From the NCBI RefSeq assembly GCF_001592305.1, contig NZ_BCWR01000003.1, forward strand, positions 1 through 64,000: DNA of 64,000 bases, written 5' to 3'. The notes beneath the pieces are model-generated. The model was not told where the DNA came from. It saw nothing but the letters and a program-made list of their open reading frames with translations, and did no database searches. Every line of letters begins with the position of its first letter. Within the stretch, counting starts at the first letter, position 1. Position numbers and translations under genes: made by a program. This DNA is from Hydrogenophaga taeniospiralis CCUG 15921 (lineage in GTDB: Bacteria > Pseudomonadota > Gammaproteobacteria > Burkholderiales > Burkholderiaceae_C). Below are positions 1 to 64,000 of this stretch, piece after piece.

Positions 1-270
1 ACACAGGCGGTTGATGGTGGCGCCGGGCACTTCCAGAGGCAGGCCGGCGAGCAGGCTGCTCATGTGGGCGACGTTGCGGTTGTCTTCGCCGGCCTGGTTG
101 GCGCAACCGAACAGCACGTCGGTGATGGCGCCCCAGTCCACGTTCGGGTTGCGCGCCATCAGGGCTCTGAGGGGGATGGCGCCAAGGTCGTCGGTGCGAA
201 CGCTGGAGAGCGCGCCGCCGTAGCGGCCGAAGGGGGTGCGGATCGCGTCGCAGATGTAGGCCTGGGTCAT
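1..270 (-). CDS. pcaF: 3-oxoadipyl-CoA thiolase / acetyl-CoA acyltransferase, N-terminal fragment
   Basis: This is the first 90 codons of a thiolase gene that runs off the left edge. The product starts MTQAYICDAIRTPFGRYGG, a typical thiolase N-terminus. It carries the stretch GCANQAGEDNRNVA followed by an L-AGLP segment, which I recognise from PcaF/PaaJ-type thiolases of the beta-ketoadipate and phenylacetate pathways. The visible part ends exactly on the Cys of TINRLC, which in this family is the acyl-accepting nucleophile (about Cys90). The ATG has a good AGGAG ribosome site upstream. Substrate preference is inferred from N-terminal similarity only, and a biosynthetic or general acetyl-CoA acetyltransferase remains possible. 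Confidence 0.8.
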   Translation of the reverse strand, partial: MTQAYICDAIRTPFGRYGGALSSVRTDDLGAIPLRALMARNPNVDWGAITDVLFGCANQAGEDNRNVAHMSSLLAGLPLEVPGATINRLC

Positions 271-347
271 GGGGTGTCTCCTGAATGCAGCGCGCCACTG
301 TACCCAAGCCCGCCCGAGGGCCGGGCCGCTTGCGGGACAATGCCCCC

Positions 348-785
348 ATGTTCAGTCCGTCCCAAGCCGATGTGCGCCGCTTCTTCTGCGCGGTATATGC
401 CAAGCGCCTGCAACAGCAGCCCATGGAGGCCATCGAGATGCTCGCTGGCCAGTGGATCGCCGAACACCCCGAGTACCACGCCGAGTTGTCCGACGTGGAC
501 GCCGCCCTCGCCCGCCTCGGCGAACCGGGCAGCGGCACCAGCGAAAACCCGTTCCTGCACCTGTCCATGCACCTGTCCATCAGCGAGCAGTGCAGCATCG
601 ACCAGCCGCCAGGCATCCGCCAGGCGGTGGAGCTGCTAGCGGCGCGCCGCGGCGACCTGCACGCCGCCCACCACGAGGTGATGGAGTGCCTGGGCACCAT
701 GCTCTGGGAAAGCCAGCGCGCCGGCCGTCCGCCCGACGGACAGGCCTATATCGATCAGGTGCGCCGCAGAGCGACGCAGGATTGA
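348..785 (+). CDS. DUF1841 family protein
   Basis: This encodes a 145-residue soluble protein of the DUF1841 family, which is common in beta- and gammaproteobacteria and has no established function. The family-like core runs from FSPSQADVRRFF at the N-terminus to a very conserved centre, NPFLHLSMHLSISEQ, then QPPGIRQA and DLHAAHHEVMECLG. The start at 348 is chosen because the family begins with M-F-x-PS; an upstream in-frame ATG at 285 would add residues with no family resemblance and would overlap the divergent thiolase leader. No signal peptide or membrane segment is visible. The gene stands alone, divergent from the thiolase gene. Confidence 0.85.
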   Translation: MFSPSQADVRRFFCAVYAKRLQQQPMEAIEMLAGQWIAEHPEYHAELSDVDAALARLGEPGSGTSENPFLHLSMHLSISEQCSIDQPPGIRQAVELLAARRGDLHAAHHEVMECLGTMLWESQRAGRPPDGQAYIDQVRRRATQD

Positions 786-786
786 A

Positions 787-806
787 GGGTGTTATGCCTC
801 TGATGG
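787..806 (+). repeat. Left copy of a 20-bp inverted repeat
   Basis: The 20 bases directly after the DUF1841 stop codon match the reverse complement of positions 1687-1706 at 19 of 20 positions (one G/A difference in the middle). The two copies enclose about 880 bp that contain a single gene, the 2H-phosphoesterase-like CDS at 913-1461. The match does not extend inward or outward, so it is a discrete element. Confidence 0.8.
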
Positions 807-823
807 CCCAACCTTGACCTGAA

Positions 824-840
824 CGGCCCCTCGGGGGCCG
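824..840. terminator. GC hairpin downstream of the DUF1841 gene
   Basis: A cggccc / gggccg stem with a 5-base loop lies 38 bp after the DUF1841 stop codon. It has no T-run on either side, so it would be a weak or Rho-assisted terminator, or merely a GC-rich palindrome. Confidence 0.3.
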
Positions 841-912
841 CGTCGCGAGTCGTCAGGAGGCTGCACGGGGCCAAACTCCCTACACTGCTGGCCAGCGCTT
901 GGACGCCACAAT

Positions 913-1461
913 ATGCCCTACTTCATGCCCGCCGACGCGTTTTCGGCGCCCACCTACATCGTTCTCGACCTGCCGCAGCCGGCTTGCGCGGAGGTCCTCG
1001 CGATGCGCCAGCGCTTTGACCAATACCAAGCGGGCCTACCGCCAGAAATCACCGTTGCGGGTTCTTCCGGTGTTGGAACCATCGCTCAGGGGCAGGACCC
1101 GTTGCACGTTTTTAGGGCAGTAGCGGCCGTTGCGCGCCGCCACTTGCCCTTCGCCTGCAGCTTCGAGTCAATGCGTCGATTTCCAGGTGTTCCTGTCTTC
1201 TGGCTCTGCCCACGAGACCGAGCGCCCTTCGACGCACTTCACCGTGCACTCTTGGATTCGGGCATCAAGTTCGACGGGAGCCCGTTCCCGTTCAACCCAC
1301 ACTGCACCATAAGCTCGACAATCGAGCTTTCAAAGCATCAGGAAACTGAGTTGCTCACGTCCCCGGTGCCACAAATGGAGTTCTTCTTGGACGAGCTTCG
1401 CGTCTACCAAGTGGCTGGACGGGAGGCGCACCTTCTCCAGTCGTTCGCGCTTGGTGGATAG
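913..1461 (+). CDS. 2H phosphoesterase-like (2'-5' RNA ligase/LigT superfamily) protein
   Basis: This 182-residue protein has the layout of the 2H phosphoesterase superfamily. The start is typical (APTYIVLDLPQP), and a C-terminal HxTx-like motif (PHCTIS, about residues 133-138) is followed by the FFLDELRVYQV strand seen in LigT/2'-5' RNA ligase proteins. The first HxTx motif is not intact: the expected PHIT-V segment reads PEITVAGSSG, with Glu at the His position, so one catalytic His appears to be missing. It may therefore bind rather than cleave cyclic or 2'-5' phosphates. Wobble positions are less G/C-rich than in neighbouring genes, and the gene is enclosed by an inverted repeat (787-806 and 1687-1706), consistent with acquisition. 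No strong ribosome site is visible before the ATG. Confidence 0.65.
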   Translation: MPYFMPADAFSAPTYIVLDLPQPACAEVLAMRQRFDQYQAGLPPEITVAGSSGVGTIAQGQDPLHVFRAVAAVARRHLPFACSFESMRRFPGVPVFWLCPRDRAPFDALHRALLDSGIKFDGSPFPFNPHCTISSTIELSKHQETELLTSPVPQMEFFLDELRVYQVAGREAHLLQSFALGG

Positions 1462-1686
1462 CGTCATTTGTCGTCGTTCGCCCGCAGCCCAACGCCAACC
1501 TCAAGCTTTCCCGCGCTTTTTCGGCCAGGAGCGTAGTACGCGACTGGATAGGACCCTTGAAATCGCCTTCTCCGGCCCCCTTTGCTTCAACACTTTAAGC
1601 GAGGGGCTTGCGTTCACCGGGGCATTCTAATTTTCATTTAGCGTTCGCCAAAAATTGGTTAACTCATTGATTTTTATGAGTTTTTT
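1462..1686. other. Non-coding stretch downstream of the 2H gene, AT-rich at its right end
   Basis: I see no credible gene here. From about 1625 the sequence becomes markedly A+T-rich (runs such as ccaaaaattgg and attttatgagtttttt), unlike the rest of the window, and it ends at the right inverted-repeat copy. It may be a remnant of the insertion that brought in the 2H gene. Confidence 0.4.
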
Positions 1687-1706
1687 CCATCAGAGGTATA
1701 ACACCC
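1687..1706 (-). repeat. Right copy of the 20-bp inverted repeat
   Basis: This is the reverse complement of 787-806 with one mismatch. It lies just outside the terminator of the cytochrome gene and bounds the AT-rich flank of the 2H-phosphoesterase cassette. Confidence 0.8.
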
Positions 1707-1715
1707 GGACTGAAA

Positions 1716-1745
1716 CAAAAAAGCCGCTCGATGAGCGGCTTTTTC
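1716..1745. terminator. Bidirectional intrinsic terminator
   Basis: An 8-bp stem (agccgctc / gagcggct, 1722-1729 with 1733-1740) with a 3-base loop is flanked by an A-run on the left and a T-run on the right. It therefore has a U-tract in either direction. It lies 15 bp past the stop codon of the minus-strand cytochrome gene and probably ends that transcript. Confidence 0.9.
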
Positions 1746-1760
1746 ATGAGCGGACACCGA

Positions 1761-2429
1761 TCAGCGGAAACGCGACTGCGGCACGGTCTTGAGTTCACCG
1801 TCCAGCGTGGCCAGGTACTTGGCGATCTCACGCATTTCGGCGGGCTTGAACTGCTTGGCAACGCCGGCCATGATGGGATTGGCACGACCCACCACGTTGT
1901 TGCCTTCGACCGTGTAGGCCTTGAGCGCGACAAACAGGTAGTCGGCATGTTGACCGCCGATCTTGGGGTAGCTCGGGTCGATCGGCTTGCTGAAGTTGGC
2001 GCCGTGGCAGGACGCGCAGGCGCCTTTTTCGATCAGCGCCGCGGCGGCCACGTTGGCAGCCTTGGGGGTTTCGTCGGCGGGCTGGTCGCCCTGCGCGGTG
2101 TAGAACGCGGCCAGATCGGCCATGTCCTGCTCGGTGAGCGAACCCGCAATGCCGCGCATGGACGGGTGCTTGCGGTCGCCCTTCTTGTAGGCGGTCAGTG
2201 CGGAAACGATGTACTTGTCCGACTGCCCGGAGATCTTGGGAACCTTGTGGATCTCGGGAAAGCTGTTCTGGTAACCCGGAATGCCGTGGCAACCGATGCA
2301 CATTTCAGCCTTCTTCTGACCGGCCTCGGCGCTGCCGGTGACACCCTGCGCCTGAGCGCTCAGTGCTGCTGCGGAAAACGTCGCAGCGGCGACAACGGAA
2401 CGGACGATCATGGGCAACAGTTGGTTCAT
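1761..2429 (-). CDS. Dihaem c-type cytochrome (cytochrome c4-like)
   Basis: This is a 222-residue exported electron-transfer protein. After a signal peptide ending near ALSAQAQ come two c-type haem sites, CIGCH (44-48) and CASCH (138-142), each followed by a candidate axial Met (HPSM at about 91 and NPIM at about 187). This is the duplicated single-haem layout of cytochrome c4, which donates electrons to terminal oxidases in the periplasm. The ATG at 2429 is chosen because the signal peptide starts there; an in-frame extension to 2468 would precede it with unrelated residues and run through the FNR-like site. The gene is divergent from the MoxR gene and ends at a strong terminator. The upstream palindromes suggest oxygen-responsive control. 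Confidence 0.9.
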   Translation of the reverse strand: MNQLLPMIVRSVVAAATFSAAALSAQAQGVTGSAEAGQKKAEMCIGCHGIPGYQNSFPEIHKVPKISGQSDKYIVSALTAYKKGDRKHPSMRGIAGSLTEQDMADLAAFYTAQGDQPADETPKAANVAAAALIEKGACASCHGANFSKPIDPSYPKIGGQHADYLFVALKAYTVEGNNVVGRANPIMAGVAKQFKPAEMREIAKYLATLDGELKTVPQSRFR

Positions 2430-2454
2430 TTTGCAAGCACAATGAGATGGATGA

Positions 2455-2468
2455 TTGATAAAAATCAA
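2455..2468. promoter_or_regulatory. FNR/ANR-type binding site
   Basis: The sequence TTGAT-AAAA-ATCAA is a perfect match to the FNR/ANR consensus TTGAT-N4-ATCAA. Its centre (2461.5) is about 33 bp upstream of the cytochrome start on the minus strand and about 150 bp upstream of the MoxR start on the plus strand. For the cytochrome gene it would lie too close for classic class II activation unless the start site differs, so repression there or activation of the divergent unit are both possible. Confidence 0.75.
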
Positions 2469-2479
2469 TACTCGATTAT

Positions 2480-2493
2480 ATAGACTGGTCTAT
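2480..2493. promoter_or_regulatory. Palindrome in the cytochrome/MoxR divergent promoter region
   Basis: The inverted repeat ATAGAC-TG-GTCTAT lies 12 bp from the FNR-like site in an A+T-rich promoter region. It could be an operator for an unidentified regulator; nothing in the window identifies the protein. Confidence 0.4.
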
Positions 2494-2610
2494 CACCCCC
2501 GACTTATTGATAACCCTGACGCCGCCGGCTTTCGCCTCCCCGAGTCGCGCACAGAATGCAGCACCGGCCTGCCCCAGGCCCTCCCGCCACCTCCTCATCC
2601 GACCCCGTCC

Positions 2611-3453
2611 ATGAAATTCCAAGGCTCACAAAACTACGTCGCCACGCAGGACCTGATGCTGGCCGTCAACGCCGCCATCACGCTCAAGCGACCGCTGCTC
2701 GTCAAGGGCGAGCCCGGCACCGGCAAGACCATGCTGGCCGAGGAAGTGGCGCAGGCGCTGAAGTTGCCGCTGCTGCAGTGGCACATCAAGAGCACCACCA
2801 AGGCGCAGCAGGGCCTGTACGAGTACGACGCGGTGAGCCGCCTGCGCGATTCGCAGCTGGGCGACGAGAAGGTCAAGGACATCCACAACTACATCGTCAA
2901 GGGCGTGCTCTGGCAGGCCTTCACCGCCGACCAGCCGGTGGCGCTGCTGATCGACGAGATCGACAAGGCCGACATCGAATTCCCCAACGACCTGCTGCGC
3001 GAACTCGACCGCATGGAGTTCTACTGCTACGAGACGCGCGAGTTGGTGCGCGCCAAGCACCGCCCGCTGGTGTTCATCACCTCCAACAACGAAAAGGAAC
3101 TGCCCGACGCCTTCCTGCGCCGCTGCTTCTTCCACTACATCAAGTTCCCCGACGCCGAAACCATGCACAGAATCGTGGACGTGCATTTCCCCGAGCTGAA
3201 AAAGGAACTGCTCACCGCCGCGATGAAGACCTTCTTCGACGTGCGCAACCTGCCCGGCCTGAAGAAGAAGCCCAGCACCAGCGAACTGCTGGACTGGCTC
3301 AAGCTGCTGATGGCCGAAGACATTCCGCTCGAAGCGCTGCAGAGCGCCGACAACAAGGTCAGCATCCCGCCTCTGGTGGGCGCGCTGCTCAAGAACGAGC
3401 AGGACACGACCCTGTTCGAGAAGCTGGTGTTCATGAACCAGAGGAACCGTTGA
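2611..3453 (+). CDS. MoxR-family AAA+ ATPase
   Basis: This 280-residue AAA+ ATPase belongs to the MoxR/RavA group, whose members act with von Willebrand factor A (VWA) proteins as chaperones, often for metal-cofactor insertion. Visible motifs are Walker A GEPGTGKT (33-40), Walker B LLIDEID (112-118), sensor 1 ITSNNE (156-161) and the arginine-finger region FLRRCFF. The start at 2611 gives the family-typical N-terminus MKFQGSQNYVAT; an in-frame extension to 2455 runs through the promoter region and is rejected. A small lipoprotein gene and a VWA gene follow on the same strand, so this is a MoxR-VWA pair. Its client is unknown. Confidence 0.92.
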   Translation: MKFQGSQNYVATQDLMLAVNAAITLKRPLLVKGEPGTGKTMLAEEVAQALKLPLLQWHIKSTTKAQQGLYEYDAVSRLRDSQLGDEKVKDIHNYIVKGVLWQAFTADQPVALLIDEIDKADIEFPNDLLRELDRMEFYCYETRELVRAKHRPLVFITSNNEKELPDAFLRRCFFHYIKFPDAETMHRIVDVHFPELKKELLTAAMKTFFDVRNLPGLKKKPSTSELLDWLKLLMAEDIPLEALQSADNKVSIPPLVGALLKNEQDTTLFEKLVFMNQRNR

Positions 3454-3454
3454 C

Positions 3455-3616
3455 ATGAGGACCACACCAATGACGGCGACAAAATGGGGTTTGCTGGCCG
3501 TGCTGCTGCTCGCGCTGTCGGCGTGTGCCTCCACTGGAGGTCGGTGCGACAAACCCAAGCGCAGCGATGGATCCCAGCCCTATGACCCCTATTGCAGTGG
3601 CGAGTACAACAAGTGA
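3455..3616 (+). CDS. Small predicted lipoprotein (53 aa) between the MoxR and VWA genes
   Basis: This short gene starts one base after the MoxR stop codon. It encodes a basic N-terminus, a hydrophobic stretch (LLAVLLLALSAC) ending in a lipobox with Cys24, then a small mature part with Cys31 and Cys47 and a Tyr/Pro-rich tail (YDPYCSGEYNK). I do not recognise a family. The tight spacing to the ATPase gene and the clear lipobox make it likely real. It would be anchored in the periplasm, whereas MoxR and VWA are predicted to be cytoplasmic. An internal ATG six codons in is an alternative start. Confidence 0.65.
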   Translation: MRTTPMTATKWGLLAVLLLALSACASTGGRCDKPKRSDGSQPYDPYCSGEYNK

Positions 3617-3676
3617 CCTTGTTGACGCTGGGCCCATGAGCCACCCGACGCCACGGCTGTCACCGGGGGAGTTTTC

Positions 3677-4864
3677 ATGCTGATCGACTTCTTCTACACC
3701 CTGCGTTCGGCCAAGCTGCCGGTCTCGGTCAAGGAATACCTGACCCTGCTCGAAGCGCTGCAGGCCGACGTGGTGGGGCCGCGCAACCCGGATGCGTGCT
3801 CCATGGACGACTTCTATTACCTGGCGCGCACCGCGCTGGTGAAGGACGAGAAGCACTACGACAAGTTCGACCGCGCCTTTGCCGCCTACTTCAAGGGCGT
3901 GGAGCTGATCGCGGACTTCACCAAGCCCATCCCGGCCGACTGGCTGCGCCAGGAGATCGAGCGGCTGCTGTCCGACGAGCAGAAGGCCAATGCGCCCAAG
4001 ATGGACTGGGACGAGCTGATGGAGACGCTCAAGAAGCGGCTCGAAGAACAGAAGGAACGCCACGAGGGCGGCAGCAAGTGGATCGGTACCGGCGGCACCT
4101 CGCCGTTTGGCCACGGCGGCGCCAACCCGCAGGGCATCCGCATCGGCGGCAAGGGCGGCAGCAAGACGGCCGTGAAGGTCTGGGACCAGCGCGCCTACCG
4201 CGACTACGACGACACGCAGGAACTGGGCACGCGCAACATCAAGGTCGCGCTGCGCCGCCTGCGCAAGTTCGCGCGCGAGGGCAACGACTTCGAGCTGGAC
4301 CTGCCCGACACCATCCGCGCCACCGCGGCCAACGCCGGCTGGCTCGACATCAAGATGATCCCGGAGCGGCACAACAACGTGAAGGTGCTGCTGTTGATGG
4401 ACGTGGGCGGCACGATGGACGAGCACATCCAGCGGGTGGAAGAGCTGTTCAGCGCGGTCAAGAGCGAGTTCAAGCACCTGGAGTTCTATTACTTCCACAA
4501 CTGCGTCTACGACTTCATGTGGAAGAACAACCGGCGCCGCTACGCCGAGAAGTTCCCGACCTGGGACATCATCCGCAAGTACAACAAGGACTACAAACTG
4601 ATCTTCGTGGGCGACGCCACCATGAGCCCCTACGAGATCCTGCAGCCCGGTGGCAGCGTGGAATACAACAACGAAGAGGCTGGCGCCGAATGGTTGCAGC
4701 GGCTCACAAATGCTTTCCCGAAATTTGCCTGGATCAATCCCGAACCGCAGGGCGTGTGGCAGTATCGACAGAGCATCAGCGTCATCCAGCAACTGATGGG
4801 CCAGCGTATGTACCCGCTGACCCTGAAAGGCCTGGAAGATGCGATGAGACTCTTGTCGAAATAA
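3677..4864 (+). CDS. VWA-domain (CoxE-like) protein
   Basis: This 395-residue protein is the usual partner of a MoxR ATPase. The N-terminal half is helical and charged, and the C-terminal half is a von Willebrand factor A domain. The metal-ion-dependent adhesion site normally reads DxSxS; here it is MDVGGTMD (Asp about 242), so the two Ser positions are Gly and Thr, a variant common in CoxE-like proteins as far as I recall. No signal peptide or membrane segment is visible, so it should work in the cytoplasm with the upstream ATPase. A GGGGGAG ribosome site precedes the ATG. A role in assembling a metalloenzyme is inferred from the family. Confidence 0.88.
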   Translation: MLIDFFYTLRSAKLPVSVKEYLTLLEALQADVVGPRNPDACSMDDFYYLARTALVKDEKHYDKFDRAFAAYFKGVELIADFTKPIPADWLRQEIERLLSDEQKANAPKMDWDELMETLKKRLEEQKERHEGGSKWIGTGGTSPFGHGGANPQGIRIGGKGGSKTAVKVWDQRAYRDYDDTQELGTRNIKVALRRLRKFAREGNDFELDLPDTIRATAANAGWLDIKMIPERHNNVKVLLLMDVGGTMDEHIQRVEELFSAVKSEFKHLEFYYFHNCVYDFMWKNNRRRYAEKFPTWDIIRKYNKDYKLIFVGDATMSPYEILQPGGSVEYNNEEAGAEWLQRLTNAFPKFAWINPEPQGVWQYRQSISVIQQLMGQRMYPLTLKGLEDAMRLLSK

Positions 4865-4871
4865 GCACCGC

Positions 4872-6932
4872 ATGAAATCTCCATTCCTGCGCCGCGCAGG
4901 ATGGGCGCGACCGCCCCGGTGGCTGGTGGGTACGGTGATCCTGCTTCCCCTCTGGGCGCTGGCCCAGACCACCCCCCCGCCGGAGCCCGCGCCCGCCACC
5001 GGCACCCCCACCCCCGAGGCCGCCCAGGAGGCCACCGACGACGCTGCCGCAGAGACGCTCGCGCCCTCGGCGACCCGCCGCACCCCGCGCACGCGCGCCC
5101 CCGCGCCGCCGCGCTTCGACGTCGATCTGCAGGCCGGCAACGACGAGCTGCGCGACTTCCTGCTGCGCCACATGGAGCTGATGCGCTTTCGCACGCTGCG
5201 CGATCTGGACGCCAACGAGCTGGACCGGCTGCTGGGCAAGACACCCGACGACCTGGGCAACCTGCTGGGCACGCTGGGCCATTTCGCGCCACAGATTCAC
5301 ATCGACGAGCCCGCCGCCACCGGCCCCACCCCGCTGGGCACGGTGCGCATCCGGGTCGAGCCCGGCCCGATCACCCGGGTCGAGTCGGCCAACCTCTATT
5401 TCCTGGGCGACATCGCCAGCAACCCGCAGGCTGCGGCGCAGCGCGACGCCGTCGCCCGCGCCTGGACGCTCAAGCCCGGCCAGAGCTTCACCCAGGCCGA
5501 CTGGGGCAGCGCCAAGACGAACGTACTGCGCACGCTCACCGCCCGGCGCTACCCCACGGGGCGCGTGGCCAACAGCCTGGCCGACATCGACCCCAAGACC
5601 CACAGCGCGCGCCTGAGCGTGGAGCTGGACTCGGGCGCGCCCCTGCGGGTGGGCGAGGTGCGCGTGGAAGGCGCCGACCGCTACGAGGCCGCCGCCGTGG
5701 AGCACTTGGTGCACCTCTCCGGCCTCACGCCCGGCAGCGACTACGACCTGGACCAGTTGCAGGACGCGCAGCAGCGCATCGCCGCGGCCGGCTACTACGA
5801 CTCGGTGTTCGTATTCGTCGACACCGACCACCCGCAGGACGGCGCCGCGCCGGTGGTGGTGCAACTGCGCGAGAGCCCGCGGCAGAAGCTGGTGCTGGGC
5901 GTGGGCGGCAGCACCGACAACGGCGCGCGCCTCTCGGCCGAATACACCCACCACCGCGTGCCCGGCCTGGGCTGGCAGTCGGTGAACAAGCTGCAGCTGG
6001 AGCGCGAAGACCAGTTGCTCAGCAGCCAGTGGAGCGCGCCGGTGGACAACGAAGGCTGGCGCTGGATCGCCAGCGCCCAGGCCGCGCGCCAGATCGACGG
6101 CTTCGACACCACCACCAGCCAGCGCCTGCGCGCGGGCCGCTCGCAGGACAGCACCTTGCTGGACCGCAGCTACTTCCTGCAGTTCGAGCGCGCGCGTGCG
6201 GAAAACGCCGTGCTCGGCAGCCCGGAAACCACCCGCGCGGAATCGGCCCTCAGCATCAACTACGCCTGGACGCGCCGCCGCTTCGACAGCATGCCCCTGC
6301 CCAAGACCGGCAACGGCCTGGGCGTGGAGGTCGGCGTGGGCACCACGCTGGAGAGCCCGCGCCGCCCCTTCGTGCGGCTGCACACCCGCTGGCTGAGCTA
6401 CTGGCCCATCGACGCCGGGGTGTCCGGCCTGGCCAATACGCTGGAGGGCCTGGTGCGCCGCACCGCGCCGCCGCTGGGCGTGGCCCGCCCCACCGAAGAC
6501 GAGCCCGGCCAGGCCGGCCGGCTGGCGCTGCGCCTGGAAGGCGGCGCGCTGTGGGCGCGCCAGGACGCCGGCATACCGGAAACCCTGCTCTACCTCACCG
6601 GCGGCGACACCAGCGTGCGCGGCTACGGCCTGCGCGACATCGGCATCCCCCAGGCCGACGGCGGGGTCTCGCCCGGGCGCTATCTGGCGGTGGCCAGCGT
6701 CGAGTGGCAACGCCCGATCTGGCGCGACGGCGTGCGCACCCCCTGGGAAAGCGTGGTGTTCGTGGACGCCGGTGCCGTGGCCGACCGGCCGGGCGACCTG
6801 CGCCCGCCGCAATGGGGCGTGGGCGCCGGCGTGCGCTACAACAGCCCGGTCGGCCCGCTGCAGCTGGACCTGGCCTACGGCGTGAAGCCCAAGGCCCTGC
6901 GCCTGCACTTCAATGTCGGCTTCACGTTCTGA
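4872..6932 (+). CDS. tamA: TamA, Omp85-family outer membrane protein
   Basis: This 686-residue outer-membrane component of the translocation and assembly module has a signal peptide ending near LPLWALA, a Pro/Ala-rich linker (about 32-75), POTRA repeats (about 80-330, including VRVEGADRYEAAAV) and a C-terminal Omp85 beta-barrel. The barrel carries the conserved TGGDTSVRGYGLRDIG loop (lid-lock, VRGY) and ends in aromatic F (FNVGFTF). TamA inserts or folds autotransporters and other barrel proteins with TamB, whose gene follows directly. The gene starts 7 bp after the VWA stop codon, so all may be cotranscribed, although the functions look unrelated. Confidence 0.92.
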   Translation: MKSPFLRRAGWARPPRWLVGTVILLPLWALAQTTPPPEPAPATGTPTPEAAQEATDDAAAETLAPSATRRTPRTRAPAPPRFDVDLQAGNDELRDFLLRHMELMRFRTLRDLDANELDRLLGKTPDDLGNLLGTLGHFAPQIHIDEPAATGPTPLGTVRIRVEPGPITRVESANLYFLGDIASNPQAAAQRDAVARAWTLKPGQSFTQADWGSAKTNVLRTLTARRYPTGRVANSLADIDPKTHSARLSVELDSGAPLRVGEVRVEGADRYEAAAVEHLVHLSGLTPGSDYDLDQLQDAQQRIAAAGYYDSVFVFVDTDHPQDGAAPVVVQLRESPRQKLVLGVGGSTDNGARLSAEYTHHRVPGLGWQSVNKLQLEREDQLLSSQWSAPVDNEGWRWIASAQAARQIDGFDTTTSQRLRAGRSQDSTLLDRSYFLQFERARAENAVLGSPETTRAESALSINYAWTRRRFDSMPLPKTGNGLGVEVGVGTTLESPRRPFVRLHTRWLSYWPIDAGVSGLANTLEGLVRRTAPPLGVARPTEDEPGQAGRLALRLEGGALWARQDAGIPETLLYLTGGDTSVRGYGLRDIGIPQADGGVSPGRYLAVASVEWQRPIWRDGVRTPWESVVFVDAGAVADRPGDLRPPQWGVGAGVRYNSPVGPLQLDLAYGVKPKALRLHFNVGFTF

Positions 6933-6948
6933 GAGCCTGAACCCACCG

Positions 6949-9900
6949 ATGGACAGCGACCAGACCCCGCCCCCCACTCCGCCCAAAGCAGCCCCGCGCA
7001 CGCCGGCGCCCGGGCGCTGGCCCGGCCTGCGCTGGCTGCTGCTGTGGTTGCTGGGCGCGCCGGTCGCGCTGCTGGCGGCCGCCGTGCTGGCGCTGTGGCT
7101 GTGGGCCGGCAGCCCCGGCTCGCTCGGCCAGACCCTGGGCTGGGCGCAGGCCTGGCTGGCCGACCGCGCCGACACCCTGGGGCGGCTCGAAACCGAAGGC
7201 GCCGTGGGCAGCCTGCGCCATGGCGGGGGCATCGGTCGCCTGCGCTGGACCTTCAACGGCCTGGAGGTGCAGGCCCACGGCGTGCGCCTGCACTGGAACC
7301 CGCGCCTGTGGACCGACGCCCTGCTCGGGCGCGGCGTGCACCTGCAGGAACTCGCCATCGAACGGCTGGAGGTGCGCGACCAGCGCGCGCCCACGCCGCC
7401 CGGCGAACCCGTGCAGTCGCTCACCCTGCCCTTGCCGGTGTCGCTGGCCTGGTCGGTCGGCCACTTCACCTACGAAGGCGCAACCCCGCTCACGCTGGAC
7501 ACCCTCCAGGGCCGCTACCGCTACGGCGATGCCCAGGCCAGCGACCAGACCGCGCTGGGCCACCGGCCCGGTGTGCAGCAGACCCACCAGCTCAACATCG
7601 ATTCGCTGCAACTGGCGCAGGGCCACTACCGCCTGCAGGCCCTGCTCGGCGCGCAGGCCCCGATGCCGCTGGTGTTGAGCGCCCAGGGCACGGTGCTGAC
7701 CGAGCTGCCCGGCGGCTCGGCGCCCCTGGCGCTGCAGGCCACGGCCGCCGCCCAAGGCACACTCGCCGGCCGCGACGCCACGCTGGACGTGACGGCGGAC
7801 GTGCGGCCCGGGCCAGCGCCTGCACCAGGCGCCACGGCGCCAACGCCATCCAGCCCCGCCGCCAGCGACACCCCTACCCTCGCCGCCACCGCCCGCGTGA
7901 TGCCCTGGGCCCCGCAGCCGCTGCAGACCCTGGACGCCACCGCCCACCGGCTGGACCTGGCCACGCTCTGGCCGCAGGCCCCGGCCACGGCGCTCAGCGG
8001 CACGGTGCACGCGCAACCCGAGGGCCAGGCCTGGCTCGCCCGGGTGGACCTGAGCAACGCGAACAGCGGCGCCTGGGACCAGCAGCGCCTGCCTCTGCAG
8101 GGCCTGCAGGCCCGCCTGGAGCAGCGCGGCGAACGCTGGCTGCTGCCCGAGCTGGTGGCGCAGATCGGGCGCGCCCGGGTGCAGGCCAGCGGCACCTTCC
8201 AGCCCGCGGGCGCCGGCGTGGCGGCGCAATGGCAAGGCGAGCTGCAGGCCCGCAACCTGGACCCGGCGCAGCTGTGGAGCACGCTGGCGCCGGCCGCGCT
8301 CGACGCCAGCCTCAGCGCCCGCACCGCGGCGCCCGCCGCAGCCGGCGGCGCAGGCGGGCCGGCCCCGGCGGCGATCGATCTGGACGCGCGTGTGCTGTCC
8401 TCCTCCGCCCGGCCGGCCAACCCCCTCCCCGGCCTGCGCCTGAACGAAGCGAAGCTGAAAGGCCGGTGGACCCCCGCCGCGTCGGGTGGCGCGGGCGGCG
8501 TGCTCGACATCGCCGACGCCCTGCTCGACGCCGCGCAGGCCCGGGCCAGCGCCCAGGGCCGGGTGGACCTCTCCGCCACGGCGTTCACCGGCCAGGCCAC
8601 GCTGCGGCTGCCGGGTGCCAGCGGCCGTTTCGACGGCGCCCTGGCGCACGCCGATGGCCGGGGCGACCTGGCCTTGCGGGTCGACGAAGCCCGCCAGTTG
8701 CTGACCTGGCTGCGTGGGCTGGACCAGTTGCCGGTGATCGGCCCGCGCGTGGGCGAGTGGCTGGCGCAACAACCCGCGCTGCGCGAACTGGCGCTGAGCG
8801 GCCAGGCCCGGCTCGCCGCGCGCTGGCAAGGCGGTCTGGCCGAGCTCGGCTACCCGGCCCCCCCGGCCCAGACGGGCGGCGCGGGTGCCAGCCGCCCGGT
8901 GCCGCTGAAGCTGGAGGCCTCGCTGGAGCTGCCCCAGCTCGACGTAGCGGGCGACACACCCTGGCAGTTGCGCCAGCTGCGCCTGCAGGCCAGCGGCCCC
9001 CTGACCGATCTGGCGCTGCAGCTCCAGGGCGAAGCGGCGCAGGTACCGTGGCGCGGGGTGCTCGACACCCGCGGCCGCCTGCGCCACACCCGGGCCACGG
9101 GCAGCGCCCCCGCGTCCACCCGGCTCGACCTGGGCACGCTGCGGCTGAAGGCCAGCGACGCCTCGCGGCCCGACCGCGTGGTGGACTGGACACTCAACAG
9201 CAGCGCCCCGCTGTCGATATCCGTGCAGACCGGCGCCGCCGGCCTGGCCCTGCAGGCCGCTGCCGGTCAGTTGCAGCTCCTGCCCAGCGTGCGCGCCGTG
9301 GCGGGTGGCTCCACCACGGCCAGCGCCCGCAACGCCGCGCCCATCGCCACCCGCCCGCTCACACTCGCCTGGGACAGCCTGAGCTGGCAGGCCGGCGCGT
9401 TCCAGAGCAAGGGGCAATTGCGCGGTCTGCCGCTGTCCTGGGTGGACGCGCTGGCCACCGCCGAGGGCCAGAACGGCGGCCCGATCACCCAGGCCGGCGT
9501 GGCGGGCGACCTGCTGTTCGACGGCGACTGGGACCTGCTGCTGCCCGCCCAGGCCGGCACGCCGCTGCGCCTGTCGGCCCGGCTGCAGCGCACCGGTGGC
9601 GACCTGTCGGTGCAGGCCAGCAGCAGCGGCGGCAACAACAACGCCAACGCCGCAACGGGCACCAGCCGGAGCGCCGCCCAGCGGGTGCAGGCCGGCGTGC
9701 GCGAGGCGAGCCTGAGCCTGAGCGCCCAGGGCCGCACGGTGCAGGCCCGCCTGCGCTGGGACAGCGAGCGCCTGGGCCAGGCCAGCGCCAGCCTGGACAC
9801 CGAACTCGCCGCGACCCCCGACACCACCCCGGGCGCCAGCGCGCTCGAGCGCTGGTGGCCCACCAGCGCGCCCCTGCGCGGCACGCTCAGCGCGCAACTG

Positions 9901-11196
9901 CCCGAGGTGGGCGTGTGGTCGGCACTGGCGCCACCGGGCTGGCGCATGCGCGGCACCCTGCAGGCCAGCGCCACGATCGGCGGCACGCGCGCTTCGCCGC
10001 AGTGGAACGGCACGCTGCAGGCCGACCAGCTGGCGCTACGCTCGGTGGTGGACGGGTTCTCGTTCTCCAACGGCCAGCTGCGCGCCACGCTCACGGGCGA
10101 CCGCGTCACCATCGAGCGCTTCCACCTGCAGGGTCCGCGCGGCGCCGAGGTCGGTGGCACGCTGGACGCCACCGGCGTGGCCCAGTGGCGCGCGGTGGAG
10201 CCCGGCGGGCGCCGCCAGACCTTCATCGACCTGCAGGCCACCGCCAGCAAGCTGCGCGTGTCCACCCGGGCCGACCGCCGGCTCACCCTCTCGGGCCAGA
10301 TCACGGCCCAGCTCGCCGGCCCGCTGCTGAACATCCGCGGCCGGCTCACCGCCGACTCGGCGCTCTTCATACTGCCCGACGAACTCACGCCCTCACTGGG
10401 CGCCGACGTGGTGGTGCGCGGCGGGCGCAACCTGCCCCCGCCCACGGCCGACGACGGGCAGCGCGTGCAACCCGACGTGCTGGTCGATCTGGATCTGGGC
10501 GAGCAGTTCGAGGTGCGCGGCCGCGGCTTGCAAGCCCGCCTGAGCGGCCAGCTCCAGGTGCGCGCCACGCCCGCGCAGCCCGAGCCGCGCGTGCTGGGTG
10601 AAGTGCGCGCCGTGAACGGCACCTACCGCGCCTACGGCCAGCGGCTCGCCATCGAAACCGGCGTGCTGCGATTCGCCGGGCCTTACGACAACCCCACGCT
10701 GGACATCGTCGCGGTGCGCCCGCAGGCGCGCGACGACAGCCAGCGCGTGGGCGTGCAGATCAGCGGCAGCGCGCAGACGCCGCGCGTGCGCCTGATCAGC
10801 ACACCGGAGCTGCCGGACAGCGAAAAACTCGCCTGGCTGGTGCTGGGCCGCCCGGCCAGCGGGGCGGGCGCCGAAGCCGCCGTGCTGCAGCAAGCCGCGC
10901 TGGCGCTGCTGGCGGGCAACGAAGGCGGGCTCGACAGCCGCCTGGCCAGCGCGCTCGGGCTGGACGAACTGAGCTACCGGGGCGAAAGCAGCGCCAGCAA
11001 CGGCACCACCACCGCGTCCGCGGTCACCGTGGGCAAGCGCCTGTCGAGCCAGCTGTACCTGACCTACGAGCGCAGCCTGGCCGGCGCCATGGGCACGGTG
11101 TCCATGTTCTACGACCTGTCACGCCGCCTGACGCTGCGCGCCCGCGCGGGCGAAGAAAACGCTCTGGATCTGATCTTTACCCAAAGATTCGATTGA
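6949..11196 (+). CDS. tamB: TamB, translocation and assembly module inner membrane protein
   Basis: This is a very long (about 1415 residues) AsmA/TamB-like protein. A proline-rich cytoplasmic tail and one N-terminal membrane helix (WLLLWLLGAPVALLAAAVLALWLW) precede a repetitive, beta-rich periplasmic region. The C-terminal DUF490 domain is recognisable from segments such as LRFAGPYDNPTLDIVAVRP and SEKLAWLVLGRPASG, and the protein ends LIFTQRFD. TamB bridges the inner membrane to TamA and supports outer-membrane protein or lipid transport. The ATG at 6949 lies 16 bp after the tamA stop codon; an alternative in-frame ATG at 6913 would overlap tamA by 20 bp and adds 12 residues. The coding strand is extremely Ala/Leu/Gly/Gln-rich, which creates long antisense open frames that are not genes. 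Confidence 0.92.
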   Translation: MDSDQTPPPTPPKAAPRTPAPGRWPGLRWLLLWLLGAPVALLAAAVLALWLWAGSPGSLGQTLGWAQAWLADRADTLGRLETEGAVGSLRHGGGIGRLRWTFNGLEVQAHGVRLHWNPRLWTDALLGRGVHLQELAIERLEVRDQRAPTPPGEPVQSLTLPLPVSLAWSVGHFTYEGATPLTLDTLQGRYRYGDAQASDQTALGHRPGVQQTHQLNIDSLQLAQGHYRLQALLGAQAPMPLVLSAQGTVLTELPGGSAPLALQATAAAQGTLAGRDATLDVTADVRPGPAPAPGATAPTPSSPAASDTPTLAATARVMPWAPQPLQTLDATAHRLDLATLWPQAPATALSGTVHAQPEGQAWLARVDLSNANSGAWDQQRLPLQGLQARLEQRGERWLLPELVAQIGRARVQASGTFQPAGAGVAAQWQGELQARNLDPAQLWSTLAPAALDASLSARTAAPAAAGGAGGPAPAAIDLDARVLSSSARPANPLPGLRLNEAKLKGRWTPAASGGAGGVLDIADALLDAAQARASAQGRVDLSATAFTGQATLRLPGASGRFDGALAHADGRGDLALRVDEARQLLTWLRGLDQLPVIGPRVGEWLAQQPALRELALSGQARLAARWQGGLAELGYPAPPAQTGGAGASRPVPLKLEASLELPQLDVAGDTPWQLRQLRLQASGPLTDLALQLQGEAAQVPWRGVLDTRGRLRHTRATGSAPASTRLDLGTLRLKASDASRPDRVVDWTLNSSAPLSISVQTGAAGLALQAAAGQLQLLPSVRAVAGGSTTASARNAAPIATRPLTLAWDSLSWQAGAFQSKGQLRGLPLSWVDALATAEGQNGGPITQAGVAGDLLFDGDWDLLLPAQAGTPLRLSARLQRTGGDLSVQASSSGGNNNANAATGTSRSAAQRVQAGVREASLSLSAQGRTVQARLRWDSERLGQASASLDTELAATPDTTPGASALERWWPTSAPLRGTLSAQLPEVGVWSALAPPGWRMRGTLQASATIGGTRASPQWNGTLQADQLALRSVVDGFSFSNGQLRATLTGDRVTIERFHLQGPRGAEVGGTLDATGVAQWRAVEPGGRRQTFIDLQATASKLRVSTRADRRLTLSGQITAQLAGPLLNIRGRLTADSALFILPDELTPSLGADVVVRGGRNLPPPTADDGQRVQPDVLVDLDLGEQFEVRGRGLQARLSGQLQVRATPAQPEPRVLGEVRAVNGTYRAYGQRLAIETGVLRFAGPYDNPTLDIVAVRPQARDDSQRVGVQISGSAQTPRVRLISTPELPDSEKLAWLVLGRPASGAGAEAAVLQQAALALLAGNEGGLDSRLASALGLDELSYRGESSASNGTTTASAVTVGKRLSSQLYLTYERSLAGAMGTVSMFYDLSRRLTLRARAGEENALDLIFTQRFD

Positions 11197-11201
11197 CCCC
11201 A

Positions 11202-11846
11202 TCAGGCCGCTTCGGCCAAGGCGGCCTGGTTGGCAGCCACTGCGGTGTGGGTCTTGATCTCGCCTTCGGCCGTGGTCAGGGCCTGGGCCTTGGCGTCGGG
11301 GCCCATGGCCACGCCTTCGGCGCGCACGAAGCGCACGTCGGTGATGCCGAAGAAGCCAAACACGGTCTGCAGGTAGCTTTCCTGGTGCTCCATGGCGCGG
11401 CCGGCTTCGCTGGTCGAATACACGCCGCCGCGCGTGACCGCCACGATCACCGTCTTGCCACCGGCCAGGCCCACCGGGCCGGTTTCGGTGTATTTGAAGG
11501 TGCGGCCAATCTGGGCCACGCGGTCGATCCAGGCCTTGAGCTGGCTGGGCACCGAGAAGTTGTAGAGCGGTGCGCCGATCACGACCACGTCGGCGGCCAG
11601 GAACTGGCTCACCAGCGCTTCGGACAGCGCGTTTTCTTCGCGCTGGATCGCGGTTTCAGCGGCCTGGCCGGTGCGGAAACCCAGGGCGTCGGCGCTCAGG
11701 TGGGGCACCACGTCGGCGGCCAGATCCAGGTGCTGCACCTGCGTGCCGGGGTGGCTGGCCACCCAGGCGGCCACGGTGCGGGCGGTGAGCTGACGGGAGA
11801 CGGACTGTTCGCCGGTGATGGCGGAATCGATGTGCAGCAGTTGCAT
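11202..11846 (-). CDS. azoR: FMN-dependent NADH-azoreductase
   Basis: This 214-residue flavodoxin-fold enzyme of the AzoR/NAD(P)H quinone reductase family reduces azo compounds and quinones using NADH and FMN. Recognisable segments are MQLLHIDSA with SVSRQLT (phosphate-binding loop), [19 protein letters not shown] (FMN contact) and VTRGGVYS. The start at 11846 has a strong AGGAG site 5 bases upstream; longer in-frame readings run through the divergent LysR gene and are rejected. It is transcribed away from that LysR regulator, a classic arrangement in which the regulator controls its neighbour, perhaps in response to quinones or electrophiles. Confidence 0.92.
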
Positions 11847-11985
11847 GGTGATCTCCTGAAGGGGGGAATGAGGAGCCACGTGGCGTGGCGGTAGATAGAT
11901 TGTCTTTTTGTACCGATTCCTTGATAAGTCACTCATTTCAAGATTCATCGTTCCATAATCAGGACAATCAACCGAGGAACACGCC

Positions 11986-12921
11986 ATGCAGGACCTGAAC
12001 GACATGCTCTTGTTCGCCGAAGTGGTGGAGCGCGGGGGCTTCGCGGCGGCCGGGCGGGCGCTGGGCCTGCCCAAGTCGCGGCTGTCGCGCCGCGTGGCCG
12101 CGCTGGAGGCGCAGCTGGGCGTGCGCCTGCTGCAGCGCACCACGCGCAAGCTCTCGCTCACCGAGGTGGGCGAGGCCTATCTGCGCCACTGCCAGGCGCT
12201 GCGCGAATCGGCCCAGGCCGCGGCCGATACCGTGGCCCAGGTGCAGACCGAACCACGCGGCACCCTGCGCGTGGCCTGCCCGGTCACGCTGGCGCAGACC
12301 GTGCTGGCCGAGCTGATGCCCGATTTCCTGGCGCTACACCCGCTGGTGCGCGTGGAAATGCTGGTGAGCAACCGCGTGGTGAATCTGGTGGAAGAAGGTG
12401 TGGACGTGGCGCTGCGCGTGCGCACCACGCTCGACGACAGCGGCAGCCTGGTGGTCAAGCGCCTGGGGGACGACGTGCCCGTGCTGGTGGCCAGCCCCGC
12501 CCTGCTGGCCCGCCAGGGCACGCCCACCACGGTGGACGAGCTGAGCCGGCTCGACAGCATGGCCATGTCCACCACCGACGGCCGCGCCAGCATCCCGCTC
12601 ACCGACCCGGACGGACGCCAGACCACCCTGCAGCACACCCCGCGCTACGTGGTCGACGATCTGCTCACACTGCAGGTGGCCGCGCTCGCCGGCACCGGCA
12701 TGTGCTGGCTGCCCAGCTACATGTGCGAAGACGATCTGCGCCAGGGCCGGCTGGTCCGGCTGCTGCCCGACTGGCGAACACCGCGTGGCGTGGTGCACGC
12801 CGTGTTCCCCTCGCGCCGTGGCCTCACCCCCGCCGTGCGCTGTTTCCTCGACTTCCTGGGCGAACACGTGCCCACCCACAGCAGCCTGCGCGACCGCGAA
12901 GCCCCCGCCGACGCGCCGTGA
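11986..12921 (+). CDS. LysR-family transcriptional regulator
   Basis: This 311-residue regulator has an N-terminal winged helix-turn-helix ([24 protein letters not shown], then [30 protein letters not shown]) and a C-terminal substrate-binding-protein-like effector domain. It belongs to the common subgroup with the [10 protein letters not shown] linker region. The gene is divergent from azoR across a 139-bp gap rich in A+T, where a LysR-type T-N11-A operator would be expected. Its inducer is unknown, and control of azoR is inferred from position. Confidence 0.9.
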
Positions 12922-12946
12922 GCCAGAGGCCCGGGCGGTCCACCTT

Positions 12947-12952
12947 TACAAT
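12947..12952 (+). promoter_or_regulatory. -10 element of the tRNA-Arg promoter
   Basis: TACAAT lies 12 bases before the first tRNA nucleotide, in otherwise GC-rich sequence. This fits a sigma-70 -10 hexamer for a tRNA gene with a short leader. No clear -35 element is visible. Confidence 0.5.
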
Positions 12953-12964
12953 GCGCCGTTCCCC

Positions 12965-13039
12965 GCGGCCATAGTTCAATGGATAGAACGGGCCCCTCCT
13001 AAGGGCCAGATGTAGGTTCGATTCCTACTGGCCGCACCA
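12965..13039 (+). tRNA. tRNA-Arg, anticodon CCT
   Basis: The sequence folds as a full cloverleaf. The acceptor stem pairs GCGGCCA with TGGCCGC, the D-arm is GTTC...GAAC, the anticodon stem is GGCCC/GGGCC around loop CTCCTAA (anticodon CCT, reading the rare AGG codon), and the T-arm is GTAGG-TTCGATT-CCTAC. The discriminator base is A and CCA is encoded. No integrated element is seen at its 3' end. Confidence 0.97.
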
Positions 13040-13106
13040 TCTCCCCCCAAACCGACCCTCGCCAGGAGCCGCGCCCGGTCGGCTGTGATGGGCGCCCACC
13101 GCCCGC

Positions 13107-13547
13107 TCAGGGCTCGCCGATGTCTTCGTTCCAGAGCTGCGGCTGGGCGGCGATGAAATCGCGCATCAGGCCCACGCAGGTCGGGTCCTGCCGGACCTCC
13201 ACCGCCACACCCCGGCTGCGCAGCAGGTCTTCGTCGCCCATGAAGGTCTGGTTTTCGCCGATCACCACTTTGGGAATGCCGTAGAGCAGGATGGCGCCGC
13301 TGCACATGGGGCACGGTGAGAGCGTGGTGTAGAGCACCGACTCGCGGTAGACCTGCGCGCTCTGGCGGCCCGCGTTTTCAAAAGCGTCCATCTCGCCGTG
13401 CAGGATCGCGCTGCCCTGCTGCACGCGCCGGTTGTGGCCGCGTCCGATGATCTTGCCCTGGTGCACGATGACCGAGCCGATGGGGATGCCGCCCTCATCC
13501 CGGCCGGCCTGGGCTTCGTCGATCGCGGCTTGCAGAAACGGGTCCAT
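13107..13547 (-). CDS. Cytosine deaminase-like nucleoside/nucleobase deaminase (fungal FCY1 type)
   Basis: This 146-residue zinc deaminase has ligands in HGEMDAFENAG (His50, proton-shuttle Glu52) and SPCPMCSGA (Cys79, Cys82). The body resembles yeast cytosine deaminase Fcy1 closely: GHNRRVQQGSAILHGE, YTTLSPCPMCSGAILLYGIPKVVIGEN and the ending FIAAQPQLWNEDIGE all have near-equivalents there. It likely converts cytosine to uracil for pyrimidine salvage, or acts on a related base. The ATG at 13547 gives the family's short N-terminus; an upstream extension would be unrelated sequence. It is convergent with the tRNA and divergent from the VOC gene. Confidence 0.85.
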   Translation of the reverse strand: MDPFLQAAIDEAQAGRDEGGIPIGSVIVHQGKIIGRGHNRRVQQGSAILHGEMDAFENAGRQSAQVYRESVLYTTLSPCPMCSGAILLYGIPKVVIGENQTFMGDEDLLRSRGVAVEVRQDPTCVGLMRDFIAAQPQLWNEDIGEP

Positions 13548-13780
13548 GTCTGTCTGTCCTTCCTGGGTCAAGGGTTGAAAACAAATGCCTGTCGGGGGAT
13601 TGTGTCCGTGCTCTCCGTGCACGGCCAGAAATTCGGCGATGGCCTCGGGTCGACCACCCGGGCACAGCGCCGAGCCCGGCCAACCGCTCGTCGGCGCGCG
13701 ACGGATTCGTGTCGAAAACCGCGGGCCTGGTCCGTCGTCCTCATGCTCGACCCCGAAACCATCCCCTGAAAGGAAACCCC

Positions 13781-14209
13781 ATGCCACAACTGTGTGCCTA
13801 CCTGTCTTTCAACGGCGACTGCGCCGAGGCCATGGCGTTCTACGCCAAGGTGCTCGACGCCAAGCTCGAAGCCCTGATCACGTTCGGGCAGATGCCCGAC
13901 GGCGAACCGGTGCCGCCCGAACACGCCGACAAGATCATGCACGCCTACCTGGTGCACCCCGACTTTGCCCTGATGGCCGGCGACACGCCGCCCGGCGTGC
14001 CCTTCGATGGCATGAAGGGCGTGATGATGGCGCTGACCTATCCCGAGGTGGCCGACGCCGAGCGCGTGTTCAACGCCCTTGCCCAAGGCGGCACGGTGCA
14101 GATGCCGCTGGGCGCCACCTTCTGGGCCGACACCTTCGGCATGCTGACCGACCGGTTTGGCACCGCCTGGGCGGTGAACGGGGGACCGAAGGAGATGGGG
14201 CCGAAGTGA
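13781..14209 (+). CDS. VOC (glyoxalase/bleomycin-resistance) superfamily protein, PhnB-like
   Basis: This 142-residue protein of the PhnB-like branch of the vicinal-oxygen-chelate fold begins PQLCAYLSFNGDCAEAMAFYAKVLDAK and ends with TFWADTFGMLTDRFGTAWAVNGG. Both segments are diagnostic of this family, with the SFNGDC.EA start and the W-A..FG-L-D-FG..W end. The catalytic function is unknown; members are often annotated as PhnB/YjdN or 3-demethylubiquinone methyltransferase-like without proof. The start at 13781 has an AAAGGA site 9 bases upstream. Confidence 0.85.
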   Translation: MPQLCAYLSFNGDCAEAMAFYAKVLDAKLEALITFGQMPDGEPVPPEHADKIMHAYLVHPDFALMAGDTPPGVPFDGMKGVMMALTYPEVADAERVFNALAQGGTVQMPLGATFWADTFGMLTDRFGTAWAVNGGPKEMGPK

Positions 14210-14308
14210 CGGTGATGGGATTCTGCAGAACGTGCCCCAGGGGGTGGTGCCTATTGCGTTGGATCACCCGACTCACGAGCCAAAGCTGCCACCCTGGTAC
14301 TCGACAAT

Positions 14309-15775
14309 TCACGACCCCTGGTTGCTGCTTTTTTTTGCACCTTTGGACTGAACATGCAACTCACGCCTGAGAGTCGCAACGTCAGAATTTTGAAGTGGCA
14401 CCTGAGCAGAGAGCCAATCTAGGTTCGAATGCACCCGCGTAAAACCGATCAGCGCAAGCAGGGTGTGCTCAAGCCACAGCTGCAAATGGTCGGTTGCGAT
14501 CGACAGCGCTCCTGAGAGCCGTGTCACCGTGCGACCGTGCGCAATCTCGTTACGCAGCCAATAGAGCGATACGCCTCCATCGCTCTCAAACAAGGGCCAC
14601 AGCCCCCCAATATGCAACGGGTACTTTTTAAGCAGAAAGTCGAACTTTTCCCGTGCTGTACCGCCCGTACCCCAGCGTTTCGCCAACCCTTCAAGTGCAG
14701 AAAACTTCCCCATGAAGTCCGACTCCATGGTCGATTCAGTGAGTCTATTTATGCCAAATATCGCCAATCGAACAGCATCTTTTTGATCAGGGTTCAGCCC
14801 AATCCACCAACTGGCAGAACGCTCAAAATAGACTTCCAAATCAGCTTGATCAACGAGTGGCCCTGTCGCGTCTTCTTCCGTTACGCCACGCTGACGACAC
14901 AGCGGATTTCGCCATTCCTCGAAACGAAAATCAGCACCTGAGTACCGGATGATGTGAGGAACAACTCGGTGCCTGGCTGCGAGAGAAAGCAACGTACATG
15001 CGTCCTCCCCAAGTTGCATGAGGTTGTCTACCTGGGTCAGGGTGAGTGCGCTTGGTGATGTCGTAAGAACCAAGACTGGAACGCTTGTCGCCTGCACGCT
15101 GTTGCCGTTGTCCAATGACCTCCACGTCCAGTGGCGTTGCAACTCGAACGCGTGAACTCCCTCGGGCAAACAGAAGCGCAACGACTTGGGCTCACCATGA
15201 AACGTCAGGTTGCGGTGACCTAGGTAGTGAGACGATGGGGTCGCACGTTGGCCGCCATAACTCAACGAACTGATGACCAACCGGAAGCCTTCGAGGGCAT
15301 CGGGGTTTGCGCCTTCTCCCGCCGATTGCGTATGGGTAATTCGAAAACGGCCTATATGAGCCAGCGCTAACCGGGCAGCGCCAGGACGCAGAGAATTTGA
15401 GGTTCCGACTCGCACAAAAACGTCGTCCGCCTCAAAGCGCAACCCCATCTTCTCTACGTGTTCCGCCGAGCGAAGGCGCACGAGCCCTCGAAGGTCAACC
15501 GATTGCGCATTCCGCCGTAGCGTGATTTCAACCTTCGCATCGTCCTCCGGCCGACGAGGAAGCCATATCAATACTTCGCAGGGGGCAGCTACACCGCCAT
15601 CAGTGGTCATACGGGCATCAAACTCTAAATCTGGTTCAGAGGCTGATGTTTCGTGAAATCTCACAGATAAGTCCTCGGCTAAAACCTCTGAAACTTGGAC
15701 CTCAATGCCATGCGCTCCTTTTTGGCTCCTCCAGCGACAGCAAGCAAACGAATTTGATGACAGGAGTATGTCCAA
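14309..15775 (-). CDS. HEPN-domain protein, candidate ApeA-like defence RNase
   Basis: This is a 488-codon protein. The N-terminal two thirds look beta-rich and match no enzyme I recognise. The C-terminal part is helical and carries LRNEIAHGR with Arg408 and His413, the Rx4H motif of HEPN ribonuclease domains, preceded by the typical helix FSALEGLAKRWG. Similar one-gene architectures (ApeA and other solitary HEPN proteins) give abortive phage defence; that role is an inference. Codon use is unlike that of the neighbours: wobble A/T is frequent and the gene is visibly less G+C-rich, a sign of transfer. The start is uncertain: the frame opens with TTG at 15775 without a clear ribosome site, and the first in-frame ATG is about 55 codons in. 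Confidence 0.6.
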   Translation of the reverse strand: MDILLSSNSFACCRWRSQKGAHGIEVQVSEVLAEDLSVRFHETSASEPDLEFDARMTTDGGVAAPCEVLIWLPRRPEDDAKVEITLRRNAQSVDLRGLVRLRSAEHVEKMGLRFEADDVFVRVGTSNSLRPGAARLALAHIGRFRITHTQSAGEGANPDALEGFRLVISSLSYGGQRATPSSHYLGHRNLTFHGEPKSLRFCLPEGVHAFELQRHWTWRSLDNGNSVQATSVPVLVLTTSPSALTLTQVDNLMQLGEDACTLLSLAARHRVVPHIIRYSGADFRFEEWRNPLCRQRGVTEEDATGPLVDQADLEVYFERSASWWIGLNPDQKDAVRLAIFGINRLTESTMESDFMGKFSALEGLAKRWGTGGTAREKFDFLLKKYPLHIGGLWPLFESDGGVSLYWLRNEIAHGRTVTRLSGALSIATDHLQLWLEHTLLALIGFTRVHSNLDWLSAQVPLQNSDVATLRRELHVQSKGAKKSSNQGS

Positions 15776-15812
15776 GCCCAGGGAGGTTAATGCCAGCTCT
15801 CCACTAGGCCCC

Positions 15813-17420
15813 TCACCGCGCCCGCAGCGTCCGGCTCAGCAGAATCACCGGCACCAGCCCCACCAGCACCAGCGTGAGCGCGGGCAAGGCGGCTTCGCCC
15901 AGGCGCTCGTCGCGTGCGAGCTGGTAGGTGACCACGGCCAGGGTGTCGCTGTTGAAGGGGCGCAGCACCAGGGTGGCGGGCAGTTCCTTCATGACGTCCA
16001 CGAACACCAGCAGCAGGGCCGCGGCGGTGGAGCGCTTGAGCAGCGGCCAGTGCACGCGCGCGGCCAGGCCGGCGCCGGTGGTGCCGAGCATGCGGGCCGA
16101 GTCGTCCAGGCTGCCGGGAATGCGGGCGTAGCCGCTTTGCACGGACTGCAGCGCCACCGCGGTGAAGCGCACCAGGTAGGCCCAGACGATGCCCAGCGCG
16201 GTGGCGGTGACGAAGTAGCCCACGCTGGTCTCGGGTCGGACCATCTGCACCCAGCCCACCGGCAGCAGGATGCCGACCACGATCACCGCGCCCGGCACCG
16301 CGTAGCCCAGGCTGGCGAGCTGCACCACGCCGCGCGTGACCACGCCGGGCCGCGCGCGCAGCGCGAACGCCAGCGCCAGCGCGATGAAGGTGGCCAGCGC
16401 GGCGCTCAGGCCGGCGAGCCAGACGCTGTTGCGCGACCACTGCACGAACATGGTCCAGGGCAGTTCGTCCCAGCCGCCGATGAGCGGGCGCAGCATGAAG
16501 AGCACGGGCAGGACGAACCCGAACAGGATGGGCAGGCCGCAGGCCACCACGGCCAGCACCGCACGGCCGCCGCGCAGGCGCACCGGCTGCGCCTCGGCGC
16601 TGCCCGCGCGCTGGCCGCGCAGCGAGGCAAAGCGCATGCGGTGCTGGGCGCGGCGCTCCAGCCAGAGCAGCAGGGCCACGGTGGCGAGCAGCACGGTGGC
16701 CAGCTGCGCCGCGGCCAGGCGGTTGTCCATGGAGAGCCAGGCTTTGTAGATGCCGGCGGTGAAGGTCTGGATGCCGAAGTAGCTGGCCACACCGAAGTCG
16801 GCCAGGGTTTCCATGAGCGCGAGCGCCACGCCGGCGGCCACGGCGGGGCGCGCCAGCGGCAGCGCCACCTCGCGGATGCGCCGGGCCAGCGGTGCGCCCA
16901 GCAGGCGCGCGGCTTCCATCAACTGGGCGGCGCGTTCGGCCAGCGCGGTGCGCGCCAGCAGGTACACATACGGGTAGAGCGAGAAGGTGAACACCCAGAC
17001 CGCGCCGGGCGTGTTGCGGATTTCGGGGAACACCCGCCCGCTCAGGCCGAAGCCTTCGCGCAGGCCCACCTGCAGCGGGCCGCTGAACTGCAAAAAGTCG
17101 GTGTAGGCGTAGGCGACCACGTAGGCCGGCATGGCCAGGGGCAGCAGCAGCGCCCATTCAAAGAGGCGCCGGCCAGGAAAGTCGAACAGGGTGACCGCGC
17201 TGGCGGTGGTCATGCCCACCACGGCCACGCCCACCGCCACGCTCACGCACAGCAGCAGCGTGGTGAGCGCGTACTCGGGCAGCACGGTCTGCGCCATCTG
17301 GCTGAGCACATCGCGCGCCACGGCGTCGAACTGCAGCCAGGACGCCCCGAGCGAGAGCACGGGCAGCGTCAGCGCCAGGGCCAGCAGGAGCAACAGGGTC
17401 GGGGCCAGCCAGCGCAGCAT
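15813..17420 (-). CDS. fbpB: Fe3+ ABC transporter permease
   Basis: This 535-residue permease is built of two fused copies of the binding-protein-dependent transport inner-membrane domain, as in FbpB/SfuB-type ferric iron transporters. Around twelve hydrophobic segments are visible. Each half holds an EAA-type loop: EAARLLGAPLARRIREVALPLARPA in the first, and DDSARMLGTTGAGLAARVHWPLLKR in the second. The start at 17420 begins MLRWLAPTLLLLLALALTLP; a longer in-frame reading runs into the promoter region. It is divergent from the ATPase gene with a Fur-like box between, so both halves should respond to iron. No substrate-binding protein gene is present in the window. Confidence 0.9.
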   Translation of the reverse strand: MLRWLAPTLLLLLALALTLPVLSLGASWLQFDAVARDVLSQMAQTVLPEYALTTLLLCVSVAVGVAVVGMTTASAVTLFDFPGRRLFEWALLLPLAMPAYVVAYAYTDFLQFSGPLQVGLREGFGLSGRVFPEIRNTPGAVWVFTFSLYPYVYLLARTALAERAAQLMEAARLLGAPLARRIREVALPLARPAVAAGVALALMETLADFGVASYFGIQTFTAGIYKAWLSMDNRLAAAQLATVLLATVALLLWLERRAQHRMRFASLRGQRAGSAEAQPVRLRGGRAVLAVVACGLPILFGFVLPVLFMLRPLIGGWDELPWTMFVQWSRNSVWLAGLSAALATFIALALAFALRARPGVVTRGVVQLASLGYAVPGAVIVVGILLPVGWVQMVRPETSVGYFVTATALGIVWAYLVRFTAVALQSVQSGYARIPGSLDDSARMLGTTGAGLAARVHWPLLKRSTAAALLLVFVDVMKELPATLVLRPFNSDTLAVVTYQLARDERLGEAALPALTLVLVGLVPVILLSRTLRAR

Positions 17421-17538
17421 GAGGGGCAATGAGGGTGGGTGAGGAAACGGACGGGGGTAACGGGCGCAAACAACGCCTGGATGATGGCATGGTCGACACG
17501 CCGCAGGGCCAGGGTCGGACATTGATCCGCATCAACAC

Positions 17539-17558
17539 AAATGAGAATTGTAGTTATC
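17539..17558. promoter_or_regulatory. Fur-box-like sequence in the fbpB/fbpC divergent promoter
   Basis: The A+T-rich segment aaatgagaattgtagttatc stands out in GC-rich DNA and matches 11 of the 19 Fur-box consensus positions by eye (GATAATGATAATCATTATC). It lies 13 bp before the ATPase start and would also cover the divergent permease promoter. Iron-dependent repression is inferred. Confidence 0.6.
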
Positions 17559-17571
17559 TACAATCAGTACC

Positions 17572-18696
17572 ATGTTCTTGAACGTCTCGCAACTGCGTGT
17601 GCACTACGCCGACCAGCCGCAAGCGGCGGTGGACGGCGTGTCGCTCGGCTTGCGCGCCGGCGACATCGGCGTGCTGATCGGCCCTTCGGGCTGCGGCAAG
17701 ACCACGCTGCTGCGCGCCGTGGCCGGGCTGGAGCGCGTCAGCAGCGGCAGCATCACGCTCGAAGGTGAGACCGTGAGCGACGGCCAGCGCCACATGCCGG
17801 CCGAGCAGCGCCGCATTGGCATGGTGTTCCAGGACTACGCGCTGTTTCCCCACCTGGACGTGGGCCGCAACGTGGCCTTCGGCATCGACCGCCTGCCGCG
17901 CGCCGAACGCGAGGCCCGCGTGGCCGAGGTGCTTCAGCTGGTGGGGCTGGACGGCATGCAGCGCCGCTTTCCGCACGAGCTCTCGGGCGGGCAGCAGCAG
18001 CGTGTGGCGCTGGCCCGCGCGCTGGCGCCGCGCCCGCGCCTGCTGCTGCTGGATGAACCGTTTTCCAACCTCGACGTGGACCTGCGCGAGCGCCTGGCGC
18101 ACGAGGTGCGCGGCATCCTGAAGGCCGCTGGCGCCACCGCCCTGTTCGTCACGCACGACCAGCTGGAGGCCTTTGCCATCGGCGACGTGATCGGCGTCAT
18201 GCACGAGGGCCATCTGCACCAGTGGGACGATGCCTACGCGCTCTACCACCGCCCGGCCACGCGCTTCGTGGCCGAATTCATCGGCCACGGGGTGTTCGCC
18301 CCCGCGCAGATCCAGCTGGTGGGCACCGAGGTGTCGGTGCAGACGCCGCTGGGCGCGCTGCACGACGTGGACGAATGCCCGCTGCCCAGCGCCTACGAGG
18401 CGGGGCTGTGCGACGTGCTGCTGCGCGCCGACGACATCGTGCACGACGACGGCGCGCCGGCCAGGGCGCAGATCATCCGCAAGGCGTTTCGCGGCTCCGA
18501 GTTTCTCTACACCCTGCGCCTGGCCAGTGGCGAGGTGCTGATGACCCACGTGCCCTCGCACCACAACCACGCCGTGGGCGAGTGGATCGGCATCCGCGCC
18601 GAGGTGGACCACGTGGTCACGTTCGCGCGTGGCGCGGGCGCCACCTCGCCGCCCGCGCCGGGCGCCAAAAGGCCGCTCGCCGATACCCGCCTCTGA
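17572..18696 (+). CDS. fbpC: Fe3+ ABC transporter ATP-binding protein
   Basis: This is a 374-residue ABC ATPase. Walker A is GPSGCGKT (37-44), the Q-loop sits in VFQDYALFPH (about 86-94), the signature is LSGGQQQR (137-144) and Walker B is LLLLDEP (157-163). The switch His lies in FVTHDQ. The C-terminal extension is a regulatory/OB-fold domain like that of FbpC. It powers uptake through the divergent permease. The pairing, the shared Fur-like promoter and the FbpC-like architecture point to ferric iron; other oxyanion or polyamine substrates cannot be excluded from the ATPase alone. Confidence 0.88.
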   Translation: MFLNVSQLRVHYADQPQAAVDGVSLGLRAGDIGVLIGPSGCGKTTLLRAVAGLERVSSGSITLEGETVSDGQRHMPAEQRRIGMVFQDYALFPHLDVGRNVAFGIDRLPRAEREARVAEVLQLVGLDGMQRRFPHELSGGQQQRVALARALAPRPRLLLLDEPFSNLDVDLRERLAHEVRGILKAAGATALFVTHDQLEAFAIGDVIGVMHEGHLHQWDDAYALYHRPATRFVAEFIGHGVFAPAQIQLVGTEVSVQTPLGALHDVDECPLPSAYEAGLCDVLLRADDIVHDDGAPARAQIIRKAFRGSEFLYTLRLASGEVLMTHVPSHHNHAVGEWIGIRAEVDHVVTFARGAGATSPPAPGAKRPLADTRL

Positions 18697-18724
18697 TCGG
18701 GCTCGGCGGTCCGCCGGGGCGTTC

Positions 18725-20023
18725 TCAAAGCACCACCCAGGCCTGCATGCCGCCACCCGGCCGGGGGCTGAGCGACACGCGCCAGCCATTGGCCTGCGCC
18801 AGCTCACGCACGATGGCCAGGCCCAGCCCACTGCCGCCGGTCTTGGGGCTGCGCGAGGGCTCCAGGCGCTGGAAGGGGTGAAACATGGCCTCCACCTGAT
18901 CGGCCGGAATGCCCGGCCCACGGTCGAGCACGCCCAGGCGGCACTCGGCGCCGTCCTGTTCACACACCAGCTCCACCGGGCACGAGGGCGCGTACCGCAA
19001 GGCGTTCTGCAGCAGATTGCCCAGCGCGCGCCGCAGCGACAGCGCGGGCACCGCCCGCACGCAAGGCGGGCAACGCACCTGCACCAGGCAGGCCGCGGTG
19101 GAATGCTCGCTCGCCAGCGCCTGCAGCAGCGCCGCGAGGTCCACGGGGGTCGCCGGCTCGTGCGCCAGCCCGCGCGCCAGGTCCAGCACATTGCCGATCA
19201 ACTGGTCCATCAGTTCCATGTCGCGCTCCAGCCGGTCCAACAGCGAAGCGCTGGGCTGCGTGCGCAGCATCTCCAGCGCCAGCCGCATGCGCGCCAGTGG
19301 TGTGCGCAGATCGTGCGACACACCGGCCAGCAGCGTGGTGCGGGCCGACAGCAGCTCGCGCACCTGCACCGCCATGGTGTTGAAGCGCCGGCTCAGCGCC
19401 ACGATCTCGCGCGGGCCGGTCTCGGGCAGCAACGCGGGCGCCTCGCCCTGCCCCAGCTGGGCGCTGGCCTGCTCCAGGCGCGCCAGCGGCGCGACCACGC
19501 GTCGCGCCAGCAGCAGCGCCAGCCCCACCGCCACCGCCAGCCCCGCGGCCAGGCCGATGAGCAGCACCGCCAGGGGCCGGCTGTTGATGCGCTCGCTCGA
19601 CAGCCCCACCGCCAGCGTGCCGCCGCCAGCGGGCAGGCGGGCCCAGAACCAGTCGTCGCCCGCGGCGTCCGTGGTGCGGATCAGGTGCCGCTCGGGGCTG
19701 ACGCGTCGGACCAGGGCCTCTTCCAGCAGGTAGAAGAATGGGGGGTGCCATTCGGCCTGGCTGACCCCGGCCACATCGGGCTGGATGCGCAGGGCCTGGC
19801 GCAAGCGCAGTTCGGTTTCAAACGCCGGGCGTGTCGCCGGGGGCAGCTCGGCCCAGGTCTGGGCCGACAGCACCATCAGGCCCGCCAGGTCGTCGGCCGA
19901 ACGGCGCGCCAGCGGCAGCATCACCAGCCAGACAAAAGCCAGCACCACCAGCAGCTCGATGGCGATAAAAGCCGAGGCCAGCAACACCGTGTGCTGCCGC
20001 ACCAGACCGGTGGCCGGTTTCAC
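18725..20023 (-). CDS. EnvZ-type sensor histidine kinase
   Basis: This is a 432-residue membrane sensor kinase. Membrane helices at about 14-37 and 152-173 enclose a roughly 115-residue periplasmic sensor, followed by a HAMP linker, the H-box GVSHDLRTPLARMR (His237), the N-box NLLQNALRYA, the D/F region DRGPGIPADQVEAMFHPF and the G2 box GGSGLGLAIV. The start is GTG at 20023, whose last bases overlap the TGA of the upstream response-regulator gene (GTGA), a sign of translational coupling. The signal sensed is unknown; the domain layout is that of EnvZ/RstB/PfeS-type kinases. Confidence 0.9.
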   Translation of the reverse strand: MKPATGLVRQHTVLLASAFIAIELLVVLAFVWLVMLPLARRSADDLAGLMVLSAQTWAELPPATRPAFETELRLRQALRIQPDVAGVSQAEWHPPFFYLLEEALVRRVSPERHLIRTTDAAGDDWFWARLPAGGGTLAVGLSSERINSRPLAVLLIGLAAGLAVAVGLALLLARRVVAPLARLEQASAQLGQGEAPALLPETGPREIVALSRRFNTMAVQVRELLSARTTLLAGVSHDLRTPLARMRLALEMLRTQPSASLLDRLERDMELMDQLIGNVLDLARGLAHEPATPVDLAALLQALASEHSTAACLVQVRCPPCVRAVPALSLRRALGNLLQNALRYAPSCPVELVCEQDGAECRLGVLDRGPGIPADQVEAMFHPFQRLEPSRSPKTGGSGLGLAIVRELAQANGWRVSLSPRPGGGMQAWVVL

Positions 20024-20781
20024 GCGCCGCCTCCCTGCGGGTTGAACAGATAGCCCTCGCCCCGCACCGTGCGGATGAACTGCGGCGCCGCCGGGTCGGC
20101 TTCGATCTTGCGGCGCAGGCGGGTCACGCGGCTGTCCACGCTGCGATCGAACGGGTCGCGGTCGTAGCCTTTGAGCATGTCCACCAGCGCATCGCGCGAG
20201 AGCACCCGACCGGGGTGGCCGACGAAGGCGGCAAGCAGCGCGTATTCCGCGCTGGTCAGGGGCACTTCGCGCCCTTCGCGCAGCAGGCGGTGGCCGGCGG
20301 TGTCGAGCTGGTAGGGGCCAAACGCCTTGCGCTCCCGGGTGGCCGCAGGTCCCGGAGGTTCGGCGGACACGCGATCCGCTGGCGCGGGCGCCGGGTGCCC
20401 GCGCCGCAGCACGGCGCGCAATCGCGCCAGCAGTTCGCGCGGGCCAAAGGGTTTGGGCAGGTAGTCGTCGGCGCCCACTTCCAGGCCGATCACGCGGTCC
20501 ATCTCTTCGCCGCGCGCCGAGAGCATGAGCACCGGAATGTCCCACTGCGCCTTGACGCTGCGCGTGAGCGACAGCCCGTCTTCACCCGGCAGCATCAGGT
20601 CCATGACGATGGCGTCGGGCAACTCCCTGGCCAGCGCTTCGCGCATCGCCGCGCCATCGCCAACGGTCCGCACCCCGAAACCGTTGGCCGAGAGGTAGTC
20701 GGACAGCAGGCTGCACAGATCGGGATCGTCGTCGACCACGAGCACACGCAGCGCGGCCGGAGAAAGAGCAGGCGTACCCAT
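20020..20781 (-). CDS. OmpR/PhoB-family response regulator
   Basis: This 253-residue protein has a receiver domain (VLVVDDDPDL, phospho-acceptor Asp61 in VMDLMLPGEDG, Lys in PKPF) and a winged-helix DNA-binding domain (about 155-250, with RVLSRDALVDMLKG, SVDSRVTRLRRKIE and IRTVRGEGYLF). It pairs with the overlapping kinase gene downstream. Members bind 10-11-bp direct repeats, and three such repeats sit 66 bp upstream of its start, in the gap shared with two small secreted-protein genes. Autoregulation and control of those genes is the natural inference. Confidence 0.92.
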   Translation of the reverse strand: MGTPALSPAALRVLVVDDDPDLCSLLSDYLSANGFGVRTVGDGAAMREALARELPDAIVMDLMLPGEDGLSLTRSVKAQWDIPVLMLSARGEEMDRVIGLEVGADDYLPKPFGPRELLARLRAVLRRGHPAPAPADRVSAEPPGPAATRERKAFGPYQLDTAGHRLLREGREVPLTSAEYALLAAFVGHPGRVLSRDALVDMLKGYDRDPFDRSVDSRVTRLRRKIEADPAAPQFIRTVRGEGYLFNPQGGGA

Positions 20782-20846
20782 GCGGGGAAGTGTAGGCCGC
20801 CGCCACCGCAGACGGGCCGGCCGGCCCGGCCGCCAACACCGGCTGA

Positions 20847-20876
20847 CACACACCGGCACACAGTGCCACACAGCAC
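20847..20876. promoter_or_regulatory. Three 10-bp direct repeats, candidate response-regulator operator
   Basis: CACACAccgg, CACACAgtgc and CACACAgcac follow each other without gaps, so the CACACA half-site recurs with exactly 10-bp period. OmpR/PhoB-type regulators bind such helical-phase direct repeats. The site lies in the gap between the regulator gene and the divergent secreted-protein genes. Confidence 0.55.
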
Positions 20877-21024
20877 GGCGCTGCCGCCATCGGCCCGAGA
20901 CACGGCGGGCCGAGCATCCTCCCATCGGTTCCAGTGCACAGCGCTGCCGACCGCCGACCGGCCCGTCGTCCAGGTTGCTTCGAGCAGGTCCCACACCGTT
21001 CAACCTGTTTGACAAGGAGCCACC

Positions 21025-21420
21025 ATGACACCCTCTCGAACACTCGCCGCCCTGCTCGCGGCCCTCGCCCTGACCGCTGGCGCCGCCATGGCCGCCGGGC
21101 CGGCAGAGGCCCCCGGCCGCCAGTTCATGACCGAGCAGGAGCAGGCCGAAATGCGCATCCGCATGCAGAACGCCACCACCGAGGAAGAACGGGACCGCAT
21201 CCGGGCCGAAGAGCATGCGCTGATCCGCGAGCGCGCCGCGGCCCAGGGCATCACCCTGCCCGAGACCCCGCTCTCGCAGGGTCAGGGTGCGGGTCAAGGT
21301 GCAGGTCAGGGTCCTGGTGCTGGCCCCGGTACTGGGGCAGGCGCAGGTACCGGTGCTGGCACCGGGCCCGGTGCTGGCGGTGGCATGGGCAAAGGTCCAG
21401 GCCGCATGAACAACCGCTGA
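21025..21420 (+). CDS. Small secreted protein with charged helix and Gly-rich tail
   Basis: This 131-residue protein has three parts. They are a signal peptide (ALLAALALTAGAAMAAG), a highly charged helical segment of a type I have seen in betaproteobacterial periplasmic proteins (EQEQAEMRIRM, EEERDRIRAEEHALI, ERAAAQGITLPE), and a low-complexity tail of Gly with Gln, Ala, Thr and Pro. No catalytic motif is seen. An AAGGAG ribosome site lies 5 bases before the ATG. It is divergent from the response regulator and followed 22 bp later by a second Gly-rich secreted protein. The charged segment could act as a stress or metal sensor, but I cannot assign a function. Confidence 0.75.
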   Translation: MTPSRTLAALLAALALTAGAAMAAGPAEAPGRQFMTEQEQAEMRIRMQNATTEEERDRIRAEEHALIRERAAAQGITLPETPLSQGQGAGQGAGQGPGAGPGTGAGAGTGAGTGPGAGGGMGKGPGRMNNR

Positions 21421-21442
21421 GCAAGCCCACAGGCTGCACGCC

Positions 21443-21838
<396 letters not shown>

Positions 21839-21890
21839 GAACCGTCCGGTCCCCGTCGCGTCCCGACCTACCGCACGCGCGGCCAGCCCA

Positions 21891-22262
21891 TCAACGCGAA
21901 CCGGGCCGCCCGGCAACGTCAACCGGTGGTGCGGTTTCCGGCACGTACACCATGCTGCCGTCCTTCATGCGGTACGCCACCCCCGCCTTCATGCCCTGGC
22001 CTTCGCCGATCTGTCCGGACGACTGGTATTGCTTGAGCTCATTGCCCTGCTTGACCAGCATTTCCATGTTGGGCTTGCCGGCGTTCTTGATGACCAACAC
22101 GTCCTGGGTAGCGAACGGATTCAGCGGGTTCTCCACCACGGCCATCAGCAGCACGGCGATCACCACCAGAAACACGTCGATGATGTTGACCACCGACAGG
22201 ATCGGGTCGTCCTCGTCCGAGTCACCCAGAATGTCGAGCTTCATGCGTCGGGCATCAGACAT
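21891..22262 (-). CDS. DUF2149 family membrane protein
   Basis: This 123-residue protein has one N-terminal membrane helix (NIIDVFLVVIAVLLMAVVENPLNPF) placed like that of ExbD/TolR, and a small periplasmic domain with a conserved K-Q-G-x-E-L-KQY-SSG-IGEGQG-KAG-AYR-DG pattern. DUF2149 proteins are found next to CobN-like chelatases and MotA/TolQ/ExbB channels, as here. By position and topology it probably replaces ExbD as the partner of the channel protein encoded just upstream. The ATG at 22262 overlaps the end of that gene by 8 bp; an in-frame TTG at 22280 is less likely. It is the last gene of the 14-gene minus-strand run. Confidence 0.88.
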   Translation of the reverse strand: MSDARRMKLDILGDSDEDDPILSVVNIIDVFLVVIAVLLMAVVENPLNPFATQDVLVIKNAGKPNMEMLVKQGNELKQYQSSGQIGEGQGMKAGVAYRMKDGSMVYVPETAPPVDVAGRPGSR

Positions 22263-22770
22263 GGGCCACGTCTCCCGCAACGGTGGCGCCGCAGGCGGGC
22301 AGGGCCCGCAACAAAGCGTTGAGCTCTTCCATCAGCCAGCGCCTGCGCACGGTTTGCACCACGAAGGTGATGGCCGCAGCCAGCAGCGCCACGATCACCG
22401 CGGCAAAGGCCACCACCAGGTTCTCGGCCATGCCCTTCGTGTTGCCCGCGGCCACCGCCACCAGCGCCGGCCCCATGGGAATCATGGTGGCCACCAACCC
22501 CAGCATGGGGGCCACGCGGCTGACGATGCGCTGCACCTCCAGCTGTTTCAACACATGCAGCTCCAGCCCATCCTCACCCAGGTGGGCGTGGCGCTGCCAG
22601 TAGCGGTGCAGTGGCCGCAGCCCGTGGGGCCGGCGCGTGCGCGCCAGCAGGTCGATGCTCACCTGCCCCAGGCTGAACAGCGCATACACGAACATCAGAC
22701 ACAACAGCACCAGCACGGGCGTCAGGAAGAACTTCGAAATCTCGTACAGGAAACTCTCAATGGCATTCAT
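22255..22770 (-). CDS. MotA/TolQ/ExbB-family proton channel protein
   Basis: This 171-residue inner-membrane protein has three hydrophobic segments (about 15-35, 92-112 and 118-142) and the family core RIVSRVAPMLGLVATMIPMGPALVAVAAG. It would form a proton-motive-force-driven channel with the DUF2149 protein encoded next. Its ATG overlaps the stop codon of the CobN-like gene (ATGA), so the two are translationally coupled. This is a second energiser in the same operon, distinct from the ExbB/ExbD pair upstream, and its pairing with CobN and DUF2149 mirrors the end of Hmu-type loci. Confidence 0.88.
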   Translation of the reverse strand: MNAIESFLYEISKFFLTPVLVLLCLMFVYALFSLGQVSIDLLARTRRPHGLRPLHRYWQRHAHLGEDGLELHVLKQLEVQRIVSRVAPMLGLVATMIPMGPALVAVAAGNTKGMAENLVVAFAAVIVALLAAAITFVVQTVRRRWLMEELNALLRALPACGATVAGDVAHV

Positions 22771-25700
22771 GGTTGGGCTTTCAGTGAAACAGGGGGCGTG
22801 AAGCGGACGGTGCGGCGGGCGCGCCAGGTCTGGAACAGCATCCCGGCGAGCACGATGGCCGCGGCCATCCAGCCGTAGATCCAGATGAGCTGCTGGACCG
22901 GGGTGTCGTGCCGCATTTCGCGCAGCTCCTGCCCGCGCACGGTGGGTGGCTCGGGTGCCGACGGAGGGTTCTGGGGCACATCGGGTGGCCGGGCGGCAGC
23001 TGGCCTGGGCACGGCGGGTGGGCTCGATACGCGCGATGCTGCCGCCTGGCTGGCCAGCCCAAAGCCCTGCGCCAGCTCGTTCACGTAGGCCTTGAACGTG
23101 TCGTTGGCGGTGAACACGTCGTGCCGGGCCGCCACCTCCTGGTAGACCTGCACCAGCTCGCGCTTGGTCTGTTCGTCGGCCTTCCAGTAGTCCTTGCGGA
23201 TGGCTTCCAGCATGCGCTCGGCCACCTGGGCCAGCGCCGTGGGGTTGGATTTTTCGAACCATTCGCGCATGCCCAGCTGGTAGCGGTCCTTGACGTAGGT
23301 CTCGTGAAATGCCTGCCACTGGTCGTCGCGCACCACGTTGCGGTCCATCACCTGCCAGCCCCAGAAGTTGTTCACCGTGTTGAGCATCTGCAGCGTGCCC
23401 GCGTAGCCTTCTTTCTGCATCTCCTTCATCCAGTTGGGATGCTGGTAGACCGAACGCAGCTCGGTGGCCATGAACCGCTCCGCCGTCTCCAGCCTGGCCT
23501 TGTTCGGGTCGCGCATGTTGGAGATGTAGAGCTGCGGGTTCTGGCCGTCCAGGAACTTCACCGCCTTGGAGATGCCGCCCAGGTACTCGAACGGATGGTC
23601 GGTGTCCAGCAGGCCGCGCAGGTTGCTGGAGCGCGAGAACACGGCTGCGTTGGTGCCGCGCAGGTGTTCGGCGTAGACGTTGATCTCCTGGCCCTTGCCG
23701 TCGGTGAGCTTGCGGCTCCAGTTCGCGGTGTTGGGGCCGTAGGCCCAGGACATGCGCGACAGGTAGAGCCGTTCCAGCTTGCCATCGCCATCGTCCCAGG
23801 TGTCGGACGCCAGCGAGGCGTCAGTGAGCTTGGTGCTGTAGTCGCCGCTTTCGTTGCCGAAGACCCGCGTCAGCGCGAACTCGCGGGCGTCCTCGGGCTT
23901 TACCCCCTGGGACAGCAGCGCGGCCTGGATGCGCTCGGTGTTGGCCTTGATGAAGTTCTGCTGACCGTCTTCCTTCAAGGCCGCCAGCATGACCACGGCT
24001 TCGTTGAAGCGCTCCATCACATTCGGGAACTGGTCGCGGTACAGGCCAGTGAGCGAGATCACCGCGTCGATGCGGGGGCGCCCAAGTTCCGCCTGCGCAA
24101 TCACCTCCATGCCCACCACGCGCCCGCCTTCGTCCCACTGGGGTTTGACGCCCATGGCGTAGAGAATCTGCGCTTCCAGCATGCCCAGATGGCGCATGGT
24201 CTCGGTGCTCCACATGGAGAAGGCCAGCTTCTCGGGGAACTTGCCGTGGGTGGCCTGGTAGCTGGTGATGAGCTGCTGCACCGCCTGGCGCCCCGCCTCG
24301 TAGGCGGCACGCGTGGGCACACGCCCGGGGTCGAAGCCGTACAGGTTGCGCCCGGTGTGCAGCGCGTCCGGGTTGCGGATCGGGTCGCCCCCGTAGGACG
24401 GGTCGATCCAGCGTGCCGACAACCCCCGGCTCACCCCCTCGATCTCCCAGGCCGCCCGCAAGTCCACCAGGAACTTGCGCCCGCGCAGCGCCAGCGCGCG
24501 CAGCTGTGTGTCGGTGAGCTCGTCCACCGGCCGGTCGGAGAACACGTAGTCCTCCACGAAGCGATAAGGCCGGGTCTGCTGCAGCGCCTGGTAGTCGCCC
24601 TTGAACGCGGCCTTCGCGTTCTTCACGCCGGTCTGTTCGTACAAGGGCTGGCCCAGCATCTGCATCACGTTGCTGATGAGGTGGGCACGCTCGGCGTCCT
24701 GGCCCAGGGTGTGCAGCCCCAGCGGCTGCATGGCCGAACCCAGGTCTTCCAGATAGTCCTCGATGTCGCGCAGGAACTTGTCGAAATTCCGCGCCAGGTC
24801 GGCCACCTGCCAGGCCATGTCCTTGTGCATGTTCATCTTCACCGCCTGCTCGATGATGAGCTTTCGGTTGTTGTCCTTCACCAGCCCGCTGTCCAGCGAC
24901 TGGTACTCGCGGATCAGGTCGTTGATCTTCACGAAGTCGTCGGACAGACCGGCCGGCGCGAACGCGGGCGTCTGGTGGCTCACGATCACGCCGCGCCCGC
25001 GGCGCTTGACGTGGATGGCCTCGGCGATGTTGTCCACGATGTACGGGTACACGATGGGCGTGTTGCCCACCAGGATGTTCGGGTCGTCATACGCCCACAG
25101 GCCGCGCTCCTTGCCGGGCGTCCACTCCTGCGTGCCGTGCGTGCCGAAGTGCACGATGGCGCTGGCCTTGAACTGCTCGCGTGCCCACAGGTAGGTCGCC
25201 ATGTAGAAGTGGTTCAGCGGCACCTTGGTGTCGTGGAACAGCTTCTTCTCGTCGTGCTGCCCGGCGGCGCTCTCGCTGCGCATGGGCTGCGGCAGCACCA
25301 CGAGCTTGCCCAGCTTCATGCGCGGGATCACGAAGCCGGTCACGCCATTCTTTTGGGCGATCCAGACGCTCTGGTCGGCCGTGCCCCAGAACTGGTTCAC
25401 GGTCTGGCGCACCTCGGGCGGCAGCGTGGCAAACCAGCGCTGGTAGTCGGCCAGCGGCAAAAAGTCCCAGTGCGCCGTCTTCATGAGTTCCGGCAGGGTG
25501 CCGGGGCGGTAGCCCGGGCGCAGCATCTGGCCCACGGAGGCAATGATGTCCTTCTCGCTCGTGCTGTCAAAGGCATAGCCCTCGGCCTTGAGCTGCGCCA
25601 CCAGGTGCTCGATGGAACGCGGCACGTTCAGGTTGGAGGCGCCCTGGTTCTTTTCTCCCGGCGGGTGGTTCCAGAAAAACAGCGCCACCCGCTTGTCGGC

Positions 25701-26948
25701 ATTGGCCGTGGTCTGCAGGCGCGCCAGGTTCACGGCCTTGCCCACCAGCATGTGCATCTGCTCGGGCATGGGCACCAGTTCACCGCCCTCGTTGGCGGTC
25801 AGCACCACCGGGTCCTGCAGGCCGATGTACTCGGCGTTCGTCAGCGTGAACGGCAGGTAGAAGCTGTTCACGCCCACGGTGTCCTTGCGGTACTCGGCAC
25901 GCGTGCCGCTGCGGTAGGAGAGCACGTTGATGACCGGCACCCCCATGGCCTTGTGCCAGGCCTTGCGCGCCTCGGGGTCCACACCCAGGAAGGTGTTGAC
26001 CAGCAGCACCTGCGGCAAGACCCGGCCCTCGTGGGTGATGAGTGGCTCGTTCACGGCCACGGCCGCGATCTCCCTGGGATTGGGAAAGCCAGCGCCCTGC
26101 TCGGCCGCCGCGGGCGCCCCGCTGGCGCCAGCCGCCACCGGGCGCCCGCCGCCACCGCCGCGCGGCGGACGGTCGGTGGCTTCGGGCTGGCCCGTGGCCG
26201 CCGCCTCACGCCCTGCGCGGGCCACGCGCGAGCTGCGGTAGAACATCAATGGCAGGGCACCGGCCTGCTCGATGGCCTGCACGGTCTCGTCCAGCATGCG
26301 CTGCTGACCGTCCGAGATGTAGCTGGACGACGTCTCGATGCCGATCACCGGCAGGCCCTGCCAGGGGCGACCCGCCCTGGCCTCCCACCACGCCAGGTAC
26401 TGCGGCAGTTGCTCGAACACCAGCCCGTCGTGGCCGGGGTGGTAGATGCCGCCATTGGGCAGCGCCAGCGGTGGCGCGATGGCGCCCAGGTCGCCGCCCT
26501 GGAGGATGGCCTGCAGGCACTGGAACAGCCGCTGGTGGTTGATCCGCGTGCCGCCCACGTAGTAGTCGAACACGCGCTGCGCCTGTTCCTTGTCCATGTG
26601 GATGGCACGCAGGCGCACCGGCGGACTCATGACGTTGATGCTGGCGGTGGGCAGGCTCAGCTCGCGCAGCCGCTGGCCGGCCACGCGCTCGATCTGCGCC
26701 TGATCGTCGCTGCGCGGCGCGTCGATCAGCACGAAACGCGCGCCTTCGAGCACACGCCGCGCGCCGGCCTCGCCCTCGACATCCACCTGCGTCCACGCGA
26801 GCTCGACGCCCTGTTCCCTGGCCACCGCTTCCATGAGCTTGAACTTGCGCTCCAGCACGAACTTTGTGGAGAGGATGGCCACCTTGTCCGCGGCCTGCGC
26901 CCAGGACCCCACCAGCGCCAGCAGGGCGCACAAGAAGAGACGTGTCAT
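22767..26948 (-). CDS. Exported CobN-like chelatase with C-terminal membrane anchor (HmuS-like)
   Basis: This 1393-residue protein is homologous to CobN/BchH, the large subunit of cobalt and magnesium chelatases. Recognisable core segments are FFWNHPPGEKNQGASNLNVP, IVHFGTHGTQEWTPGKERGLW, PYIVDNIAEAIHVKRRGRGV and LAFSMWSTETMRHLGMLEAQIL. Unlike cytoplasmic CobN it has a signal peptide (MTRLFLCALLALVGSWAQA) and a C-terminal membrane helix (LIWIYGWMAAAIVLAGMLF, about 1345-1365) with a short basic tail, so the body should lie in the periplasm. An extra Gly/Pro-rich insert (PPRGGGGGRPVAAGASG) lies near residue 260. No CobS/CobT motor genes adjoin it. Bacteroidetes HmuS proteins share this layout and are linked to removal of metal from haem. 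Here it could strip or insert a metal in a tetrapyrrole; the substrate is unknown. Confidence 0.85.
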   Translation of the reverse strand: MTRLFLCALLALVGSWAQAADKVAILSTKFVLERKFKLMEAVAREQGVELAWTQVDVEGEAGARRVLEGARFVLIDAPRSDDQAQIERVAGQRLRELSLPTASINVMSPPVRLRAIHMDKEQAQRVFDYYVGGTRINHQRLFQCLQAILQGGDLGAIAPPLALPNGGIYHPGHDGLVFEQLPQYLAWWEARAGRPWQGLPVIGIETSSSYISDGQQRMLDETVQAIEQAGALPLMFYRSSRVARAGREAAATGQPEATDRPPRGGGGGRPVAAGASGAPAAAEQGAGFPNPREIAAVAVNEPLITHEGRVLPQVLLVNTFLGVDPEARKAWHKAMGVPVINVLSYRSGTRAEYRKDTVGVNSFYLPFTLTNAEYIGLQDPVVLTANEGGELVPMPEQMHMLVGKAVNLARLQTTANADKRVALFFWNHPPGEKNQGASNLNVPRSIEHLVAQLKAEGYAFDSTSEKDIIASVGQMLRPGYRPGTLPELMKTAHWDFLPLADYQRWFATLPPEVRQTVNQFWGTADQSVWIAQKNGVTGFVIPRMKLGKLVVLPQPMRSESAAGQHDEKKLFHDTKVPLNHFYMATYLWAREQFKASAIVHFGTHGTQEWTPGKERGLWAYDDPNILVGNTPIVYPYIVDNIAEAIHVKRRGRGVIVSHQTPAFAPAGLSDDFVKINDLIREYQSLDSGLVKDNNRKLIIEQAVKMNMHKDMAWQVADLARNFDKFLRDIEDYLEDLGSAMQPLGLHTLGQDAERAHLISNVMQMLGQPLYEQTGVKNAKAAFKGDYQALQQTRPYRFVEDYVFSDRPVDELTDTQLRALALRGRKFLVDLRAAWEIEGVSRGLSARWIDPSYGGDPIRNPDALHTGRNLYGFDPGRVPTRAAYEAGRQAVQQLITSYQATHGKFPEKLAFSMWSTETMRHLGMLEAQILYAMGVKPQWDEGGRVVGMEVIAQAELGRPRIDAVISLTGLYRDQFPNVMERFNEAVVMLAALKEDGQQNFIKANTERIQAALLSQGVKPEDAREFALTRVFGNESGDYSTKLTDASLASDTWDDGDGKLERLYLSRMSWAYGPNTANWSRKLTDGKGQEINVYAEHLRGTNAAVFSRSSNLRGLLDTDHPFEYLGGISKAVKFLDGQNPQLYISNMRDPNKARLETAERFMATELRSVYQHPNWMKEMQKEGYAGTLQMLNTVNNFWGWQVMDRNVVRDDQWQAFHETYVKDRYQLGMREWFEKSNPTALAQVAERMLEAIRKDYWKADEQTKRELVQVYQEVAARHDVFTANDTFKAYVNELAQGFGLASQAAASRVSSPPAVPRPAAARPPDVPQNPPSAPEPPTVRGQELREMRHDTPVQQLIWIYGWMAAAIVLAGMLFQTWRARRTVRFTPPVSLKAQP

Positions 26949-26949
26949 C

Positions 26950-27672
26950 TCAGGATTCCTTGAATTCGTAAGCAATGGGAATGCGCAACTGCGCCACGCG
27001 ACCGGGCTGGTGCGTGGCGCGGACCAGATCCGCGGCCTGGCGCACCAGTTGCAGCGCAGCCTCGTCCAACGCCTTGAAGCCCGAGCCGCTGACCACGAAG
27101 CAATCCAGCAACTCGCCCTGAGCGGAGAAATGCGCCTCCACCGTCACCAGGCCCTCCTGGCCCATGCGCCGCGCCACCATGGGGTATTGCTTGTGCTTGA
27201 GCAGTGCGGCTTCCAGCAGACCTTCCCAGCGCGCCTGCTGCGCCGCCGGCGGGTTGGCGCTGGGCGGTGCGGGCGCCACCACCGCCGGTGTGGCGGCGCG
27301 AGAGGCTTCGGTGTTCACCGTCGCCACGGGCGCGGCCGGGATCACCGTGTCGGCGGCCGTTGCCACGGCATCGGAGTAGGGCTGGATGCTCGGCGTGACC
27401 GTTGGCGCGGGCGGCTGGGGCGCCGGCTGTGCACGGGCGGTGGGCTGTGGTTGGACCTCTGGCGGCGCAGGGACTGGCGATGGCGGTTGGACTGCCGGCT
27501 CGGGCGGTTGCTCCGCCGCCCACTGGATGGCCATGTCCAGCCGCGTGGACGGCGGGATCGGCGCCGGGCTGTGGGCCACCCCCCAGGCGAGGGCCGCGAC
27601 CAGCGCGGCATGCAACACGACCGAGCGGCCCCAGTCGTGCCAATGCAGGCGGTGTGAAGCCATGGTGTTCAT
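26950..27672 (-). CDS. tonB: TonB energy-transducing protein
   Basis: This 240-residue protein has one N-terminal membrane helix (SVVLHAALVAALAWGVA), a long Pro/Ala/Gln-rich periplasmic spacer (about 38-145) and a C-terminal TonB domain. That domain contains YPMVARRMGQEGLVTVEAHF and the GSGFKALDEAAL stretch. It couples the ExbB/ExbD motor encoded upstream to the two TonB-dependent receptors of the same operon. Its ATG overlaps the exbD stop codon (ATGA), and only one base separates its stop codon from the CobN-like start. Confidence 0.93.
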   Translation of the reverse strand: MNTMASHRLHWHDWGRSVVLHAALVAALAWGVAHSPAPIPPSTRLDMAIQWAAEQPPEPAVQPPSPVPAPPEVQPQPTARAQPAPQPPAPTVTPSIQPYSDAVATAADTVIPAAPVATVNTEASRAATPAVVAPAPPSANPPAAQQARWEGLLEAALLKHKQYPMVARRMGQEGLVTVEAHFSAQGELLDCFVVSGSGFKALDEAALQLVRQAADLVRATHQPGRVAQLRIPIAYEFKES

Positions 27673-28034
27673 GAGCGCTTGACCTCCAGGCTGACCTGCT
27701 GGAAGCCCAGCGACTTGACCCTGTCCACCAGTTCCACAAAGCTGCTCAGCGCCAGGCGCCCGTCGGCGCGCACCACCACCGGCGTGCTGCGCGGCTGCGG
27801 GTCGAGTGCCGCCGCCAGGTCGCTCACCGGCTGGTCGTTCAGGTACAGGGTCTGGTGTTGCGTGAACGTCAGCACCAGTGGCGCGGTGGGGGAAGCCACC
27901 GCAGACCTGGCGACCGCCAGGTCCACGGGTATGCGCCCGTTCACCACGAAGGTGGCCGTGGTGAGCACGATGGTGAGCAGCACCAGCATCACGTCCACGA
28001 GGGGCACGACGTTGATGTCGTCGATGTCGTCCAT
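27669..28034 (-). CDS. exbD: ExbD/TolR-family biopolymer transport protein
   Basis: This 121-residue protein has a single N-terminal membrane helix holding the proton-pathway Asp (PLVDVMLVLLTIVL) and a small periplasmic domain ending in FVELVDRVKSLGFQQVSLEV. With ExbB it forms the motor that energises TonB. It lies 7 bp after exbB and overlaps tonB by 4 bp, forming a compact exbB-exbD-tonB unit. Confidence 0.93.
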   Translation of the reverse strand: MDDIDDINVVPLVDVMLVLLTIVLTTATFVVNGRIPVDLAVARSAVASPTAPLVLTFTQHQTLYLNDQPVSDLAAALDPQPRSTPVVVRADGRLALSSFVELVDRVKSLGFQQVSLEVKRS

Positions 28035-28041
28035 GGCGCCG

Positions 28042-28467
28042 TCAGCCCCCGTGGGCCTCGTCGAAGTCCGTCAGGCGCTCTCGCACGCGGCGGCGCAAGG
28101 CGTTGTTCAGCGCCACGCAGGGGATCGCGACCACGATGCCCGCGGCCGTGGCCTTGAGCGCCAGGGCCAGCCCGGTCATGATGGATTTCACGTCCATCTC
28201 GCCGGTGGCGCCCAGGGTCTGGAAGGTGAGCATGATGCCCAGCACCGTGCCCAGCAGCCCGAGGTAGGGCGCGTTCGAGGCCACGGTCCCGATGACGTTC
28301 AGGCGCCGCGTGAGGTCGCTCTCCAGCCGGGCGCGGCTGGTGTAGCCACGCGCATCGATCCGGCGGAAAAAGCGCTGCCGCTCCAGTGCGATGGCCACCA
28401 CCGCCACGCTGAGCAGCAGCAGGATGCCGAACACGGCGTATTCCACGAGGGGGCGAAGTCCTTGCAT
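28042..28467 (-). CDS. exbB: ExbB/TolQ-family proton channel protein
   Basis: This short (141-residue) ExbB has three membrane segments. Its family core is VASNAPYLGLLGTVLGIMLTFQTLG, then MTGLALALKATAAGIVVAIPCVALNNAL, where the conserved Thr/Ala of the proton path are visible. It lacks the long N-terminus of standard ExbB, as in the ExbB type-2 energisers that accompany dedicated TonB systems. It starts 9 bp after the second TonB receptor, so receptor and motor are coexpressed. Confidence 0.92.
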   Translation of the reverse strand: MQGLRPLVEYAVFGILLLLSVAVVAIALERQRFFRRIDARGYTSRARLESDLTRRLNVIGTVASNAPYLGLLGTVLGIMLTFQTLGATGEMDVKSIMTGLALALKATAAGIVVAIPCVALNNALRRRVRERLTDFDEAHGG

Positions 28468-28476
28468 GGAGCCTCC

Positions 28477-30777
28477 TCAGAACCGCAGGGCCAGCCCGAC
28501 GCGCCAGACACGTCCCGGGTCGACGGTGATGGACATATCCTCGGCGTTGTACCGGCCGTCGTACCGGAAGTTGGTGGCATAGCTCTGCGAGTCGTTGGTG
28601 CCGCGGGCGATGGTGTAGTGGCGCTTGTCGAACACGTTGTCCACCCGCACGAAGGCGCTCAGCCTGGCCCCGCTGAGCCAGGTGGTCTTGCGCCCGTAGT
28701 CGGCCATCAGGTTGAACACCGTGCGGCCCGGCCACTTTTCCTGGTTGATTTCGTCGGCCCAGGCCGTGGCGCGGTAATCGAGTTCGGCCGACAGCTTCCA
28801 GGCCGGGTCCGGCTTCCACGACGTGCGCAGGTTGACGGCATGGGGCGGCACGCGGGGCACCTTGTTGCCGGTGTTGTTGTAGGGCACGAGCTGGTAGCAG
28901 TTGTTCCAGTTGGGGTTGGGGCCCATGCAGGCGCCGGTGCCGACCAGCGTGCCGCGCGGATTGCCCAGGGCCTGCAGGAACTGGTCGTACCGGGTGAAGG
29001 TCGAGTCCAGGTAGGTGTAGGCCAGGTCCCAGCTCCAGGCCGGCGAGATCGAGGACTGCAGCGCCAGCTCCAGGCCACGCGAGCGCGCCCCGCCGATGTT
29101 TTCGTACCGTGCGATGTTGGCCGCATTGCCGTTTGAATACTGGCCGTTGGTGTCCAGGATGAAGTCCTTGCGGTCGATCTGGAACACCGCGGTCTGCAGG
29201 CTGGCCTCACGGTCCAGCAGCGTGAAGCTCTTGCGCATGCCGACCTCGAAGTTGATGGCCTGCTCCGTCTTCAGGTCGGGGTTGTTGGCCACGCTGCCCG
29301 AGGGGTTCTGGCTGCCGCGGTAGAGCTGGTCCACCGTGGGGGCGCGAAAGCCGGTGGAGATGTTGCCGAACAGCACGGTGTTGGCCAGGCCGCTCCAGCT
29401 CAGGCCCAGGCGCGCGCTGTCGGCATCGAAGCTTTTGCGTTCGGCGATGGCGGAATTGCCGTTGCCGGACACCGGCTGGGCGTCGTAGTCGAGCTCGATG
29501 CGGTCGTGGCGCAGGTTGCCGGTCAGCGTCCAGTCCGTGGCCAGACGCCACTGGCCTTCGCCATAGAGCGCCTGCACGTTTTCGCCGGTGCGGTCGTCGG
29601 TGAACACGGTGCCTGCCGCCGTGGGCCTTTCCATGGGGCTCGGGCTGTTCCTGTAGCCGACCATGGCATGGGTCTGGTTCAGGTACTCGTTGCGCTTGAT
29701 CTCCACCCCGCCCATCCAGGCCATCGGACCCGTGGTGGTGCGCAACTCGCTCTTCACGCCGCGCTGGGTCTGGTGGTAGTCGTTGAACGTGGTGTAGGCG
29801 TCGGGGCTGGAGACGGGGGCACCGGTGGAGCTGAAGCGTTGCGGTGCCGACCAGAACTGGGTGTGATCCCGGTACTGGTAGGCCAGCGCCAGCAGGTTGG
29901 TGTGGTCGGACAGGTCGTTGGAATAGGTGAGGTTCACACGCTCCAGGTCCACGTCGAAGTGGCGCGCGTAGTCGCGGCCCAGCGTGCCCCTGGGGTCGAG
30001 CGCGGCCTGCGTCACGCCGGTCACGGTGCCGTGCTTGTCGCGAAAGCGGTCCTCTTTTTCCAGGCCCAGGGTCAGGTCGGAGTGGCCATTCAGCAGCCAG
30101 CGCAGGTTGCCCGCGAGCGCCTGGGACTTGTAGTTCGACTGGAAGTGGTAGTCATCGGCCTTGCGCTGGGACAACTGCAGGTGGCCGGACCAGTTGTCGC
30201 TCGCGCGGCCGATGCGCGCCAGCTCGCGCTGGTAACCATAGGCCCCCACATCGGTCTCGACGGACACGCCTTTGTGGGTGGCGCCACGCTTGGTGGTGAT
30301 GATGACCGCGCCAGCGAGCGCGTCCTCGCCGAACAGGTAGGACGCGCCGCCTTTGATGACCTTGATGCTCTCGATGTTGTCCAGGTTGATGTTGACCTTG
30401 CCGGTGCGCTCGAACACCGGCACGCCGTCGATGACGATGGCCACGCCCGGCTTCTCGCCCATGTACCGCTGGTTCTCCACACCGCGGAACTTGATCTTCA
30501 GGTCGTCCCCACCCTGCGTGTCGATGGTCACGCCCGGAATGGCCTTGAGCACCTGCACCAGGTTATCGGCATGCTGTGCCTCGATCTCGCGCCCGGACAG
30601 GCTCACCGTGCTGGTCGGTTCGCGCGTGCTGTCGCCGAAGCGGTCGTCGATGGTGGAGCCGGTCACGGTGGTCTGGCGCAGGGTCTGCGTCGGGGCCGGG
30701 CCGGTCTGCGCCCAGGTGCCCGGGGCGGCCAAGGCCGCGACGGCGGCGGCCAGGAGGGTTTTTTGGGTGGTCTTCAT
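28477..30777 (-). CDS. TonB-dependent outer membrane receptor of unknown substrate
   Basis: This 766-residue receptor has a signal peptide (ending PGTWAQ), a plug domain (about 40-165, with VLKAIPGVTIDTQGGDDLKIKFRGV, GVAIVIDGVPV, IKVIKGGASYLFGEDALAGAVIITTKRG) and a 22-strand-type barrel ending in F (VGLALRF). FRAP (near 477) and NPDL (near 500) boxes occur as in haem receptors, but the His usually found between them is absent. It sits directly before exbB-exbD-tonB and the CobN-like gene, which suggests a metal-tetrapyrrole or other metal-chelate ligand. No TonB-box identity or substrate can be read with certainty. Confidence 0.9.
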   Translation of the reverse strand: MKTTQKTLLAAAVAALAAPGTWAQTGPAPTQTLRQTTVTGSTIDDRFGDSTREPTSTVSLSGREIEAQHADNLVQVLKAIPGVTIDTQGGDDLKIKFRGVENQRYMGEKPGVAIVIDGVPVFERTGKVNINLDNIESIKVIKGGASYLFGEDALAGAVIITTKRGATHKGVSVETDVGAYGYQRELARIGRASDNWSGHLQLSQRKADDYHFQSNYKSQALAGNLRWLLNGHSDLTLGLEKEDRFRDKHGTVTGVTQAALDPRGTLGRDYARHFDVDLERVNLTYSNDLSDHTNLLALAYQYRDHTQFWSAPQRFSSTGAPVSSPDAYTTFNDYHQTQRGVKSELRTTTGPMAWMGGVEIKRNEYLNQTHAMVGYRNSPSPMERPTAAGTVFTDDRTGENVQALYGEGQWRLATDWTLTGNLRHDRIELDYDAQPVSGNGNSAIAERKSFDADSARLGLSWSGLANTVLFGNISTGFRAPTVDQLYRGSQNPSGSVANNPDLKTEQAINFEVGMRKSFTLLDREASLQTAVFQIDRKDFILDTNGQYSNGNAANIARYENIGGARSRGLELALQSSISPAWSWDLAYTYLDSTFTRYDQFLQALGNPRGTLVGTGACMGPNPNWNNCYQLVPYNNTGNKVPRVPPHAVNLRTSWKPDPAWKLSAELDYRATAWADEINQEKWPGRTVFNLMADYGRKTTWLSGARLSAFVRVDNVFDKRHYTIARGTNDSQSYATNFRYDGRYNAEDMSITVDPGRVWRVGLALRF

Positions 30778-30823
30778 CTGGAAACCTGTCTGGTTTTTGG
30801 GGGAAGGGTTTGGGTTTTGAGGC

Positions 30824-33118
30824 TCAGAACTTCAGGTTCACGCCCGCGTACAGCGTGCGGCCCATGCCCGGCACCGCCGTGCCCCACTGCGGGTAGTTGG
30901 GCAGCATGGGGTTGCTCATCGTGGTGCCCTGGCCGACGTAGGCGCCGCCCGTGGGCAGGAAGTACAGCCGGTCGAACAGGTTCTCGATGCCGAAGTCCAG
31001 CCGCACCGTTTTCCACGAGTAGCTGCCGCGCAGGTGGACCAGCCCGTAGCCCGGTGTCCGGATTTCGTTGCGCACCGATGACACGGTGGTCTTGGCCTTC
31101 ACCGCCACCAGTTCCAGGCTGTTGTCCCAGCCGCCGGTCTTGTGGGTCAGCACCAGCTTGCCGTTGAGCGGCATCACGTTGTAGAGCCCGTCGCCGGTGT
31201 CGAGGTTTTTCCCGTGGGTGACGTTCAGCAGGCCCTTGAGGCCCCAGTCACCCAGCGTGTTGGTGGCCAGCGGTGCGTGCCCGGCCAGGTCCACGCCAAC
31301 CAGGCGCGCGGTCTGGTTGGTGTAGCGCAGCACGCTGAACTTGTTCCTCACCGGGGTTGCGACGGCCTGGTTGGTGGTGGCGTCCCACTGGACCGCGTCG
31401 ATGTAGTCGCTGACGCGCGTGTAGTACGGCGTGGCCTGGAAGCCCCAGGTCTTGTCGGTGGCGTGCCAGTCGAACGTGGCGGACAGCGTGTTGGCCTTCT
31501 CGGGCTTCAGGTCGAGGTTGCCGACGTAGCCGTTGCCGTCGCCCACGAAGTTGTTCATCAGCGCAGCCATCTGCCAGGTGGACCAGGGGAAACGTTCGTA
31601 GACGTTGGGCGAACGCTCCTTGTGGGCAAAGCCGAACTCGATGTCGACCTGCTCGCTGGCGGTGTAGCGCGCCAGGGCCGTGCCATCGACGTTGGTGTCG
31701 GTCGAGCGGTGGTCGCGGGCGTTGAAGGCGTTGGCGTCGCGGGCCTGGAAGCCCATGCCGGCCGGGTTGTAGCCGACCGCGCTGCCAGCGTTCATCGCCA
31801 CCCGCTCCACACGCGCACCGACCAGCGTCATCCACTGCGCGCTCGGTCGCGACTCCCATTCGCTCCAGAGCCCGGTGCGGTCGCGCTCGCCGTCGCGGAT
31901 GTTCCAGAAGGTGCCGGGGTACATGCCACCGCCCGAGGGCGTCCACCAGTCGTTGATGCGGTAGCGCTGCAGGTCGATGCCCGCGCGCAAGCGGTCCTGC
32001 TCGCTCAGCGGCAGCTCGCCCTTGACGCTGAAGCCGGTGGTCTTGCCCTCGGTGAACATGGGCATGCCAGCGGCGCAGCTGGCGCTGATGGGGCTGCAGG
32101 GGGCGCCGTTGACCACCATCGGTCCGCCCGATCCAAGGCCGTACCAGTAGCGCTTGTCGGCGCCGAAGTCCATGAAGTGGTCCACGGTCTCGTGGTAGAC
32201 GCGCGCTTCCAGCGTGCCCCAGTCGAGCTGGCCGGTGTAGCTCAGGTTGATGCTCTTCTGGTCGTTGTCGAGCAGGTCCATGCGCTGATTCGGGTAGAGC
32301 TGGTAGGGCATGTCCTGCACCCCCAGCTTCGCCTCGAAGAGGTGGTTGTCCTGCTTGAAGGCCAGCCCCAGGGTGTGGTTGCGCGTCTCGTAGGCGGTGG
32401 AGCCCACTTCGTCGCGCGCCAGCGTGTGGCCCGGCCGGCCGGTGAAGTCGTAGGTCTTGAAGTCACCGCCCGCCGAGGTGTTGTCGGCCTGGCTGGTGGC
32501 GCCGCTGTAGTTGACGTTGAGCTGCTCGGTGGCCAGGGTGGCCGAGAGGTTCAGGCCACGCGCGCTGTTGTTGCTGCGGTAGAAGGCGCCCACCTCGCCG
32601 CGGCGGATGGTGGCTTCACCCGGTTGCGCAAATTCGGGCGCGCGCGTCTCGGCCAGGATGCTGCCGCCGATGCTGTCGCCGCCGGCGCTCACCGGCGAGA
32701 TGCCGGCGTACACCTTGAGCGAACCCAGTTGTGTGGGATCGATGTAGGAGAGCGCTGGATTCATGTGGTTCGGGCAGGAGGCGATCAGGTCCATGCCATC
32801 GACCTGGATGCGCAACCGGTCGTCGGCCAGGCCGTGCATCGAAGGCAGGCTGGACACGCCACCCGCCCCATTGAGGCTCACACCGGGGATGTCCTGCAGC
32901 AGGCGGGCGGTGTCGCTGGTGGCCGCCCGCTGCGCCTGCAGGCTGGCCGGGTCCACGGGGGTGGCGCCGGGCAGCGCGTCCTGGTCGGCACGGACGGTCA
33001 CGGTCGGCAAGGTGCTGACGGCGGCGTCCTGCGCCAGCGCCTGGCTGCACAGCAGGCTCAGCGCGGGCATGGCCAGCGCCATGGCGCGGTGGAGATGGGA
33101 CGCGCGAAGTTCGGTCAT
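30824..33118 (-). CDS. OprC/NosA-like copper TonB-dependent receptor
   Basis: This 764-residue receptor has a signal peptide ending SQALAQ, a plug and a barrel ending LYAGVNLKF. The plug contains MDLIASCPNHMNPALSYIDP, with Cys115 and Met119 forming the CxxxM half of the copper site known in Pseudomonas OprC. The barrel part contains HFM (His314, Met316), matching the HxM half. The segments SPNVYERFPWSTWQMA and GNGYVGNLDLKPEKAN are also OprC/NosA-like. It should import copper across the outer membrane. It follows a PCuAC chaperone gene by 57 bp and is followed by a second receptor and a dedicated TonB motor. Confidence 0.9.
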   Translation of the reverse strand: MTELRASHLHRAMALAMPALSLLCSQALAQDAAVSTLPTVTVRADQDALPGATPVDPASLQAQRAATSDTARLLQDIPGVSLNGAGGVSSLPSMHGLADDRLRIQVDGMDLIASCPNHMNPALSYIDPTQLGSLKVYAGISPVSAGGDSIGGSILAETRAPEFAQPGEATIRRGEVGAFYRSNNSARGLNLSATLATEQLNVNYSGATSQADNTSAGGDFKTYDFTGRPGHTLARDEVGSTAYETRNHTLGLAFKQDNHLFEAKLGVQDMPYQLYPNQRMDLLDNDQKSINLSYTGQLDWGTLEARVYHETVDHFMDFGADKRYWYGLGSGGPMVVNGAPCSPISASCAAGMPMFTEGKTTGFSVKGELPLSEQDRLRAGIDLQRYRINDWWTPSGGGMYPGTFWNIRDGERDRTGLWSEWESRPSAQWMTLVGARVERVAMNAGSAVGYNPAGMGFQARDANAFNARDHRSTDTNVDGTALARYTASEQVDIEFGFAHKERSPNVYERFPWSTWQMAALMNNFVGDGNGYVGNLDLKPEKANTLSATFDWHATDKTWGFQATPYYTRVSDYIDAVQWDATTNQAVATPVRNKFSVLRYTNQTARLVGVDLAGHAPLATNTLGDWGLKGLLNVTHGKNLDTGDGLYNVMPLNGKLVLTHKTGGWDNSLELVAVKAKTTVSSVRNEIRTPGYGLVHLRGSYSWKTVRLDFGIENLFDRLYFLPTGGAYVGQGTTMSNPMLPNYPQWGTAVPGMGRTLYAGVNLKF

Positions 33119-33175
33119 GGGAAATCCTTGTTGTTGAAGCCAAAAAGAGCCATCGGGTTGATGCGGCCATGGCGG

Positions 33176-33691
33176 TCAGTGGTGCACGTGCCCGGGCGCG
33201 GGGCGGCGGGGGGTCTGCACCCAGACCATCACTTCGCGCTCCCCCGCACGCTCGAAGCGCAGCGTGAGGGGGAAGCGCTCGCCGTCCTGGAGCGGTGCCT
33301 TCAGCTCGAACAGCATCAGGTGGTGGCCGTTCGGCGTGCCGTGGCGCAGCTGCAGCTCGCTGCGGGCCGGCAGCGCCAGCGCGGGCACGGCGCGCATGCG
33401 CATGACGTCGCCGTCCATCCGCATCTGGTGGATCTCCACGCGTGCCGCGACGGGCGTGGTGGCCGAGAGCAGGCGGTCGGCCTGCACACCGGGGTTCCTG
33501 AGGGTGCGGAAATACACCGCGCCGGTCTTGAGCCCTGGCACGCTGGGCGTTGCATAGGGGTGGTCGATGCGCAATTCGCCGGCCTTGAAGTCGTGCGCCA
33601 GGGCTGCGCCCATCGCCGCGCACAAGGCCCACGCGCACAGGGCCTTGCGCGCCCGTTCCGAGCGCCTTCGGAGCGGCCGGGTGGCGCTCAT
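33176..33691 (-). CDS. PCuAC-type periplasmic copper chaperone
   Basis: This 171-residue exported protein (basic N-terminus, then ALCAWALCAAMGAALAH) belongs to the PCu(A)C/DUF461 family. The copper-binding pattern is visible as His88-X10-Met99 and His124-X-Met126, with extra Met (90, 92, 97), and the C-terminus ends in PGHVHH. Such proteins bind Cu(I) in the periplasm and deliver it to the CuA or CuB site of cytochrome oxidase. Its ATG overlaps the stop codon of the Crp/Fnr-like gene, so chaperone and regulator are coupled. It is more divergent than the second copy at 34853-35341. Confidence 0.9.
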   Translation of the reverse strand: MSATRPLRRRSERARKALCAWALCAAMGAALAHDFKAGELRIDHPYATPSVPGLKTGAVYFRTLRNPGVQADRLLSATTPVAARVEIHQMRMDGDVMRMRAVPALALPARSELQLRHGTPNGHHLMLFELKAPLQDGERFPLTLRFERAGEREVMVWVQTPRRPAPGHVHH

Positions 33692-34329
33692 GCGGCCGCT
33701 CCCAGCGGTGTCGCGTTGGCCGCCCAGGCCGTGGTCAGGCGCCCGGGGGCAACGCCCGACCAGTCGCGCACGGGGCGCACCGGCCCGGGCTTGCGGCTGC
33801 GCGGGGGCAGCAGTTGCGCCAGGGCGCGGCACACGGTTTCGGTCTTCGCGTCGACCACCTGCGCCACCTCGCGCAGGGTGGGCAAGGCGTCGCGAATGGC
33901 ATCGGCCTCTCCGTTCAGCGCCCGCCGGTCGGGCCGCCAGTCCAGGCCCATCAGGCACAGCAGATGGGTGATGCGCTGGGGCACGCTGCCGGTGCGCAGG
34001 GCGGTCATGTCTTCGCTGCGGTCCTGGTGCTGCAGCAGGGCCTGCTGCAGCAACGGCACGCGCAGACTGTCGGCGTCCAGCGCCATACGCTCCAGACGGC
34101 AGGCGGTGAAGGCGGTGGCGCTGAACTGGTAGCGCCGCTCGCACAGGGATTCGACGCCGATCAGGTCACCCGGCAGGGCGAGCTGCACCGGCTGGCGGGT
34201 CGGACCGCTGTCGCGGTCGAGGCGAACGATGCCTTCCAGCACGCGCCACACGGGGCCGGCTTCACCGGCGAAAAAAACGGACTCGGCCTTCACAAAGGCG
34301 CGCGCGTCCACACGGACGGAAGGGGTCAT
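33688..34329 (-). CDS. Crp/Fnr-family transcriptional regulator
   Basis: This 213-residue protein has an N-terminal cyclic-nucleotide-binding-like beta-roll (GPVWRVLEGIVRLDRD, LALPGDLIGVESLCERRYQFSATAFT) and a C-terminal helix-turn-helix (ALPTLREVAQVVDAKTETVCRALAQL). The N-terminal Cys cluster of FNR is absent, so it should not carry an Fe-S cluster of that type. Two Cys (in ESLCERR and FTACRLE) could serve in metal or redox sensing, which is speculative. A good AGGAG site precedes the ATG at 34329; longer readings upstream are rejected. It lies inside the copper run and is translationally coupled to a copper chaperone, so copper- or redox-responsive control of this operon is the natural guess. 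Confidence 0.85.
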   Translation of the reverse strand: MTPSVRVDARAFVKAESVFFAGEAGPVWRVLEGIVRLDRDSGPTRQPVQLALPGDLIGVESLCERRYQFSATAFTACRLERMALDADSLRVPLLQQALLQHQDRSEDMTALRTGSVPQRITHLLCLMGLDWRPDRRALNGEADAIRDALPTLREVAQVVDAKTETVCRALAQLLPPRSRKPGPVRPVRDWSGVAPGRLTTAWAANATPLGAAA

Positions 34330-34415
34330 GAGGAGCTCCTGAAACTGACGAACCGGCCACCGATGGCGTGCAACGGCAGCGAGACGGGACCTCCACGGCG
34401 GGAGGCCGGCGGGTG

Positions 34416-34805
34416 TCAGACCAGAAGCGGGGGGCCGCGCGCGGCGGCATGGGGCGCGGCGCAGGACAGCGCGGCACGGGCGATGTACCCGGGAGGGGAT
34501 CGGTGGCCGGGCAGGACCGCCACGGCCGGGAAGGTCGGGATCAGTGGCGCGAACCGTTCGGCCGCCAGGCTGCAATAGCCACAGAAGTCCAGCGCGTGGG
34601 CCGGATCGTCGGCATCGGCGACCACGCCTGGTGCGCCGGGTGCCTCCAGCTGCACCCAGCGCATCCCGCTGGTGGTGCAGATTTCCACCCAGTCCCCCGC
34701 CACACGCGTGGAGGCCAGCGTGCGCGAGATGGCCGGCGCGAGCGCGGCCAGCAGCATCGCGCCCAGCAGGGCACGCGCAAGCAGGCGCATCAGGCGGACC
34801 GGCAT
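34416..34805 (-). CDS. DUF2946 family protein
   Basis: This 129-residue exported protein has an N-terminal hydrophobic segment (LLARALLGAMLLAALAPAIS) and the DUF2946 pattern WVEICTTSGMRWV, then HALDFCGYCSLA. The three conserved Cys could bind metal. The family is usually found beside copper chaperones and OprC-type receptors, as here, but has no proven function. An in-frame ATG at 34790 is an alternative start. A related copy occurs at 36125-36508. Confidence 0.85.
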   Translation of the reverse strand: MPVRLMRLLARALLGAMLLAALAPAISRTLASTRVAGDWVEICTTSGMRWVQLEAPGAPGVVADADDPAHALDFCGYCSLAAERFAPLIPTFPAVAVLPGHRSPPGYIARAALSCAAPHAAARGPPLLV

Positions 34806-34852
34806 GGAATCTTCAGCTCAAGCGAAGGCGTTTCAGCGCAGACCGTCGAGGC

Positions 34853-35341
34853 TCAGTGCTTGTGTTCCATGCCCGGCTTCATGGGCATGGGCATGGGCAT
34901 GGCCGCGTTGCCTCCGCCCAGCGCGGTCACCGGCGCCTTGACTTCCTGCGTGAAACGCTTCTTGGCTTCGTCTTCGAACACCAGGGTGAGGGGCACGCTC
35001 TCGCCGCCCTTGAGCTGCTGTTTCAAGTCCATCAGCATCACATGAAGACCGCCGGGCTTGAGCTCCGTGGTGCGGCCAGCGGCCAGCTCCACCCCTGGCA
35101 CCTGGCGCATCTTCATGACGTCGTTTTCCATCGCCATTTCGTGGATTTCCACCACGCCGGCCACGGGCGACTCGACCGCCACCAGACGGGCATTGGCCGT
35201 GGGCGTGAGGCGCATGAAGGCGCCCGAAGCCTTTTGTGTGGCCACGGTGCCGCGCACCCAGGCGTCTTCGACCTTGACCGCGGTTTGCGCCCAGGCACTG
35301 GCGGTGACGGCGAGCAGCGTAGCGATGAGCAGTTTTTTCAT
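34853..35341 (-). CDS. PCuAC-type periplasmic copper chaperone, second copy
   Basis: This 162-residue chaperone has a clean signal peptide (MKKLLIATLLAVTASAWAQ) and a perfect H-X10-M-X21-H-X-M copper site (His67, Met78, His100, Met102). The C-terminal tail is rich in Met and His (AAMPMPMPMKPGMEHKH), encoded by a short ggcatg repeat, and could add Cu(I) sites. It acts with the SCO protein encoded just upstream in delivering copper to the CuA centre of cytochrome c oxidase. The leader before its ATG carries a heptamer repeat. Confidence 0.95.
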   Translation of the reverse strand: MKKLLIATLLAVTASAWAQTAVKVEDAWVRGTVATQKASGAFMRLTPTANARLVAVESPVAGVVEIHEMAMENDVMKMRQVPGVELAAGRTTELKPGGLHVMLMDLKQQLKGGESVPLTLVFEDEAKKRFTQEVKAPVTALGGGNAAMPMPMPMKPGMEHKH

Positions 35342-35366
35342 GGGAACTCCTGTTGAGAAACGTTGA

Positions 35367-35393
35367 GGGAAAAGGGAAAAGGGAAAAGGGAAA
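35367..35393. repeat. Heptanucleotide tandem repeat (gggaaaa)
   Basis: Almost four units of gggaaaa fill the 64-bp gap between the SCO and PCuAC genes. In the minus-strand mRNA this is a pyrimidine-rich tract (ccctttt repeats) lying before the AGGAGTT ribosome site of the PCuAC gene. Unit gain or loss would change spacing between the two genes but not any reading frame. Confidence 0.85.
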
Positions 35394-35405
35394 GAGGAGA
35401 AAGCT

Positions 35406-36059
35406 TCAGGCCGGCTTCTCGGCCAGCAATTGCCGGATGTCGGCGGTGTAGTCGTCGGCCGTCTGTTCGTGGCGCAGCACCACGCGGATGCGGCCTTCGC
35501 GGTCGAACAGGTAGCTCAGCGCGGTGTGGTCCATGGTGTAGGTGTTGCCGGTCGGGACTTTCTTGTAATAGACCCGGAATTCGTCGGCCACCGCCTTGAT
35601 CTGCGCCGGGCTGCCGGTGAGTGCCATGAACGAGGGGTCGAACGCGGCCATGTAGTCGCGCAGCAATTCGGGCGTGTCGCGCTCCGGGTCCACGGTGACG
35701 AAGATCACCTGCAGTTGCGCGGCGTCGGCGCCGAGCTGCTGCTTCACGGCAGCGGCCCGCGTGAGCGCCGTGGGGCACACATCGGGGCACTGCACGAAGC
35801 CGAAGTACAGCATCACCACCTGCCCACGGTAGTCGGCCAGGGTGCGCGACTGGCCGTTGAAATCGGTCAGCGCGAACTGGCGCCCGTAGGCGGCGCCGCT
35901 GATGTCGATGCCCTTGAAGACCGGGGTCGGTGCGCCCAGGGGTGTCTGGTCACAGCCAGCCAGCAGGCCGCCCAGGGCCAGCCCGCCCAGCCACAGGGTG
36001 GCCGCACGGCGGCGGGGATCGGCGGGCGCACCCGCGCGAGAGACAGGAAAACGAGGCAT
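35406..36059 (-). CDS. SCO1/SenC-family copper chaperone lipoprotein
   Basis: This 217-residue thioredoxin-fold protein has a lipobox (GGLLAGC, Cys36) and the copper-binding set of SCO proteins: CPDVC (Cys91, Cys95) and His178 in MDHTALSYL. SCO proteins hold copper and act as thiol-disulfide reductants when the CuA site of cytochrome c oxidase is assembled in the periplasm. It is flanked by a DUF2946 gene and a PCuAC gene, its usual working partner. No Cys or His ligand appears to be lost. Confidence 0.95.
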   Translation of the reverse strand: MPRFPVSRAGAPADPRRRAATLWLGGLALGGLLAGCDQTPLGAPTPVFKGIDISGAAYGRQFALTDFNGQSRTLADYRGQVVMLYFGFVQCPDVCPTALTRAAAVKQQLGADAAQLQVIFVTVDPERDTPELLRDYMAAFDPSFMALTGSPAQIKAVADEFRVYYKKVPTGNTYTMDHTALSYLFDREGRIRVVLRHEQTADDYTADIRQLLAEKPA

Positions 36060-36124
36060 GGGGCCTCCTGAACATCAGGGAACACACGCAGCACCCACGA
36101 CCGGGGTGTGCAACCGTGGTGAGT

Positions 36125-36508
36125 TCAGGCGGAGAGCGGGGGCGCGCGGGCCAGGCCCGAGGCCCAGGTGCCGCGCAACGCGGCGGTGCGCAAATAGATG
36201 GGGAGCGGTTCGGCCTGAGGCGCCAACGGCTCGGCGCCTGCCGACACCGGTGGCAGCCCGGGCACACCGCCGTGCAGGCTGCACCACGGGCAGTCCATGG
36301 CGCCGGACGCCATGGGGGCGTCGCCCGAGGCCGGGTCGGCGTCGGCCTGGACCCACACCATGCCGCTGACGCTGCACACCTGCACCCAGCCGTCGTGGTC
36401 CGAAGAGGCCACGACCGCCTGCGCCACGGTGGGCGCCAACGCGCCCAGCACCATGGCGAGCATGGCCAGCCAGGCGGTGAAACGGCGGTGGGCGCGGGCG
36501 AACGGCAT
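36125..36508 (-). CDS. DUF2946 family protein, first gene of the copper/TonB run
   Basis: This 127-residue exported protein (FTAWLAMLAMVLGALAPTVAQA) has the DUF2946 pattern WVQVCSVSGMVWVQ and then MDCPWCSLHGG, with conserved Cys positions. It is paralogous to the protein encoded at 34416-34805. It is the most upstream of 14 consecutive minus-strand genes, so the operon promoter should lie in the 133-bp gap shared with the divergent GST gene. No obvious operator is seen there. Confidence 0.85.
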   Translation of the reverse strand: MPFARAHRRFTAWLAMLAMVLGALAPTVAQAVVASSDHDGWVQVCSVSGMVWVQADADPASGDAPMASGAMDCPWCSLHGGVPGLPPVSAGAEPLAPQAEPLPIYLRTAALRGTWASGLARAPPLSA

Positions 36509-36641
36509 CGGCGCAGTTTAGCAGCCTGCCCGGGCCCGGACCATCGCTGTTGCCTGCGCGACGCCCGCGGGCCACCCCGGGCCGATACGATGCGGGACCC
36601 AGGAACCTGTTTCTGACAGACCTCTCACCCGGAGACAACCC

Positions 36642-37295
36642 ATGCTCAAGCTTTGTGGCTTCGCCGCCAGCAACTACTACAACAAGGTCAAACTCGCCCT
36701 GCTCGAAAAGGGCGTGCCGTTCGAAGAGGTGCTGGCCTGGTTGGGCGAGACCGACAAGGCCGCCAGCCCGCTGGGCAAGGTGCCCTACCTGATCACCGAG
36801 CAGGGGCCGCTGTGCGAGTCCACGGTGATCCTGGAGTACCTGGAAGACGCCTACCCCCAGCACCCGCTCCTGCCCGGCGACGCCTTCGCGGCGGCCAAGG
36901 TGCGCGAGCTGCTGCGCTTCATCGAGCTGCACCTGGAGCTGGTGGCGCGCAACCTCTACCCGGAAGCCTTCTTTGGCGGCAAGGTGAGCGACGCGGCCAA
37001 GGAAAAGGTGGGCCAGCAACTGGAAAAGAACATCGCGGCGTTCGCGAAGCTGACGGCGTTTTCGCCCTTCATCGCCGGGGATCAGTTCACCCTGGCCGAC
37101 GTCGCCGCCGCGGTCCACCTGCCGCTGGTGAGCAGCGCCACCAAGATCATCTACGGCCGCGACCACCTGGCCGAGCTGCCGGTGCGCGACTACCTCAAGC
37201 GCCTCGGCGAACGGCCCACGGTGCAGCAGGTGAACGCCGACCGCAAGACCAACACCGAGCTGATGCTTCAGCGCGCCCGGGCCGCCAAAGCCTGA
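36642..37295 (+). CDS. Glutathione S-transferase family protein
   Basis: This is a 217-residue cytosolic GST. The thioredoxin-like N-terminal domain starts MLKLCGFAASNYYNKVKLALLEKG, with Ser/Tyr candidates at about 10-13 for glutathione activation, and contains LGKVPYLIT and the ESTVILEYLED glutathione-binding stretch. The all-helical C-terminal domain holds the FTLADVAAAVHL motif. A GGAGA site precedes the ATG. It stands alone, divergent from the copper operon and convergent with plsC. Substrate unknown. Confidence 0.9.
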   Translation: MLKLCGFAASNYYNKVKLALLEKGVPFEEVLAWLGETDKAASPLGKVPYLITEQGPLCESTVILEYLEDAYPQHPLLPGDAFAAAKVRELLRFIELHLELVARNLYPEAFFGGKVSDAAKEKVGQQLEKNIAAFAKLTAFSPFIAGDQFTLADVAAAVHLPLVSSATKIIYGRDHLAELPVRDYLKRLGERPTVQQVNADRKTNTELMLQRARAAKA

Positions 37296-37319
37296 GCCGG
37301 TTCGCGCCCCTGAGGCGGG

Positions 37320-38072
37320 TCAGAGACCGAGCAGGCGGGCCACCTCGGCGCGCATGTCCTGTGCCCAGGTGCGCCGGTCGCGCCCCTGGAAGCGCTGGGG
37401 TTCGCCGTAGTGCACCACCGCCTGCAGGCCACGGGCGCGCAAGGTGCTCCAGAGCGAGGCCAGCAAGCTGGTGTCGCCGATGAACAGCGGGGCGTCGCTG
37501 CGCTGGCCGCTGGCACCGTCAACAAAACCCAGTGCCACCGGCAGCACCGGCGCATTGGCCGAGATGGCCGCCTGGAACAGGTTCGCGTGGAACGGCAGCA
37601 GCGTGCGGCCGTCGCCCGTGGTGCCTTCGGGAAACACGGCGATGGTGTCGTGGGCACGCAGGCGTTCGGCCATCTGGTGCACCACTCGCATGGCGTCGCG
37701 CCGGCTCTCGCGCTCGATGTAGAGCGTGCCCGCGCCGGTGATGAGCGCGCCCAGCACCGGCCAGTGTTTCACGTCGGCCTTGGAGACGAAGCGCGCGGGC
37801 TGGGCCGCATTCATGACCAGGATGTCGAGCCAGGAAATGTGGTTGGCCACCAGCAGCACCGGGCCGCGCTCGGGTGGCGTGCCGCGCACCACCAACTCCA
37901 CGCCCATGATGCGCAGCATCTGGCGCGACCATTCGCGCACCAGCAACTCACACTGCGCAGGCGTGAGCCGCCCGAACTCGCTGCGGATGGTCCACAACCC
38001 GCCCAGCACGTGCGCCAGCGCCCGCACCGCGCGCCACGCGGCCACCAGCGGAGACGCGCGTGCGGCGCTCAC
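37320..38072 (-). CDS. plsC: 1-acyl-sn-glycerol-3-phosphate acyltransferase family protein
   Basis: This 250-residue membrane-associated acyltransferase has the HX4D motif NHISWLD (near residue 98), FPEGTTG for substrate phosphate binding, and the block TLYIERESRRDA. It would acylate lysophosphatidic acid or a related lysolipid in phospholipid synthesis. Its ATG overlaps the stop codon of the dihydroorotase-like gene (ATGA), making it the last gene of the yqgE-ruvX-pyr operon. Paralogues of PlsC with other lysolipid substrates exist, so the exact acceptor is unproven. Confidence 0.88.
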   Translation of the reverse strand: MSAARASPLVAAWRAVRALAHVLGGLWTIRSEFGRLTPAQCELLVREWSRQMLRIMGVELVVRGTPPERGPVLLVANHISWLDILVMNAAQPARFVSKADVKHWPVLGALITGAGTLYIERESRRDAMRVVHQMAERLRAHDTIAVFPEGTTGDGRTLLPFHANLFQAAISANAPVLPVALGFVDGASGQRSDAPLFIGDTSLLASLWSTLRARGLQAVVHYGEPQRFQGRDRRTWAQDMRAEVARLLGL

Positions 38073-39406
38073 GCCAGCGCGTGGACCGCGGCAGCGCGGG
38101 CGGCCTCGTGAGCCACCTGCCCACCCACCAGGGTGGCGCGCACGCGCACCGGCATTTCATGGCCCTCGAACGGCGTGTGCTTGCCCTGGCTACGCAGGCC
38201 CGCGGGTTCCACGCGCCAGCTGGCGTTGGGGTCGAAGACGCAGAGGTCGGCCTGGCCACCCACCGCCAAGCGGCCCACGCTGTGCGCCAGCGTGCCCAGG
38301 CTGCTGCCCAGCACCGCCTGCGGGCCGGTGGTGAGCACCGTGAGCGCCTGCATCAGGCCCAGGCCGTCCTGCTGCGCCCACTTGCAGGCCAGCCCCAGCA
38401 GCAGTTCCACCGCGGTGGCGCCGGGTTCGGCCTCGGCGAACGGCAGCGTCTTGGCGTCGCTGTCGACCGGGTTGTGGTCGGACACCAGGGCGTCGATGGT
38501 GCCGTCGGCCAGACCGGCGCGCAGGGCATCGCGGTCGCGCTGCTGGCGCACCGGTGGCTGCAGGCGCAACCGGCTGTCGTAGTAGCCGATGTCCATGTCG
38601 ATCAGGTGCAGGTTGTTCACGCTCACGTCGCAACTCACCGGCAACCCCTCGGCCTTGGCCTGGCGCACCAGGGCCAGCCCGGCGGCGCTGCTGATGCGGC
38701 AGAGGTGCACGCGCGCCTCGCTGCCCTTGCCATGCACCGCGCGCAGCAACTCGAACACGGTGTGCAGCGCGACGGTCTCGGCCATCACCGGCACGCCGGC
38801 CAGGCCCATGCGCGTGGCCAACGGGCCGCTGGCGGCCACGCCCTTGCCGAGCCAGAAGTCCTGCGGGCGCAGCCACACGGTGAAACCAAAGGTGGCGGCG
38901 TACTGCAGGGCGCGCTGCAACACCTGTGCGTTGACGATGGGCACCTCGGCCTGACCGAAACCGATACAGCCCGACTCGGTGAGTTCGGCCATTTCGGTGA
39001 GCTCCTCGCCCTTCAGCCCACGGGTGAGTGCCCCCAGCGGGAACACACGCGACTGGTGCAGCTTCTCGGCGCGGAACTTGAGCATGTCCACCAGGCCGGG
39101 TTCGTCCAGCACGGGCTCAGTGTCGGGCGGGCAGACCAACGAGGTCACGCCCCCGGCCACCGCCGCGGCCATTTCGCTTTCCAGCATGCCCGCGTGTTCC
39201 TGGCCGGGTTCGCGCAGGCGCACCGCCAGGTCCACCAGACCGGGCGCGACCACGCAACCCGTGGCGTCGATGGTGCGGTTGGGGTGAAAGTCGGCGGCCA
39301 TGTTGCCGATGGCGATGATGCGGCCAGCGGCGATCGCCACGTCGGCCATCTCGTCGCGGCCGGTGGCCGGGTCCATGACACGGCCGTTCTGGATCAGGAT
39401 TTTCAT
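38069..39406 (-). CDS. Dihydroorotase-like protein PyrC' (predicted inactive)
   Basis: This 445-residue amidohydrolase-fold protein is homologous to dihydroorotase. The hallmark D-x-H-x-H-LREPG, whose two His bind zinc, reads DLAVRLREPG here, so both His are replaced (Ala and Arg). Further downstream the expected His in the H-V/I-S-T strand is missing (HLCRISS, with Cys-Arg), and the late Asp region reads SDHNPVDSDAK. This is the signature of PyrC' (PyrX) subunits, which do not catalyse but are needed for the aspartate transcarbamoylase holoenzyme. It follows pyrB by 10 bp. A genuine pyrC must lie elsewhere. Confidence 0.88.
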   Translation of the reverse strand: MKILIQNGRVMDPATGRDEMADVAIAAGRIIAIGNMAADFHPNRTIDATGCVVAPGLVDLAVRLREPGQEHAGMLESEMAAAVAGGVTSLVCPPDTEPVLDEPGLVDMLKFRAEKLHQSRVFPLGALTRGLKGEELTEMAELTESGCIGFGQAEVPIVNAQVLQRALQYAATFGFTVWLRPQDFWLGKGVAASGPLATRMGLAGVPVMAETVALHTVFELLRAVHGKGSEARVHLCRISSAAGLALVRQAKAEGLPVSCDVSVNNLHLIDMDIGYYDSRLRLQPPVRQQRDRDALRAGLADGTIDALVSDHNPVDSDAKTLPFAEAEPGATAVELLLGLACKWAQQDGLGLMQALTVLTTGPQAVLGSSLGTLAHSVGRLAVGGQADLCVFDPNASWRVEPAGLRSQGKHTPFEGHEMPVRVRATLVGGQVAHEAARAAAVHALA

Positions 39407-39416
39407 GTGTGTGTCC

Positions 39417-40373
39417 TCATGCGTCGTGGCTGGCCACGATGCCCATCACCGCCATGCGCACCGCGATACCGAAAGTGACCTGCGACAGGATCACGCTCTG
39501 CGGTCCGTCCACCACGGCGGAGTCGATTTCCACCCCGCGGTTGATCGGGCCCGGGTGCATCACGATGGCGTCGGGTTTGGCCCAGCGCAGGCGCTCGGTG
39601 GTCAGACCGAAGCTCTTGAAATACTCCTGGCTCGATGGCAGCAGCGCGCCGCTCATGCGCTCGTTCTGCAGCCGCAGCGTGATCACCACGTCGCAGTCCT
39701 TGATGCCCTCTTCCAGCGTGTGGCACACGCGCACGCCCATGTGCGACAGGTCGCCGGGCACGAGGGTGCGCGGGCCGACCACGCGCACGTCGGGGCAGCC
39801 CAGCGTGGTGAGGGCGTGGATGTCGGAGCGCGCCACGCGCGAGTGCAGCACGTCGCCCACGATGGCCACCGAGAGCTGGGTGAAGTCTTTCTTGTAGTGC
39901 CGGATGGTGTACATGTCCAGCAGACCCTGGGTGGGGTGGGCGTGGCGGCCGTCGCCGGCGTTGACCACGTGCACGTGAGGCGCCACGTGCTGCGAAATCA
40001 GGTAGGGCGCGCCCGACTCGCTGTGGCGCACGACAAAGATGTCGGCCGCCATGGCCGACAGGTTGGCGATGGTGTCGAGCAGCGACTCGCCCTTGGCGGT
40101 GGAGCTGCGCGCGATGTCCAGCGTGTACACGTCGGCCGAGAGGCGGGTAGCCGCGATGTCGAAAGTGGTGCGGGTGCGCGTGCTGTTCTCGAAGAACAGG
40201 TTGAACACGCTTTTTCCGCGCAGCAGCGGCACCTTCTTGATCTCGCGGTCGCTCACGCTCACGAAGTTGGCCGCGGTGTCCAGGATCTGGGTAAGGATGT
40301 CGCGCGAGAGGCCCTCGGTGGAGAGCAGATGGATGAGTTCGCCGTTTTTGTTGAGTTGGGGGTTGCGTGCCAC
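39417..40373 (-). CDS. pyrB: Aspartate carbamoyltransferase catalytic subunit
   Basis: This 318-residue enzyme makes carbamoyl-aspartate, the committed step of pyrimidine synthesis. Motifs are [12 protein letters not shown] (carbamoyl phosphate loop, STRT 64-67), [16 protein letters not shown] and [11 protein letters not shown]. The start is GTG at 40373, two bases after the pyrR stop codon, with an AAGGAAG ribosome site; there is no suitable ATG nearby. It probably assembles with the inactive dihydroorotase-like subunit encoded next, as in the pyrBC' class of transcarbamoylases. Confidence 0.95.
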
Positions 40374-40375
40374 GT

Positions 40376-40891
40376 TCAGGCTTCCTTCTTGTTTTCCACC
40401 ACGAAGCTCAGATGCCCGTCGTCGCTGCGCGCGAGTTCGAGCGTCTGCGTCACGGGCAATGCGACGGTGGCCGCACAGACCTTGGCTTCGATCGGCAGTT
40501 CGCGCCCGCCCCGGTCCACCAGCACCGCAAGTTGCACGCTGGCCGGGCGGCCGTAGTCGAACAGTTCGTTGATCACGGCGCGCAGCGTGCGCCCGGTGTA
40601 GAGCACGTCGTCGATCAGCAGCACGTGGGCGCCGTCCACCTCGAACGGCAGCACGGTCTGGGCGCTGATGGCCAGGCCGCGCTGCGCGAAGTCGTCACGG
40701 TGCATGCTGGACGAGACCACGCCAGCGCTCCCGGGCAGGCCCAGGTCGCGCTGCAGACGCTCGGCCAGCCAGGCGCCGCCGGAGGTGACGCCCGCAAGGT
40801 ACAGCGGCTGAGGGGTTGCCGCGATCAGGCCTTTGACGCCCTGGAGCAGGGCTTTGTAGAGTTGTTCGGCGTCCAGTTGCAATGCACTCAA
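40376..40891 (-). CDS. pyrR: PyrR-type regulator / uracil phosphoribosyltransferase
   Basis: This is a 171-residue phosphoribosyltransferase-fold protein. The PRPP-binding loop [13 protein letters not shown] (90-102) and the SSMHRDDF segment match PyrR. In Gram-positives PyrR attenuates pyr transcription by binding RNA; in proteobacteria its role is less certain and it may act mainly as an enzyme. The start is TTG at 40891, overlapping the ruvX stop codon (TTGA), and is supported by GAGGAG six bases upstream. It heads the pyrB-pyrC' part of the operon. Confidence 0.9.
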
Positions 40892-41289
40892 GGCAGGCTC
40901 CTCAAAAACTGTTCCAGGATGATGCAGGCCGACGCGGCGTCGGCGTCTTTGGCACCCAGCGCGTGCGCTTCGGTGGTGCTGTAGCGCTCGTCAACCTCGA
41001 ACACCGGCAGGCCATAGCGACCCCGCAGCTGGCGTGCGAATTTCCGCGCCCGCAGGGTGTTCTCGTGTTCGGCACCATCGGGATGAAAAGGCACGCCCAC
41101 CACCAGCGCGTCGGGCTGCCACTCCTTGAGCCGCAAGGTGATCTGCGCGAAGCGGGCATCGCCTTCGGCCGCAATCGTGGTCTGCGGCGTGGCGGTGCGC
41201 GTGAGGCGGTTGCCGCTGGCCACGCCCGTGCGTTTGAGCCCGTAGTCAAACGCCATGAACGTCTGGCAGGCGGAGGCGTCGTCCGTCAT
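40888..41289 (-). CDS. ruvX: Holliday junction resolvase-like RuvX/YqgF
   Basis: This 133-residue RNase H-fold protein has FMAFDYGLKRTGVASG (first catalytic Asp), LVVGVPFHPDG, VFEVDERYSTTEA (Glu/Asp) and a C-terminal DADAASACIILEQFL (last Asp). YqgF proteins process pre-16S rRNA ends and/or act on junction DNA. It overlaps yqgE by 4 bp (ATGA) and pyrR by 4 bp, so the three are translationally coupled. Confidence 0.92.
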   Translation of the reverse strand: MTDDASACQTFMAFDYGLKRTGVASGNRLTRTATPQTTIAAEGDARFAQITLRLKEWQPDALVVGVPFHPDGAEHENTLRARKFARQLRGRYGLPVFEVDERYSTTEAHALGAKDADAASACIILEQFLRSLP

Positions 41290-41876
41290 GCGTGGCCCGC
41301 GTCGGGCGAGAGCATCCAGGGCTGCAGGCCCAGCAGGGCCATGGCACGCTCGTAGCGCTCGGACACCGGCACGTCAAAAATCAGGCTCGGGTCGGCCTCG
41401 ACCGTGAGCCAGCTGTTTTCGGTGATCTCGGATTCGAGCTGACCCTGCCCCCAGGACGCATAACCGAGCGTGACGAACACCTTGCGCGGACCGGCGCCCG
41501 AAGACATGGCTTCGAGCACGTCCTTGGAGGTGGTCATCTCCAGCCCGCCGGGAATGGACAGCGTGGAGGCGTAGACCGACTCACCGGCTCCGCCTTCCAC
41601 GGCCTCGTGCAACACGAAGCCCCGCTCGGTCTGCACCGGACCGCCCTGGAACACCGGCAGCAGGGCCAGATCGTCGCGGCCCATGGGCAGGTCGACCTTT
41701 TCAAACAGGCGGGGCAGCAGGATGTCGCTGGGCTTGTTGATCACCAGACCCAAGGCCCCGCGTTCGCTGTGCTCGCACATGAACACCACGCTGCGGGCAA
41801 AAAGCTCGTCGCTGAGACCGGGCATCGCAATCAGGAAGTGATTGGTCAGGTTGATGGGGGCAAAATCAGCGGACAT
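41286..41876 (-). CDS. yqgE: YqgE/AlgH family protein (DUF179)
   Basis: This 196-residue protein contains the diagnostic segments NHFLIAMPGLSDELFARSVVFMCEHSERGALGLVINKP, FQGGPVQTERGFVLHE and the YASWGQGQLESEITENSW block. The biochemical function is unknown, although it is nearly always encoded just before ruvX, as here. It is the first gene of the operon yqgE-ruvX-pyrR-pyrB-pyrC'-plsC and is divergent from the photolyase gene, 64 bp away. Confidence 0.93.
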   Translation of the reverse strand: MSADFAPINLTNHFLIAMPGLSDELFARSVVFMCEHSERGALGLVINKPSDILLPRLFEKVDLPMGRDDLALLPVFQGGPVQTERGFVLHEAVEGGAGESVYASTLSIPGGLEMTTSKDVLEAMSSGAGPRKVFVTLGYASWGQGQLESEITENSWLTVEADPSLIFDVPVSERYERAMALLGLQPWMLSPDAGHA

Positions 41877-41940
41877 GCGCTGATTTTAAGCCGCTGCCCC
41901 CGCGGCGCCCGGTCGTGCCGGCTTGCACCCATCCACCGCC

Positions 41941-43458
41941 ATGAACACCTACGACAAAGGCCTGATGTGGTTCCGTCGCGACCTGCGCAGCGAGGACAAC
42001 GCGGCGTTGCACCACGCGCTCAAGGTCTGCCGCCAGGTCTGGTGCGTCTTCGTCTTCGACACCGACATCCTGGACACCCTGCCCCGTGCGGACCGGCGCG
42101 TCGAGTTCATCCGTGAGTCGCTGGTCGAACTCGACGCGGACCTGCGCAGCCTCGGGCATGCCAGCGGCGTGGAGAACGTCGGCCTGATCGTGCTGCACGA
42201 CCAGGCCCGCCGGGCCATCCCCGCGCTGGCCCAGCGGCTGCAGGTCCAGGCGGTATTCACCAACCACGACGACGATCCGGCGGCGCTGGCGCGCGACGCC
42301 CAGGTGTTTGGCTATCTGGCCCACGCCGGCATCCTGTTGCACAGCCACAAGGACCACGTGATCTTCGAGCGGCGCGAGCTGCTCACGCAGGCGGGTCACC
42401 CGTTTGGCGTGTTCACACCCTACAAGAACGCCTGGCTCAAGCAGCTCGAGCCGTTTCACCTCAAGGCCTACCCGGTGGCGCGCTACGCCGGGGCGCTCGC
42501 GCCTGTGCCACCCGAGTGGGTGGTGCCGGTGCCGCGCCTGTCGGACCTGGACTTCGAGACCACCAACCTCGCGCAGCTACCCGTGCCCACCGGGGCCAGC
42601 GGCGCGCGCCAGCTGTTGACCGATTTCCTGCAGCGCATCGACCGCTACGACCAGGCGCGCGACTTCCCCGCCGTCAAAGGGCCCAGCTACCTGAGCGTGC
42701 ATCTGCGTTTTGGCACCCTCTCCGTGCGGCAGGCGGCTTCGGTGGCGCACGCGATGCACCTGCAGGGGATCGCCGGGGCGAGCACCTGGCTGAGCGAGCT
42801 GATCTGGCGCGACTTCTACCACCAGATCCTCGCCAACTTCCCGCACGTGGTCGACAAGGCCTTCAAGCCCGAATACGACCACATCAAATTCGAACACGGC
42901 AAACATGCAAAGGAACTTTTTGCCGCCTGGTGCGAGGGCCACACGGGCTATCCCCTGGTGGATGCGGCCATGGCGCAGATCAACCAGACCGGTTACATGC
43001 ACAACCGGCTGCGCATGGTGGTCGCCAGTTTTCTGGTGAAGGACCTGGGGCTGGACTGGCGCTGGGGCGAGCGCTATTTCGCCGAGCACCTGATCGATTA
43101 CGACCTGGCCGCCAACAACGGTGGCTGGCAGTGGGCCAGTTCCAGCGGTTGCGATGCACAACCCTGGTTCCGCATCTTCAACCCCGTCACGCAGAGCGAG
43201 CGTTTTGATCCCCAGGGCAAGTTCATCCGCCGCTACCTGCCGCAGCTGACCCATTTGCCCGACGCCTGCATCCACGCGCCCTGGCAGGCCCGTGAACTGG
43301 AGTTGGCCGCGGCGGGCCTGGAACTGGGCAAGACCTACCCACGGCCGGTGGTCGACCACGCCGAGGCACGCGAACGCACGCTGCTGCGTTATGCGGTGGT
43401 GAAGAAAGTGCCCCCACGCTCCACCGTTGCGCAGGTCGCGGCCCCCCGAGGGGGCTGA
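41941..43458 (+). CDS. phrB: Deoxyribodipyrimidine photolyase
   Basis: This is a 505-residue class I CPD photolyase. The N-terminal antenna-binding Rossmann domain starts GLMWFRRDLRSEDNAAL, and the helical C-terminal domain binds FAD (TWLSELIWRDFYHQIL, GYPLVDAAMAQINQTGYMHNRLRMVVASFLVKDL, NNGGWQWASSSGCDAQPWFRIFNP). It repairs UV pyrimidine dimers with blue light. The last residues (APRGG) and the stop codon fall within a GC-rich intergenic repeat, so the C-terminus appears to have been extended by that element. Confidence 0.95.
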   Translation: MNTYDKGLMWFRRDLRSEDNAALHHALKVCRQVWCVFVFDTDILDTLPRADRRVEFIRESLVELDADLRSLGHASGVENVGLIVLHDQARRAIPALAQRLQVQAVFTNHDDDPAALARDAQVFGYLAHAGILLHSHKDHVIFERRELLTQAGHPFGVFTPYKNAWLKQLEPFHLKAYPVARYAGALAPVPPEWVVPVPRLSDLDFETTNLAQLPVPTGASGARQLLTDFLQRIDRYDQARDFPAVKGPSYLSVHLRFGTLSVRQAASVAHAMHLQGIAGASTWLSELIWRDFYHQILANFPHVVDKAFKPEYDHIKFEHGKHAKELFAAWCEGHTGYPLVDAAMAQINQTGYMHNRLRMVVASFLVKDLGLDWRWGERYFAEHLIDYDLAANNGGWQWASSSGCDAQPWFRIFNPVTQSERFDPQGKFIRRYLPQLTHLPDACIHAPWQARELELAAAGLELGKTYPRPVVDHAEARERTLLRYAVVKKVPPRSTVAQVAAPRGG

Positions 43459-43470
43459 TCCACCTTGGGG
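43441..43470. repeat. GC-rich repeat, copy 1 (overlaps photolyase 3' end)
   Basis: The 30 bases gccccccgag...ccaccttgggg match 43525-43554 at 28 of 30 positions in the same orientation. This copy contains the photolyase stop codon. A related element in opposite orientation lies at 58303-58340. Confidence 0.8.
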
Positions 43471-43524
43471 CGGCCCGGCAGTGGATCGTCGGCCCCCCCA
43501 CGCTGCGCCGCTACGCGGGTCGCT

Positions 43525-43554
43525 GCCCCCCGAGGGGCCTGATCCAACTTGGGG
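43525..43554. repeat. GC-rich repeat, copy 2
   Basis: Second direct copy, 54 bp after the first, ending 9 bp before the chpA stop codon. The spacer holds the companion motif acgctgcgccgctacgcggg. The element probably acts as a hairpin or terminator for the convergent phrB and chpA transcripts. Confidence 0.8.
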
Positions 43555-43563
43555 GTCAGGCCA

Positions 43564-46500
43564 TCAGGCTTCGGCGGCGATCTGCGTGTAGTGCGCGATC
43601 AGCGCCAGCAACTCGTCTTCGGAGTATGGCTTGCCCAGGTAGTGATCCACACCCAGTTCGCGCGCGTGTTCGCGGTGTTTCTCCGCGATGCGCGAAGTGA
43701 TCATGATCACCGGCAGATCGGACAGACGCGGATCGCTGCGGATGTTGCGCACGAGGTCGAAACCGTCCATGCGCGGCATCTCGATGTCGGACAACACCAC
43801 CGTCGGGCGCTCCTGTTGCAGACGTTCCAGCGCCTGCAGACCATCGGCGGCCATCGAGACGCGGTAGCCTTCGCGCTGCAGCAGGCGCTGGGTGACGCGG
43901 CGCACGGTGATCGAGTCGTCCACCACCAGCACCAGCGGCACGGTGCTGAGCGCGGTGTCCACCGGCGTGGAGGTTTCACCCACCACCTGCGGGGTCTGGC
44001 GTTGCTGCTGGGCAATCCATTCACGAACCTGGGTGCCGTACACCGTGGCCAAGGCCACCGGGTTGTAGATCAGTGCCACCGCACCCGAAGCCAGCACCGA
44101 CATGCCGGCCAGACCGGGCAGACGCGAGAGCTGCGGCCCGAGGTTCTTGACCACCACTTCCTGGTTGCCCAGCACCTGGTCCACATGCATGGCCACGCGC
44201 TGCGCCGCGCTTCGGAAGATCACCACCGGCAGTGTGCGGCCCTTGGCCTCCTGCGACTGCGCGGAGGACTGCAACAGGGCCCCGGACCAGTAGAACGGCA
44301 CCTCTTCGCCCGCCACCGTCAGGCTGCCTTTGGCATAGGCCTCGGCCAGTTCGGCACCGGAGAGACGGCGCACCACCTGCACCAGATTGGAGGGCACGCC
44401 AAACGTGAGCGCGCCAGCACGCACCATCACCACCTGCGTCACCGCGGTGGTCAGCGGCAGCACCAGTTTGAAGCTGGTGCCCTGGCCGGCGCGGGTGCTG
44501 GTCTCGATGCGGCCACCGAGCGCCACCACGTCGTTGCGCACCACGTCCATGCCGACGCCCCGGCCCGCCAGTGACGTGACTTCGCTCGCCGTGCTCAGAC
44601 CGGGCGTGAAGACCAGATGGGCGGCTTCGTCGTCGTTGAGCTGCGTGCCTGCCGGCACCAAACCCTGGGTCAGTGCCTTTTCGCGCAGGCGGGCGAGGTC
44701 CAGCCCGGCGCCATCGTCGCGGAACACCACCGACACGTCGTTGAGTTCCTGGGCCAAGTGAATCTCGATGTGGCCTTCGGCCGCCTTGCCCGAAGCCAAC
44801 CGGGCCTCGGTCGGTTCGATGCCGTGCACCACGCTGTTGCGCAGCAAATGCTCAAACGCAGCGGTCATCCGGTCGAGCACGCCGCGGTCCATTTCGATGT
44901 TGCCGCCAACGATGTCCAACCGCACCTGCTTGCCGGTTTCCTTGGACGCCTGACGCACCACGCGGTACAGGCGCTCGGAAATGCCCTCGAATTCCACCAT
45001 GCGGGTACGCAGCAGGTCGCGCTGCAACTCGCGGGTCTGGCGCGCCTGGGCCACCAGGCTGTCTTCGGTGGCTTCCACCGCGCGTTGCAGGTTGCGCTGC
45101 ACGGTGGCCACGTCGTTGACCGACTCGGCCATCATGCGCGTGAGTTCCTGGACCCGGGTGAATCGGTCGAATTCGAGCGGGTCGAAAGACTGGTCGGCGT
45201 CACGGGCCTGGGCCAGGCGCGACTGCATCTGGGTTTCGGCCTGCAGTTCGATGTCGCGCAGCTGTCCCCGCAGACGGTCCAGGTTGCCCGTGAGGTCCTT
45301 GAGCGAACCGCGCAGCGTGACGAGTTCGGACTCCATACGCGAGCGGGTGATCATGACCTCGCCGGTCTGGTTGACCAAGCGGTCGAGCAGCTCCGGCCGC
45401 ACACGCACGGCGGCCCCGGCACGCGCCTGCGGCAGCACAGGCACCTGCGGCAGGGTCATCCCAGCCAGTCCCGCTCCAACGTTCACGGCGGCAGCGTCGG
45501 CGGGCACCGGCACAGGAGCGGCCACGGCCTCAGGAGCCGCCTCGTCCATCGCGTCCGGCGGCGCCTGCTCGGGCGCCCGCTGGATCACATCCTGCGGTTC
45601 GGCATCGGTGCGCCGCAACACGTCGAAACGCGCGCTGATCGCATCGAACGCGGTCTGCAAGGGTTCGAGGTCGGCACTGCGCTCGACGTCGGACCCCAAT
45701 CGCTCTGCAGCCGTCTCCATGCGGTGCGCCATCTCGCCCAGACGCAGCGCGCCGGCCAGACGGGCACTGCCCTTGAGCGTGTGCAGGTTGCGCAGCACTT
45801 CGGAGCGGGCGCTGCCGTTGTCGGGACGGGCCACCCACTGGCGCAAGGCACCGCCAAGGCGGGGCAGCAGTTCGAGCGCCTCGTCGGCAAAAATCGGGAA
45901 CAGATCGACGTCGATCGTGTCCAGGGCATCGATGTCGTCGTCGATGTCCTGCACCGGACCCGCCGCCGGCTCGGCCAACTCATGCAGGCCACCGAATCCG
46001 GTGCTGGGTTCGCTGAACTCGGCCACCTCGACACCTGCGGGCGCCAGCATCTGGGAGGGCGCTTCCACCACAGGGGCCTCAAAAGACACCTCGGGCCGTG
46101 CCAGCGCGTCAGGCGCCGATTCGTGCTCCTCGTCGGCGGTGCGCACCATGTCGGGGTCGATCTGCGCCTCCGGCACTTCGGGTGGCAATCCCTCGGGCAC
46201 GGGCTCGTGCACCACGCGGTAGAGCGCCGCCATCAATTCGGGTGTGGGTTCCTTGAGGAAACCGGCCGCGAACTGGTGCAACAGCCTGCGAATGTCTTCG
46301 GAGGCGTCCACAAACAGCTGAGCCTGTTCCGCAGTGGCGGCCCAGCCCGCCTGCTGGTGCAGACCGATCGACTCGATCGCATGCTCCAGCGCACGGGCAA
46401 TGTCGGACAGCGACTGGAAGCCCACGGTGGCCGAGCTACCGGCCAGCGAGTGCGCCAGGGCCTCGGCCTGGGCTGGCACCGGCTGGTGGCGCTCGAGCGC

Positions 46501-49500
46501 CCACTCGGCCAGTTCGGTGCACAGACGGCGCGACCACTCGTCGGCCTCGTTGAGGTAGACGTTGTAGAGCTTGATGCCGATGCGCAGATCCCCAATGACC
46601 CGGGTCTGATCGTCTGCTGTTCCCTGGAAAGGTTCCTCGACAGCCTCGGCGGCCGGCGCGTCCTCGTCACCGCCCACCACCGAGGGCTGCAAGCCTTCGG
46701 GCTGGGCCTGCGTGTCGGCTTCCGTGTCGGGCACCGGGGTGGTTTCCACCTGAACGACCGCCGGCTCAAGTTCATCCACCACCGGCTCGGTCGGTGCCAG
46801 CGGTGCATCGCGGGTGTCCAGATCGAAGTTGGCGTCGAGCGTGATGGACTCGACCTCCTGCGGGGGACTGGTGTCCAGATCCAGCGATAGGCCTTCAAAC
46901 AAGGCCGACACGTCGTCGGGAGCGGGCGACTGGTTGGGTTCGGGATCGGCTGGGGTTGGCGCCTCCTGCGCCTCAAGAAGTGCCTCGTCCGCGGCCACCG
47001 CAGGTGCGGCTTCGGCCTGCGCACGGGAGGATGCGGCCATCAGGCTGTCGAAGTCGATGTCTTCGAACATGGGCAGTTCGGGCAGATCGCCCGGTGCATC
47101 GGTACCCGGTCGATCGGCAAGGCGGTCCTCGGTCGGGACGGGCGCCAAACCTTCAACGCCCGCCAGCACGCCCACATCCGAAGTTGGGTGCGACGCCTCG
47201 TCCGAAGTGACAACCTCGGGTGGGATTTCGGCTTGCGCTTCAGCTGGTTCGGGCCATTCGGCTCCGGCAGCGGAAGGAAGGCCCTCTTCCCGGGTCTCGA
47301 CCGCGTTCGCATCGGCGCTGCTCATCCCGGCGGGTTCGGCTCCATTCTCCACCGGTGCCACTTGTGGCAACGCCAGTGCCAAGTATTGCGCCTGGTTGCG
47401 CCAGGCCTCGGCGCTGGCACGGAACGGTGCTGCGCTCCAGGACGCGTCGCGCCGGTCCGCGATGTCCTGCACCCAATGGGAGAAAGCAGCCATCGCCTCG
47501 CCCGACAGCTTGAGCATGTCGGCATGGGCTGCGCGCTGCTCGGCCAACACGGCGTTGAGCATTTGCTCCATGGCCCATGCTGCCTCGCCGAACTCGTTCA
47601 ACCCCACCATGCGCGAGCTGCCCTTGAGCGTGTGGAACGCGCGCCGCAGCGTGGTGAGGTGCTCGAGATCGGCGGGGTCGACCTGCAGATGGCCCACCGC
47701 ATCGAGTCCGTTGGACACGACCTCGCGGGCTTCTTCCAGGAAGATGTCGAGCAGATCGTCTTCGTCGTTGTCTTCGGCCACCAGCGCGTTGGGCGCCGGG
47801 GTCGCCACGGGGGCGGATGCCTGCGACAGGTCCACCAGCGCCTGGGCACCGGCACTGGCACTGTCACTGACCACCGCCTGGGCCGCATCGCGCGCGGCGC
47901 GTGCCACCCCGGGCTGCTCGGCCAACGAGGCCTGCGTGGCCAGCGTGTCGAGTTGCTGGCTGAGATCGACCAGTGCCACCCCGTCCTGCACACCATCCAC
48001 CACACGCTGCACCTCGGCATTGATGGCCTGGGCATCTTGATGGGCGGGTGGTTTGGCGGCCTCGGAACTGAGCGTGCGTCCCATGAGCGGCAACAGCTCG
48101 CCCTTGGCCTCATCAAACACAAACAGCTTTTTGGCCAGCGCAGGCTGGTAGTTGAGCATGTCCACCAGGAAGCTCAACGCGCTGAGGTTGTTGCCCAACT
48201 GCTGGAAGGTTCCAGCTTCGCGCGCCATGCCCTCGTCCACCTCGGTGTCCAGGATCTGGTCCACCGTGGCCCGCATCCGCGCCACGGTCTGCACCGCCTG
48301 CTCCAAACCGAGCACCGAAAGTACACCGCGCATCTGCGCAAGCTGTGACACCGCCACATGCAACCCGCCCTTTTCGTTGGGGGTGCGGAAGAACTGGTCC
48401 AGCGATTTTTCGGCCTCGCCCAGCGAAACCTTGAGCTCGCCCACCACACTGCCCATGGTCTGGCGATCGCTCACGCGGCGGTAGAGCTGCTCCATCCAGG
48501 CGTCCAGCGGCTGCGCGGGGGCACCTGCCAACACACTCTCCAGACGCGCGGCCAGCGCCTGGGTGCGCTCGGTCATCTCGCTGTCGTTGGGATCAAAGTC
48601 CTCAAAAGCGGCTTCCAGGTATAGGGTGGTGGTCGCCACCTCCATGGCCAGTTCGGGTTTGACGCCGCCGGCATCGCGCGCCGCCTGATCGGCTGTCTTG
48701 AACAAGGCCTGGGCCAGCACGGTGCTGGCCGGATGCAGCTTGAGCAGGGAATCGCCTACCAGACCAAACTGGTCGGCCACCTGACGGGCCCGGCTGGCAT
48801 CCCCCCCCGAAAAGAGCGACCAGGCTTCTTTCGCCGCGTGGATGCGTTTGCGCGCCTGGGCCAACAGTGCCGGGTCAAAGCGCCCCAGCGTCGCCAAGTG
48901 GTAGTCCACGGGCTTGGTCGCCCCCAGATCAAAGGCTTCACGCACCGCCACGAGGTGGGGCGCCTTGTCCGGCGTGGCGCCGTTGGCCTGGGCACAGAAA
49001 AACAGCAGGTCGTGCAACAGAGTCTCGGACACCTGGTTCTGACCCCGGGCGAGCGTGGCGAACTGCAGCAGGATACGCGAAGCCGCCCGCTTGACATACA
49101 CGTCCACCGGCAACAAGCGCTGGGCCAGGGCTTCAAAATAGGCCGAGGCCACGCTCCAGAAGGTTCGCACCCGGGCATCGGTGGCACCGGCGGACAGTCC
49201 GCCGCTGAGCCGTGCCAGCTGCTGTGCAGCGGCGGGACTCTGTGTCTTGACCACCAGCAGCACCAGTCGGTCGAACAGCAGACGCTGGGGGGCATCGCAC
49301 AGCGACGCCGACGCGCCCTTCGGCGCCTCGACCACCACGCCACGCTGATCAAAAGGCCACAGATCGGCAGGGTGCACACGCTCGGCCGCGGCCAGCTCCT
49401 GCACTTCCCGGTACTGCGCAAACAAGGCCACGGGCTGGATGGGCTTGTTGTTGAGCACCGCCTCCAGGTACTCGACCAGGGCAAAACTGGCCCGCTCGAC

Positions 49501-49842
49501 CTTTCCTGCCGCCTCATCGTTGCACACCTGGGGACGCTGCACGAAACGCTGCACCGCAGCTTCCATCCCACGCAACACCTGGGCCGGCGCGAGCAGGCCC
49601 ACCATCTCCAGGGCGCCAACCGCCTGATGCAGCTGCTGGCGAGCGATGCGCAGCGAACTCGGGTCCACCGCCTCCAGGTCGTCACTGCGGGATCGTTCCG
49701 TCTCGCGCACGAAGCGCTTGATGGCCTTGTTGGCCGCGTCGAGCGACTTGCGCAGCTCGTCGAACACCCAGGCCAGCGGACCGAGGTCGGCGAGCGGAGC
49801 GTCCGTCTGCAAACTGTCGGCGTTGGAGTCGAGCATGATCAT
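43564..49842 (-). CDS. chpA: ChpA: multi-HPt hybrid CheA-like histidine kinase of the type IV pilus chemosensory system
   Basis: This very large (2092-residue) kinase controls twitching motility and surface sensing. Three intact histidine phosphotransfer sites are visible: HTLKGSSRMVG (near 735), HSLAGSSATVG (near 1130) and HTLKGSARLAG (near 1354). The N-terminal HPt-like helix reads RQQLHQAVGALEMVG without the usual His-x-LKG motif. Long acidic Ala/Pro/Glu linkers separate the HPts. The CheA core follows: dimerisation segment, N-box LLRNSVVHGIE (near 1669), DDGAGLD and GRGVGMDVVRND (near 1762). A CheW-like domain and a C-terminal receiver (VVDDS near 1976, phospho-Asp in LSDIEMPRMDG near 2019) complete it. 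It is the last gene of pilG-pilH-pilI-pilJ-chpA. Confidence 0.95.
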   Translation of the reverse strand: MIMLDSNADSLQTDAPLADLGPLAWVFDELRKSLDAANKAIKRFVRETERSRSDDLEAVDPSSLRIARQQLHQAVGALEMVGLLAPAQVLRGMEAAVQRFVQRPQVCNDEAAGKVERASFALVEYLEAVLNNKPIQPVALFAQYREVQELAAAERVHPADLWPFDQRGVVVEAPKGASASLCDAPQRLLFDRLVLLVVKTQSPAAAQQLARLSGGLSAGATDARVRTFWSVASAYFEALAQRLLPVDVYVKRAASRILLQFATLARGQNQVSETLLHDLLFFCAQANGATPDKAPHLVAVREAFDLGATKPVDYHLATLGRFDPALLAQARKRIHAAKEAWSLFSGGDASRARQVADQFGLVGDSLLKLHPASTVLAQALFKTADQAARDAGGVKPELAMEVATTTLYLEAAFEDFDPNDSEMTERTQALAARLESVLAGAPAQPLDAWMEQLYRRVSDRQTMGSVVGELKVSLGEAEKSLDQFFRTPNEKGGLHVAVSQLAQMRGVLSVLGLEQAVQTVARMRATVDQILDTEVDEGMAREAGTFQQLGNNLSALSFLVDMLNYQPALAKKLFVFDEAKGELLPLMGRTLSSEAAKPPAHQDAQAINAEVQRVVDGVQDGVALVDLSQQLDTLATQASLAEQPGVARAARDAAQAVVSDSASAGAQALVDLSQASAPVATPAPNALVAEDNDEDDLLDIFLEEAREVVSNGLDAVGHLQVDPADLEHLTTLRRAFHTLKGSSRMVGLNEFGEAAWAMEQMLNAVLAEQRAAHADMLKLSGEAMAAFSHWVQDIADRRDASWSAAPFRASAEAWRNQAQYLALALPQVAPVENGAEPAGMSSADANAVETREEGLPSAAGAEWPEPAEAQAEIPPEVVTSDEASHPTSDVGVLAGVEGLAPVPTEDRLADRPGTDAPGDLPELPMFEDIDFDSLMAASSRAQAEAAPAVAADEALLEAQEAPTPADPEPNQSPAPDDVSALFEGLSLDLDTSPPQEVESITLDANFDLDTRDAPLAPTEPVVDELEPAVVQVETTPVPDTEADTQAQPEGLQPSVVGGDEDAPAAEAVEEPFQGTADDQTRVIGDLRIGIKLYNVYLNEADEWSRRLCTELAEWALERHQPVPAQAEALAHSLAGSSATVGFQSLSDIARALEHAIESIGLHQQAGWAATAEQAQLFVDASEDIRRLLHQFAAGFLKEPTPELMAALYRVVHEPVPEGLPPEVPEAQIDPDMVRTADEEHESAPDALARPEVSFEAPVVEAPSQMLAPAGVEVAEFSEPSTGFGGLHELAEPAAGPVQDIDDDIDALDTIDVDLFPIFADEALELLPRLGGALRQWVARPDNGSARSEVLRNLHTLKGSARLAGALRLGEMAHRMETAAERLGSDVERSADLEPLQTAFDAISARFDVLRRTDAEPQDVIQRAPEQAPPDAMDEAAPEAVAAPVPVPADAAAVNVGAGLAGMTLPQVPVLPQARAGAAVRVRPELLDRLVNQTGEVMITRSRMESELVTLRGSLKDLTGNLDRLRGQLRDIELQAETQMQSRLAQARDADQSFDPLEFDRFTRVQELTRMMAESVNDVATVQRNLQRAVEATEDSLVAQARQTRELQRDLLRTRMVEFEGISERLYRVVRQASKETGKQVRLDIVGGNIEMDRGVLDRMTAAFEHLLRNSVVHGIEPTEARLASGKAAEGHIEIHLAQELNDVSVVFRDDGAGLDLARLREKALTQGLVPAGTQLNDDEAAHLVFTPGLSTASEVTSLAGRGVGMDVVRNDVVALGGRIETSTRAGQGTSFKLVLPLTTAVTQVVMVRAGALTFGVPSNLVQVVRRLSGAELAEAYAKGSLTVAGEEVPFYWSGALLQSSAQSQEAKGRTLPVVIFRSAAQRVAMHVDQVLGNQEVVVKNLGPQLSRLPGLAGMSVLASGAVALIYNPVALATVYGTQVREWIAQQQRQTPQVVGETSTPVDTALSTVPLVLVVDDSITVRRVTQRLLQREGYRVSMAADGLQALERLQQERPTVVLSDIEMPRMDGFDLVRNIRSDPRLSDLPVIMITSRIAEKHREHARELGVDHYLGKPYSEDELLALIAHYTQIAAEA

Positions 49843-49873
49843 CAGTCAGGTTGGTGCACAGGCGCGGGCGGGC

Positions 49874-52159
49874 TCAGGCGATCTTGAACCGTGACACCGA
49901 CTGACGCAGTTCTTCGGCCATGGCGGAGAGTTCGCGCACCTGCTGGGCCGTCGAACGCGTACCTTCACCGGTCTGTTCGGTCACCGCAAAAATGTGCTGG
50001 ATGTTGCCGGCCACCTCGTTGGCCGATTCAGCTTCACGCGACGTGGCGCTGGAGATCTGCTCAATCAGTTCGGCCAGTCGCCGCGACACGCGGTCGATTT
50101 CGGACAGTGCGGTACCGGCGTTGTCGGACAGCTTGGCCCCTTCGACCACACCCTGGGTGGAGCGCTCCATGGCGGCCACCGCGTCCTGGGTGTCGGTCTG
50201 AATGGCCTTCACCAGCGCCGCGATCTGGCGCGTGGCGTCGGCCGACCGTTCGGCCAGTCGCTGCACTTCTTCCGCAACCACCGAGAAGCCGCGACCGGCT
50301 TCACCGGCGGAGGCCGCCTGGATGGCGGCGTTCAGGGCCAGCACGTTGGTCTGTTCGGTAATGTCCGAGATCAGCTCGGTGATTTCACCGATCTCCTGCG
50401 AAGACTCACCCAGCCGCTTGATGCGCTTGGAGGTCTCCTGGATCTGGTCGCGGATGGCGTTCATACCGCCGATGGCATCCTGCACAGCTTGCAGACCCGA
50501 TTCGGCGGCTTGCAGAGAAGTCCGCGCCACCGAGGCCGACTCCTGCGCCTGCCCGGACACCTGGTTGATGCGCTGCGCCATGTCCAGCACGGACTGGCCG
50601 GTTTCGCGAATCTCGCGCAGCTGTTCCGTGGACGCCGCCAGCAGCTCGGTCGAGGTGCTTTCCACCGCGGAGGTGGTTTGCGCCACCCGCGTGGCCGTGG
50701 CCTGCACGTTGCCCACCAGCGAACGCAGCTCTTCCACCGTGTAGTTCACCGAGTCGGCGATGGCACCGGTGATGTCCTCGGTCACCGTGGCTTCCTGTGT
50801 CAGATCGCCTTCGGCCACCGTCTGCAGTTCGTTCATCAAGCGCAGAATGGCCGCCTGGTTGGCGTCGTTCACGCGCTTGGCATCCTGCTCCAGCGACTCG
50901 GCGGCCTGACGCTGGCGTTCCGCCACCCGTTGGCGTTGCCGGCTGTCCTGCAGCTGCACATAGGCCAGTCCGCCCGCGCAACCCAGGGCGAAGACCGCGG
51001 ACAGCAGCAAAACGGCGATTTCTGCACCGCCCAATCCAGAGCGGGAAGACAGACTCGCCTGGAGCTTCTCCAACGCCAAGCGCAGAGGCTCGCTGTCGGC
51101 AATGATGCCAGCCTGCGCCTCCCGGGCAGACACCAGGCCCTGCAGGTTGCCCAGAATCGCGCCGGCTTCGGTGCGGGTCTGTTCGTACATGGCCAGCAGG
51201 GCCTCCAGCCGTTCACGCACCTGTTCGTCTTTGGCGGCGGCAAGGCGCAATTCTTCGCTGCCCTTGAGCAGGCCGTCGGCGATTTCCTTGAAGGTGTTCA
51301 AGTCCTTGCCCAACAGGAACACCGCCTCGGGGCTCACGCCCTCCATGGTCAGGAATTCGTTGGCCGACTTGCCGATGCGCTGGGTCAACATCACCAACTG
51401 GCCGGACGCCGAAATTTCGGCCGCCGGAGCGTTTTGCTGCAGCTTGAGGGACGAGATGGTTTCGGCGATTTCCAACAGATCGGAAGACTGCCGGTTGATC
51501 GTTCGCAGGGCGTCGCCCACCTGGGTCAGGATCTTCTGCTGCGCGAGAATGGCGGCCGCGTTGTCGTGTGCGCGCTGCACCACAGGCGTGATTTCAGTCA
51601 GCTGAGGCTGGAGTTCGGCGGCCAGAGCGACAAGATCCCCCCCGTGAGCGTGTTCCTCACCGGCACCGTGCTCTGCACCGGCCCCCACGCGGAGCGCAGC
51701 GATGTTGTCGAACAGCACTTCCGCACTCTGATCCACTTCCGGGAAAGCCGAAGCACTACCGATCAAAGCCTGGGACGCACTCTTGGCCAATCGCTGCGAC
51801 TGCATCAGCGCGTCACCGGTCGCAGCCACCTGCACACTCAGGTTCTGGGTCTGATTCAAGACAAAGAACGTCACCGCGCCCAGCACCACAAGACCAAATG
51901 CCAGCAAGGTGGCCAGGGTCCTCTGGTGCTGTTCGGCCGGGCGACGGCCCAGCAAAGGCAAGGACACCATGCCCGCTTCAGAAGGGCTGTCGTCGTCCGG
52001 CAACCGGCTTTCTGCAAGATCACCGGCAGCCGAATCCGGCGCAAGCCGTGCAGCGGCCAGATCGGCGATGTCCTGGTCGATGGAATCGCCCAGGTCAGGT
52101 TCGGGTTCATCACCAGCTTTTTTCTTGAACAGCCCCTGGAATCGATCAAGCATGGCCAT
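49874..52159 (-). CDS. pilJ: PilJ, methyl-accepting chemotaxis-type receptor
   Basis: This is a 761-residue receptor with an acidic cytoplasmic N-terminus, a membrane helix ([21 protein letters not shown]), a large helical periplasmic part with PilJ-type repeats ([27 protein letters not shown]), a second helix ([21 protein letters not shown]), HAMP, and the signalling hairpin [25 protein letters not shown]. It feeds signals from pili or surface contact to ChpA. The ATG at 52159 (MAMLDRF) with AAGG upstream is chosen over an in-frame TTG further out. A His/Gly insert ([12 protein letters not shown]) lies in the periplasmic part. Confidence 0.95.
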
Positions 52160-52222
52160 GAGAAAACCTTCCAACAGAAAACAACATACGAAAAACCGGT
52201 ATGGGCCGACAGCGTTCGACCA

Positions 52223-52759
52223 TCAGGCAGCGATGGCCAGAAACTCGGGCTCACCCGACAACGCCTGAAGATCAAGCTCCTGCCACAGCTGGCCCTGGTG
52301 ATCGATCAGACAACGGGTGAAATAAGCGGGAGCGCCCTCGGGATTGGGTCCCAGCGCACTGAACATGGCCGGGTTGCGCAGCCCCAGCAGGCGATCAATC
52401 CAGAGCACGGCATTGACACCCAATGCGGAATGCAGACTGACCAGCCGCGATTCGGAGGACACACGGTCGCCGCTGGAGGCGGGCACGACCGAGCGGTTCA
52501 GCAGACGAGCCAAGTCGACCACCCCATGCAAACCACCGCGCAGACTGGCCACGCCGGCGTACCAGGGCTTTGTGTAGGGCACAGTTTGAATGGCTGACCA
52601 GGGGAAAATCTCGCCCGCTTGCACCAGCGGCATCAGGTAGCGCTGCCCACCCGCCTCCACCGCCAGCCAGGAGGCTGTCGCGGCTTCGGTTTTTGCGGCG
52701 GTCAGACGTTGCGCCAGTCGTTCCTGCAGATCCTTGAGTGACTGTCGGTTGGTGGCCAT
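52223..52759 (-). CDS. pilI: PilI, CheW-like coupling protein
   Basis: This 178-residue CheW-domain protein has a helical N-terminus (LKDLQERLAQRL) and the CheW core with GVASLRGGLHGVVDLARLL and VLWIDRLLGLRN. It links the PilJ receptor to the ChpA kinase. It sits between pilH and pilJ in the usual order. Confidence 0.93.
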   Translation of the reverse strand: MATNRQSLKDLQERLAQRLTAAKTEAATASWLAVEAGGQRYLMPLVQAGEIFPWSAIQTVPYTKPWYAGVASLRGGLHGVVDLARLLNRSVVPASSGDRVSSESRLVSLHSALGVNAVLWIDRLLGLRNPAMFSALGPNPEGAPAYFTRCLIDHQGQLWQELDLQALSGEPEFLAIAA

Positions 52760-52803
52760 GCTGGATGAAGTTCGGGTCGCGTGCGGTGGGTCGAGCCTGG
52801 CGC

Positions 52804-53172
52804 TTAACCCAGCGCCCGAATCTTGGAAATCAGCTCTTCGGTGTTCACCGGCTTGGTGACGTAGTCACGGGCGCCCTGACGCATGCCCCAGACACGATCG
52901 GTCTCCTGATTCTTGCTGGTGCACATGATGATGGGAATGTGGGAATACTGCGGATCCCGCGCGATGGCGCGGGTCAACTGAAAACCATTCTGACCGGGCA
53001 TCACCACGTCCATCAGAATCAGTTCCGGCTTTTCCTCGCTGAGCCGACGAAAGGCCTCTTCGGCATTCTCGGCGGTGCGCACGCTGTAGCCGTTTTTGAT
53101 CAAAAGATCCGACAAAACCATTAGTTCGGTCTTGGAATCGTCAACGACAAGCACTTTTTGTATGGGCATCAT
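52804..53172 (-). CDS. pilH: PilH, CheY-like response regulator
   Basis: This 122-residue single-domain receiver has the acidic pair in VLVVDDSKTE, phospho-acceptor Asp in LILMDVVMPGQNG, Thr in MCTSKN and Lys in VTKPVN. In the Pil-Chp system PilH affects pilus retraction. Its ATG overlaps the pilG stop codon (ATGA). A second ATG immediately follows (Met-Met), giving an equally good start 3 bases in. Confidence 0.95.
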   Translation of the reverse strand: MMPIQKVLVVDDSKTELMVLSDLLIKNGYSVRTAENAEEAFRRLSEEKPELILMDVVMPGQNGFQLTRAIARDPQYSHIPIIMCTSKNQETDRVWGMRQGARDYVTKPVNTEELISKIRALG

Positions 53173-53564
53173 GCAGCTCCGGTGAGGTGGGCGCCAAACT
53201 GCTGCACCGCGTGCAGCAACTGGTCTTTGGTAAAGGGTTTGGTGAGGTAATCCTGGGAACCGACCATGCGTCCGCGAGCCTTGTCGAACACGCCATCCTT
53301 GGAAGACAGCATCACCACAGGAATGCTTGCGAAGCGGGCGTTGCGCTTGATGATGGCACAGGTCTGGTAGCCGTCCAGCCGCGGCATGAGGATGTCGCAG
53401 AACACCAGATCGGGCTGGTAATCGTTGATTTTGGCCAGTGCGTCAAAGCCGTCATCAGCCAGCAGGACTTCATGTCCGCCCTGCTTGAGGAAGATCTCCG
53501 CACTGCGGCGAATGGTATTGCTGTCATCCACCACCAGGACTTTCAGCGCGGGTGTCGTGCTCAC
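53169..53564 (-). CDS. pilG: PilG, CheY-like response regulator
   Basis: This 131-residue receiver has VLVVDDSNTIRRSAEIFLKQGGHEV, phospho-Asp in LVFCDILMPRLDGYQTC, Ser in MLSSKD and Lys in LTKPFTK. It promotes pilus extension in twitching motility. The start is GTG at 53564. It is the first gene of the pil-chp operon and lies 72 bp after the rubredoxin gene on the same strand. Confidence 0.95.
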   Translation of the reverse strand: MSTTPALKVLVVDDSNTIRRSAEIFLKQGGHEVLLADDGFDALAKINDYQPDLVFCDILMPRLDGYQTCAIIKRNARFASIPVVMLSSKDGVFDKARGRMVGSQDYLTKPFTKDQLLHAVQQFGAHLTGAA

Positions 53565-53636
53565 GGTTGTGTCGCTCCAGTTAGGGTGTCAGGGCTTGGG
53601 CACATATGCAACTGCTGTGCCACGGCATGGTCGACC

Positions 53637-53810
53637 TCAGATCTGCACCATTTCAAAATCTTCCTTGCGCGCGCCACACTCCGGACAGGTCCAATTCATC
53701 GGCACCTGTGACCAGGGCGTTCCCGGTGCGACACCATGCTCGGGAGCGCCAGCAGCTTCGTCGTAGATCCAGCCGCAAATCAGGCACATCCAAGTCTTGG
53801 TTTCGCTCAT
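53637..53810 (-). CDS. Rubredoxin
   Basis: This 57-residue iron protein has the two CxxC knuckles MCLICGWIYDEAAG and WTCPECGARKEDFE that hold a single iron, and is of normal rubredoxin length. It carries electrons to oxidoreductases such as alkane hydroxylases or peroxide-reducing enzymes; none is encoded nearby. The ATG at 53810 gives the family N-terminus MSETKTWMC; a longer in-frame start at 53837 is not needed. Confidence 0.95.
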   Translation of the reverse strand: MSETKTWMCLICGWIYDEAAGAPEHGVAPGTPWSQVPMNWTCPECGARKEDFEMVQI

Positions 53811-53953
53811 GGTTATAGGGGGCATTGTCATAGAATGCAATCATTGTATCGAGCCCCATGAGGCCTCCTCAGGCCATATGCCGCTGGTTTTCCCCATGTG
53901 CGCGGACCGCCGATTCTGCATCTGCACCCCGGCCCTGACCCCACACCACCCTC

Positions 53954-54895
53954 ATGCCCGACACCCCTGACACCCCCACGCCCGCCTCGCTTGAGGCCCC
54001 GGGCGAAGCCAGCCTGCCTTGCGTGATGGTGTTCAACGCCAACGATCCCAGCGGGGCTGGCGGACTGAGCGCCGACATCACGGCCATGTCCAGCGCATCG
54101 GCCCACGTGCTTCCCGTGGTGACGGGCGTGTACGTGCGCGACACCACCGAAATCCACGATCACATCGCCCTCGATGAAGAGGCCGTCGCCGACCAGGCGC
54201 GTTGCTCGCTGGAAGATGTGCCGATTCAGGCGTTCAAGGTCGGCTTCGTGGGCAGTCCGGAAAACCTCAGCGCGATCGCCGGCATCACCACCGACTATGC
54301 GGAGGTGCCTGTGGTGGCCTACATGCCCGACCTGTCCTGGTGGGACGAACTGGCCATTGAAACCTACCTGGACGCCTGCGTCGAACTGCTGCTGCCGCAG
54401 ACCACAGTGTTGGTCGGCAACCACAGCACGCTGTGCCGGTGGCTGCTGCCCGAGTGGGAAGGGGACCGCCCGCCCAACGCCCGTGAAGTCGCCCGTGCGG
54501 CCGCCGTGCACGGCGTGCCCTACACACTGGTGACCGGCTTCAACGCCGCCGACCAGTATCTGGAGAGTCACCTGGCGTCGCCGGAAACGGTGCTGGCCTC
54601 GGCGCGTTACGAACGCTTTGAAGCCACCTTCAGCGGTGCCGGCGACACCCTGTCCGCAGCGCTGTGCGCCCTGATCGCCGGGGGAGCCGACCTGCAGTCG
54701 GCCTGTGCCGAGGCACTGACCTACCTCGATCAATGCCTGGACGCGGGCTTCCAGCCCGGCATGGGCCACGCCGTGCCCGACCGCCTGTTCTGGGCTCACG
54801 AAGACGGTGAAGAGGGCGAAGGCCCGGCGGAGCAATCGCCGACCGACAGCACGCTCGACGCCGACGATTTCCCGCTCGACACCACCCGACATTGA
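53954..54895 (+). CDS. ThiD-like hydroxymethylpyrimidine/phosphomethylpyrimidine kinase family protein
   Basis: This is a 313-residue ribokinase-fold protein. The N-terminal [15 protein letters not shown] replaces the ThiD AGSDxSGGAGIQAD motif, and the C-terminal [12 protein letters not shown] corresponds to the catalytic GTGD anion hole. The middle VDPVM block of canonical ThiD is replaced by [14 protein letters not shown], and there is a Glu/Asp-rich C-terminal tail (about 280-313), so substrate range may differ. It is cotranscribed with hemL (14-bp gap), an arrangement I recall from other Burkholderiales. It could be a thiamine-pyrimidine kinase or a divergent paralogue. Confidence 0.75.
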
Positions 54896-54909
54896 ACCTT
54901 CCCCCGACC

Positions 54910-56211
54910 ATGACCGACCGCAACCAAGAACTGTTTGACCGCGCCAAGGCCCTGATCCCTGGTGGCGTGAACTCGCCCGTGCGCGCCTTCCGCGCCGTCG
55001 GCGGCACACCGCGTTTCGTCCAGCGCGCGCAAGGGGCCTATTTCTGGGACGCCAACGGCCAGAAGTACATCGACTACATCGGGTCCTGGGGCCCGATGAT
55101 CCTGGGCCACGGCCACCCGGCCGTGCTGGAAGCGGTGCAGAAAGCGGTGCTGGAAGGCTTTTCCTACGGCGCGCCGACCGAGCGTGAGGTGGAGCTGGCC
55201 GAAGAGATCATCAAGCTGGTGCCCAGCATCGACATGGTGCGCCTGGTGAGTTCGGGTACCGAAGCCGGCATGAGCACGATCCGCCTGGCGCGCGGCGCGA
55301 CCGGACGCAAGAAGATCATCAAGTTCGAAGGCTGCTACCACGGCCATGCCGACGCGCTGCTGGTGAAAGCCGGTTCGGGTCTCGCCACCTTCGGCAACCC
55401 CACCAGCGCGGGCGTGCCGCCCGAGGTGGTGCAGCACACCATCGTGCTCGAATACAACAACATCGAACAACTCGAAGCTGCTTTCGTCGAACACGGCCCT
55501 GATGTGGCCTGCCTGATCATCGAGCCGATCGCGGGCAACATGAATTTCGTGCGCGCCAGCGTGCCGTTCATGAAGCGTTGCCGCGAGCTGTGCACGCAAC
55601 ACGGCGCGTTGCTGGCATTTGACGAGGTGATGACGGGTTTCCGCGTCGCGCTCGGTGGCGCGCAGAGCGTGTACGCCCAGCTCATCCCCGGCTTCGAGCC
55701 GGACATGACGGTGATGGGCAAGGTGATCGGTGGTGGCATGCCGCTGGCGGCCTTTGGCGCCAAGCGCGCGGTGATGGAGCAGCTCGCTCCGCTGGGCGGC
55801 GTCTACCAGGCCGGCACGCTCTCCGGCAACCCGGTGGCCACGGCCTGCGGCCTGGCGACACTGAAGGAAATTCAGAAGCCTGGCTTCTATGAAGCACTGT
55901 CGGCGACCACGCAGTCGCTGGTGAGCGGCCTGACCTCCGCCGCCGCAGCCGAAGGCGTGACGCTGTGTGGCGACAGCCAGGGCGGCATGTTCGGCTTCTT
56001 CCTGTTCGATGAACTGCCACAGAACTACGCCAAGGTCATGACGACTGACGGACCCACCTTCAACACCCTGTTCCACGGTCTGCTGGACCGCGGCGTGTAC
56101 ATCGCCCCCGCCCTTTACGAAGCCGGGTTTGTGAGCGCGGCGCACACGGCGCAGGACATTGCCGATACCGTTTCGGCTGCGCAGGACGTTTTCAAGCTGC
56201 TGGGCAAGTAA
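54910..56211 (+). CDS. hemL: Glutamate-1-semialdehyde 2,1-aminomutase
   Basis: This is a 433-residue PLP enzyme of tetrapyrrole synthesis that converts glutamate-1-semialdehyde to 5-aminolevulinate. Segments diagnostic of HemL are [73 protein letters not shown] and [15 protein letters not shown], whose Lys binds PLP. The start at 54910 gives the family N-terminus MTDRNQELF. Being dependent on C5-pathway glutamyl-tRNA, it feeds haem and cobalamin-type tetrapyrroles. Confidence 0.97.
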
Positions 56212-56327
56212 GCGGGTTTTGCTTTCTTGAGGGTTCAGGCGACCGGTTCTTCCGGCCGTTTGCTTTTGTTCTGCACGTTGCGCTTCACGCCAGCACCTCG
56301 CACCAGGCGGATGGTGGAGCTGCCGTG

Positions 56328-56348
56328 CTCCGGCTCACCTCGCGGGCG
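56328..56348 (+). repeat. Inverted repeat, left arm (21 bp)
   Basis: This arm is perfectly complementary to 56469-56489. The arms are 120 bp apart and the pairing does not extend on either side. Confidence 0.8.
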
Positions 56349-56468
56349 GCTGCTTCTGGTTGGCCTGCTTCGGTTCGTCAACGGCGTTGCTCGCACTCAG
56401 GCTCCATGGCCACCGAGGGTGAGTACCGGTTCAGGGTTCACGAAGAAATCAAAGCGGCCCCATACAGA

Positions 56469-56489
56469 CGCCCGCGAGGTGAGCCGGAG
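56469..56489 (-). repeat. Inverted repeat, right arm (21 bp)
   Basis: This is the reverse complement of 56328-56348, with cgcccgcgag at its start. Together the arms enclose 120 bp without a gene. Confidence 0.8.
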
Positions 56490-56556
56490 AACGAATGCCC
56501 CGACCCCCTGCCCCCCACCATGCAGGCGAGGAACTGCATCCGAGAGAAACCGCCGC

Positions 56557-56586
56557 AGAAAAAGAAAAGGGCTCCAAAGAGCCCTC
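56557..56586 (-). terminator. Intrinsic terminator of the purH transcript
   Basis: On the minus strand a 6-bp stem GGGCTC-tttg-GAGCCC is followed by TTTTCTTTTT. It lies 40 bp after the purH stop codon and is a typical Rho-independent terminator. Confidence 0.9.
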
Positions 56587-56625
56587 ACCCCAACCCTCTC
56601 CCCTCGGAGAGAGGGGGTCAGAAAA

Positions 56626-58224
56626 TCAGTGCCGGAAGTGGCGCACGCCGCTGTACACCATCACCACGCCACGCTCGTTGGCCGCGTCGATCACTTCCTG
56701 ATCGCGCATCGAGCCCCCGGGCTGGATGACGCAGGTCGCGCCCGCGTCCACCACCACGTCCAGACCGTCGCGGAACGGGAAGAAGGCGTCGCTCGCCACG
56801 GCTGTTCCCTGCAGGCTCAACTGGGCGTGTTCGGCCTTGATGCTGGCGATACGGGCCGAGTCCAGGCGGCTCATCTGGCCGGCACCCACGCCCATGGTCA
56901 TGCCGTTCTTGCAGAACACGATGGCGTTGGACTTCACGAACTTCGCCACCTTCCAGGCGAACATCAGATCCTGCAATTCTTCGGGCGTCGGTTGCTTGAC
57001 GGTCACCACCTTCAGATCGGCCAGCGTCAGTTCGTGGTTGTCGGCGGTCTGCAGCAACAGGCCCGAGCCCACGCGCTTGGACTCGATGGCATTGCGGCCC
57101 TGCTCCCAGTCGGTCTTGCCACCGGTGGGCAAGGCGATCTTCATCAGACGCACATTGACCTTGGCCTTGAAGATGTCCAGCGCCTCGGCGCTGAAGTCGG
57201 GCGCCATCAGCACCTCCACGAACTGCTTGCTCACGGCCTCGGCAGCGGCTTTGTCCACCGGGCGGTTGAAGGCGATGATGCCGCCAAAGGCGCTGGTGGG
57301 ATCGGTCTGGAAGGCCTTGGAATAGGCCTCCAAAGCACTGGCGCCCACGGCCACGCCGCAGGGGTTCGCATGCTTGACGATCACGCAGGCCGGGGCGTCA
57401 AAGCTCTTGACGCATTCCCAGGCCGCATCGGCGTCGGCGATGTTGTTGTAGCTCAGTTCCTTGCCCTGCAGCTGTACGCCCGTCACCAGCGAGCCGGGTG
57501 CGGGGTAGAGGTCGCGGTACAGCGCGGCCTGCTGGTGGCTGTTTTCACCATAGCGCAGGTCCTGCACCTTGATGAAATGGCCATTGGACTGGCCGGGGAA
57601 CAGGGCGCGCTCGGGCACGTAGGTTTCGCCCAGCTTGTCTTCTTCGAATTTCACGCTGGAGAGGTAGTCGCTGATGGCGCCGTCGTACTGGGCGATGCGG
57701 TTGAACGCCGCCACCGACAGTTCAAAACGCAGCTTGTCGCTCAGCTTGCCGGCGGCCTTGAGCTCGGCCACCACGGCGGCGTACTGACTGGCGTCGGTCA
57801 CCACGCCCACATCCTTCCAGTTCTTGGCCGCGCTGCGCACCATGGCCGGGCCGCCGATGTCGATGTTCTCGATCGCATCCGCCAGCGTGCAGCCGGCCTT
57901 GGCCACGGTGGCTTCAAACGGGTAGAGGTTGACGATCAGCAGGTCGATGGTGTCGATGCCGTGCGCCTTCAGGGCCGCCATGTGTTCGGGCACGTCGCGC
58001 CGAGCCAGCAGGCCGCCGTGCACCTTGGGGTGCAGAGTCTTGACGCGGCCGTCCAGCATCTCGGGGAAGGCCGTGACTTCGGCCACTTCGGTGACCGGCA
58101 GGCCCTGGTCGGCCAGCAGCTTGGCGGTGCCGCCAGTGGAGATGAGGGACACGCCGAGGCCGTGCAGGGTCCGGGCCAGTTCGACGATGCCAGTCTTGTC
58201 GGAGACAGAGATGAGTGCGCGCAT
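56626..58224 (-). CDS. purH: Bifunctional AICAR formyltransferase / IMP cyclohydrolase
   Basis: This 532-residue enzyme performs the last two steps of de novo IMP synthesis. The N-terminal cyclohydrolase domain ([50 protein letters not shown]) is followed by the formyltransferase domain with the catalytic Lys-His in [12 protein letters not shown] and the [28 protein letters not shown] block. It is the third gene of the conserved dusB-fis-purH order and ends at a strong terminator. Confidence 0.97.
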
Positions 58225-58302
58225 AGGGGTAGTGGAGAGTTACAGATCAGGGGTTTCAGGCCAGAAACACCGCGGAACCGGCTCTGCCGGGCCGCTGGTG
58301 TT

Positions 58303-58340
58303 GCCCCCTCGAGGGGGTGGCGCGCAGCGCCGCGGGGGTG
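58303..58340. repeat. GC-rich repeat related to 43441-43554, opposite orientation
   Basis: It contains the perfect 14-bp palindrome CCCCCTCGAGGGGG (58304-58317) followed by gcgcgcagcgccgcggggg. The reverse complement has the same layout as the element between phrB and chpA. It lies between fis and purH, where it could form a terminator-like or stabilising hairpin. Confidence 0.65.
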
Positions 58341-58347
58341 TTCACAT

Positions 58348-58584
58348 TCAGTCGATCAACTTGTGTTCAAGCAGCTTCTTGCGCAGGGTGTTGCGGTTCA
58401 GACCCAGCCATTGCGCGGCGCGCGACTGGTTGTTCTGCGACTGCTGCATCACGACTTCGAGCAAGGGCTTTTCGACCGCCTTGACCAGCATGTCGTGCAG
58501 GCCGGCGGGGTCGGTGCCATCGAGATCGCGGAAATAGTCTTCCAGGCTGGCACGAACACAGTCGTGCAGGTTGTGGTTGCTCAT
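58348..58584 (-). CDS. fis: Fis-family DNA-binding protein
   Basis: This 78-residue nucleoid protein has the Fis helix-turn-helix at its C-terminus (SQNNQSRAAQWLGLNRNTLRKKLLEHKLID). The N-terminal arm is shorter than in E. coli Fis (98 residues), as is usual in betaproteobacteria. It bends DNA and affects rRNA, recombination and growth-phase genes. Its ATG overlaps the dusB stop codon (ATGA), the conserved dusB-fis arrangement. Confidence 0.95.
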   Translation of the reverse strand: MSNHNLHDCVRASLEDYFRDLDGTDPAGLHDMLVKAVEKPLLEVVMQQSQNNQSRAAQWLGLNRNTLRKKLLEHKLID

Positions 58585-59621
58585 GCGGCCAGTTTCCAGT
58601 TTTCTTCTTGGGGGGTTGTCTCGTCGGTTCCTGTGGCGGCCCAGGCATCGAAGCTGTCGCGCACACAGGCCAGTTGCGCCTGCGCGCTCGCCAGGGTGTT
58701 GATGTGCCCGCGGAACAGCGCGGCCGCGCCGCTGGGCAATGGCAGCGCCTGGGCGTACCAGCCCAGGTGCTTGCGTGCGCTGCGCACGCCGGTGAATTCG
58801 CCGTACAGGCTGTAGTGGTCTTCCAGGTGATCGAGCAGCCAGGCCTTGACCTCCATCAGGTCGGGCGGCGGCAGCGCTTCACCGGTGGCCAGGTAGTGCG
58901 CGATCTCGCGGAAGATCCAGGGCCGGCCCTGCGCGGCGCGGCCGATCATGATCGCGTCGGCGCCGGTGCGCCGCAGCACATCATGCGCCTTCTGCGGGCT
59001 GGTGATGTCGCCGTTGGCCACCACCGGGATGCGCACCCGGCTCTTGATGTGGGCCACGGTCTCGTGCTCGGCTTCGCCCTTGTAGCCCTGTTCGCGGGTG
59101 CGGCCGTGCACGGTGAGCATCTGTACCCCCGCAGCTTCGGCGGCCCGTGCGATGGTCGGTGCGTTCCTGCCGCTGGCACTCCAACCGGTGCGCATCTTGA
59201 GCGTGACCGGCACACCATGCGGCACTGCGGCGGCCACCACGGCTTCGATGATCTCCAGCGCCAGGGACTCGTCCTGCATCAACGCGGAACCAGCCCACTT
59301 GTTGCAGACCTTCTTGGCCGGGCAGCCCATGTTGATGTCGATGATCTGCGCGCCGCGGTCGATGTTGTAGCGCGCGGCGTCGGCCATCATGGCTGCATCG
59401 GTGCCGGCGATCTGCACCGCGATGGGCCCGGGCTCGCCGCTGTGGTCGGCGCGGCGCGACGTCTTCAGGCTGTCCTGCAGGTCCGGGCGCGAGGTCACCA
59501 TTTCACTCACCGCGTAGCCAGCCCCGAGTCGCTTGCAAAGTTTGCGAAACGGCCGGTCCGTCACCCCCGCCATGGGCGCGACGAACAGGGCATTGGGCAG
59601 GGTGTACGGACCCAGTTGCAT
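58581..59621 (-). CDS. dusB: tRNA-dihydrouridine synthase B
   Basis: This 346-residue FMN-dependent TIM-barrel enzyme reduces specific uridines in tRNA. Motifs are LFVAPMAGVTDRPFRKLCKRLGAGYAVSEMV, DINMGCPAKKVCNK (catalytic Cys), TLKMRTGW, TVHGRTREQGYKG, PVVANGDI and DAIMIGRAAQGRPWIF. The ATG at 59621 gives the family start MQLGPYTLPN; upstream in-frame readings are rejected. It is cotranscribed with fis and divergent from the yqaA-like gene. Confidence 0.96.
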   Translation of the reverse strand: MQLGPYTLPNALFVAPMAGVTDRPFRKLCKRLGAGYAVSEMVTSRPDLQDSLKTSRRADHSGEPGPIAVQIAGTDAAMMADAARYNIDRGAQIIDINMGCPAKKVCNKWAGSALMQDESLALEIIEAVVAAAVPHGVPVTLKMRTGWSASGRNAPTIARAAEAAGVQMLTVHGRTREQGYKGEAEHETVAHIKSRVRIPVVANGDITSPQKAHDVLRRTGADAIMIGRAAQGRPWIFREIAHYLATGEALPPPDLMEVKAWLLDHLEDHYSLYGEFTGVRSARKHLGWYAQALPLPSGAAALFRGHINTLASAQAQLACVRDSFDAWAATGTDETTPQEENWKLAA

Positions 59622-59769
59622 GGTGGTGGGAGAATCGGGTGGAACGGCGGTGGGAGCCCGCGCGCCGGACAGTTCCGGGCAGGAAGGAAGCGCATTGTAT
59701 CTGCCTGTTTTTTCAGCAGGCGATATCCTCTCGCCCCACCGCAGCGCCGACCGCCTCCACACCCCCTTC

Positions 59770-60249
59770 ATGCCCGACTGGCTCCTGTCCCTGCTGCACC
59801 TGCTGGCCCTGCCCGAAGTCGGTCTGGGCACCCTCTTCGTGGTGGCCTTCATCTCGGCCACGCTGCTGCCGCTGGGCTCCGAACCCGCGGTGTTTGCCCT
59901 CATCAAGCTCAACCCGGAACTGTTCTGGCCCGCCATCTTGGTGGCCACGGTGGGCAATACCCTGGGCGGCGCGGTGAGCTGGTGGATGGGTTACGGCGCG
60001 CACAAGGTGGTGGACAAGGCACGCCACGGCACCCCCACCCACCTGCGCGCCGTGGACTGGCTCGAACGCTTCGGCCCCAAGGCCTGCCTGCTGTCGTGGT
60101 TGCCTGGTGTCGGCGACCCCCTGTGCGCCGTGGCGGGCTGGCTCAAGCTGCCGTTCTGGCCGTGCCTGGCCTGGATGGCGGTCGGCAAGTTCGCGCGCTA
60201 TCTGACCATGACCGGCGCGCTGATCTGGGTGTTCCCCGGGGGACTCTGA
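59770..60249 (+). CDS. YqaA-family membrane protein (VTT/DedA-related)
   Basis: This 159-residue inner-membrane protein belongs to the YqaA branch of the DedA/VTT group. It has about four hydrophobic segments, ATLLPLGSEP near the start, GNTLGGAVSWWMGYG in the middle and the RFGPKACLLSWLPGVGDPLCAVAGWLKLP block. DedA relatives flip or transport lipids; YqaA itself has no proven role. The start at 59770 follows the CCCTTC leader without a strong ribosome site. Confidence 0.88.
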   Translation: MPDWLLSLLHLLALPEVGLGTLFVVAFISATLLPLGSEPAVFALIKLNPELFWPAILVATVGNTLGGAVSWWMGYGAHKVVDKARHGTPTHLRAVDWLERFGPKACLLSWLPGVGDPLCAVAGWLKLPFWPCLAWMAVGKFARYLTMTGALIWVFPGGL

Positions 60250-60280
60250 ACCCTGGCCCCACCGCTGGCAAGCCGCACCA

Positions 60281-61087
60281 TCATGGGGTTCCACGGCAAT
60301 CCACAAATGCGCGGGGGGCCAACATCTCGGTGGGCAGCAGGTCGAAATAGCGCCTGATGGCTCGCGTTGCATGGGAGGCATCGTAGAAACCTCCGGCGTT
60401 GACCAGTTCTGTAGCGCATTGCGGTTGCCCTTTCTGCTGCGCCTCGCACGCCGTGGCGGCCACCTGATACAACCTGACCCAGGACTGGTAGCTGGACAGG
60501 GTCATGCCAACTTGTTGCCGGAAAAGCTTGCGCACATGTTCCGCCGACAAGCCAAGCTGATGGGCGATGGCCGCCGGGTCTGCGCGCCCCTCGCCTCGCT
60601 GGTGCAAGCGCGCGCGCAACCCGACCAGGCGGGGGTCCATGCGCGACAGGCCATCGGACCATCCCGCCACCTCGGCCAGCACGTCAGCCACCCAGCGCTG
60701 GAGCTGTTCAGCGCGCACTTCGCCGTTGCACAGGTCCGCCAGATCGATGCCGTGGCGCGACATCAAATCAGCAGCGGGCCAGGGCAGCACACGGCCCTGC
60801 GCGCGCCGTTGCAGGCGGCTCCCCTCATCGGACAATGGATCCACATAGAGGAACGCCAGCGCACTGGGCCGGATCAGTTGGCTCCAGACACCGCTGGCGT
60901 GGAGCAGCACGGGGGCACAGACCTCGCTTCCGTCTCGCAATGTCAGCGTGGCGGGCGTATCCGCCGGCCCCAACACCAGCGCCGGTGCCACGTTTTCAGC
61001 CAGATTGAAGACCAGTTCCGGATCGGCATACAACAGCCAGTCGCGGCCCAGATAGACCGTCCCGGAAATGGCGTGGGGTGCCGGCAT
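60281..61087 (-). CDS. AraC-family transcriptional regulator
   Basis: This 268-residue regulator has an unassigned N-terminal sensing domain and a C-terminal pair of helix-turn-helix motifs (DPAAIAHQLGLSAEHVRKLFRQQVGMTLSSYQSWVRL and ATELVNAGGFYDASHATRAIRRYFDLLPTEML). It is divergent from the tannase-family esterase gene across a 144-bp gap, so it may control that gene. The inducer is unknown; an aromatic ester or its product would fit. Confidence 0.88.
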   Translation of the reverse strand: MPAPHAISGTVYLGRDWLLYADPELVFNLAENVAPALVLGPADTPATLTLRDGSEVCAPVLLHASGVWSQLIRPSALAFLYVDPLSDEGSRLQRRAQGRVLPWPAADLMSRHGIDLADLCNGEVRAEQLQRWVADVLAEVAGWSDGLSRMDPRLVGLRARLHQRGEGRADPAAIAHQLGLSAEHVRKLFRQQVGMTLSSYQSWVRLYQVAATACEAQQKGQPQCATELVNAGGFYDASHATRAIRRYFDLLPTEMLAPRAFVDCRGTP

Positions 61088-61231
61088 CAGTGATTTCCCT
61101 CAGTTCCCCGTGGCGTACAAGACGCTGAGCCACCCGCTTCCTAGCATGGGCCTTGCCCGTCGCACGGATCTGACCGCATTGCGCAGGCCAGCCATGCGCG
61201 AGGAGACACATTCTTGCAAGGAAGCATTTTG

Positions 61232-62929
61232 ATGAAACACGCACTCAGCATAAACCCGGCCATGGCCGGGTGGGTCACCCGCCCCGCAAACCGGCCTGTC
61301 CGAAAGGCCGCCCTGGGCAGCTCCTTGGTCGTCGCGCTGCTGCTCGGCGCCTGCGCAGGAAACGGACCACCTGCCCCTCCGTCGGCCCAACCGCTCGCCA
61401 AGTCGTGCGCGAGCTTTTCGCCCAGCAACCTGCCCGCCAACGCGAAGTTCCTCAGAACCGAACTGCGACCCACACAAACCGTTGAGGAATCCCACTACGG
61501 CACCAAAGAGCCCATCACCCTGCCAGAAGCGTGCATCGTGCGGGGCACGATCGTCTCAGGCCCGGGGTCCACGATCCAGTGGGCCGTTGAGCTGCCAGAG
61601 GGTTCGGACTGGAATGGCAAGACCATCACGCTGGGGGGCGGTGGATTCGACGGTTTCATTCCCACCGACGATCCCTGGCACGTGAAGTACGTGCTCGGTG
61701 AATCTGCCCTGCCGTTCGTGCGCATCAGCTCCAACTCGGGCCACGATACCGAGGACTTTGCGTGGGGCGTTGACGAAACCGCGCTGAAAAACCACGCCTA
61801 TGAAGCCAACCACCTGGTCTTGCAGGTGGGCACGCACATCGCCAGCCAGTTCTACGGCAAGGCGCCCACCCGTCGCTACATGGTCGGACACTCCAACGGG
61901 GGGCGCTCGGGTCTGATGGCGGCGAGCATGTACCCCAAAGACTACGACGGGGTGCTCGCCCTGGCACCGGCGATCAGCCAGCAGGCCCATCAGGTCAACA
62001 TGGGTGACTTCAATCGATGGATCTATGGCCAGGGGAGCAAGGGCACCGTGCCCGCACAGTCCCACTGGATCAGTCCCGGCAAATCGGCGCTGTTTGCCGC
62101 CGCTGAAATCAAGGCATGCGACACGCTGGATGGACTGAAGGACGGCATCATCGGCAACGTCGAAGCCTGCAACTACGTCCCGACCGACCTCCGGTGCGCC
62201 GACGACGTGGCGGGAGCCCAGGACGACACTTGCCTGACCAGCGGCCAGATCGAAGCGATCCGCCTCAACTACACAGACAAAACCGTTCCCATCACACTGT
62301 CCAACGGCATGACGGGCTACGAGCGCTATGGACGGGGGGGAGCGGCCACCGGCGACTGGCAGGTGTATGCCTTTGGATTCGAGTACGGCGGCGACTTCCT
62401 GCGCAAAGGCTTCAGCTACATTGCGCCGACCGCGGTCATCCAGGCGCTGACGGGCTCACCAACGGCCGACTCCATCAGCCACGACCCGCTGACGATGGCG
62501 GCCCGATGGAAAGCGCTGTCGGACACCATGGAGCCGAAGACCAACCTGACAGAGTTCGCCCAACGCGGCAAGCTACTGGTGTGGTACGGCCTGGCCGACA
62601 CCTGCGTATCGGTGTACCGCACAGCGGCCTATCTGGACCAGGTGCGCCAGAACGGCGGCGGCACCGCATTCAATGGCTTCGCACGCTTTGTCACCTCGCC
62701 GGGTGTCGGTCACGACCTCACCGGCCCGGGAGCCGCCAACGCCGACCTCATCACCGCGCTGGTGAACTGGGTGGAAAGAGACGTCGAGCCCAACCGGCTC
62801 GTGGCCACCGGCACCTCGGACAAGGGCAAGCCGTTTGAGCGCCCGCTGTGCCCCTACCCCAGCTTCCCCAGGTACAACGGCAGCGGTGACCCCAACAAGG
62901 CGACCAGCTTTACGTGCTCCGCAAGCTGA
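61232..62929 (+). CDS. Tannase/feruloyl esterase family lipoprotein
   Basis: This is a 565-residue exported alpha/beta hydrolase. The lipobox LLLGAC follows a basic N-terminus, so it is probably a lipoprotein. The nucleophile motif is GHSNGGRSG, the acid lies near LVWYGLADTCVSV and the base His in GVGHDLTGPG. Fungal tannases and feruloyl esterases have a Cys next to Ser and His (CS-D-HC); here the Ser is preceded by His, and the base reads GHD, so the usual disulfide is altered. It would release phenolic acids from plant esters. The ATG at 61232 has a GGAAG site; an earlier in-frame ATG at 61214 is possible. Confidence 0.85.
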   Translation: MKHALSINPAMAGWVTRPANRPVRKAALGSSLVVALLLGACAGNGPPAPPSAQPLAKSCASFSPSNLPANAKFLRTELRPTQTVEESHYGTKEPITLPEACIVRGTIVSGPGSTIQWAVELPEGSDWNGKTITLGGGGFDGFIPTDDPWHVKYVLGESALPFVRISSNSGHDTEDFAWGVDETALKNHAYEANHLVLQVGTHIASQFYGKAPTRRYMVGHSNGGRSGLMAASMYPKDYDGVLALAPAISQQAHQVNMGDFNRWIYGQGSKGTVPAQSHWISPGKSALFAAAEIKACDTLDGLKDGIIGNVEACNYVPTDLRCADDVAGAQDDTCLTSGQIEAIRLNYTDKTVPITLSNGMTGYERYGRGGAATGDWQVYAFGFEYGGDFLRKGFSYIAPTAVIQALTGSPTADSISHDPLTMAARWKALSDTMEPKTNLTEFAQRGKLLVWYGLADTCVSVYRTAAYLDQVRQNGGGTAFNGFARFVTSPGVGHDLTGPGAANADLITALVNWVERDVEPNRLVATGTSDKGKPFERPLCPYPSFPRYNGSGDPNKATSFTCSAS

Positions 62930-62938
62930 TCCCGCGCC

Positions 62939-63712
62939 TCAGAAGCGCTCGTAACCCAGCAGGTAGCGCCACTCGCCCAGCGGCAGACCGGCCAGGCCGA
63001 TGCGCCCCAGGCGCAGGCGCCGGATGGCCGTCACCCGCAAACCGGCGCGCTCACACAGGTGCTCCACCTGACCGGGCCGCGTGCCCTTGATGGCCAGGCG
63101 CAGGCGCAGCTCGCTTTGCCAGCTCGCACGCGCCGAGGGCAGGCTCCAGCCGTCGAAAAACAGGGCCTTGCCGATCGACTTCAGCACCGCGTCGCGCCGG
63201 GCCTCGTCTTCCAGCTCGGGATCGGCCGCCACCTCGACCAGCCATTCGTGCTCGAGCTGGGCGGACTCGTCGCCGATCTTGCGTGCCACCCCCGGGTTCT
63301 GGGTGAACACCATCAGGCCACTCATCGCGGTGGACAGGCCCGCCACCGGCAGCAGCTTGTGGCGGTGCGCCTTGAGCGGGCGCACGCCCGAGCGGTCGCC
63401 CTTGAAGCGGTTGGCCATGGTGAACAGCCCGGCCGCCACGTCGTCGGGCAGCGGCGACACATCGGGCAGGGCCAGCCCGGCGGGCTTATGCCAGATCAGC
63501 GTCATGGAGGCCAGCGGCTCCAGCTTGGCCTTGGGGTCCAGCGTGACCGTCTGCCCCTCGCGCACACGCGCCATGGGCTCTTCCACCACCACGCCGTCCA
63601 CCCGCACCCAGCCCCCCGCGATGTAACGCTCGGCATCGCTGCGCGAGCAGGGGATTTGCGCCGCCAGGCACTTGGCCAGGCGTTGGGGTTCGGACCGGCC
63701 GGTATCGGACAT
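62939..63712 (-). CDS. RluF/RsuA-like pseudouridine synthase homologue lacking the catalytic Asp
   Basis: This is a 257-residue protein with an N-terminal S4 RNA-binding domain (CSRSDAERYIAGGWVRVDGVVV) and a pseudouridine-synthase fold. In active members the motif reads G-R-L-D-x-x-T-x-G-L; here the aligned segment is AGLSTAMSGLMVFTQ, with Ser in place of the catalytic Asp. Other fold segments remain (HKPAGLA, HEWLVEV, LRVTAIRRLRLGRIGL). It may bind rRNA or tRNA without modifying it. It is convergent with the esterase gene (9-bp gap). Confidence 0.8.
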   Translation of the reverse strand: MSDTGRSEPQRLAKCLAAQIPCSRSDAERYIAGGWVRVDGVVVEEPMARVREGQTVTLDPKAKLEPLASMTLIWHKPAGLALPDVSPLPDDVAAGLFTMANRFKGDRSGVRPLKAHRHKLLPVAGLSTAMSGLMVFTQNPGVARKIGDESAQLEHEWLVEVAADPELEDEARRDAVLKSIGKALFFDGWSLPSARASWQSELRLRLAIKGTRPGQVEHLCERAGLRVTAIRRLRLGRIGLAGLPLGEWRYLLGYERF

Positions 63713-63720
63713 GGGTGCGT

Positions 63721-64000
63721 TCAGGACGAGAACAGGAAGTTCATCACGTCGCCGTCCTTGACGACGTAGTCCTTGCCTTCGGCGCGCATCTTGCCCGCGT
63801 CCTTGGCACCCTGCTCGCCCTTGTAGGTGATGAAGTCGTCGAAGGCGATGGTCTGGGCGCGGATGTAGCCCTTCTCGAAGTCGGTGTGGATCACGCCAGC
63901 GGCCTGCGGGCCGGTGTCGCCCACGTGGATGGTCCAGGCGCGCACTTCCTTCACGCCGGCGGTGAAGTAGGTCTGCAGGCCCAGCAGCTTGTAGGCGGCG
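63721..64000 (-). CDS. ychF: Ribosome-binding ATPase YchF, C-terminal fragment
   Basis: This is the last 92 codons of ychF; the gene continues past the right edge. The TGS-domain end is clear: [21 protein letters not shown], then [27 protein letters not shown] and the final [17 protein letters not shown]. YchF is an Obg-family P-loop protein that prefers ATP and binds ribosomes. It lies 8 bp upstream of the pseudouridine-synthase-like gene on the same strand, so the two may be cotranscribed. Confidence 0.96.

Follow-up and report, generated by a model that had tools for sequence, protein, structure and literature searches.

The locus raises the question of why a CobN-like chelatase homologue with its own TonB machinery is encoded directly behind a set of copper genes, and whether the two parts form one system. 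The window analysed is a stretch of 64,000 nucleotides from Hydrogenophaga taeniospiralis CCUG 15921 (contig NZ_BCWR01000003.1). It contains fourteen consecutive genes, all on the minus strand, from position 36508 down to 21891, with spacings of -8 to +86 bp, as an earlier note on this DNA had described; its family assignments also hold, since all fourteen products passed the Pfam cut-offs in a profile search. The order is DUF2946, SCO1-SenC, PCuAC, DUF2946, a cNMP-binding protein (Crp/Fnr-type), PCuAC and two TonB-dependent receptors, followed by ExbB, ExbD, TonB, the CobN-like protein, MotA_ExbB and DUF2149. At 36642 a divergently oriented gene for a glutathione S-transferase borders the run on one side; on the other, about 1.1 kb separate it from a gene for a response regulator (20020-20784 in the scan). 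Promoter and terminator scans of the region performed no better than on shuffled sequences; between 20500 and 37000 there were 8 terminator-like sites against 8.1 in shuffles, which is no excess. The genome of 5.28 Mb has two PCuAC genes, both inside the run, and three DUF2946 genes (one borderline), two of which lie in the run, so these genes are clustered beyond chance.

The first gene (36125..36508; PF11162, 63.4 bits) and a second DUF2946 gene (34416..34805; 47.9 bits) encode putative CruR-type copper-responsive leaders. According to the available part of PMC9426467, CruR is a PF11162 protein whose CXXC and RAPP motifs lie close to the C-terminus, separated by about 45 residues. Both proteins have this copper-sensor architecture, with CPWC and RAPP in the first, ending 3 residues from the C-terminus, and CGYC and RGPP (in place of RAPP) in the second, each time with 44 residues between the motifs. 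The gaps behind the two genes are 65 and 86 bp, and that behind Bordetella cruR is longer (162 bp; PMC9426467, in the part available). CobN genes have 13 non-redundant DUF2946 ORFs in their vicinity, 12 at clade-A loci (defined below) and one weak case (L099) at a clade-B locus, and all 13 carry CXXC and R[AG]PP 42-46 residues apart; a CXXC/RxPP scan of loci L189-L204 gave no match. Between and behind the leaders are genes for a SCO1/SenC copper chaperone for oxidase assembly (35406..36059; PF02630, 164.7 bits), two PCu(A)C periplasmic copper chaperones (copy a, 34853..35341, PF04314 129.6 bits; copy b, 33176..33691, 114.6 bits) and a Crp/Fnr-type regulator (33688..34329; PF00027, 29.8 bits, cut-off 27.5). 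The Crp-like gene, starting at about 34329, overlaps the second PCuAC gene, starting at about 33691, by 4 bp. The copper half is of the CruR/OprC/PCuAC/SCO kind already described (PMC9426467, in the part available), and by its gene content the run is a copper-acquisition and oxidase-delivery locus.

For the first receptor, an OprC-type TonB-dependent copper receptor (30824..33118), the best solved relative is OprC, at low overall similarity (68.7 bits), and its score on the TIGR01778 'TonB-copper' equivalog model lies below the cut-off (115 of 472 bits). Its residues C115 and M119 align with the plug ligands C143 and M147 of P. aeruginosa OprC as given in the available text of PMC8610252, so that CPNxM is kept. 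An HxM motif is also present (314-316), and the OprC barrel ligands H323/M325 fall outside the aligned part. The second receptor, here called TBDR2 (28477..30777; PF00593/PF07715), has homologues that adjoin CobN. Its orthologues also occur at loci lacking CobN (16 genomes), where an OprC-type gene is nearby in 9 of 16 and C..HM and HxM are kept in all seven complete OprC-type genes; the TBDR2 ligand therefore need not be a tetrapyrrole. The AlphaFold2 model of TBDR2 had a mean pLDDT of 32.7, too low for fold comparison.

Two motors are encoded downstream. ExbB (28042..28467; PF01618, and above the cut-off of NCBIfam TIGR02805 exbB2), ExbD (27669..28034; PF02472, 75.5 bits) and TonB (26950..27672; PF03544 (TonB_C), 57.7 bits) precede the CobN-like protein. 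Behind it are a HmuU-like MotA/TolQ/ExbB-type channel subunit (22255..22770; PF01618, a weak 24.5 bits at a cut-off of 22.9) and the HmuV-like DUF2149 protein (21891..22262; PF09919, 95.5 bits), with an ExbD-like transmembrane segment whose Asp is invariant in 69 of 69 aligned ORFs. A profile comparison of DUF2149 with ExbD gave a weak match over 27 columns (E 2.6e-4, probability 42%), which supports no more than a shared transmembrane motif; the AlphaFold2 model of DUF2149 (mean pLDDT 56.5) was too low for fold comparison. MotA-DUF2149 accompanies CobN in 24 of 27 clade-A genomes, ExbD and TonB in 6 of 27.

The CobN-like protein (22767..26948; PF02514 (CobN-Mg_chel), 952 bits) belongs to a group that we call clade A in our trees. 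A signal-like N-terminus (by eye) and a hydrophobic C-terminal segment predict an exported, C-terminally anchored relative of the enzymes that insert cobalt and magnesium, and set it apart from biosynthetic CobN, which is cytoplasmic and acts together with CobS/CobT, encoded among cobalamin genes. Its closest solved relative is HmuS, and alignment of the HFGTHG and DTDHPFEYLGG motifs showed that both central-cleft histidines, His-538 and His-1209, are matched; the latter is the proposed second active-site His of HmuS, as far as the available text on that enzyme goes. At this position clade A has His in all 24 readable rows (26 rows in total), and Asp is found in biosynthetic CobN (8/8), in clade C (12/12 readable) and in 27 of 30 rows of clade B and its neighbours. 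Clade-A members that lack copper genes have this His as well, as does an Azospirillum CobN with nikR nearby, and hence it marks chemistry at most, not copper.

Copper genes, counted as PCuAC, SCO, DUF2946, OprC-type or MbnP/MbnH, flank the clade-A CobN gene in 14 of 27 sampled genomes, with differing gene orders. The sample comprised the best 80 of 96 relatives plus genomes drawn from larger groups, part of it scored at no more than two candidates per genome. L011 (a truncated PCuAC remnant lacking a Pfam match) and L015 (receptor and PepSY_TM gene ~5 kb downstream) were left out of the counts, as were L140 and L141, which duplicate L008 and L017, and, for clade C, L106 and L112, where MotA and DUF2149 are present and CobN gave no match. 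Many loci are related, so the counts are not independent; the fewest changes within clade A number 6, with L011 and L015 there labelled copper. Only two of the 27 genomes have SCO close to CobN. In L004 and L009 the TBDR2-ExbBD-TonB-CobN genes are directly headed by a DUF2946 gene at a distance of 125-131 bp. Copper genes were found in the flank of 5 of 29 loci in sister clade B and its neighbours (PCuAC near all 5), 0 of 13 in clade C and 0 of 62 of the biosynthetic type. The integrated copper locus proposed in the earlier note thus stands as regards gene content and, within clade A, as regards the link between the CobN-TonB half and copper; for the wider CobN-like family the neighbourhood comparison that it proposed shows the two halves together only rarely. 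Given the clade-A flanks and the pairing of TBDR2 with OprC-type genes where CobN is missing, the two halves cannot be said to co-occur rarely in this clade.

We favour, at a probability of roughly 0.5, the reading of the run as a single acquisition operon, repressed by copper and induced when copper is low, in which the CobN-like protein would release copper from an imported chelate. Gene content, CruR architecture, the two OprC ligands, neighbourhood linkage and the active-site His are the observations behind it; co-transcription and a copper response in H. taeniospiralis are inferred. The operon would serve cuproenzymes, chiefly heme-copper oxidases. With sufficient copper, nascent CruR (DUF2946) proteins would sense the metal and the downstream genes would be shut off. 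Under copper shortage, ionic copper would enter through the OprC-type receptor and a putative copper chelate through TBDR2, both receptors presumably powered by the operon's own ExbB-ExbD-TonB. The membrane-anchored, periplasmic CobN-like protein, with the ExbB/ExbD-like MotA-DUF2149 motor replacing AAA+ CobST, would strip copper from the chelate, probably a tetrapyrrole-like or macrocyclic one, and PCuAC and SCO would hand it on to the oxidase; substrate, reaction direction and the role of the motor are here postulated. Several observations weigh against this reading: the 13 of 27 clade-A genomes with no counted copper gene in the flank; three of five methanotroph-type loci, where a receptor of another type stands instead with DUF4198-like, Fe-S, 2-hydroxyacyl-CoA dehydratase-like and DsbD genes; cobW near two clade-A loci; PCuAC near clade-B loci; and the presence of ExbD and TonB in only 6 of the 27 clade-A genomes. 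A more specific version is put forward tentatively: the protein, a homologue of class I chelatases, might act in the periplasm as a copper de-chelatase, its reaction reversed by proton-driven MotA-DUF2149, and free copper from imported copper-tetrapyrroles or related macrocycles, to be used in oxidase assembly. In a wider sense, exported CobN-MotA-DUF2149 might serve metal release in the periplasm generally, with lineages for heme iron, zinc, nickel and copper.

It is improbable, in our judgement, that the CobN-TonB half is a zinc-acquisition module placed by chance behind a copper operon in this lineage. Its model would be the P. aeruginosa PA1922-PA1925 operon, which belongs to the Zur regulon, is linked to zinc starvation and encodes a receptor, a CobN-like protein, an ExbD/MotA-type subunit and DUF2149 in that order, the same core as in the run (PMC4542158, PMC9431628, in the parts available). 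Two clade-A loci (L012, L136) have cobW nearby, in L136 with a Zur-box-like palindrome in front, and the same enzyme type may therefore serve zinc. However, the window has no Zur-like palindrome within two mismatches of the one E. coli-type core used as consensus; 2-mismatch matches to it occur in L129, L138, L139 and L150. Copper genes also flank all six rows of the H. taeniospiralis CobN's own subclade, and TBDR2 pairs with OprC-type genes even without CobN. A PA1923-type identity was rejected, judged by clade B and not by the PA1923 sequence: this sister clade shares the PA1922-1925 gene order, and in it the His of clade A is mostly replaced by Asp.

A heme de-chelatase of the Hmu kind, with copper co-regulated as heme-copper oxidases need both cofactors, is just as doubtful. 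The Bacteroidota hmuYRSTUV heme operon, with its de-chelatase HmuS, has in common with the run a TonB-dependent receptor, a CobN-like protein, a MotA/ExbB-type subunit, DUF2149 and both central-cleft histidines (PMC12583661, in the part available). The kinship with HmuS speaks for a heme function, as does the best score of TBDR2, on the TonB-hemin model but below its cut-off (181.8 of 316.85 bits). By comparison with that operon, again from the accessible part of PMC12583661, the run lacks HmuY and HmuT genes, differs in pocket residues (Gln-1198 and Trp-1202 of HmuS are Ser and Arg) and adds copper neighbours and ExbB-ExbD-TonB. A 2025 study, in its available part, reports that all 680 HmuS sequences carry a methionine-rich insertion in domain IV; the CobN-like protein lacks it, with 64 residues and no Met between the aligned blocks against 230 residues in HmuS. 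Methionine density alone is a poor criterion, as two of three other HmuS peak at 8-9 Met per 100 aa and the CobN-like protein at 7. The N-terminal region aligned too unreliably for comparison of the head/neck heme site (Met-79, His-254). HmuS rows form their own branch (100 SH-aLRT), apart from clade A, and with the missing insertion this led us to reject an HmuS identity. Moreover, heme de-chelation would destroy the cofactor needed by the oxidase, and the neighbours are copper genes.

Still less probable are two unrelated operons side by side by chance. For 13 of the 27 clade-A genomes no counted copper gene was found in the flank (some contigs are short), and the 46 bp gap between the two receptor genes exceeds those inside the CobN half. 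Against this, copper/CobN junctions recur with varied partners and orders (DUF2946-TBDR2, PCuAC-TBDR2, OprC-TBDR2, DUF2149-MbnP, DUF2149-DUF2946 and MbnH-TBDR2), compared with none at the 62 biosynthetic-type loci, and in other families, too, TBDR2 is paired with OprC-type genes. Least probable of all is a cobalt/cobalamin or nickel function, suggested by the family name, by relatives in a Runella hyp (hydrogenase maturation) cluster and near Azospirillum nikR, by a Trichlorobacter plasmid carrying CobN with both motors, and by the fact that no other PF02514 gene was found in the genome, which leaves no second copy for setting aside a biosynthetic role; the fourteen genes include no cobS, cobT, hyp or nik but copper genes, and cobalamin regulation was rejected as neither the window nor 7 related loci gave a cobalamin riboswitch at the Rfam gathering score.

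The CobN half has precedents: the CobN-MotA-DUF2149 module is present in a Bacteroidota hmu operon (L173) and in the Zur-regulated PA1922-1925 (PMC4542158, PMC9431628, in the parts available). For the combination of all parts, of which the earlier note knew no described example, the open-access literature searched gave none either: among the matches listed, no CobN-copper operon was described. CruR-headed copper operons such as Bordetella cruR-crtA-crpH share with the run a DUF2946 leader, a copper receptor, PCuAC, SCO and sometimes ExbBD-TonB (PMC9426467, PMC12914433, PMC13038864, in the parts available); the run differs in its two CruR genes and the added CobN-MotA-DUF2149 module, and none of the three papers uses the term CobN in its main text. 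No enzyme freeing copper from a macrocycle was found in the open-access literature searched. Little is known of how Gram-negative bacteria acquire copper when it is limiting. If the CobN-like protein frees copper in this way, cells could draw copper from copper-porphyrins, and the class I chelatases would form a family of release enzymes, each specific for its metal. Two questions become testable with this locus: what TBDR2 carries, and whether MotA-DUF2149 drives the chelatase rather than a receptor.

Similar to the run, plasmid pGLOV01 of Trichlorobacter lovleyi (L176) carries MotA-DUF2149-CobN together with ExbB-ExbD-TonB and receptors; it differs in having DUF2162, no annotated copper gene in the stretch and Asp at the His position. 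Homologues of the Crp/Fnr-type regulator lie near CobN in three further loci (L010, L014 and L017).

The minus-strand run of fourteen genes from 36508 to 21891 is read as one copper-repressed operon for copper acquisition and delivery, and we put the probability of the copper link at about 0.8. In the direction of transcription the order is DUF2946, SCO, PCuAC, DUF2946, a Crp/Fnr-type regulator, PCuAC and an OprC-type receptor, followed by a second TonB-dependent receptor (TBDR2, 28477-30777), ExbB, ExbD, TonB, a CobN-like protein, a MotA-type protein and DUF2149. All fourteen score above the Pfam cut-offs and lie on one strand with intergenic gaps of -8 to +86 bp, which bears out the description of consecutive genes of these families in the earlier note. 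Its further remark, that a described system with all these parts is not known, stands for the combination of the copper half and the CobN half, of which no description was found in the open-access literature searched, but neither half is new. The run is bordered by a divergent glutathione S-transferase gene at one side and a gap of ca. 1.1 kb at the other, and the other genes in a window sample of 10 ORFs look chromosomal (TamB, PurH-type, carbamoyltransferase, chemotaxis). A perfect tandem repeat (AGGGAAA, four copies, 35366-35393) separates the SCO gene from the first PCuAC gene, and perfect hexamer repeats (GCAACG, 7.5 copies, and GGCAGT, 4.5 copies) occupy 21744-21811, just 3' of DUF2149.

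Both DUF2946 proteins of the run have the architecture of the copper-sensing leader protein CruR: CXXC, 44 residues and then RAPP or RGPP near the C-terminus. For Bordetella CruR, PMC9426467 describes the nascent protein as the copper sensor, triggering termination upstream of a copper receptor gene. The first receptor resembles OprC, its C115 and M119 aligning with OprC C143 and M147, and contains an HxM motif. The only two PCuAC genes of the window genome lie inside the run, as do two of its three DUF2946 genes, the third being borderline; in the close relative G882 (locus L010) a single contig carries, within 5.5 kb, all the PCuAC and DUF2946 genes of that genome, two of each.

The CobN-like protein is encoded by the single CobN-family gene found in the window genome and has a signal-like N-terminus and a hydrophobic C-terminal segment. 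That it frees copper from an imported chelate in the periplasm is a tentative assignment, which in our judgment has slightly less than an even chance of being correct. The CobN-MotA-DUF2149 core is shared with the hmuYRSTUV operon (L173), with PA1922-1925 as described in PMC4542158 and PMC9431628, and with plasmid-borne clusters of Runella, Trichlorobacter and Azospirillum. Zinc remains a rival as the metal of the CobN half, PA1922-1925 being a Zur-regulated operon of P. aeruginosa. In a tree of 79 CobN-like rows the window protein falls in clade A (26 rows, 100 SH-aLRT). Counting L018, whose CobN fragment is too short for the tree but is 74% identical with the same motif, this clade is sampled in 27 genomes: 13 from the beta-type side to which the window belongs, 5 of methanotroph type (three under the names Methylococcaceae or Methylomonas) and 9 from a single genus, g434, in the same class. 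MotA and DUF2149 flank CobN in 24 of these 27 (absent in L133, L139 and the cut contig L006) as against ExbD and TonB in 6, and both motors occur together in the window and on the Trichlorobacter plasmid; from this we infer that the MotA-DUF2149 motor serves the chelatase. DUF2149 has an ExbD-like transmembrane stretch with an Asp invariant in 69/69 aligned ORFs. Counter-evidence to a role of the motor with the chelatase comes from L106 and L112, which carry MotA and DUF2149 without a CobN match.

Heme iron likewise remains a rival metal, and the nearest solved structure is the heme de-chelatase HmuS of Bacteroidota. HmuS His-1209 is one of two His proposed in PMC12583661 for porphyrin holding or protonation. 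Of the 26 clade-A rows 24 are readable at this position, 2 being cut, and all 24 have His, as do the pieces L017, L018 and L019 from the C-terminus, three other HmuS proteins and one Azospirillum relative; the position is Asp in 8/8 biosynthetic CobN proteins and in 12/12 readable rows of the third clade, C (L120 not among them), and in the sister clade B and its neighbours it is Asp in 27 of 30, His in 2 and Cys in 1. Judged by sequence, the window protein may work like HmuS. We reject its identification as an HmuS, because the methionine-rich insertion is absent, Gln-1198 and Trp-1202 are replaced by Ser and Arg, and the HmuS rows form a separate branch of the tree. A CobN-like row from the window's family (L105, genome G016) branches with HmuS and has its motif SLDHVYEFMGG, which suggests that an HmuS-type gene exists outside Bacteroidota. 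Nickel or cobalt is a further remaining rival: on the Runella slithyformis plasmid pRUNSL01 (L175) hypF/C/D/E genes for hydrogenase maturation surround a receptor-MotA-DUF2149-CobN set, a setting suggestive of a nickel form of this module.

The comparison of CobN neighbourhoods proposed in the earlier note supports the association with copper. Copper genes (DUF2946, SCO, PCuAC, OprC-type, MbnP/MbnH) flank CobN in 14 of the 27 clade-A genomes, namely 8/13 on the beta-type side (window, L003, L004, L008/L017, L009/L019, L010, L018, L130), 0/5 of methanotroph type and 6/9 of g434 (L131, L132, L133, L134, L136, L137), with L011 (truncated PCuAC) and L015 (receptor-PepSY_TM pair ca. 5 kb off) left out. 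The same searches gave 0/62 for alphaproteobacterial loci taken as biosynthetic CobN (24-31% identity, 8 placed in the tree), 0/13 for clade C and 5/29 for clade B and neighbours, all five PCuAC and from one family. Fisher tests, which ignore kinship and unequal flank lengths, set clade A apart from clade B with its neighbours at p = 0.01 and from clade C pooled with the biosynthetic type at p = 3e-10. Chance adjacency of the two halves remains as a last rival; one inherited accident is disfavoured because gene orders differ among clade-A loci: DUF2946-SCO-PCuAC-TBDR2-CobN (L008), DUF2946-TBDR2-ExbB-ExbD-TonB-CobN (L004, L009), DUF2149-DUF2946-receptor-PepSY_TM (L019), DUF2149-MbnP-MbnH (L130) and MbnP-MbnH-MbnH-TBDR2-CobN (L134). 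With L011 and L015 included, the copper label requires at least 6 changes on the tree within clade A. In the clade-B loci L090, L093, L098, L101 and L099 the PCuAC gene lies upstream on the opposite strand, with a weak DUF2946 in L099 as well; this is a second, weaker link of CobN-like systems to a copper chaperone. In L139 the clade-A CobN gene has a neighbour that is also CobN-like but divergent, with Cys where the clade has His; each of the two follows a receptor gene of its own.

Among 399 genomes of the order, 17, counting the window's, have a TBDR2 orthologue (E <= 1e-100), and the stretches fetched around the other 16 contain no CobN or DUF2149 matches. Fe-S and DsbD homologues with TonB, ExbB and ExbD accompany TBDR2 in 15 of these 16 (L195 is cut), Pfam Fer4_5 and DsbD_2 having been verified in L193 alone. 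An OprC-type gene is present in 9/16 (7 complete, 2 edge-cut), so that TBDR2 is linked to this receptor even without CobN, and C..HM and HxM are kept in all 7 complete proteins. The 16 stretches yielded neither PCuAC nor SCO; L193 has an upstream DUF2946 gene (32.4 bits in Pfam) whose protein is without the RAPP end, and L192 shows a weaker match. This recurrent set (L189-L204) looks like copper import with a transmembrane electron route, and CobN may be a substitute for, or an addition to, a reductive release route. In the methanotroph-type clade-A cluster (L007, 2442-14972; likewise L013 and L005) CobN occurs with an Fe-S protein, DsbD, a receptor, a DUF4198-like protein and a 2-hydroxyacyl-CoA dehydratase-like pair (D-like protein and BadF-type activator). 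On a Sulfurovum plasmid (L170) a similar reductase set is next to a receptor resembling TBDR2.

Follow-up and report, generated by a model that had tools for sequence, protein, structure and literature searches.

An operon of Hydrogenophaga taeniospiralis encodes two sets of proton-channel proteins, one of them probably dedicated to a periplasmic CobN-like enzyme

Results

The window analyzed here is a stretch of 64,000 nucleotides from Hydrogenophaga taeniospiralis CCUG 15921 (contig NZ_BCWR01000003.1, positions 1 to 64,000). A single operon on its minus strand encodes two TonB-dependent receptors, exbB-exbD-tonB, a CobN-like protein, a second MotA/TolQ/ExbB-family protein (MotA2), and a DUF2149 protein (Table 1). 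Pfam searches returned a match for every named gene, confirming the observation in the initial annotation that two proton-channel sets share one operon. The genes that it named are present, but the interval that it assigned, 22255 to 28467, omits DUF2149 and both receptors, which are also operon members. The CobN-like and MotA2 genes meet in an ATGA overlap, as do exbD and tonB; the DUF2149 gene starts 8 nt ahead of the end of the MotA2 stop codon, and 1 nt separates the tonB stop from the CobN-like ATG. For MotA2, then, the stated coupling to the CobN-like gene and not to tonB holds to the letter; the CobN-like gene, however, is itself next to tonB. Since every junction is tight, spacing in this genome alone cannot separate the two motors. 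No cobalamin riboswitch was found near the operon, nor was there a Fur or Zur box close to consensus.

TABLE 1 Genes and features of the operon
Feature	Position	Strand	Remarks
TonB-dependent receptor 1, haem/copper-receptor-like	30824..33118	-	Match below family cut-offs
TonB-dependent receptor 2, nearest TonB-hemin family TIGR01785	28477..30777	-	Below cut-off
exbB, ExbB2 type	28042..28467	-	PF01618, 1.6e-29; TIGR02805 above cut-off
exbD	27669..28034	-	PF02472, 5e-21
tonB	26950..27672	-	PF03544
CobN-like protein, HmuS/BtuS clade, 1393 aa	22767..26948	-	PF02514, 5.7e-286
HFGTHG motif of CobN-like protein	25134..25151	-	Second His is aa 604 (25137-25139), aligning with HmuS His538
C-terminal TM helix of CobN-like protein, aa 1353-1371	22836..22892	-	Basic tail follows, predicted cytoplasmic (positive-inside rule)
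ATGA overlap, CobN-like stop/MotA2 start	22767..22770	-	
MotA2, 171 aa, HmuU equivalent	22255..22770	-	PF01618, 2e-5, exceeding the curated cut-off
MotA2 Thr95	22486..22488	-	TM position
DUF2149 protein, 123 aa, HmuV equivalent	21891..22262	-	PF09919, 2.4e-27
DUF2149 Asp29	22176..22178	-	TM helix

By sequence, the CobN-like protein is a periplasmic, membrane-anchored member of the HmuS/BtuS family. Its top match in the PDB is the haem dechelatase HmuS (9D26; 7e-123), with which it shares His538, His1209, and Glu1212; the first of these is essential for demetallation by HmuS (PMC12583661). The propionate-site residues Gln1198 and Trp1202 of HmuS are not conserved in the window protein. In our tree it clusters with Bacteroidota HmuS. 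A branch with 100% SH-aLRT support places 35 of 35 DUF2149-associated CobN-like proteins on one side and 23 cytoplasmic CobN and ChlH proteins on the other. The N-terminus is a hydrophobic signal or anchor, a TM helix lies near the C-terminus, and hydropathy and the positive-inside rule put the catalytic part outside. The C-terminal helix was found in 88 of 92 DUF2149-linked CobN-like proteins, with the tail predicted inside by charge in 84 of the 88, and in none of the CobN proteins from DUF2149-negative genomes, a converse test that covered 19 sequences only. Where the gene pair lies apart in a genome, all five window-like CobN proteins carry the helix and none of the five B12-type proteins does. 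The putative activity is more likely that of an HmuS-like demetallase than that of a chelatase, the label used in the initial annotation.

The host genome encodes a single CobN. A genome-wide search for two AAA+ partners, CobS and ChlI, detected neither CobS (TIGR01650, best score 31.7 of 558.6 bits) nor ChlI (TIGR02030, 20.5 of 467 bits).

MotA2 is a short, three-helix protein whose Pfam match and fold identify it as a genuine MotA/ExbB-superfamily protein. PF01618 was also matched by 15 of 15 aligned relatives, and a structure model (pLDDT 90) retrieved only ExbB and TolQ among its first 44 PDB matches, with ZorA next. Thr95 is kept almost without exception in distant members. The polar position of the last helix is occupied by Ala rather than the expected Thr in beta- and gammaproteobacterial MotA2, so that proton conduction is not assured. 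Its partner, DUF2149, has one N-terminal TM helix, bearing an Asp (Asp29) that is near-invariant across distant members, and a small extracytoplasmic domain. To this extent the ExbD-like topology proposed for it holds, but the domain does not match ExbD: the protein hit PF09919 and not PF02472, and hhalign against ExbD covered 19 TM columns only. With no PDB match and a low-confidence model in addition, an ExbD/TolR fold for the periplasmic domain is unsupported. At one locus (L068), a single read-through frame carries both MotA2 and DUF2149 signals.

Of the 398 genomes of the phylum, 134 have CobN and 17 have DUF2149; each of the 17 is among the 134 (P = 4.5e-9), and its two genes are on the same strand, mostly within 0.5 kb. 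In a census of 105 loci, MotA2 adjoined DUF2149 in all 105 and CobN was on the same strand in 98 (cobN first in 79, last in 19); no CobN-DUF2149 fusion was found. Where a genome has paralogous modules, every module comes with a MotA2-DUF2149 of its own (L024 and L031 in G368; L082 in Azonexus). About five layouts place an exbBD-tonB set next to an intact cobN-motA2-DUF2149, one of them on a Thermodesulfobacteriota plasmid, and receptor 2 of the window is the receptor retained beside exbBD-tonB-cobN in close relatives (L036, L037). Against a tie to CobN, five Cupriavidus-type loci have kept MotA2-DUF2149-ChaN and lost receptor and CobN in cis, although their genomes encode a membrane-type CobN elsewhere.

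Divergence among 77 loci was examined by partial correlation. MotA2 tracked CobN given the receptor (0.87) and hardly the receptor given CobN (0.05), and DUF2149 behaved alike (0.83 with CobN versus 0.02 with the receptor); receptor distances are noisier than those of CobN, which inflates this contrast, and at CobN distances below 2 it is 0.72 versus 0.33. Finally, the archaeon Methanosarcina acetivorans has PF09919, PF01618, and PF02514 and lacks PF00593 and PF02472, an observation about family content (control list and PMC10100974) rather than gene adjacency.

Discussion

Our results point to an operon for the acquisition of a metal-tetrapyrrole or similar metal complex that probably has two proton motors, with MotA2-DUF2149 dedicated to the CobN-like demetallase. 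The second channel likely serves the CobN-like protein because of their linkage, the restriction of the pair to one clade of CobN, their co-divergence, the repeated and independent arrival of exbBD-tonB beside an intact module, and the occurrence of the families in an archaeon that has no TonB receptor. This comparative evidence gives good support to the division of labour suggested in the initial annotation, in which exbBD-tonB serves the receptors and MotA2-DUF2149 the CobN-like protein.

The published assignments are different. HmuU and HmuV (PMC10100974, PMC12583661) and PA1924 (PMC4542158, PMC8456098) have been described as outer-membrane receptor helpers, so that MotA2-DUF2149 would be an ExbBD equivalent, working with a TonB encoded elsewhere to energize the TonB-dependent receptor. 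Membership of MotA2 in the MotA/ExbB superfamily fits this assignment, as does the fact that receptors usually share its operon. However, those papers made the assignment without an experimental test, and none of the papers that we found describes an experiment on MotA2 or DUF2149. Our comparative evidence contradicts it: a full exbBD-tonB already sits in the operon, here and in other lineages; four loci (L031, L033, L090, and L121) have no receptor nearby; M. acetivorans has neither a TonB receptor nor ExbD; and co-divergence with the receptor vanishes once CobN is accounted for. We therefore regard receptor energization as improbable.

In a second reading, MotA2-DUF2149 does act with the CobN-like protein, not as a mechanical motor but as a channel or carrier that might, for instance, move the released metal ion, protons, or porphyrin across the inner membrane. 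HmuTUV has been proposed to transport haem across the inner membrane (PMC13227078); a permease-like gene (HmuT, DUF2162, or urease-accessory-like) often stands beside MotA2, as in Bacteroidota, Trichlorobacter, and L019; and many MotA2 proteins lack the last-helix Thr. Yet a three-helix MotA/ExbB protein with a bitopic partner bearing a TM Asp is the architecture of a stator motor, neither the window nor most proteobacterial loci yielded a homologue of HmuT or DUF2162, and iron in Bacteroidota is thought to be carried by FeoB (PMC12583661). Transport of this kind thus seems unlikely, although it keeps some weight. If MotA2-DUF2149 only scaffolded the CobN-like protein or helped to assemble it and conducted nothing, membrane association alone would account for co-divergence and for stimulation by membranes; we consider this very unlikely, given that the near-invariant Asp of DUF2149 and Thr95 of MotA2 would be superfluous in a passive anchor.

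If MotA2-DUF2149 is a motor, what might it drive? HmuS requires no ATP, and its activity was found in the membrane fraction (PMC12583661). Truncated HmuS demetallates haem in vitro without a partner, halting after one or two turnovers (PMC12583661), which weakens a strict version in which the motor drives the chemistry and makes a role in turnover more likely. HmuS is stimulated more by native inner membrane than by Escherichia coli membrane (PMC13227078). The role of the enzyme itself is disputed, since a Bacteroides fragilis btuS1 btuS2 double mutant still formed PPIX (PMC6460266).

We propose that ExbB-ExbD-TonB powers the outer-membrane receptors and that MotA2, a predicted pentamer by analogy with ExbB and TolQ, would form a second stator-type motor with DUF2149, a bitopic protein with a TM Asp and, by the same kind of analogy, a predicted dimer. 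The C-terminal helix of the membrane-anchored demetallase may dock on MotA2 as the helix of TonB or TolA does on ExbB or TolQ. Proton flow could then move DUF2149 and the mobile domains of the enzyme, resetting it and releasing product, so that proton-motive force would be converted into mechanical work on the enzyme. Such a motor would stand in for CobS/CobT or ChlI/ChlD, which depend on cytoplasmic ATP. The absence of CobS and ChlI from the genome makes replacement of the AAA+ motor, as initially suggested, plausible.

If this proposal is true, it identifies an energy source both for the demetallation of haem by gut Bacteroidota under anaerobic conditions and for the Zur-controlled system of Pseudomonas, explains the weak turnover of isolated HmuS, and widens the range of work done by MotA/ExbB motors. 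More tentatively, since we would not call it probable, there may be a third mode of powering CobN-type chelatases, used in bacteria as well as in archaea that lack an outer membrane, in which an extracytoplasmic enzyme is served by its own MotA/ExbB-type proton motor, located in the membrane that also holds the enzyme. MotA2-DUF2149 would then be the first stator of this kind loaded with a catalytic cycle.

The counterparts of MotA2-DUF2149 are HmuU-HmuV in Bacteroidota and PA1924-PA1925 in Pseudomonas. Like hmu, the window has a single operon in which a TonB receptor is encoded together with homologous CobN-like, MotA/ExbB-like, and DUF2149 proteins, and it has equivalents of HmuS, HmuU, HmuV, and the receptor of hmuYRSTUV; HmuY is not annotated and no HmuT homologue was detected. 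Unlike hmu, the window operon includes exbB-exbD-tonB, and its enzyme differs at Gln1198 and Trp1202. PA1922-PA1925 of Pseudomonas aeruginosa also combines a receptor with a CobN-like protein and a pair of small genes, of which one carries an energizer annotation (PMC4542158, PMC8456098), but is Zur-regulated and, as described, without exbBD-tonB, whereas no near-consensus Zur box was found at the window operon. With CobN-CobS-CobT and ChlH-ChlI-ChlD the enzyme has in common the PF02514 catalytic-subunit domain and the His538 equivalent; unlike these class I chelatases, it is periplasmic, membrane-anchored, and placed in a separate clade, in a genome without CobS and ChlI. ExbBD-TonB, TolQR-TolA, MotAB, and ZorAB all pair a MotA/ExbB-fold subunit with a bitopic partner bearing a TM Asp. 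MotA2-DUF2149 departs from these motors in a soluble domain unlike that of ExbD and in its proposed load, an enzyme at the outer surface of the membrane in which the motor sits.

RESULTS

The initial annotation had claimed two different channel energisers in one operon, and Pfam matches confirmed both: ExbB-ExbD-TonB is accompanied by a short MotA/ExbB homologue (MotA2) and DUF2149. With start codons assigned from the window sequence, the tonB stop lies 1 nt from the ATG of the CobN-like gene, whose own stop overlaps the MotA2 start as ATGA, and the end of MotA2 overlaps DUF2149 by 8 nt. The proposed coupling of MotA2 to the CobN-like gene is therefore real but not discriminating, because all junctions are tight. 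Since the entire gene run is closely packed, the argument has to come from comparison between genomes rather than from spacing within this one.

Genes of the window operon and its flanks
Feature	Position	Strand	Evidence
PCu(A)C copper chaperone and cyclic-nucleotide-binding-domain regulator	33176-34329	minus	
TonB-dependent receptor 1	30824-33118	minus	Pfam
TonB-dependent receptor 2	28477-30777	minus	Pfam
ExbB	28042-28467	minus	Pfam
ExbD	27669-28034	minus	Pfam
TonB	26950-27672	minus	Pfam
CobN/Mg-chelatase protein	22767-26948	minus	Pfam
MotA2, MotA/ExbB family	22255-22770	minus	Pfam, weak yet above cut-off
DUF2149	21891-22262	minus	Pfam
Two tandem small ORFs	21025-21838	plus	

Receptor 1, preceded by the chaperone and regulator genes, shows partial likeness to copper receptors (TIGR01778, below cut-off). 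The three may form a copper cassette in its own right that was joined to the operon; in the relatives L036 and L037 (L numbers denote DUF2149 loci in other genomes) a single receptor is present. The small ORFs converging on the operon end have signal-peptide-like starts and Gly-rich repeat tails.

The structure model of MotA2, of high confidence, consists of three long helices. Its first 44 PDB matches are all ExbB or TolQ, with ZorA soon after, and profile comparison adds a resemblance to MotA. Among aligned relatives a transmembrane Thr is invariant. Where ExbB-type channels have their second polar residue, beta/gamma MotA2 carry Ala. DUF2149 has one transmembrane helix with a near-invariant Asp (Glu in Runella) and a remainder modeled, at low confidence, as a small beta-rich domain. 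The ExbD-like topology once ascribed to it holds for the transmembrane stretch, to which the likeness is limited. A second DUF2149 subtype with a GKLILI-type end motif (L031-L035) has a CobN subclade of its own as partner; in L031 and L033, two of the five loci, the stretch examined contains no TonB receptor.

The best solved relative of the CobN-like protein is HmuS (7e-123 in PDB comparison), ahead of CobN and ChlH; HmuS is the haem dechelatase of Bacteroides thetaiotaomicron. In a phylogeny of 58 sequences, one fully supported branch separated 23 cytoplasmic CobN/ChlH from all 35 proteins associated with DUF2149, a group that includes Bacteroidota HmuS. A C-terminal transmembrane helix occurs in 88 of 92 CobN-like proteins linked to DUF2149 and in 0 of 19 CobN from DUF2149-negative genomes. 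Its tail is placed inside by charge pattern in 84 of the 88, which puts the catalytic part outside. In alignment, the window protein conserves His538, His1209, and Glu1212 of HmuS and lacks two propionate-site residues. The operon's CobN is the only one in its genome, where a profile search found no CobS or ChlI above cut-off.

At HmuS His1209/Glu1212 the window protein reads DTDHPFEYLGG. Two types are distinguished there within the clade: H..E, carried by 23 loci that include the window protein and Bacteroidota HmuS, and D..Q, carried by 61 loci. The difference is a possible metal-specificity switch, with loci counted regardless of kinship. The H..E type accounts for all six Zur-like-box loci (L027, L088, L094, L095, L109, L111); none of the proteobacterial Fur-like-box loci listed is on the H..E list. 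In Nitrosomonas europaea the CobN-like gene (L046:5268-9366) is spread over three separate frames, reflecting a decayed copy or sequencing errors.

Substrates appear to vary. Haem receptors are the nearest match for receptor 2 (below cut-off), and a ChaN-type haem-binding protein (PF04187) lies in or adjoins the module in 24 related loci. Of 91 operons, 15 have a Fur-like box upstream and 6 a Zur-like box, with 0.8 expected from shuffles in each case, and other module copies sit in nickel-hydrogenase or NikR neighborhoods. Together, these features indicate that the module probably serves several metal complexes. A conserved secreted ChaN-type protein (PF04187, ~310-330 aa) is inserted between CobN and MotA2 in L073, L077, L081, L089, L096, L097, L100, and L104. 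On a Runella plasmid (L120), hyp genes for nickel-hydrogenase maturation surround MotA2-DUF2149-CobN; a TonB receptor and a urease-accessory-like protein are also present, and the setting suggests a nickel version of the module.

DISCUSSION

In print, the second channel serves a TonB receptor: HmuU/HmuV is assigned to HmuR (PMC10100974, PMC12583661) and PA1924 to PA1922 (PMC4542158, PMC8456098), both on annotation or expression rather than protein tests. Against this, six comparative lines favor the CobN-like protein. Across 398 evenly chosen genomes of the phylum, CobN was present in 134 and DUF2149 in 17, all 17 with CobN (P 4.5e-9) and with the two genes as neighbors. In a locus set that is not even (80 of 105 are best matches to the window), MotA2 adjoins DUF2149 in 105 of 105, and 98 also carry CobN on that strand, upstream or downstream of the pair. 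One of the others stops at a contig edge and six are real exceptions with CobN elsewhere in the genome; in exception genomes, 5 of 5 complete window-like CobN copies examined have the C-terminal helix. Distances track CobN for both MotA2 (partial correlation 0.87 vs 0.05 for the receptor) and DUF2149 (0.83 vs 0.02), receptor distances being the noisier. Two CobN-like proteins of the clade go with two motors in the same genome (G368; Azonexus L082), and no receptor is nearby in L031, L033, L090, and L121. Furthermore, exbB-exbD-tonB occurs next to intact cobN-motA2-DUF2149 units in more than one arrangement: upstream of cobN (window, L036, L037), downstream of DUF2149 in two orders (L041, L042), ahead of the receptor (L057, L074), or after a last-placed cobN (L118; L019, with gaps). 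Such repeated recruitment would be unlikely if MotA2-DUF2149 already served the receptors. Finally, Methanosarcina acetivorans alone among 14 control genomes has DUF2149; genome-level searches found MotA_ExbB and CobN there and neither a TonB-receptor barrel nor ExbD. As an archaeon it has no outer membrane, and no TonB receptor is expected.

Some loci depart from the common arrangement. In Cupriavidus and relatives (L053, L056, L060, L067, L110), the module is reduced to RND transporter-MotA2-DUF2149-ChaN, lacking receptor and CobN in cis, with a membrane-type CobN elsewhere in the genomes; related Cupriavidus keep RND-receptor-CobN-MotA2-DUF2149, with ChaN next in several. In Azospira oryzae a ribosomal protein S4 gene (L074:8846-9463; PF00163/PF01479), perhaps a metal-stress paralogue, separates CobN and MotA2.

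The initial annotation held that the second motor drives the chelatase homologue. Its partnership half is likely on the six comparative lines, and we hold it with considerable confidence; a proton-powered mechanical drive is plausible, and the two combined are moderately favored. CobN and ChlH depend on ATP-driven AAA+ partners, which are cytoplasmic, so a periplasmic CobN could not use them. The activity of HmuS depends on NADH but not on ATP and is associated with the membrane, and recombinant HmuS without anchors converts haem and halts after 1-2 turnovers (PMC12583661); native P. gingivalis inner membrane stimulates it far more than E. coli membrane (PMC13227078). In what we infer to be the simplest joint reading, enzyme and reductant alone would suffice for the chemistry, and MotA2-DUF2149 would dock on the C-terminal helix and spend the proton gradient opening or resetting the enzyme, freeing product. 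The main alternative keeps the same partnership and has MotA2-DUF2149 let metal, proton, or porphyrin pass, as a channel or a carrier.

The component families are known. The mainly open-access literature we searched holds no precedent for the partner assignment or for the proposed work, and subscription literature may hold an earlier proposal. MotA2-DUF2149 is the HmuU-HmuV of Bacteroidota, and on a Bacteroides plasmid the genes run in a row as HmuY, receptor, CobN, HmuT-type protein, MotA, and DUF2149.
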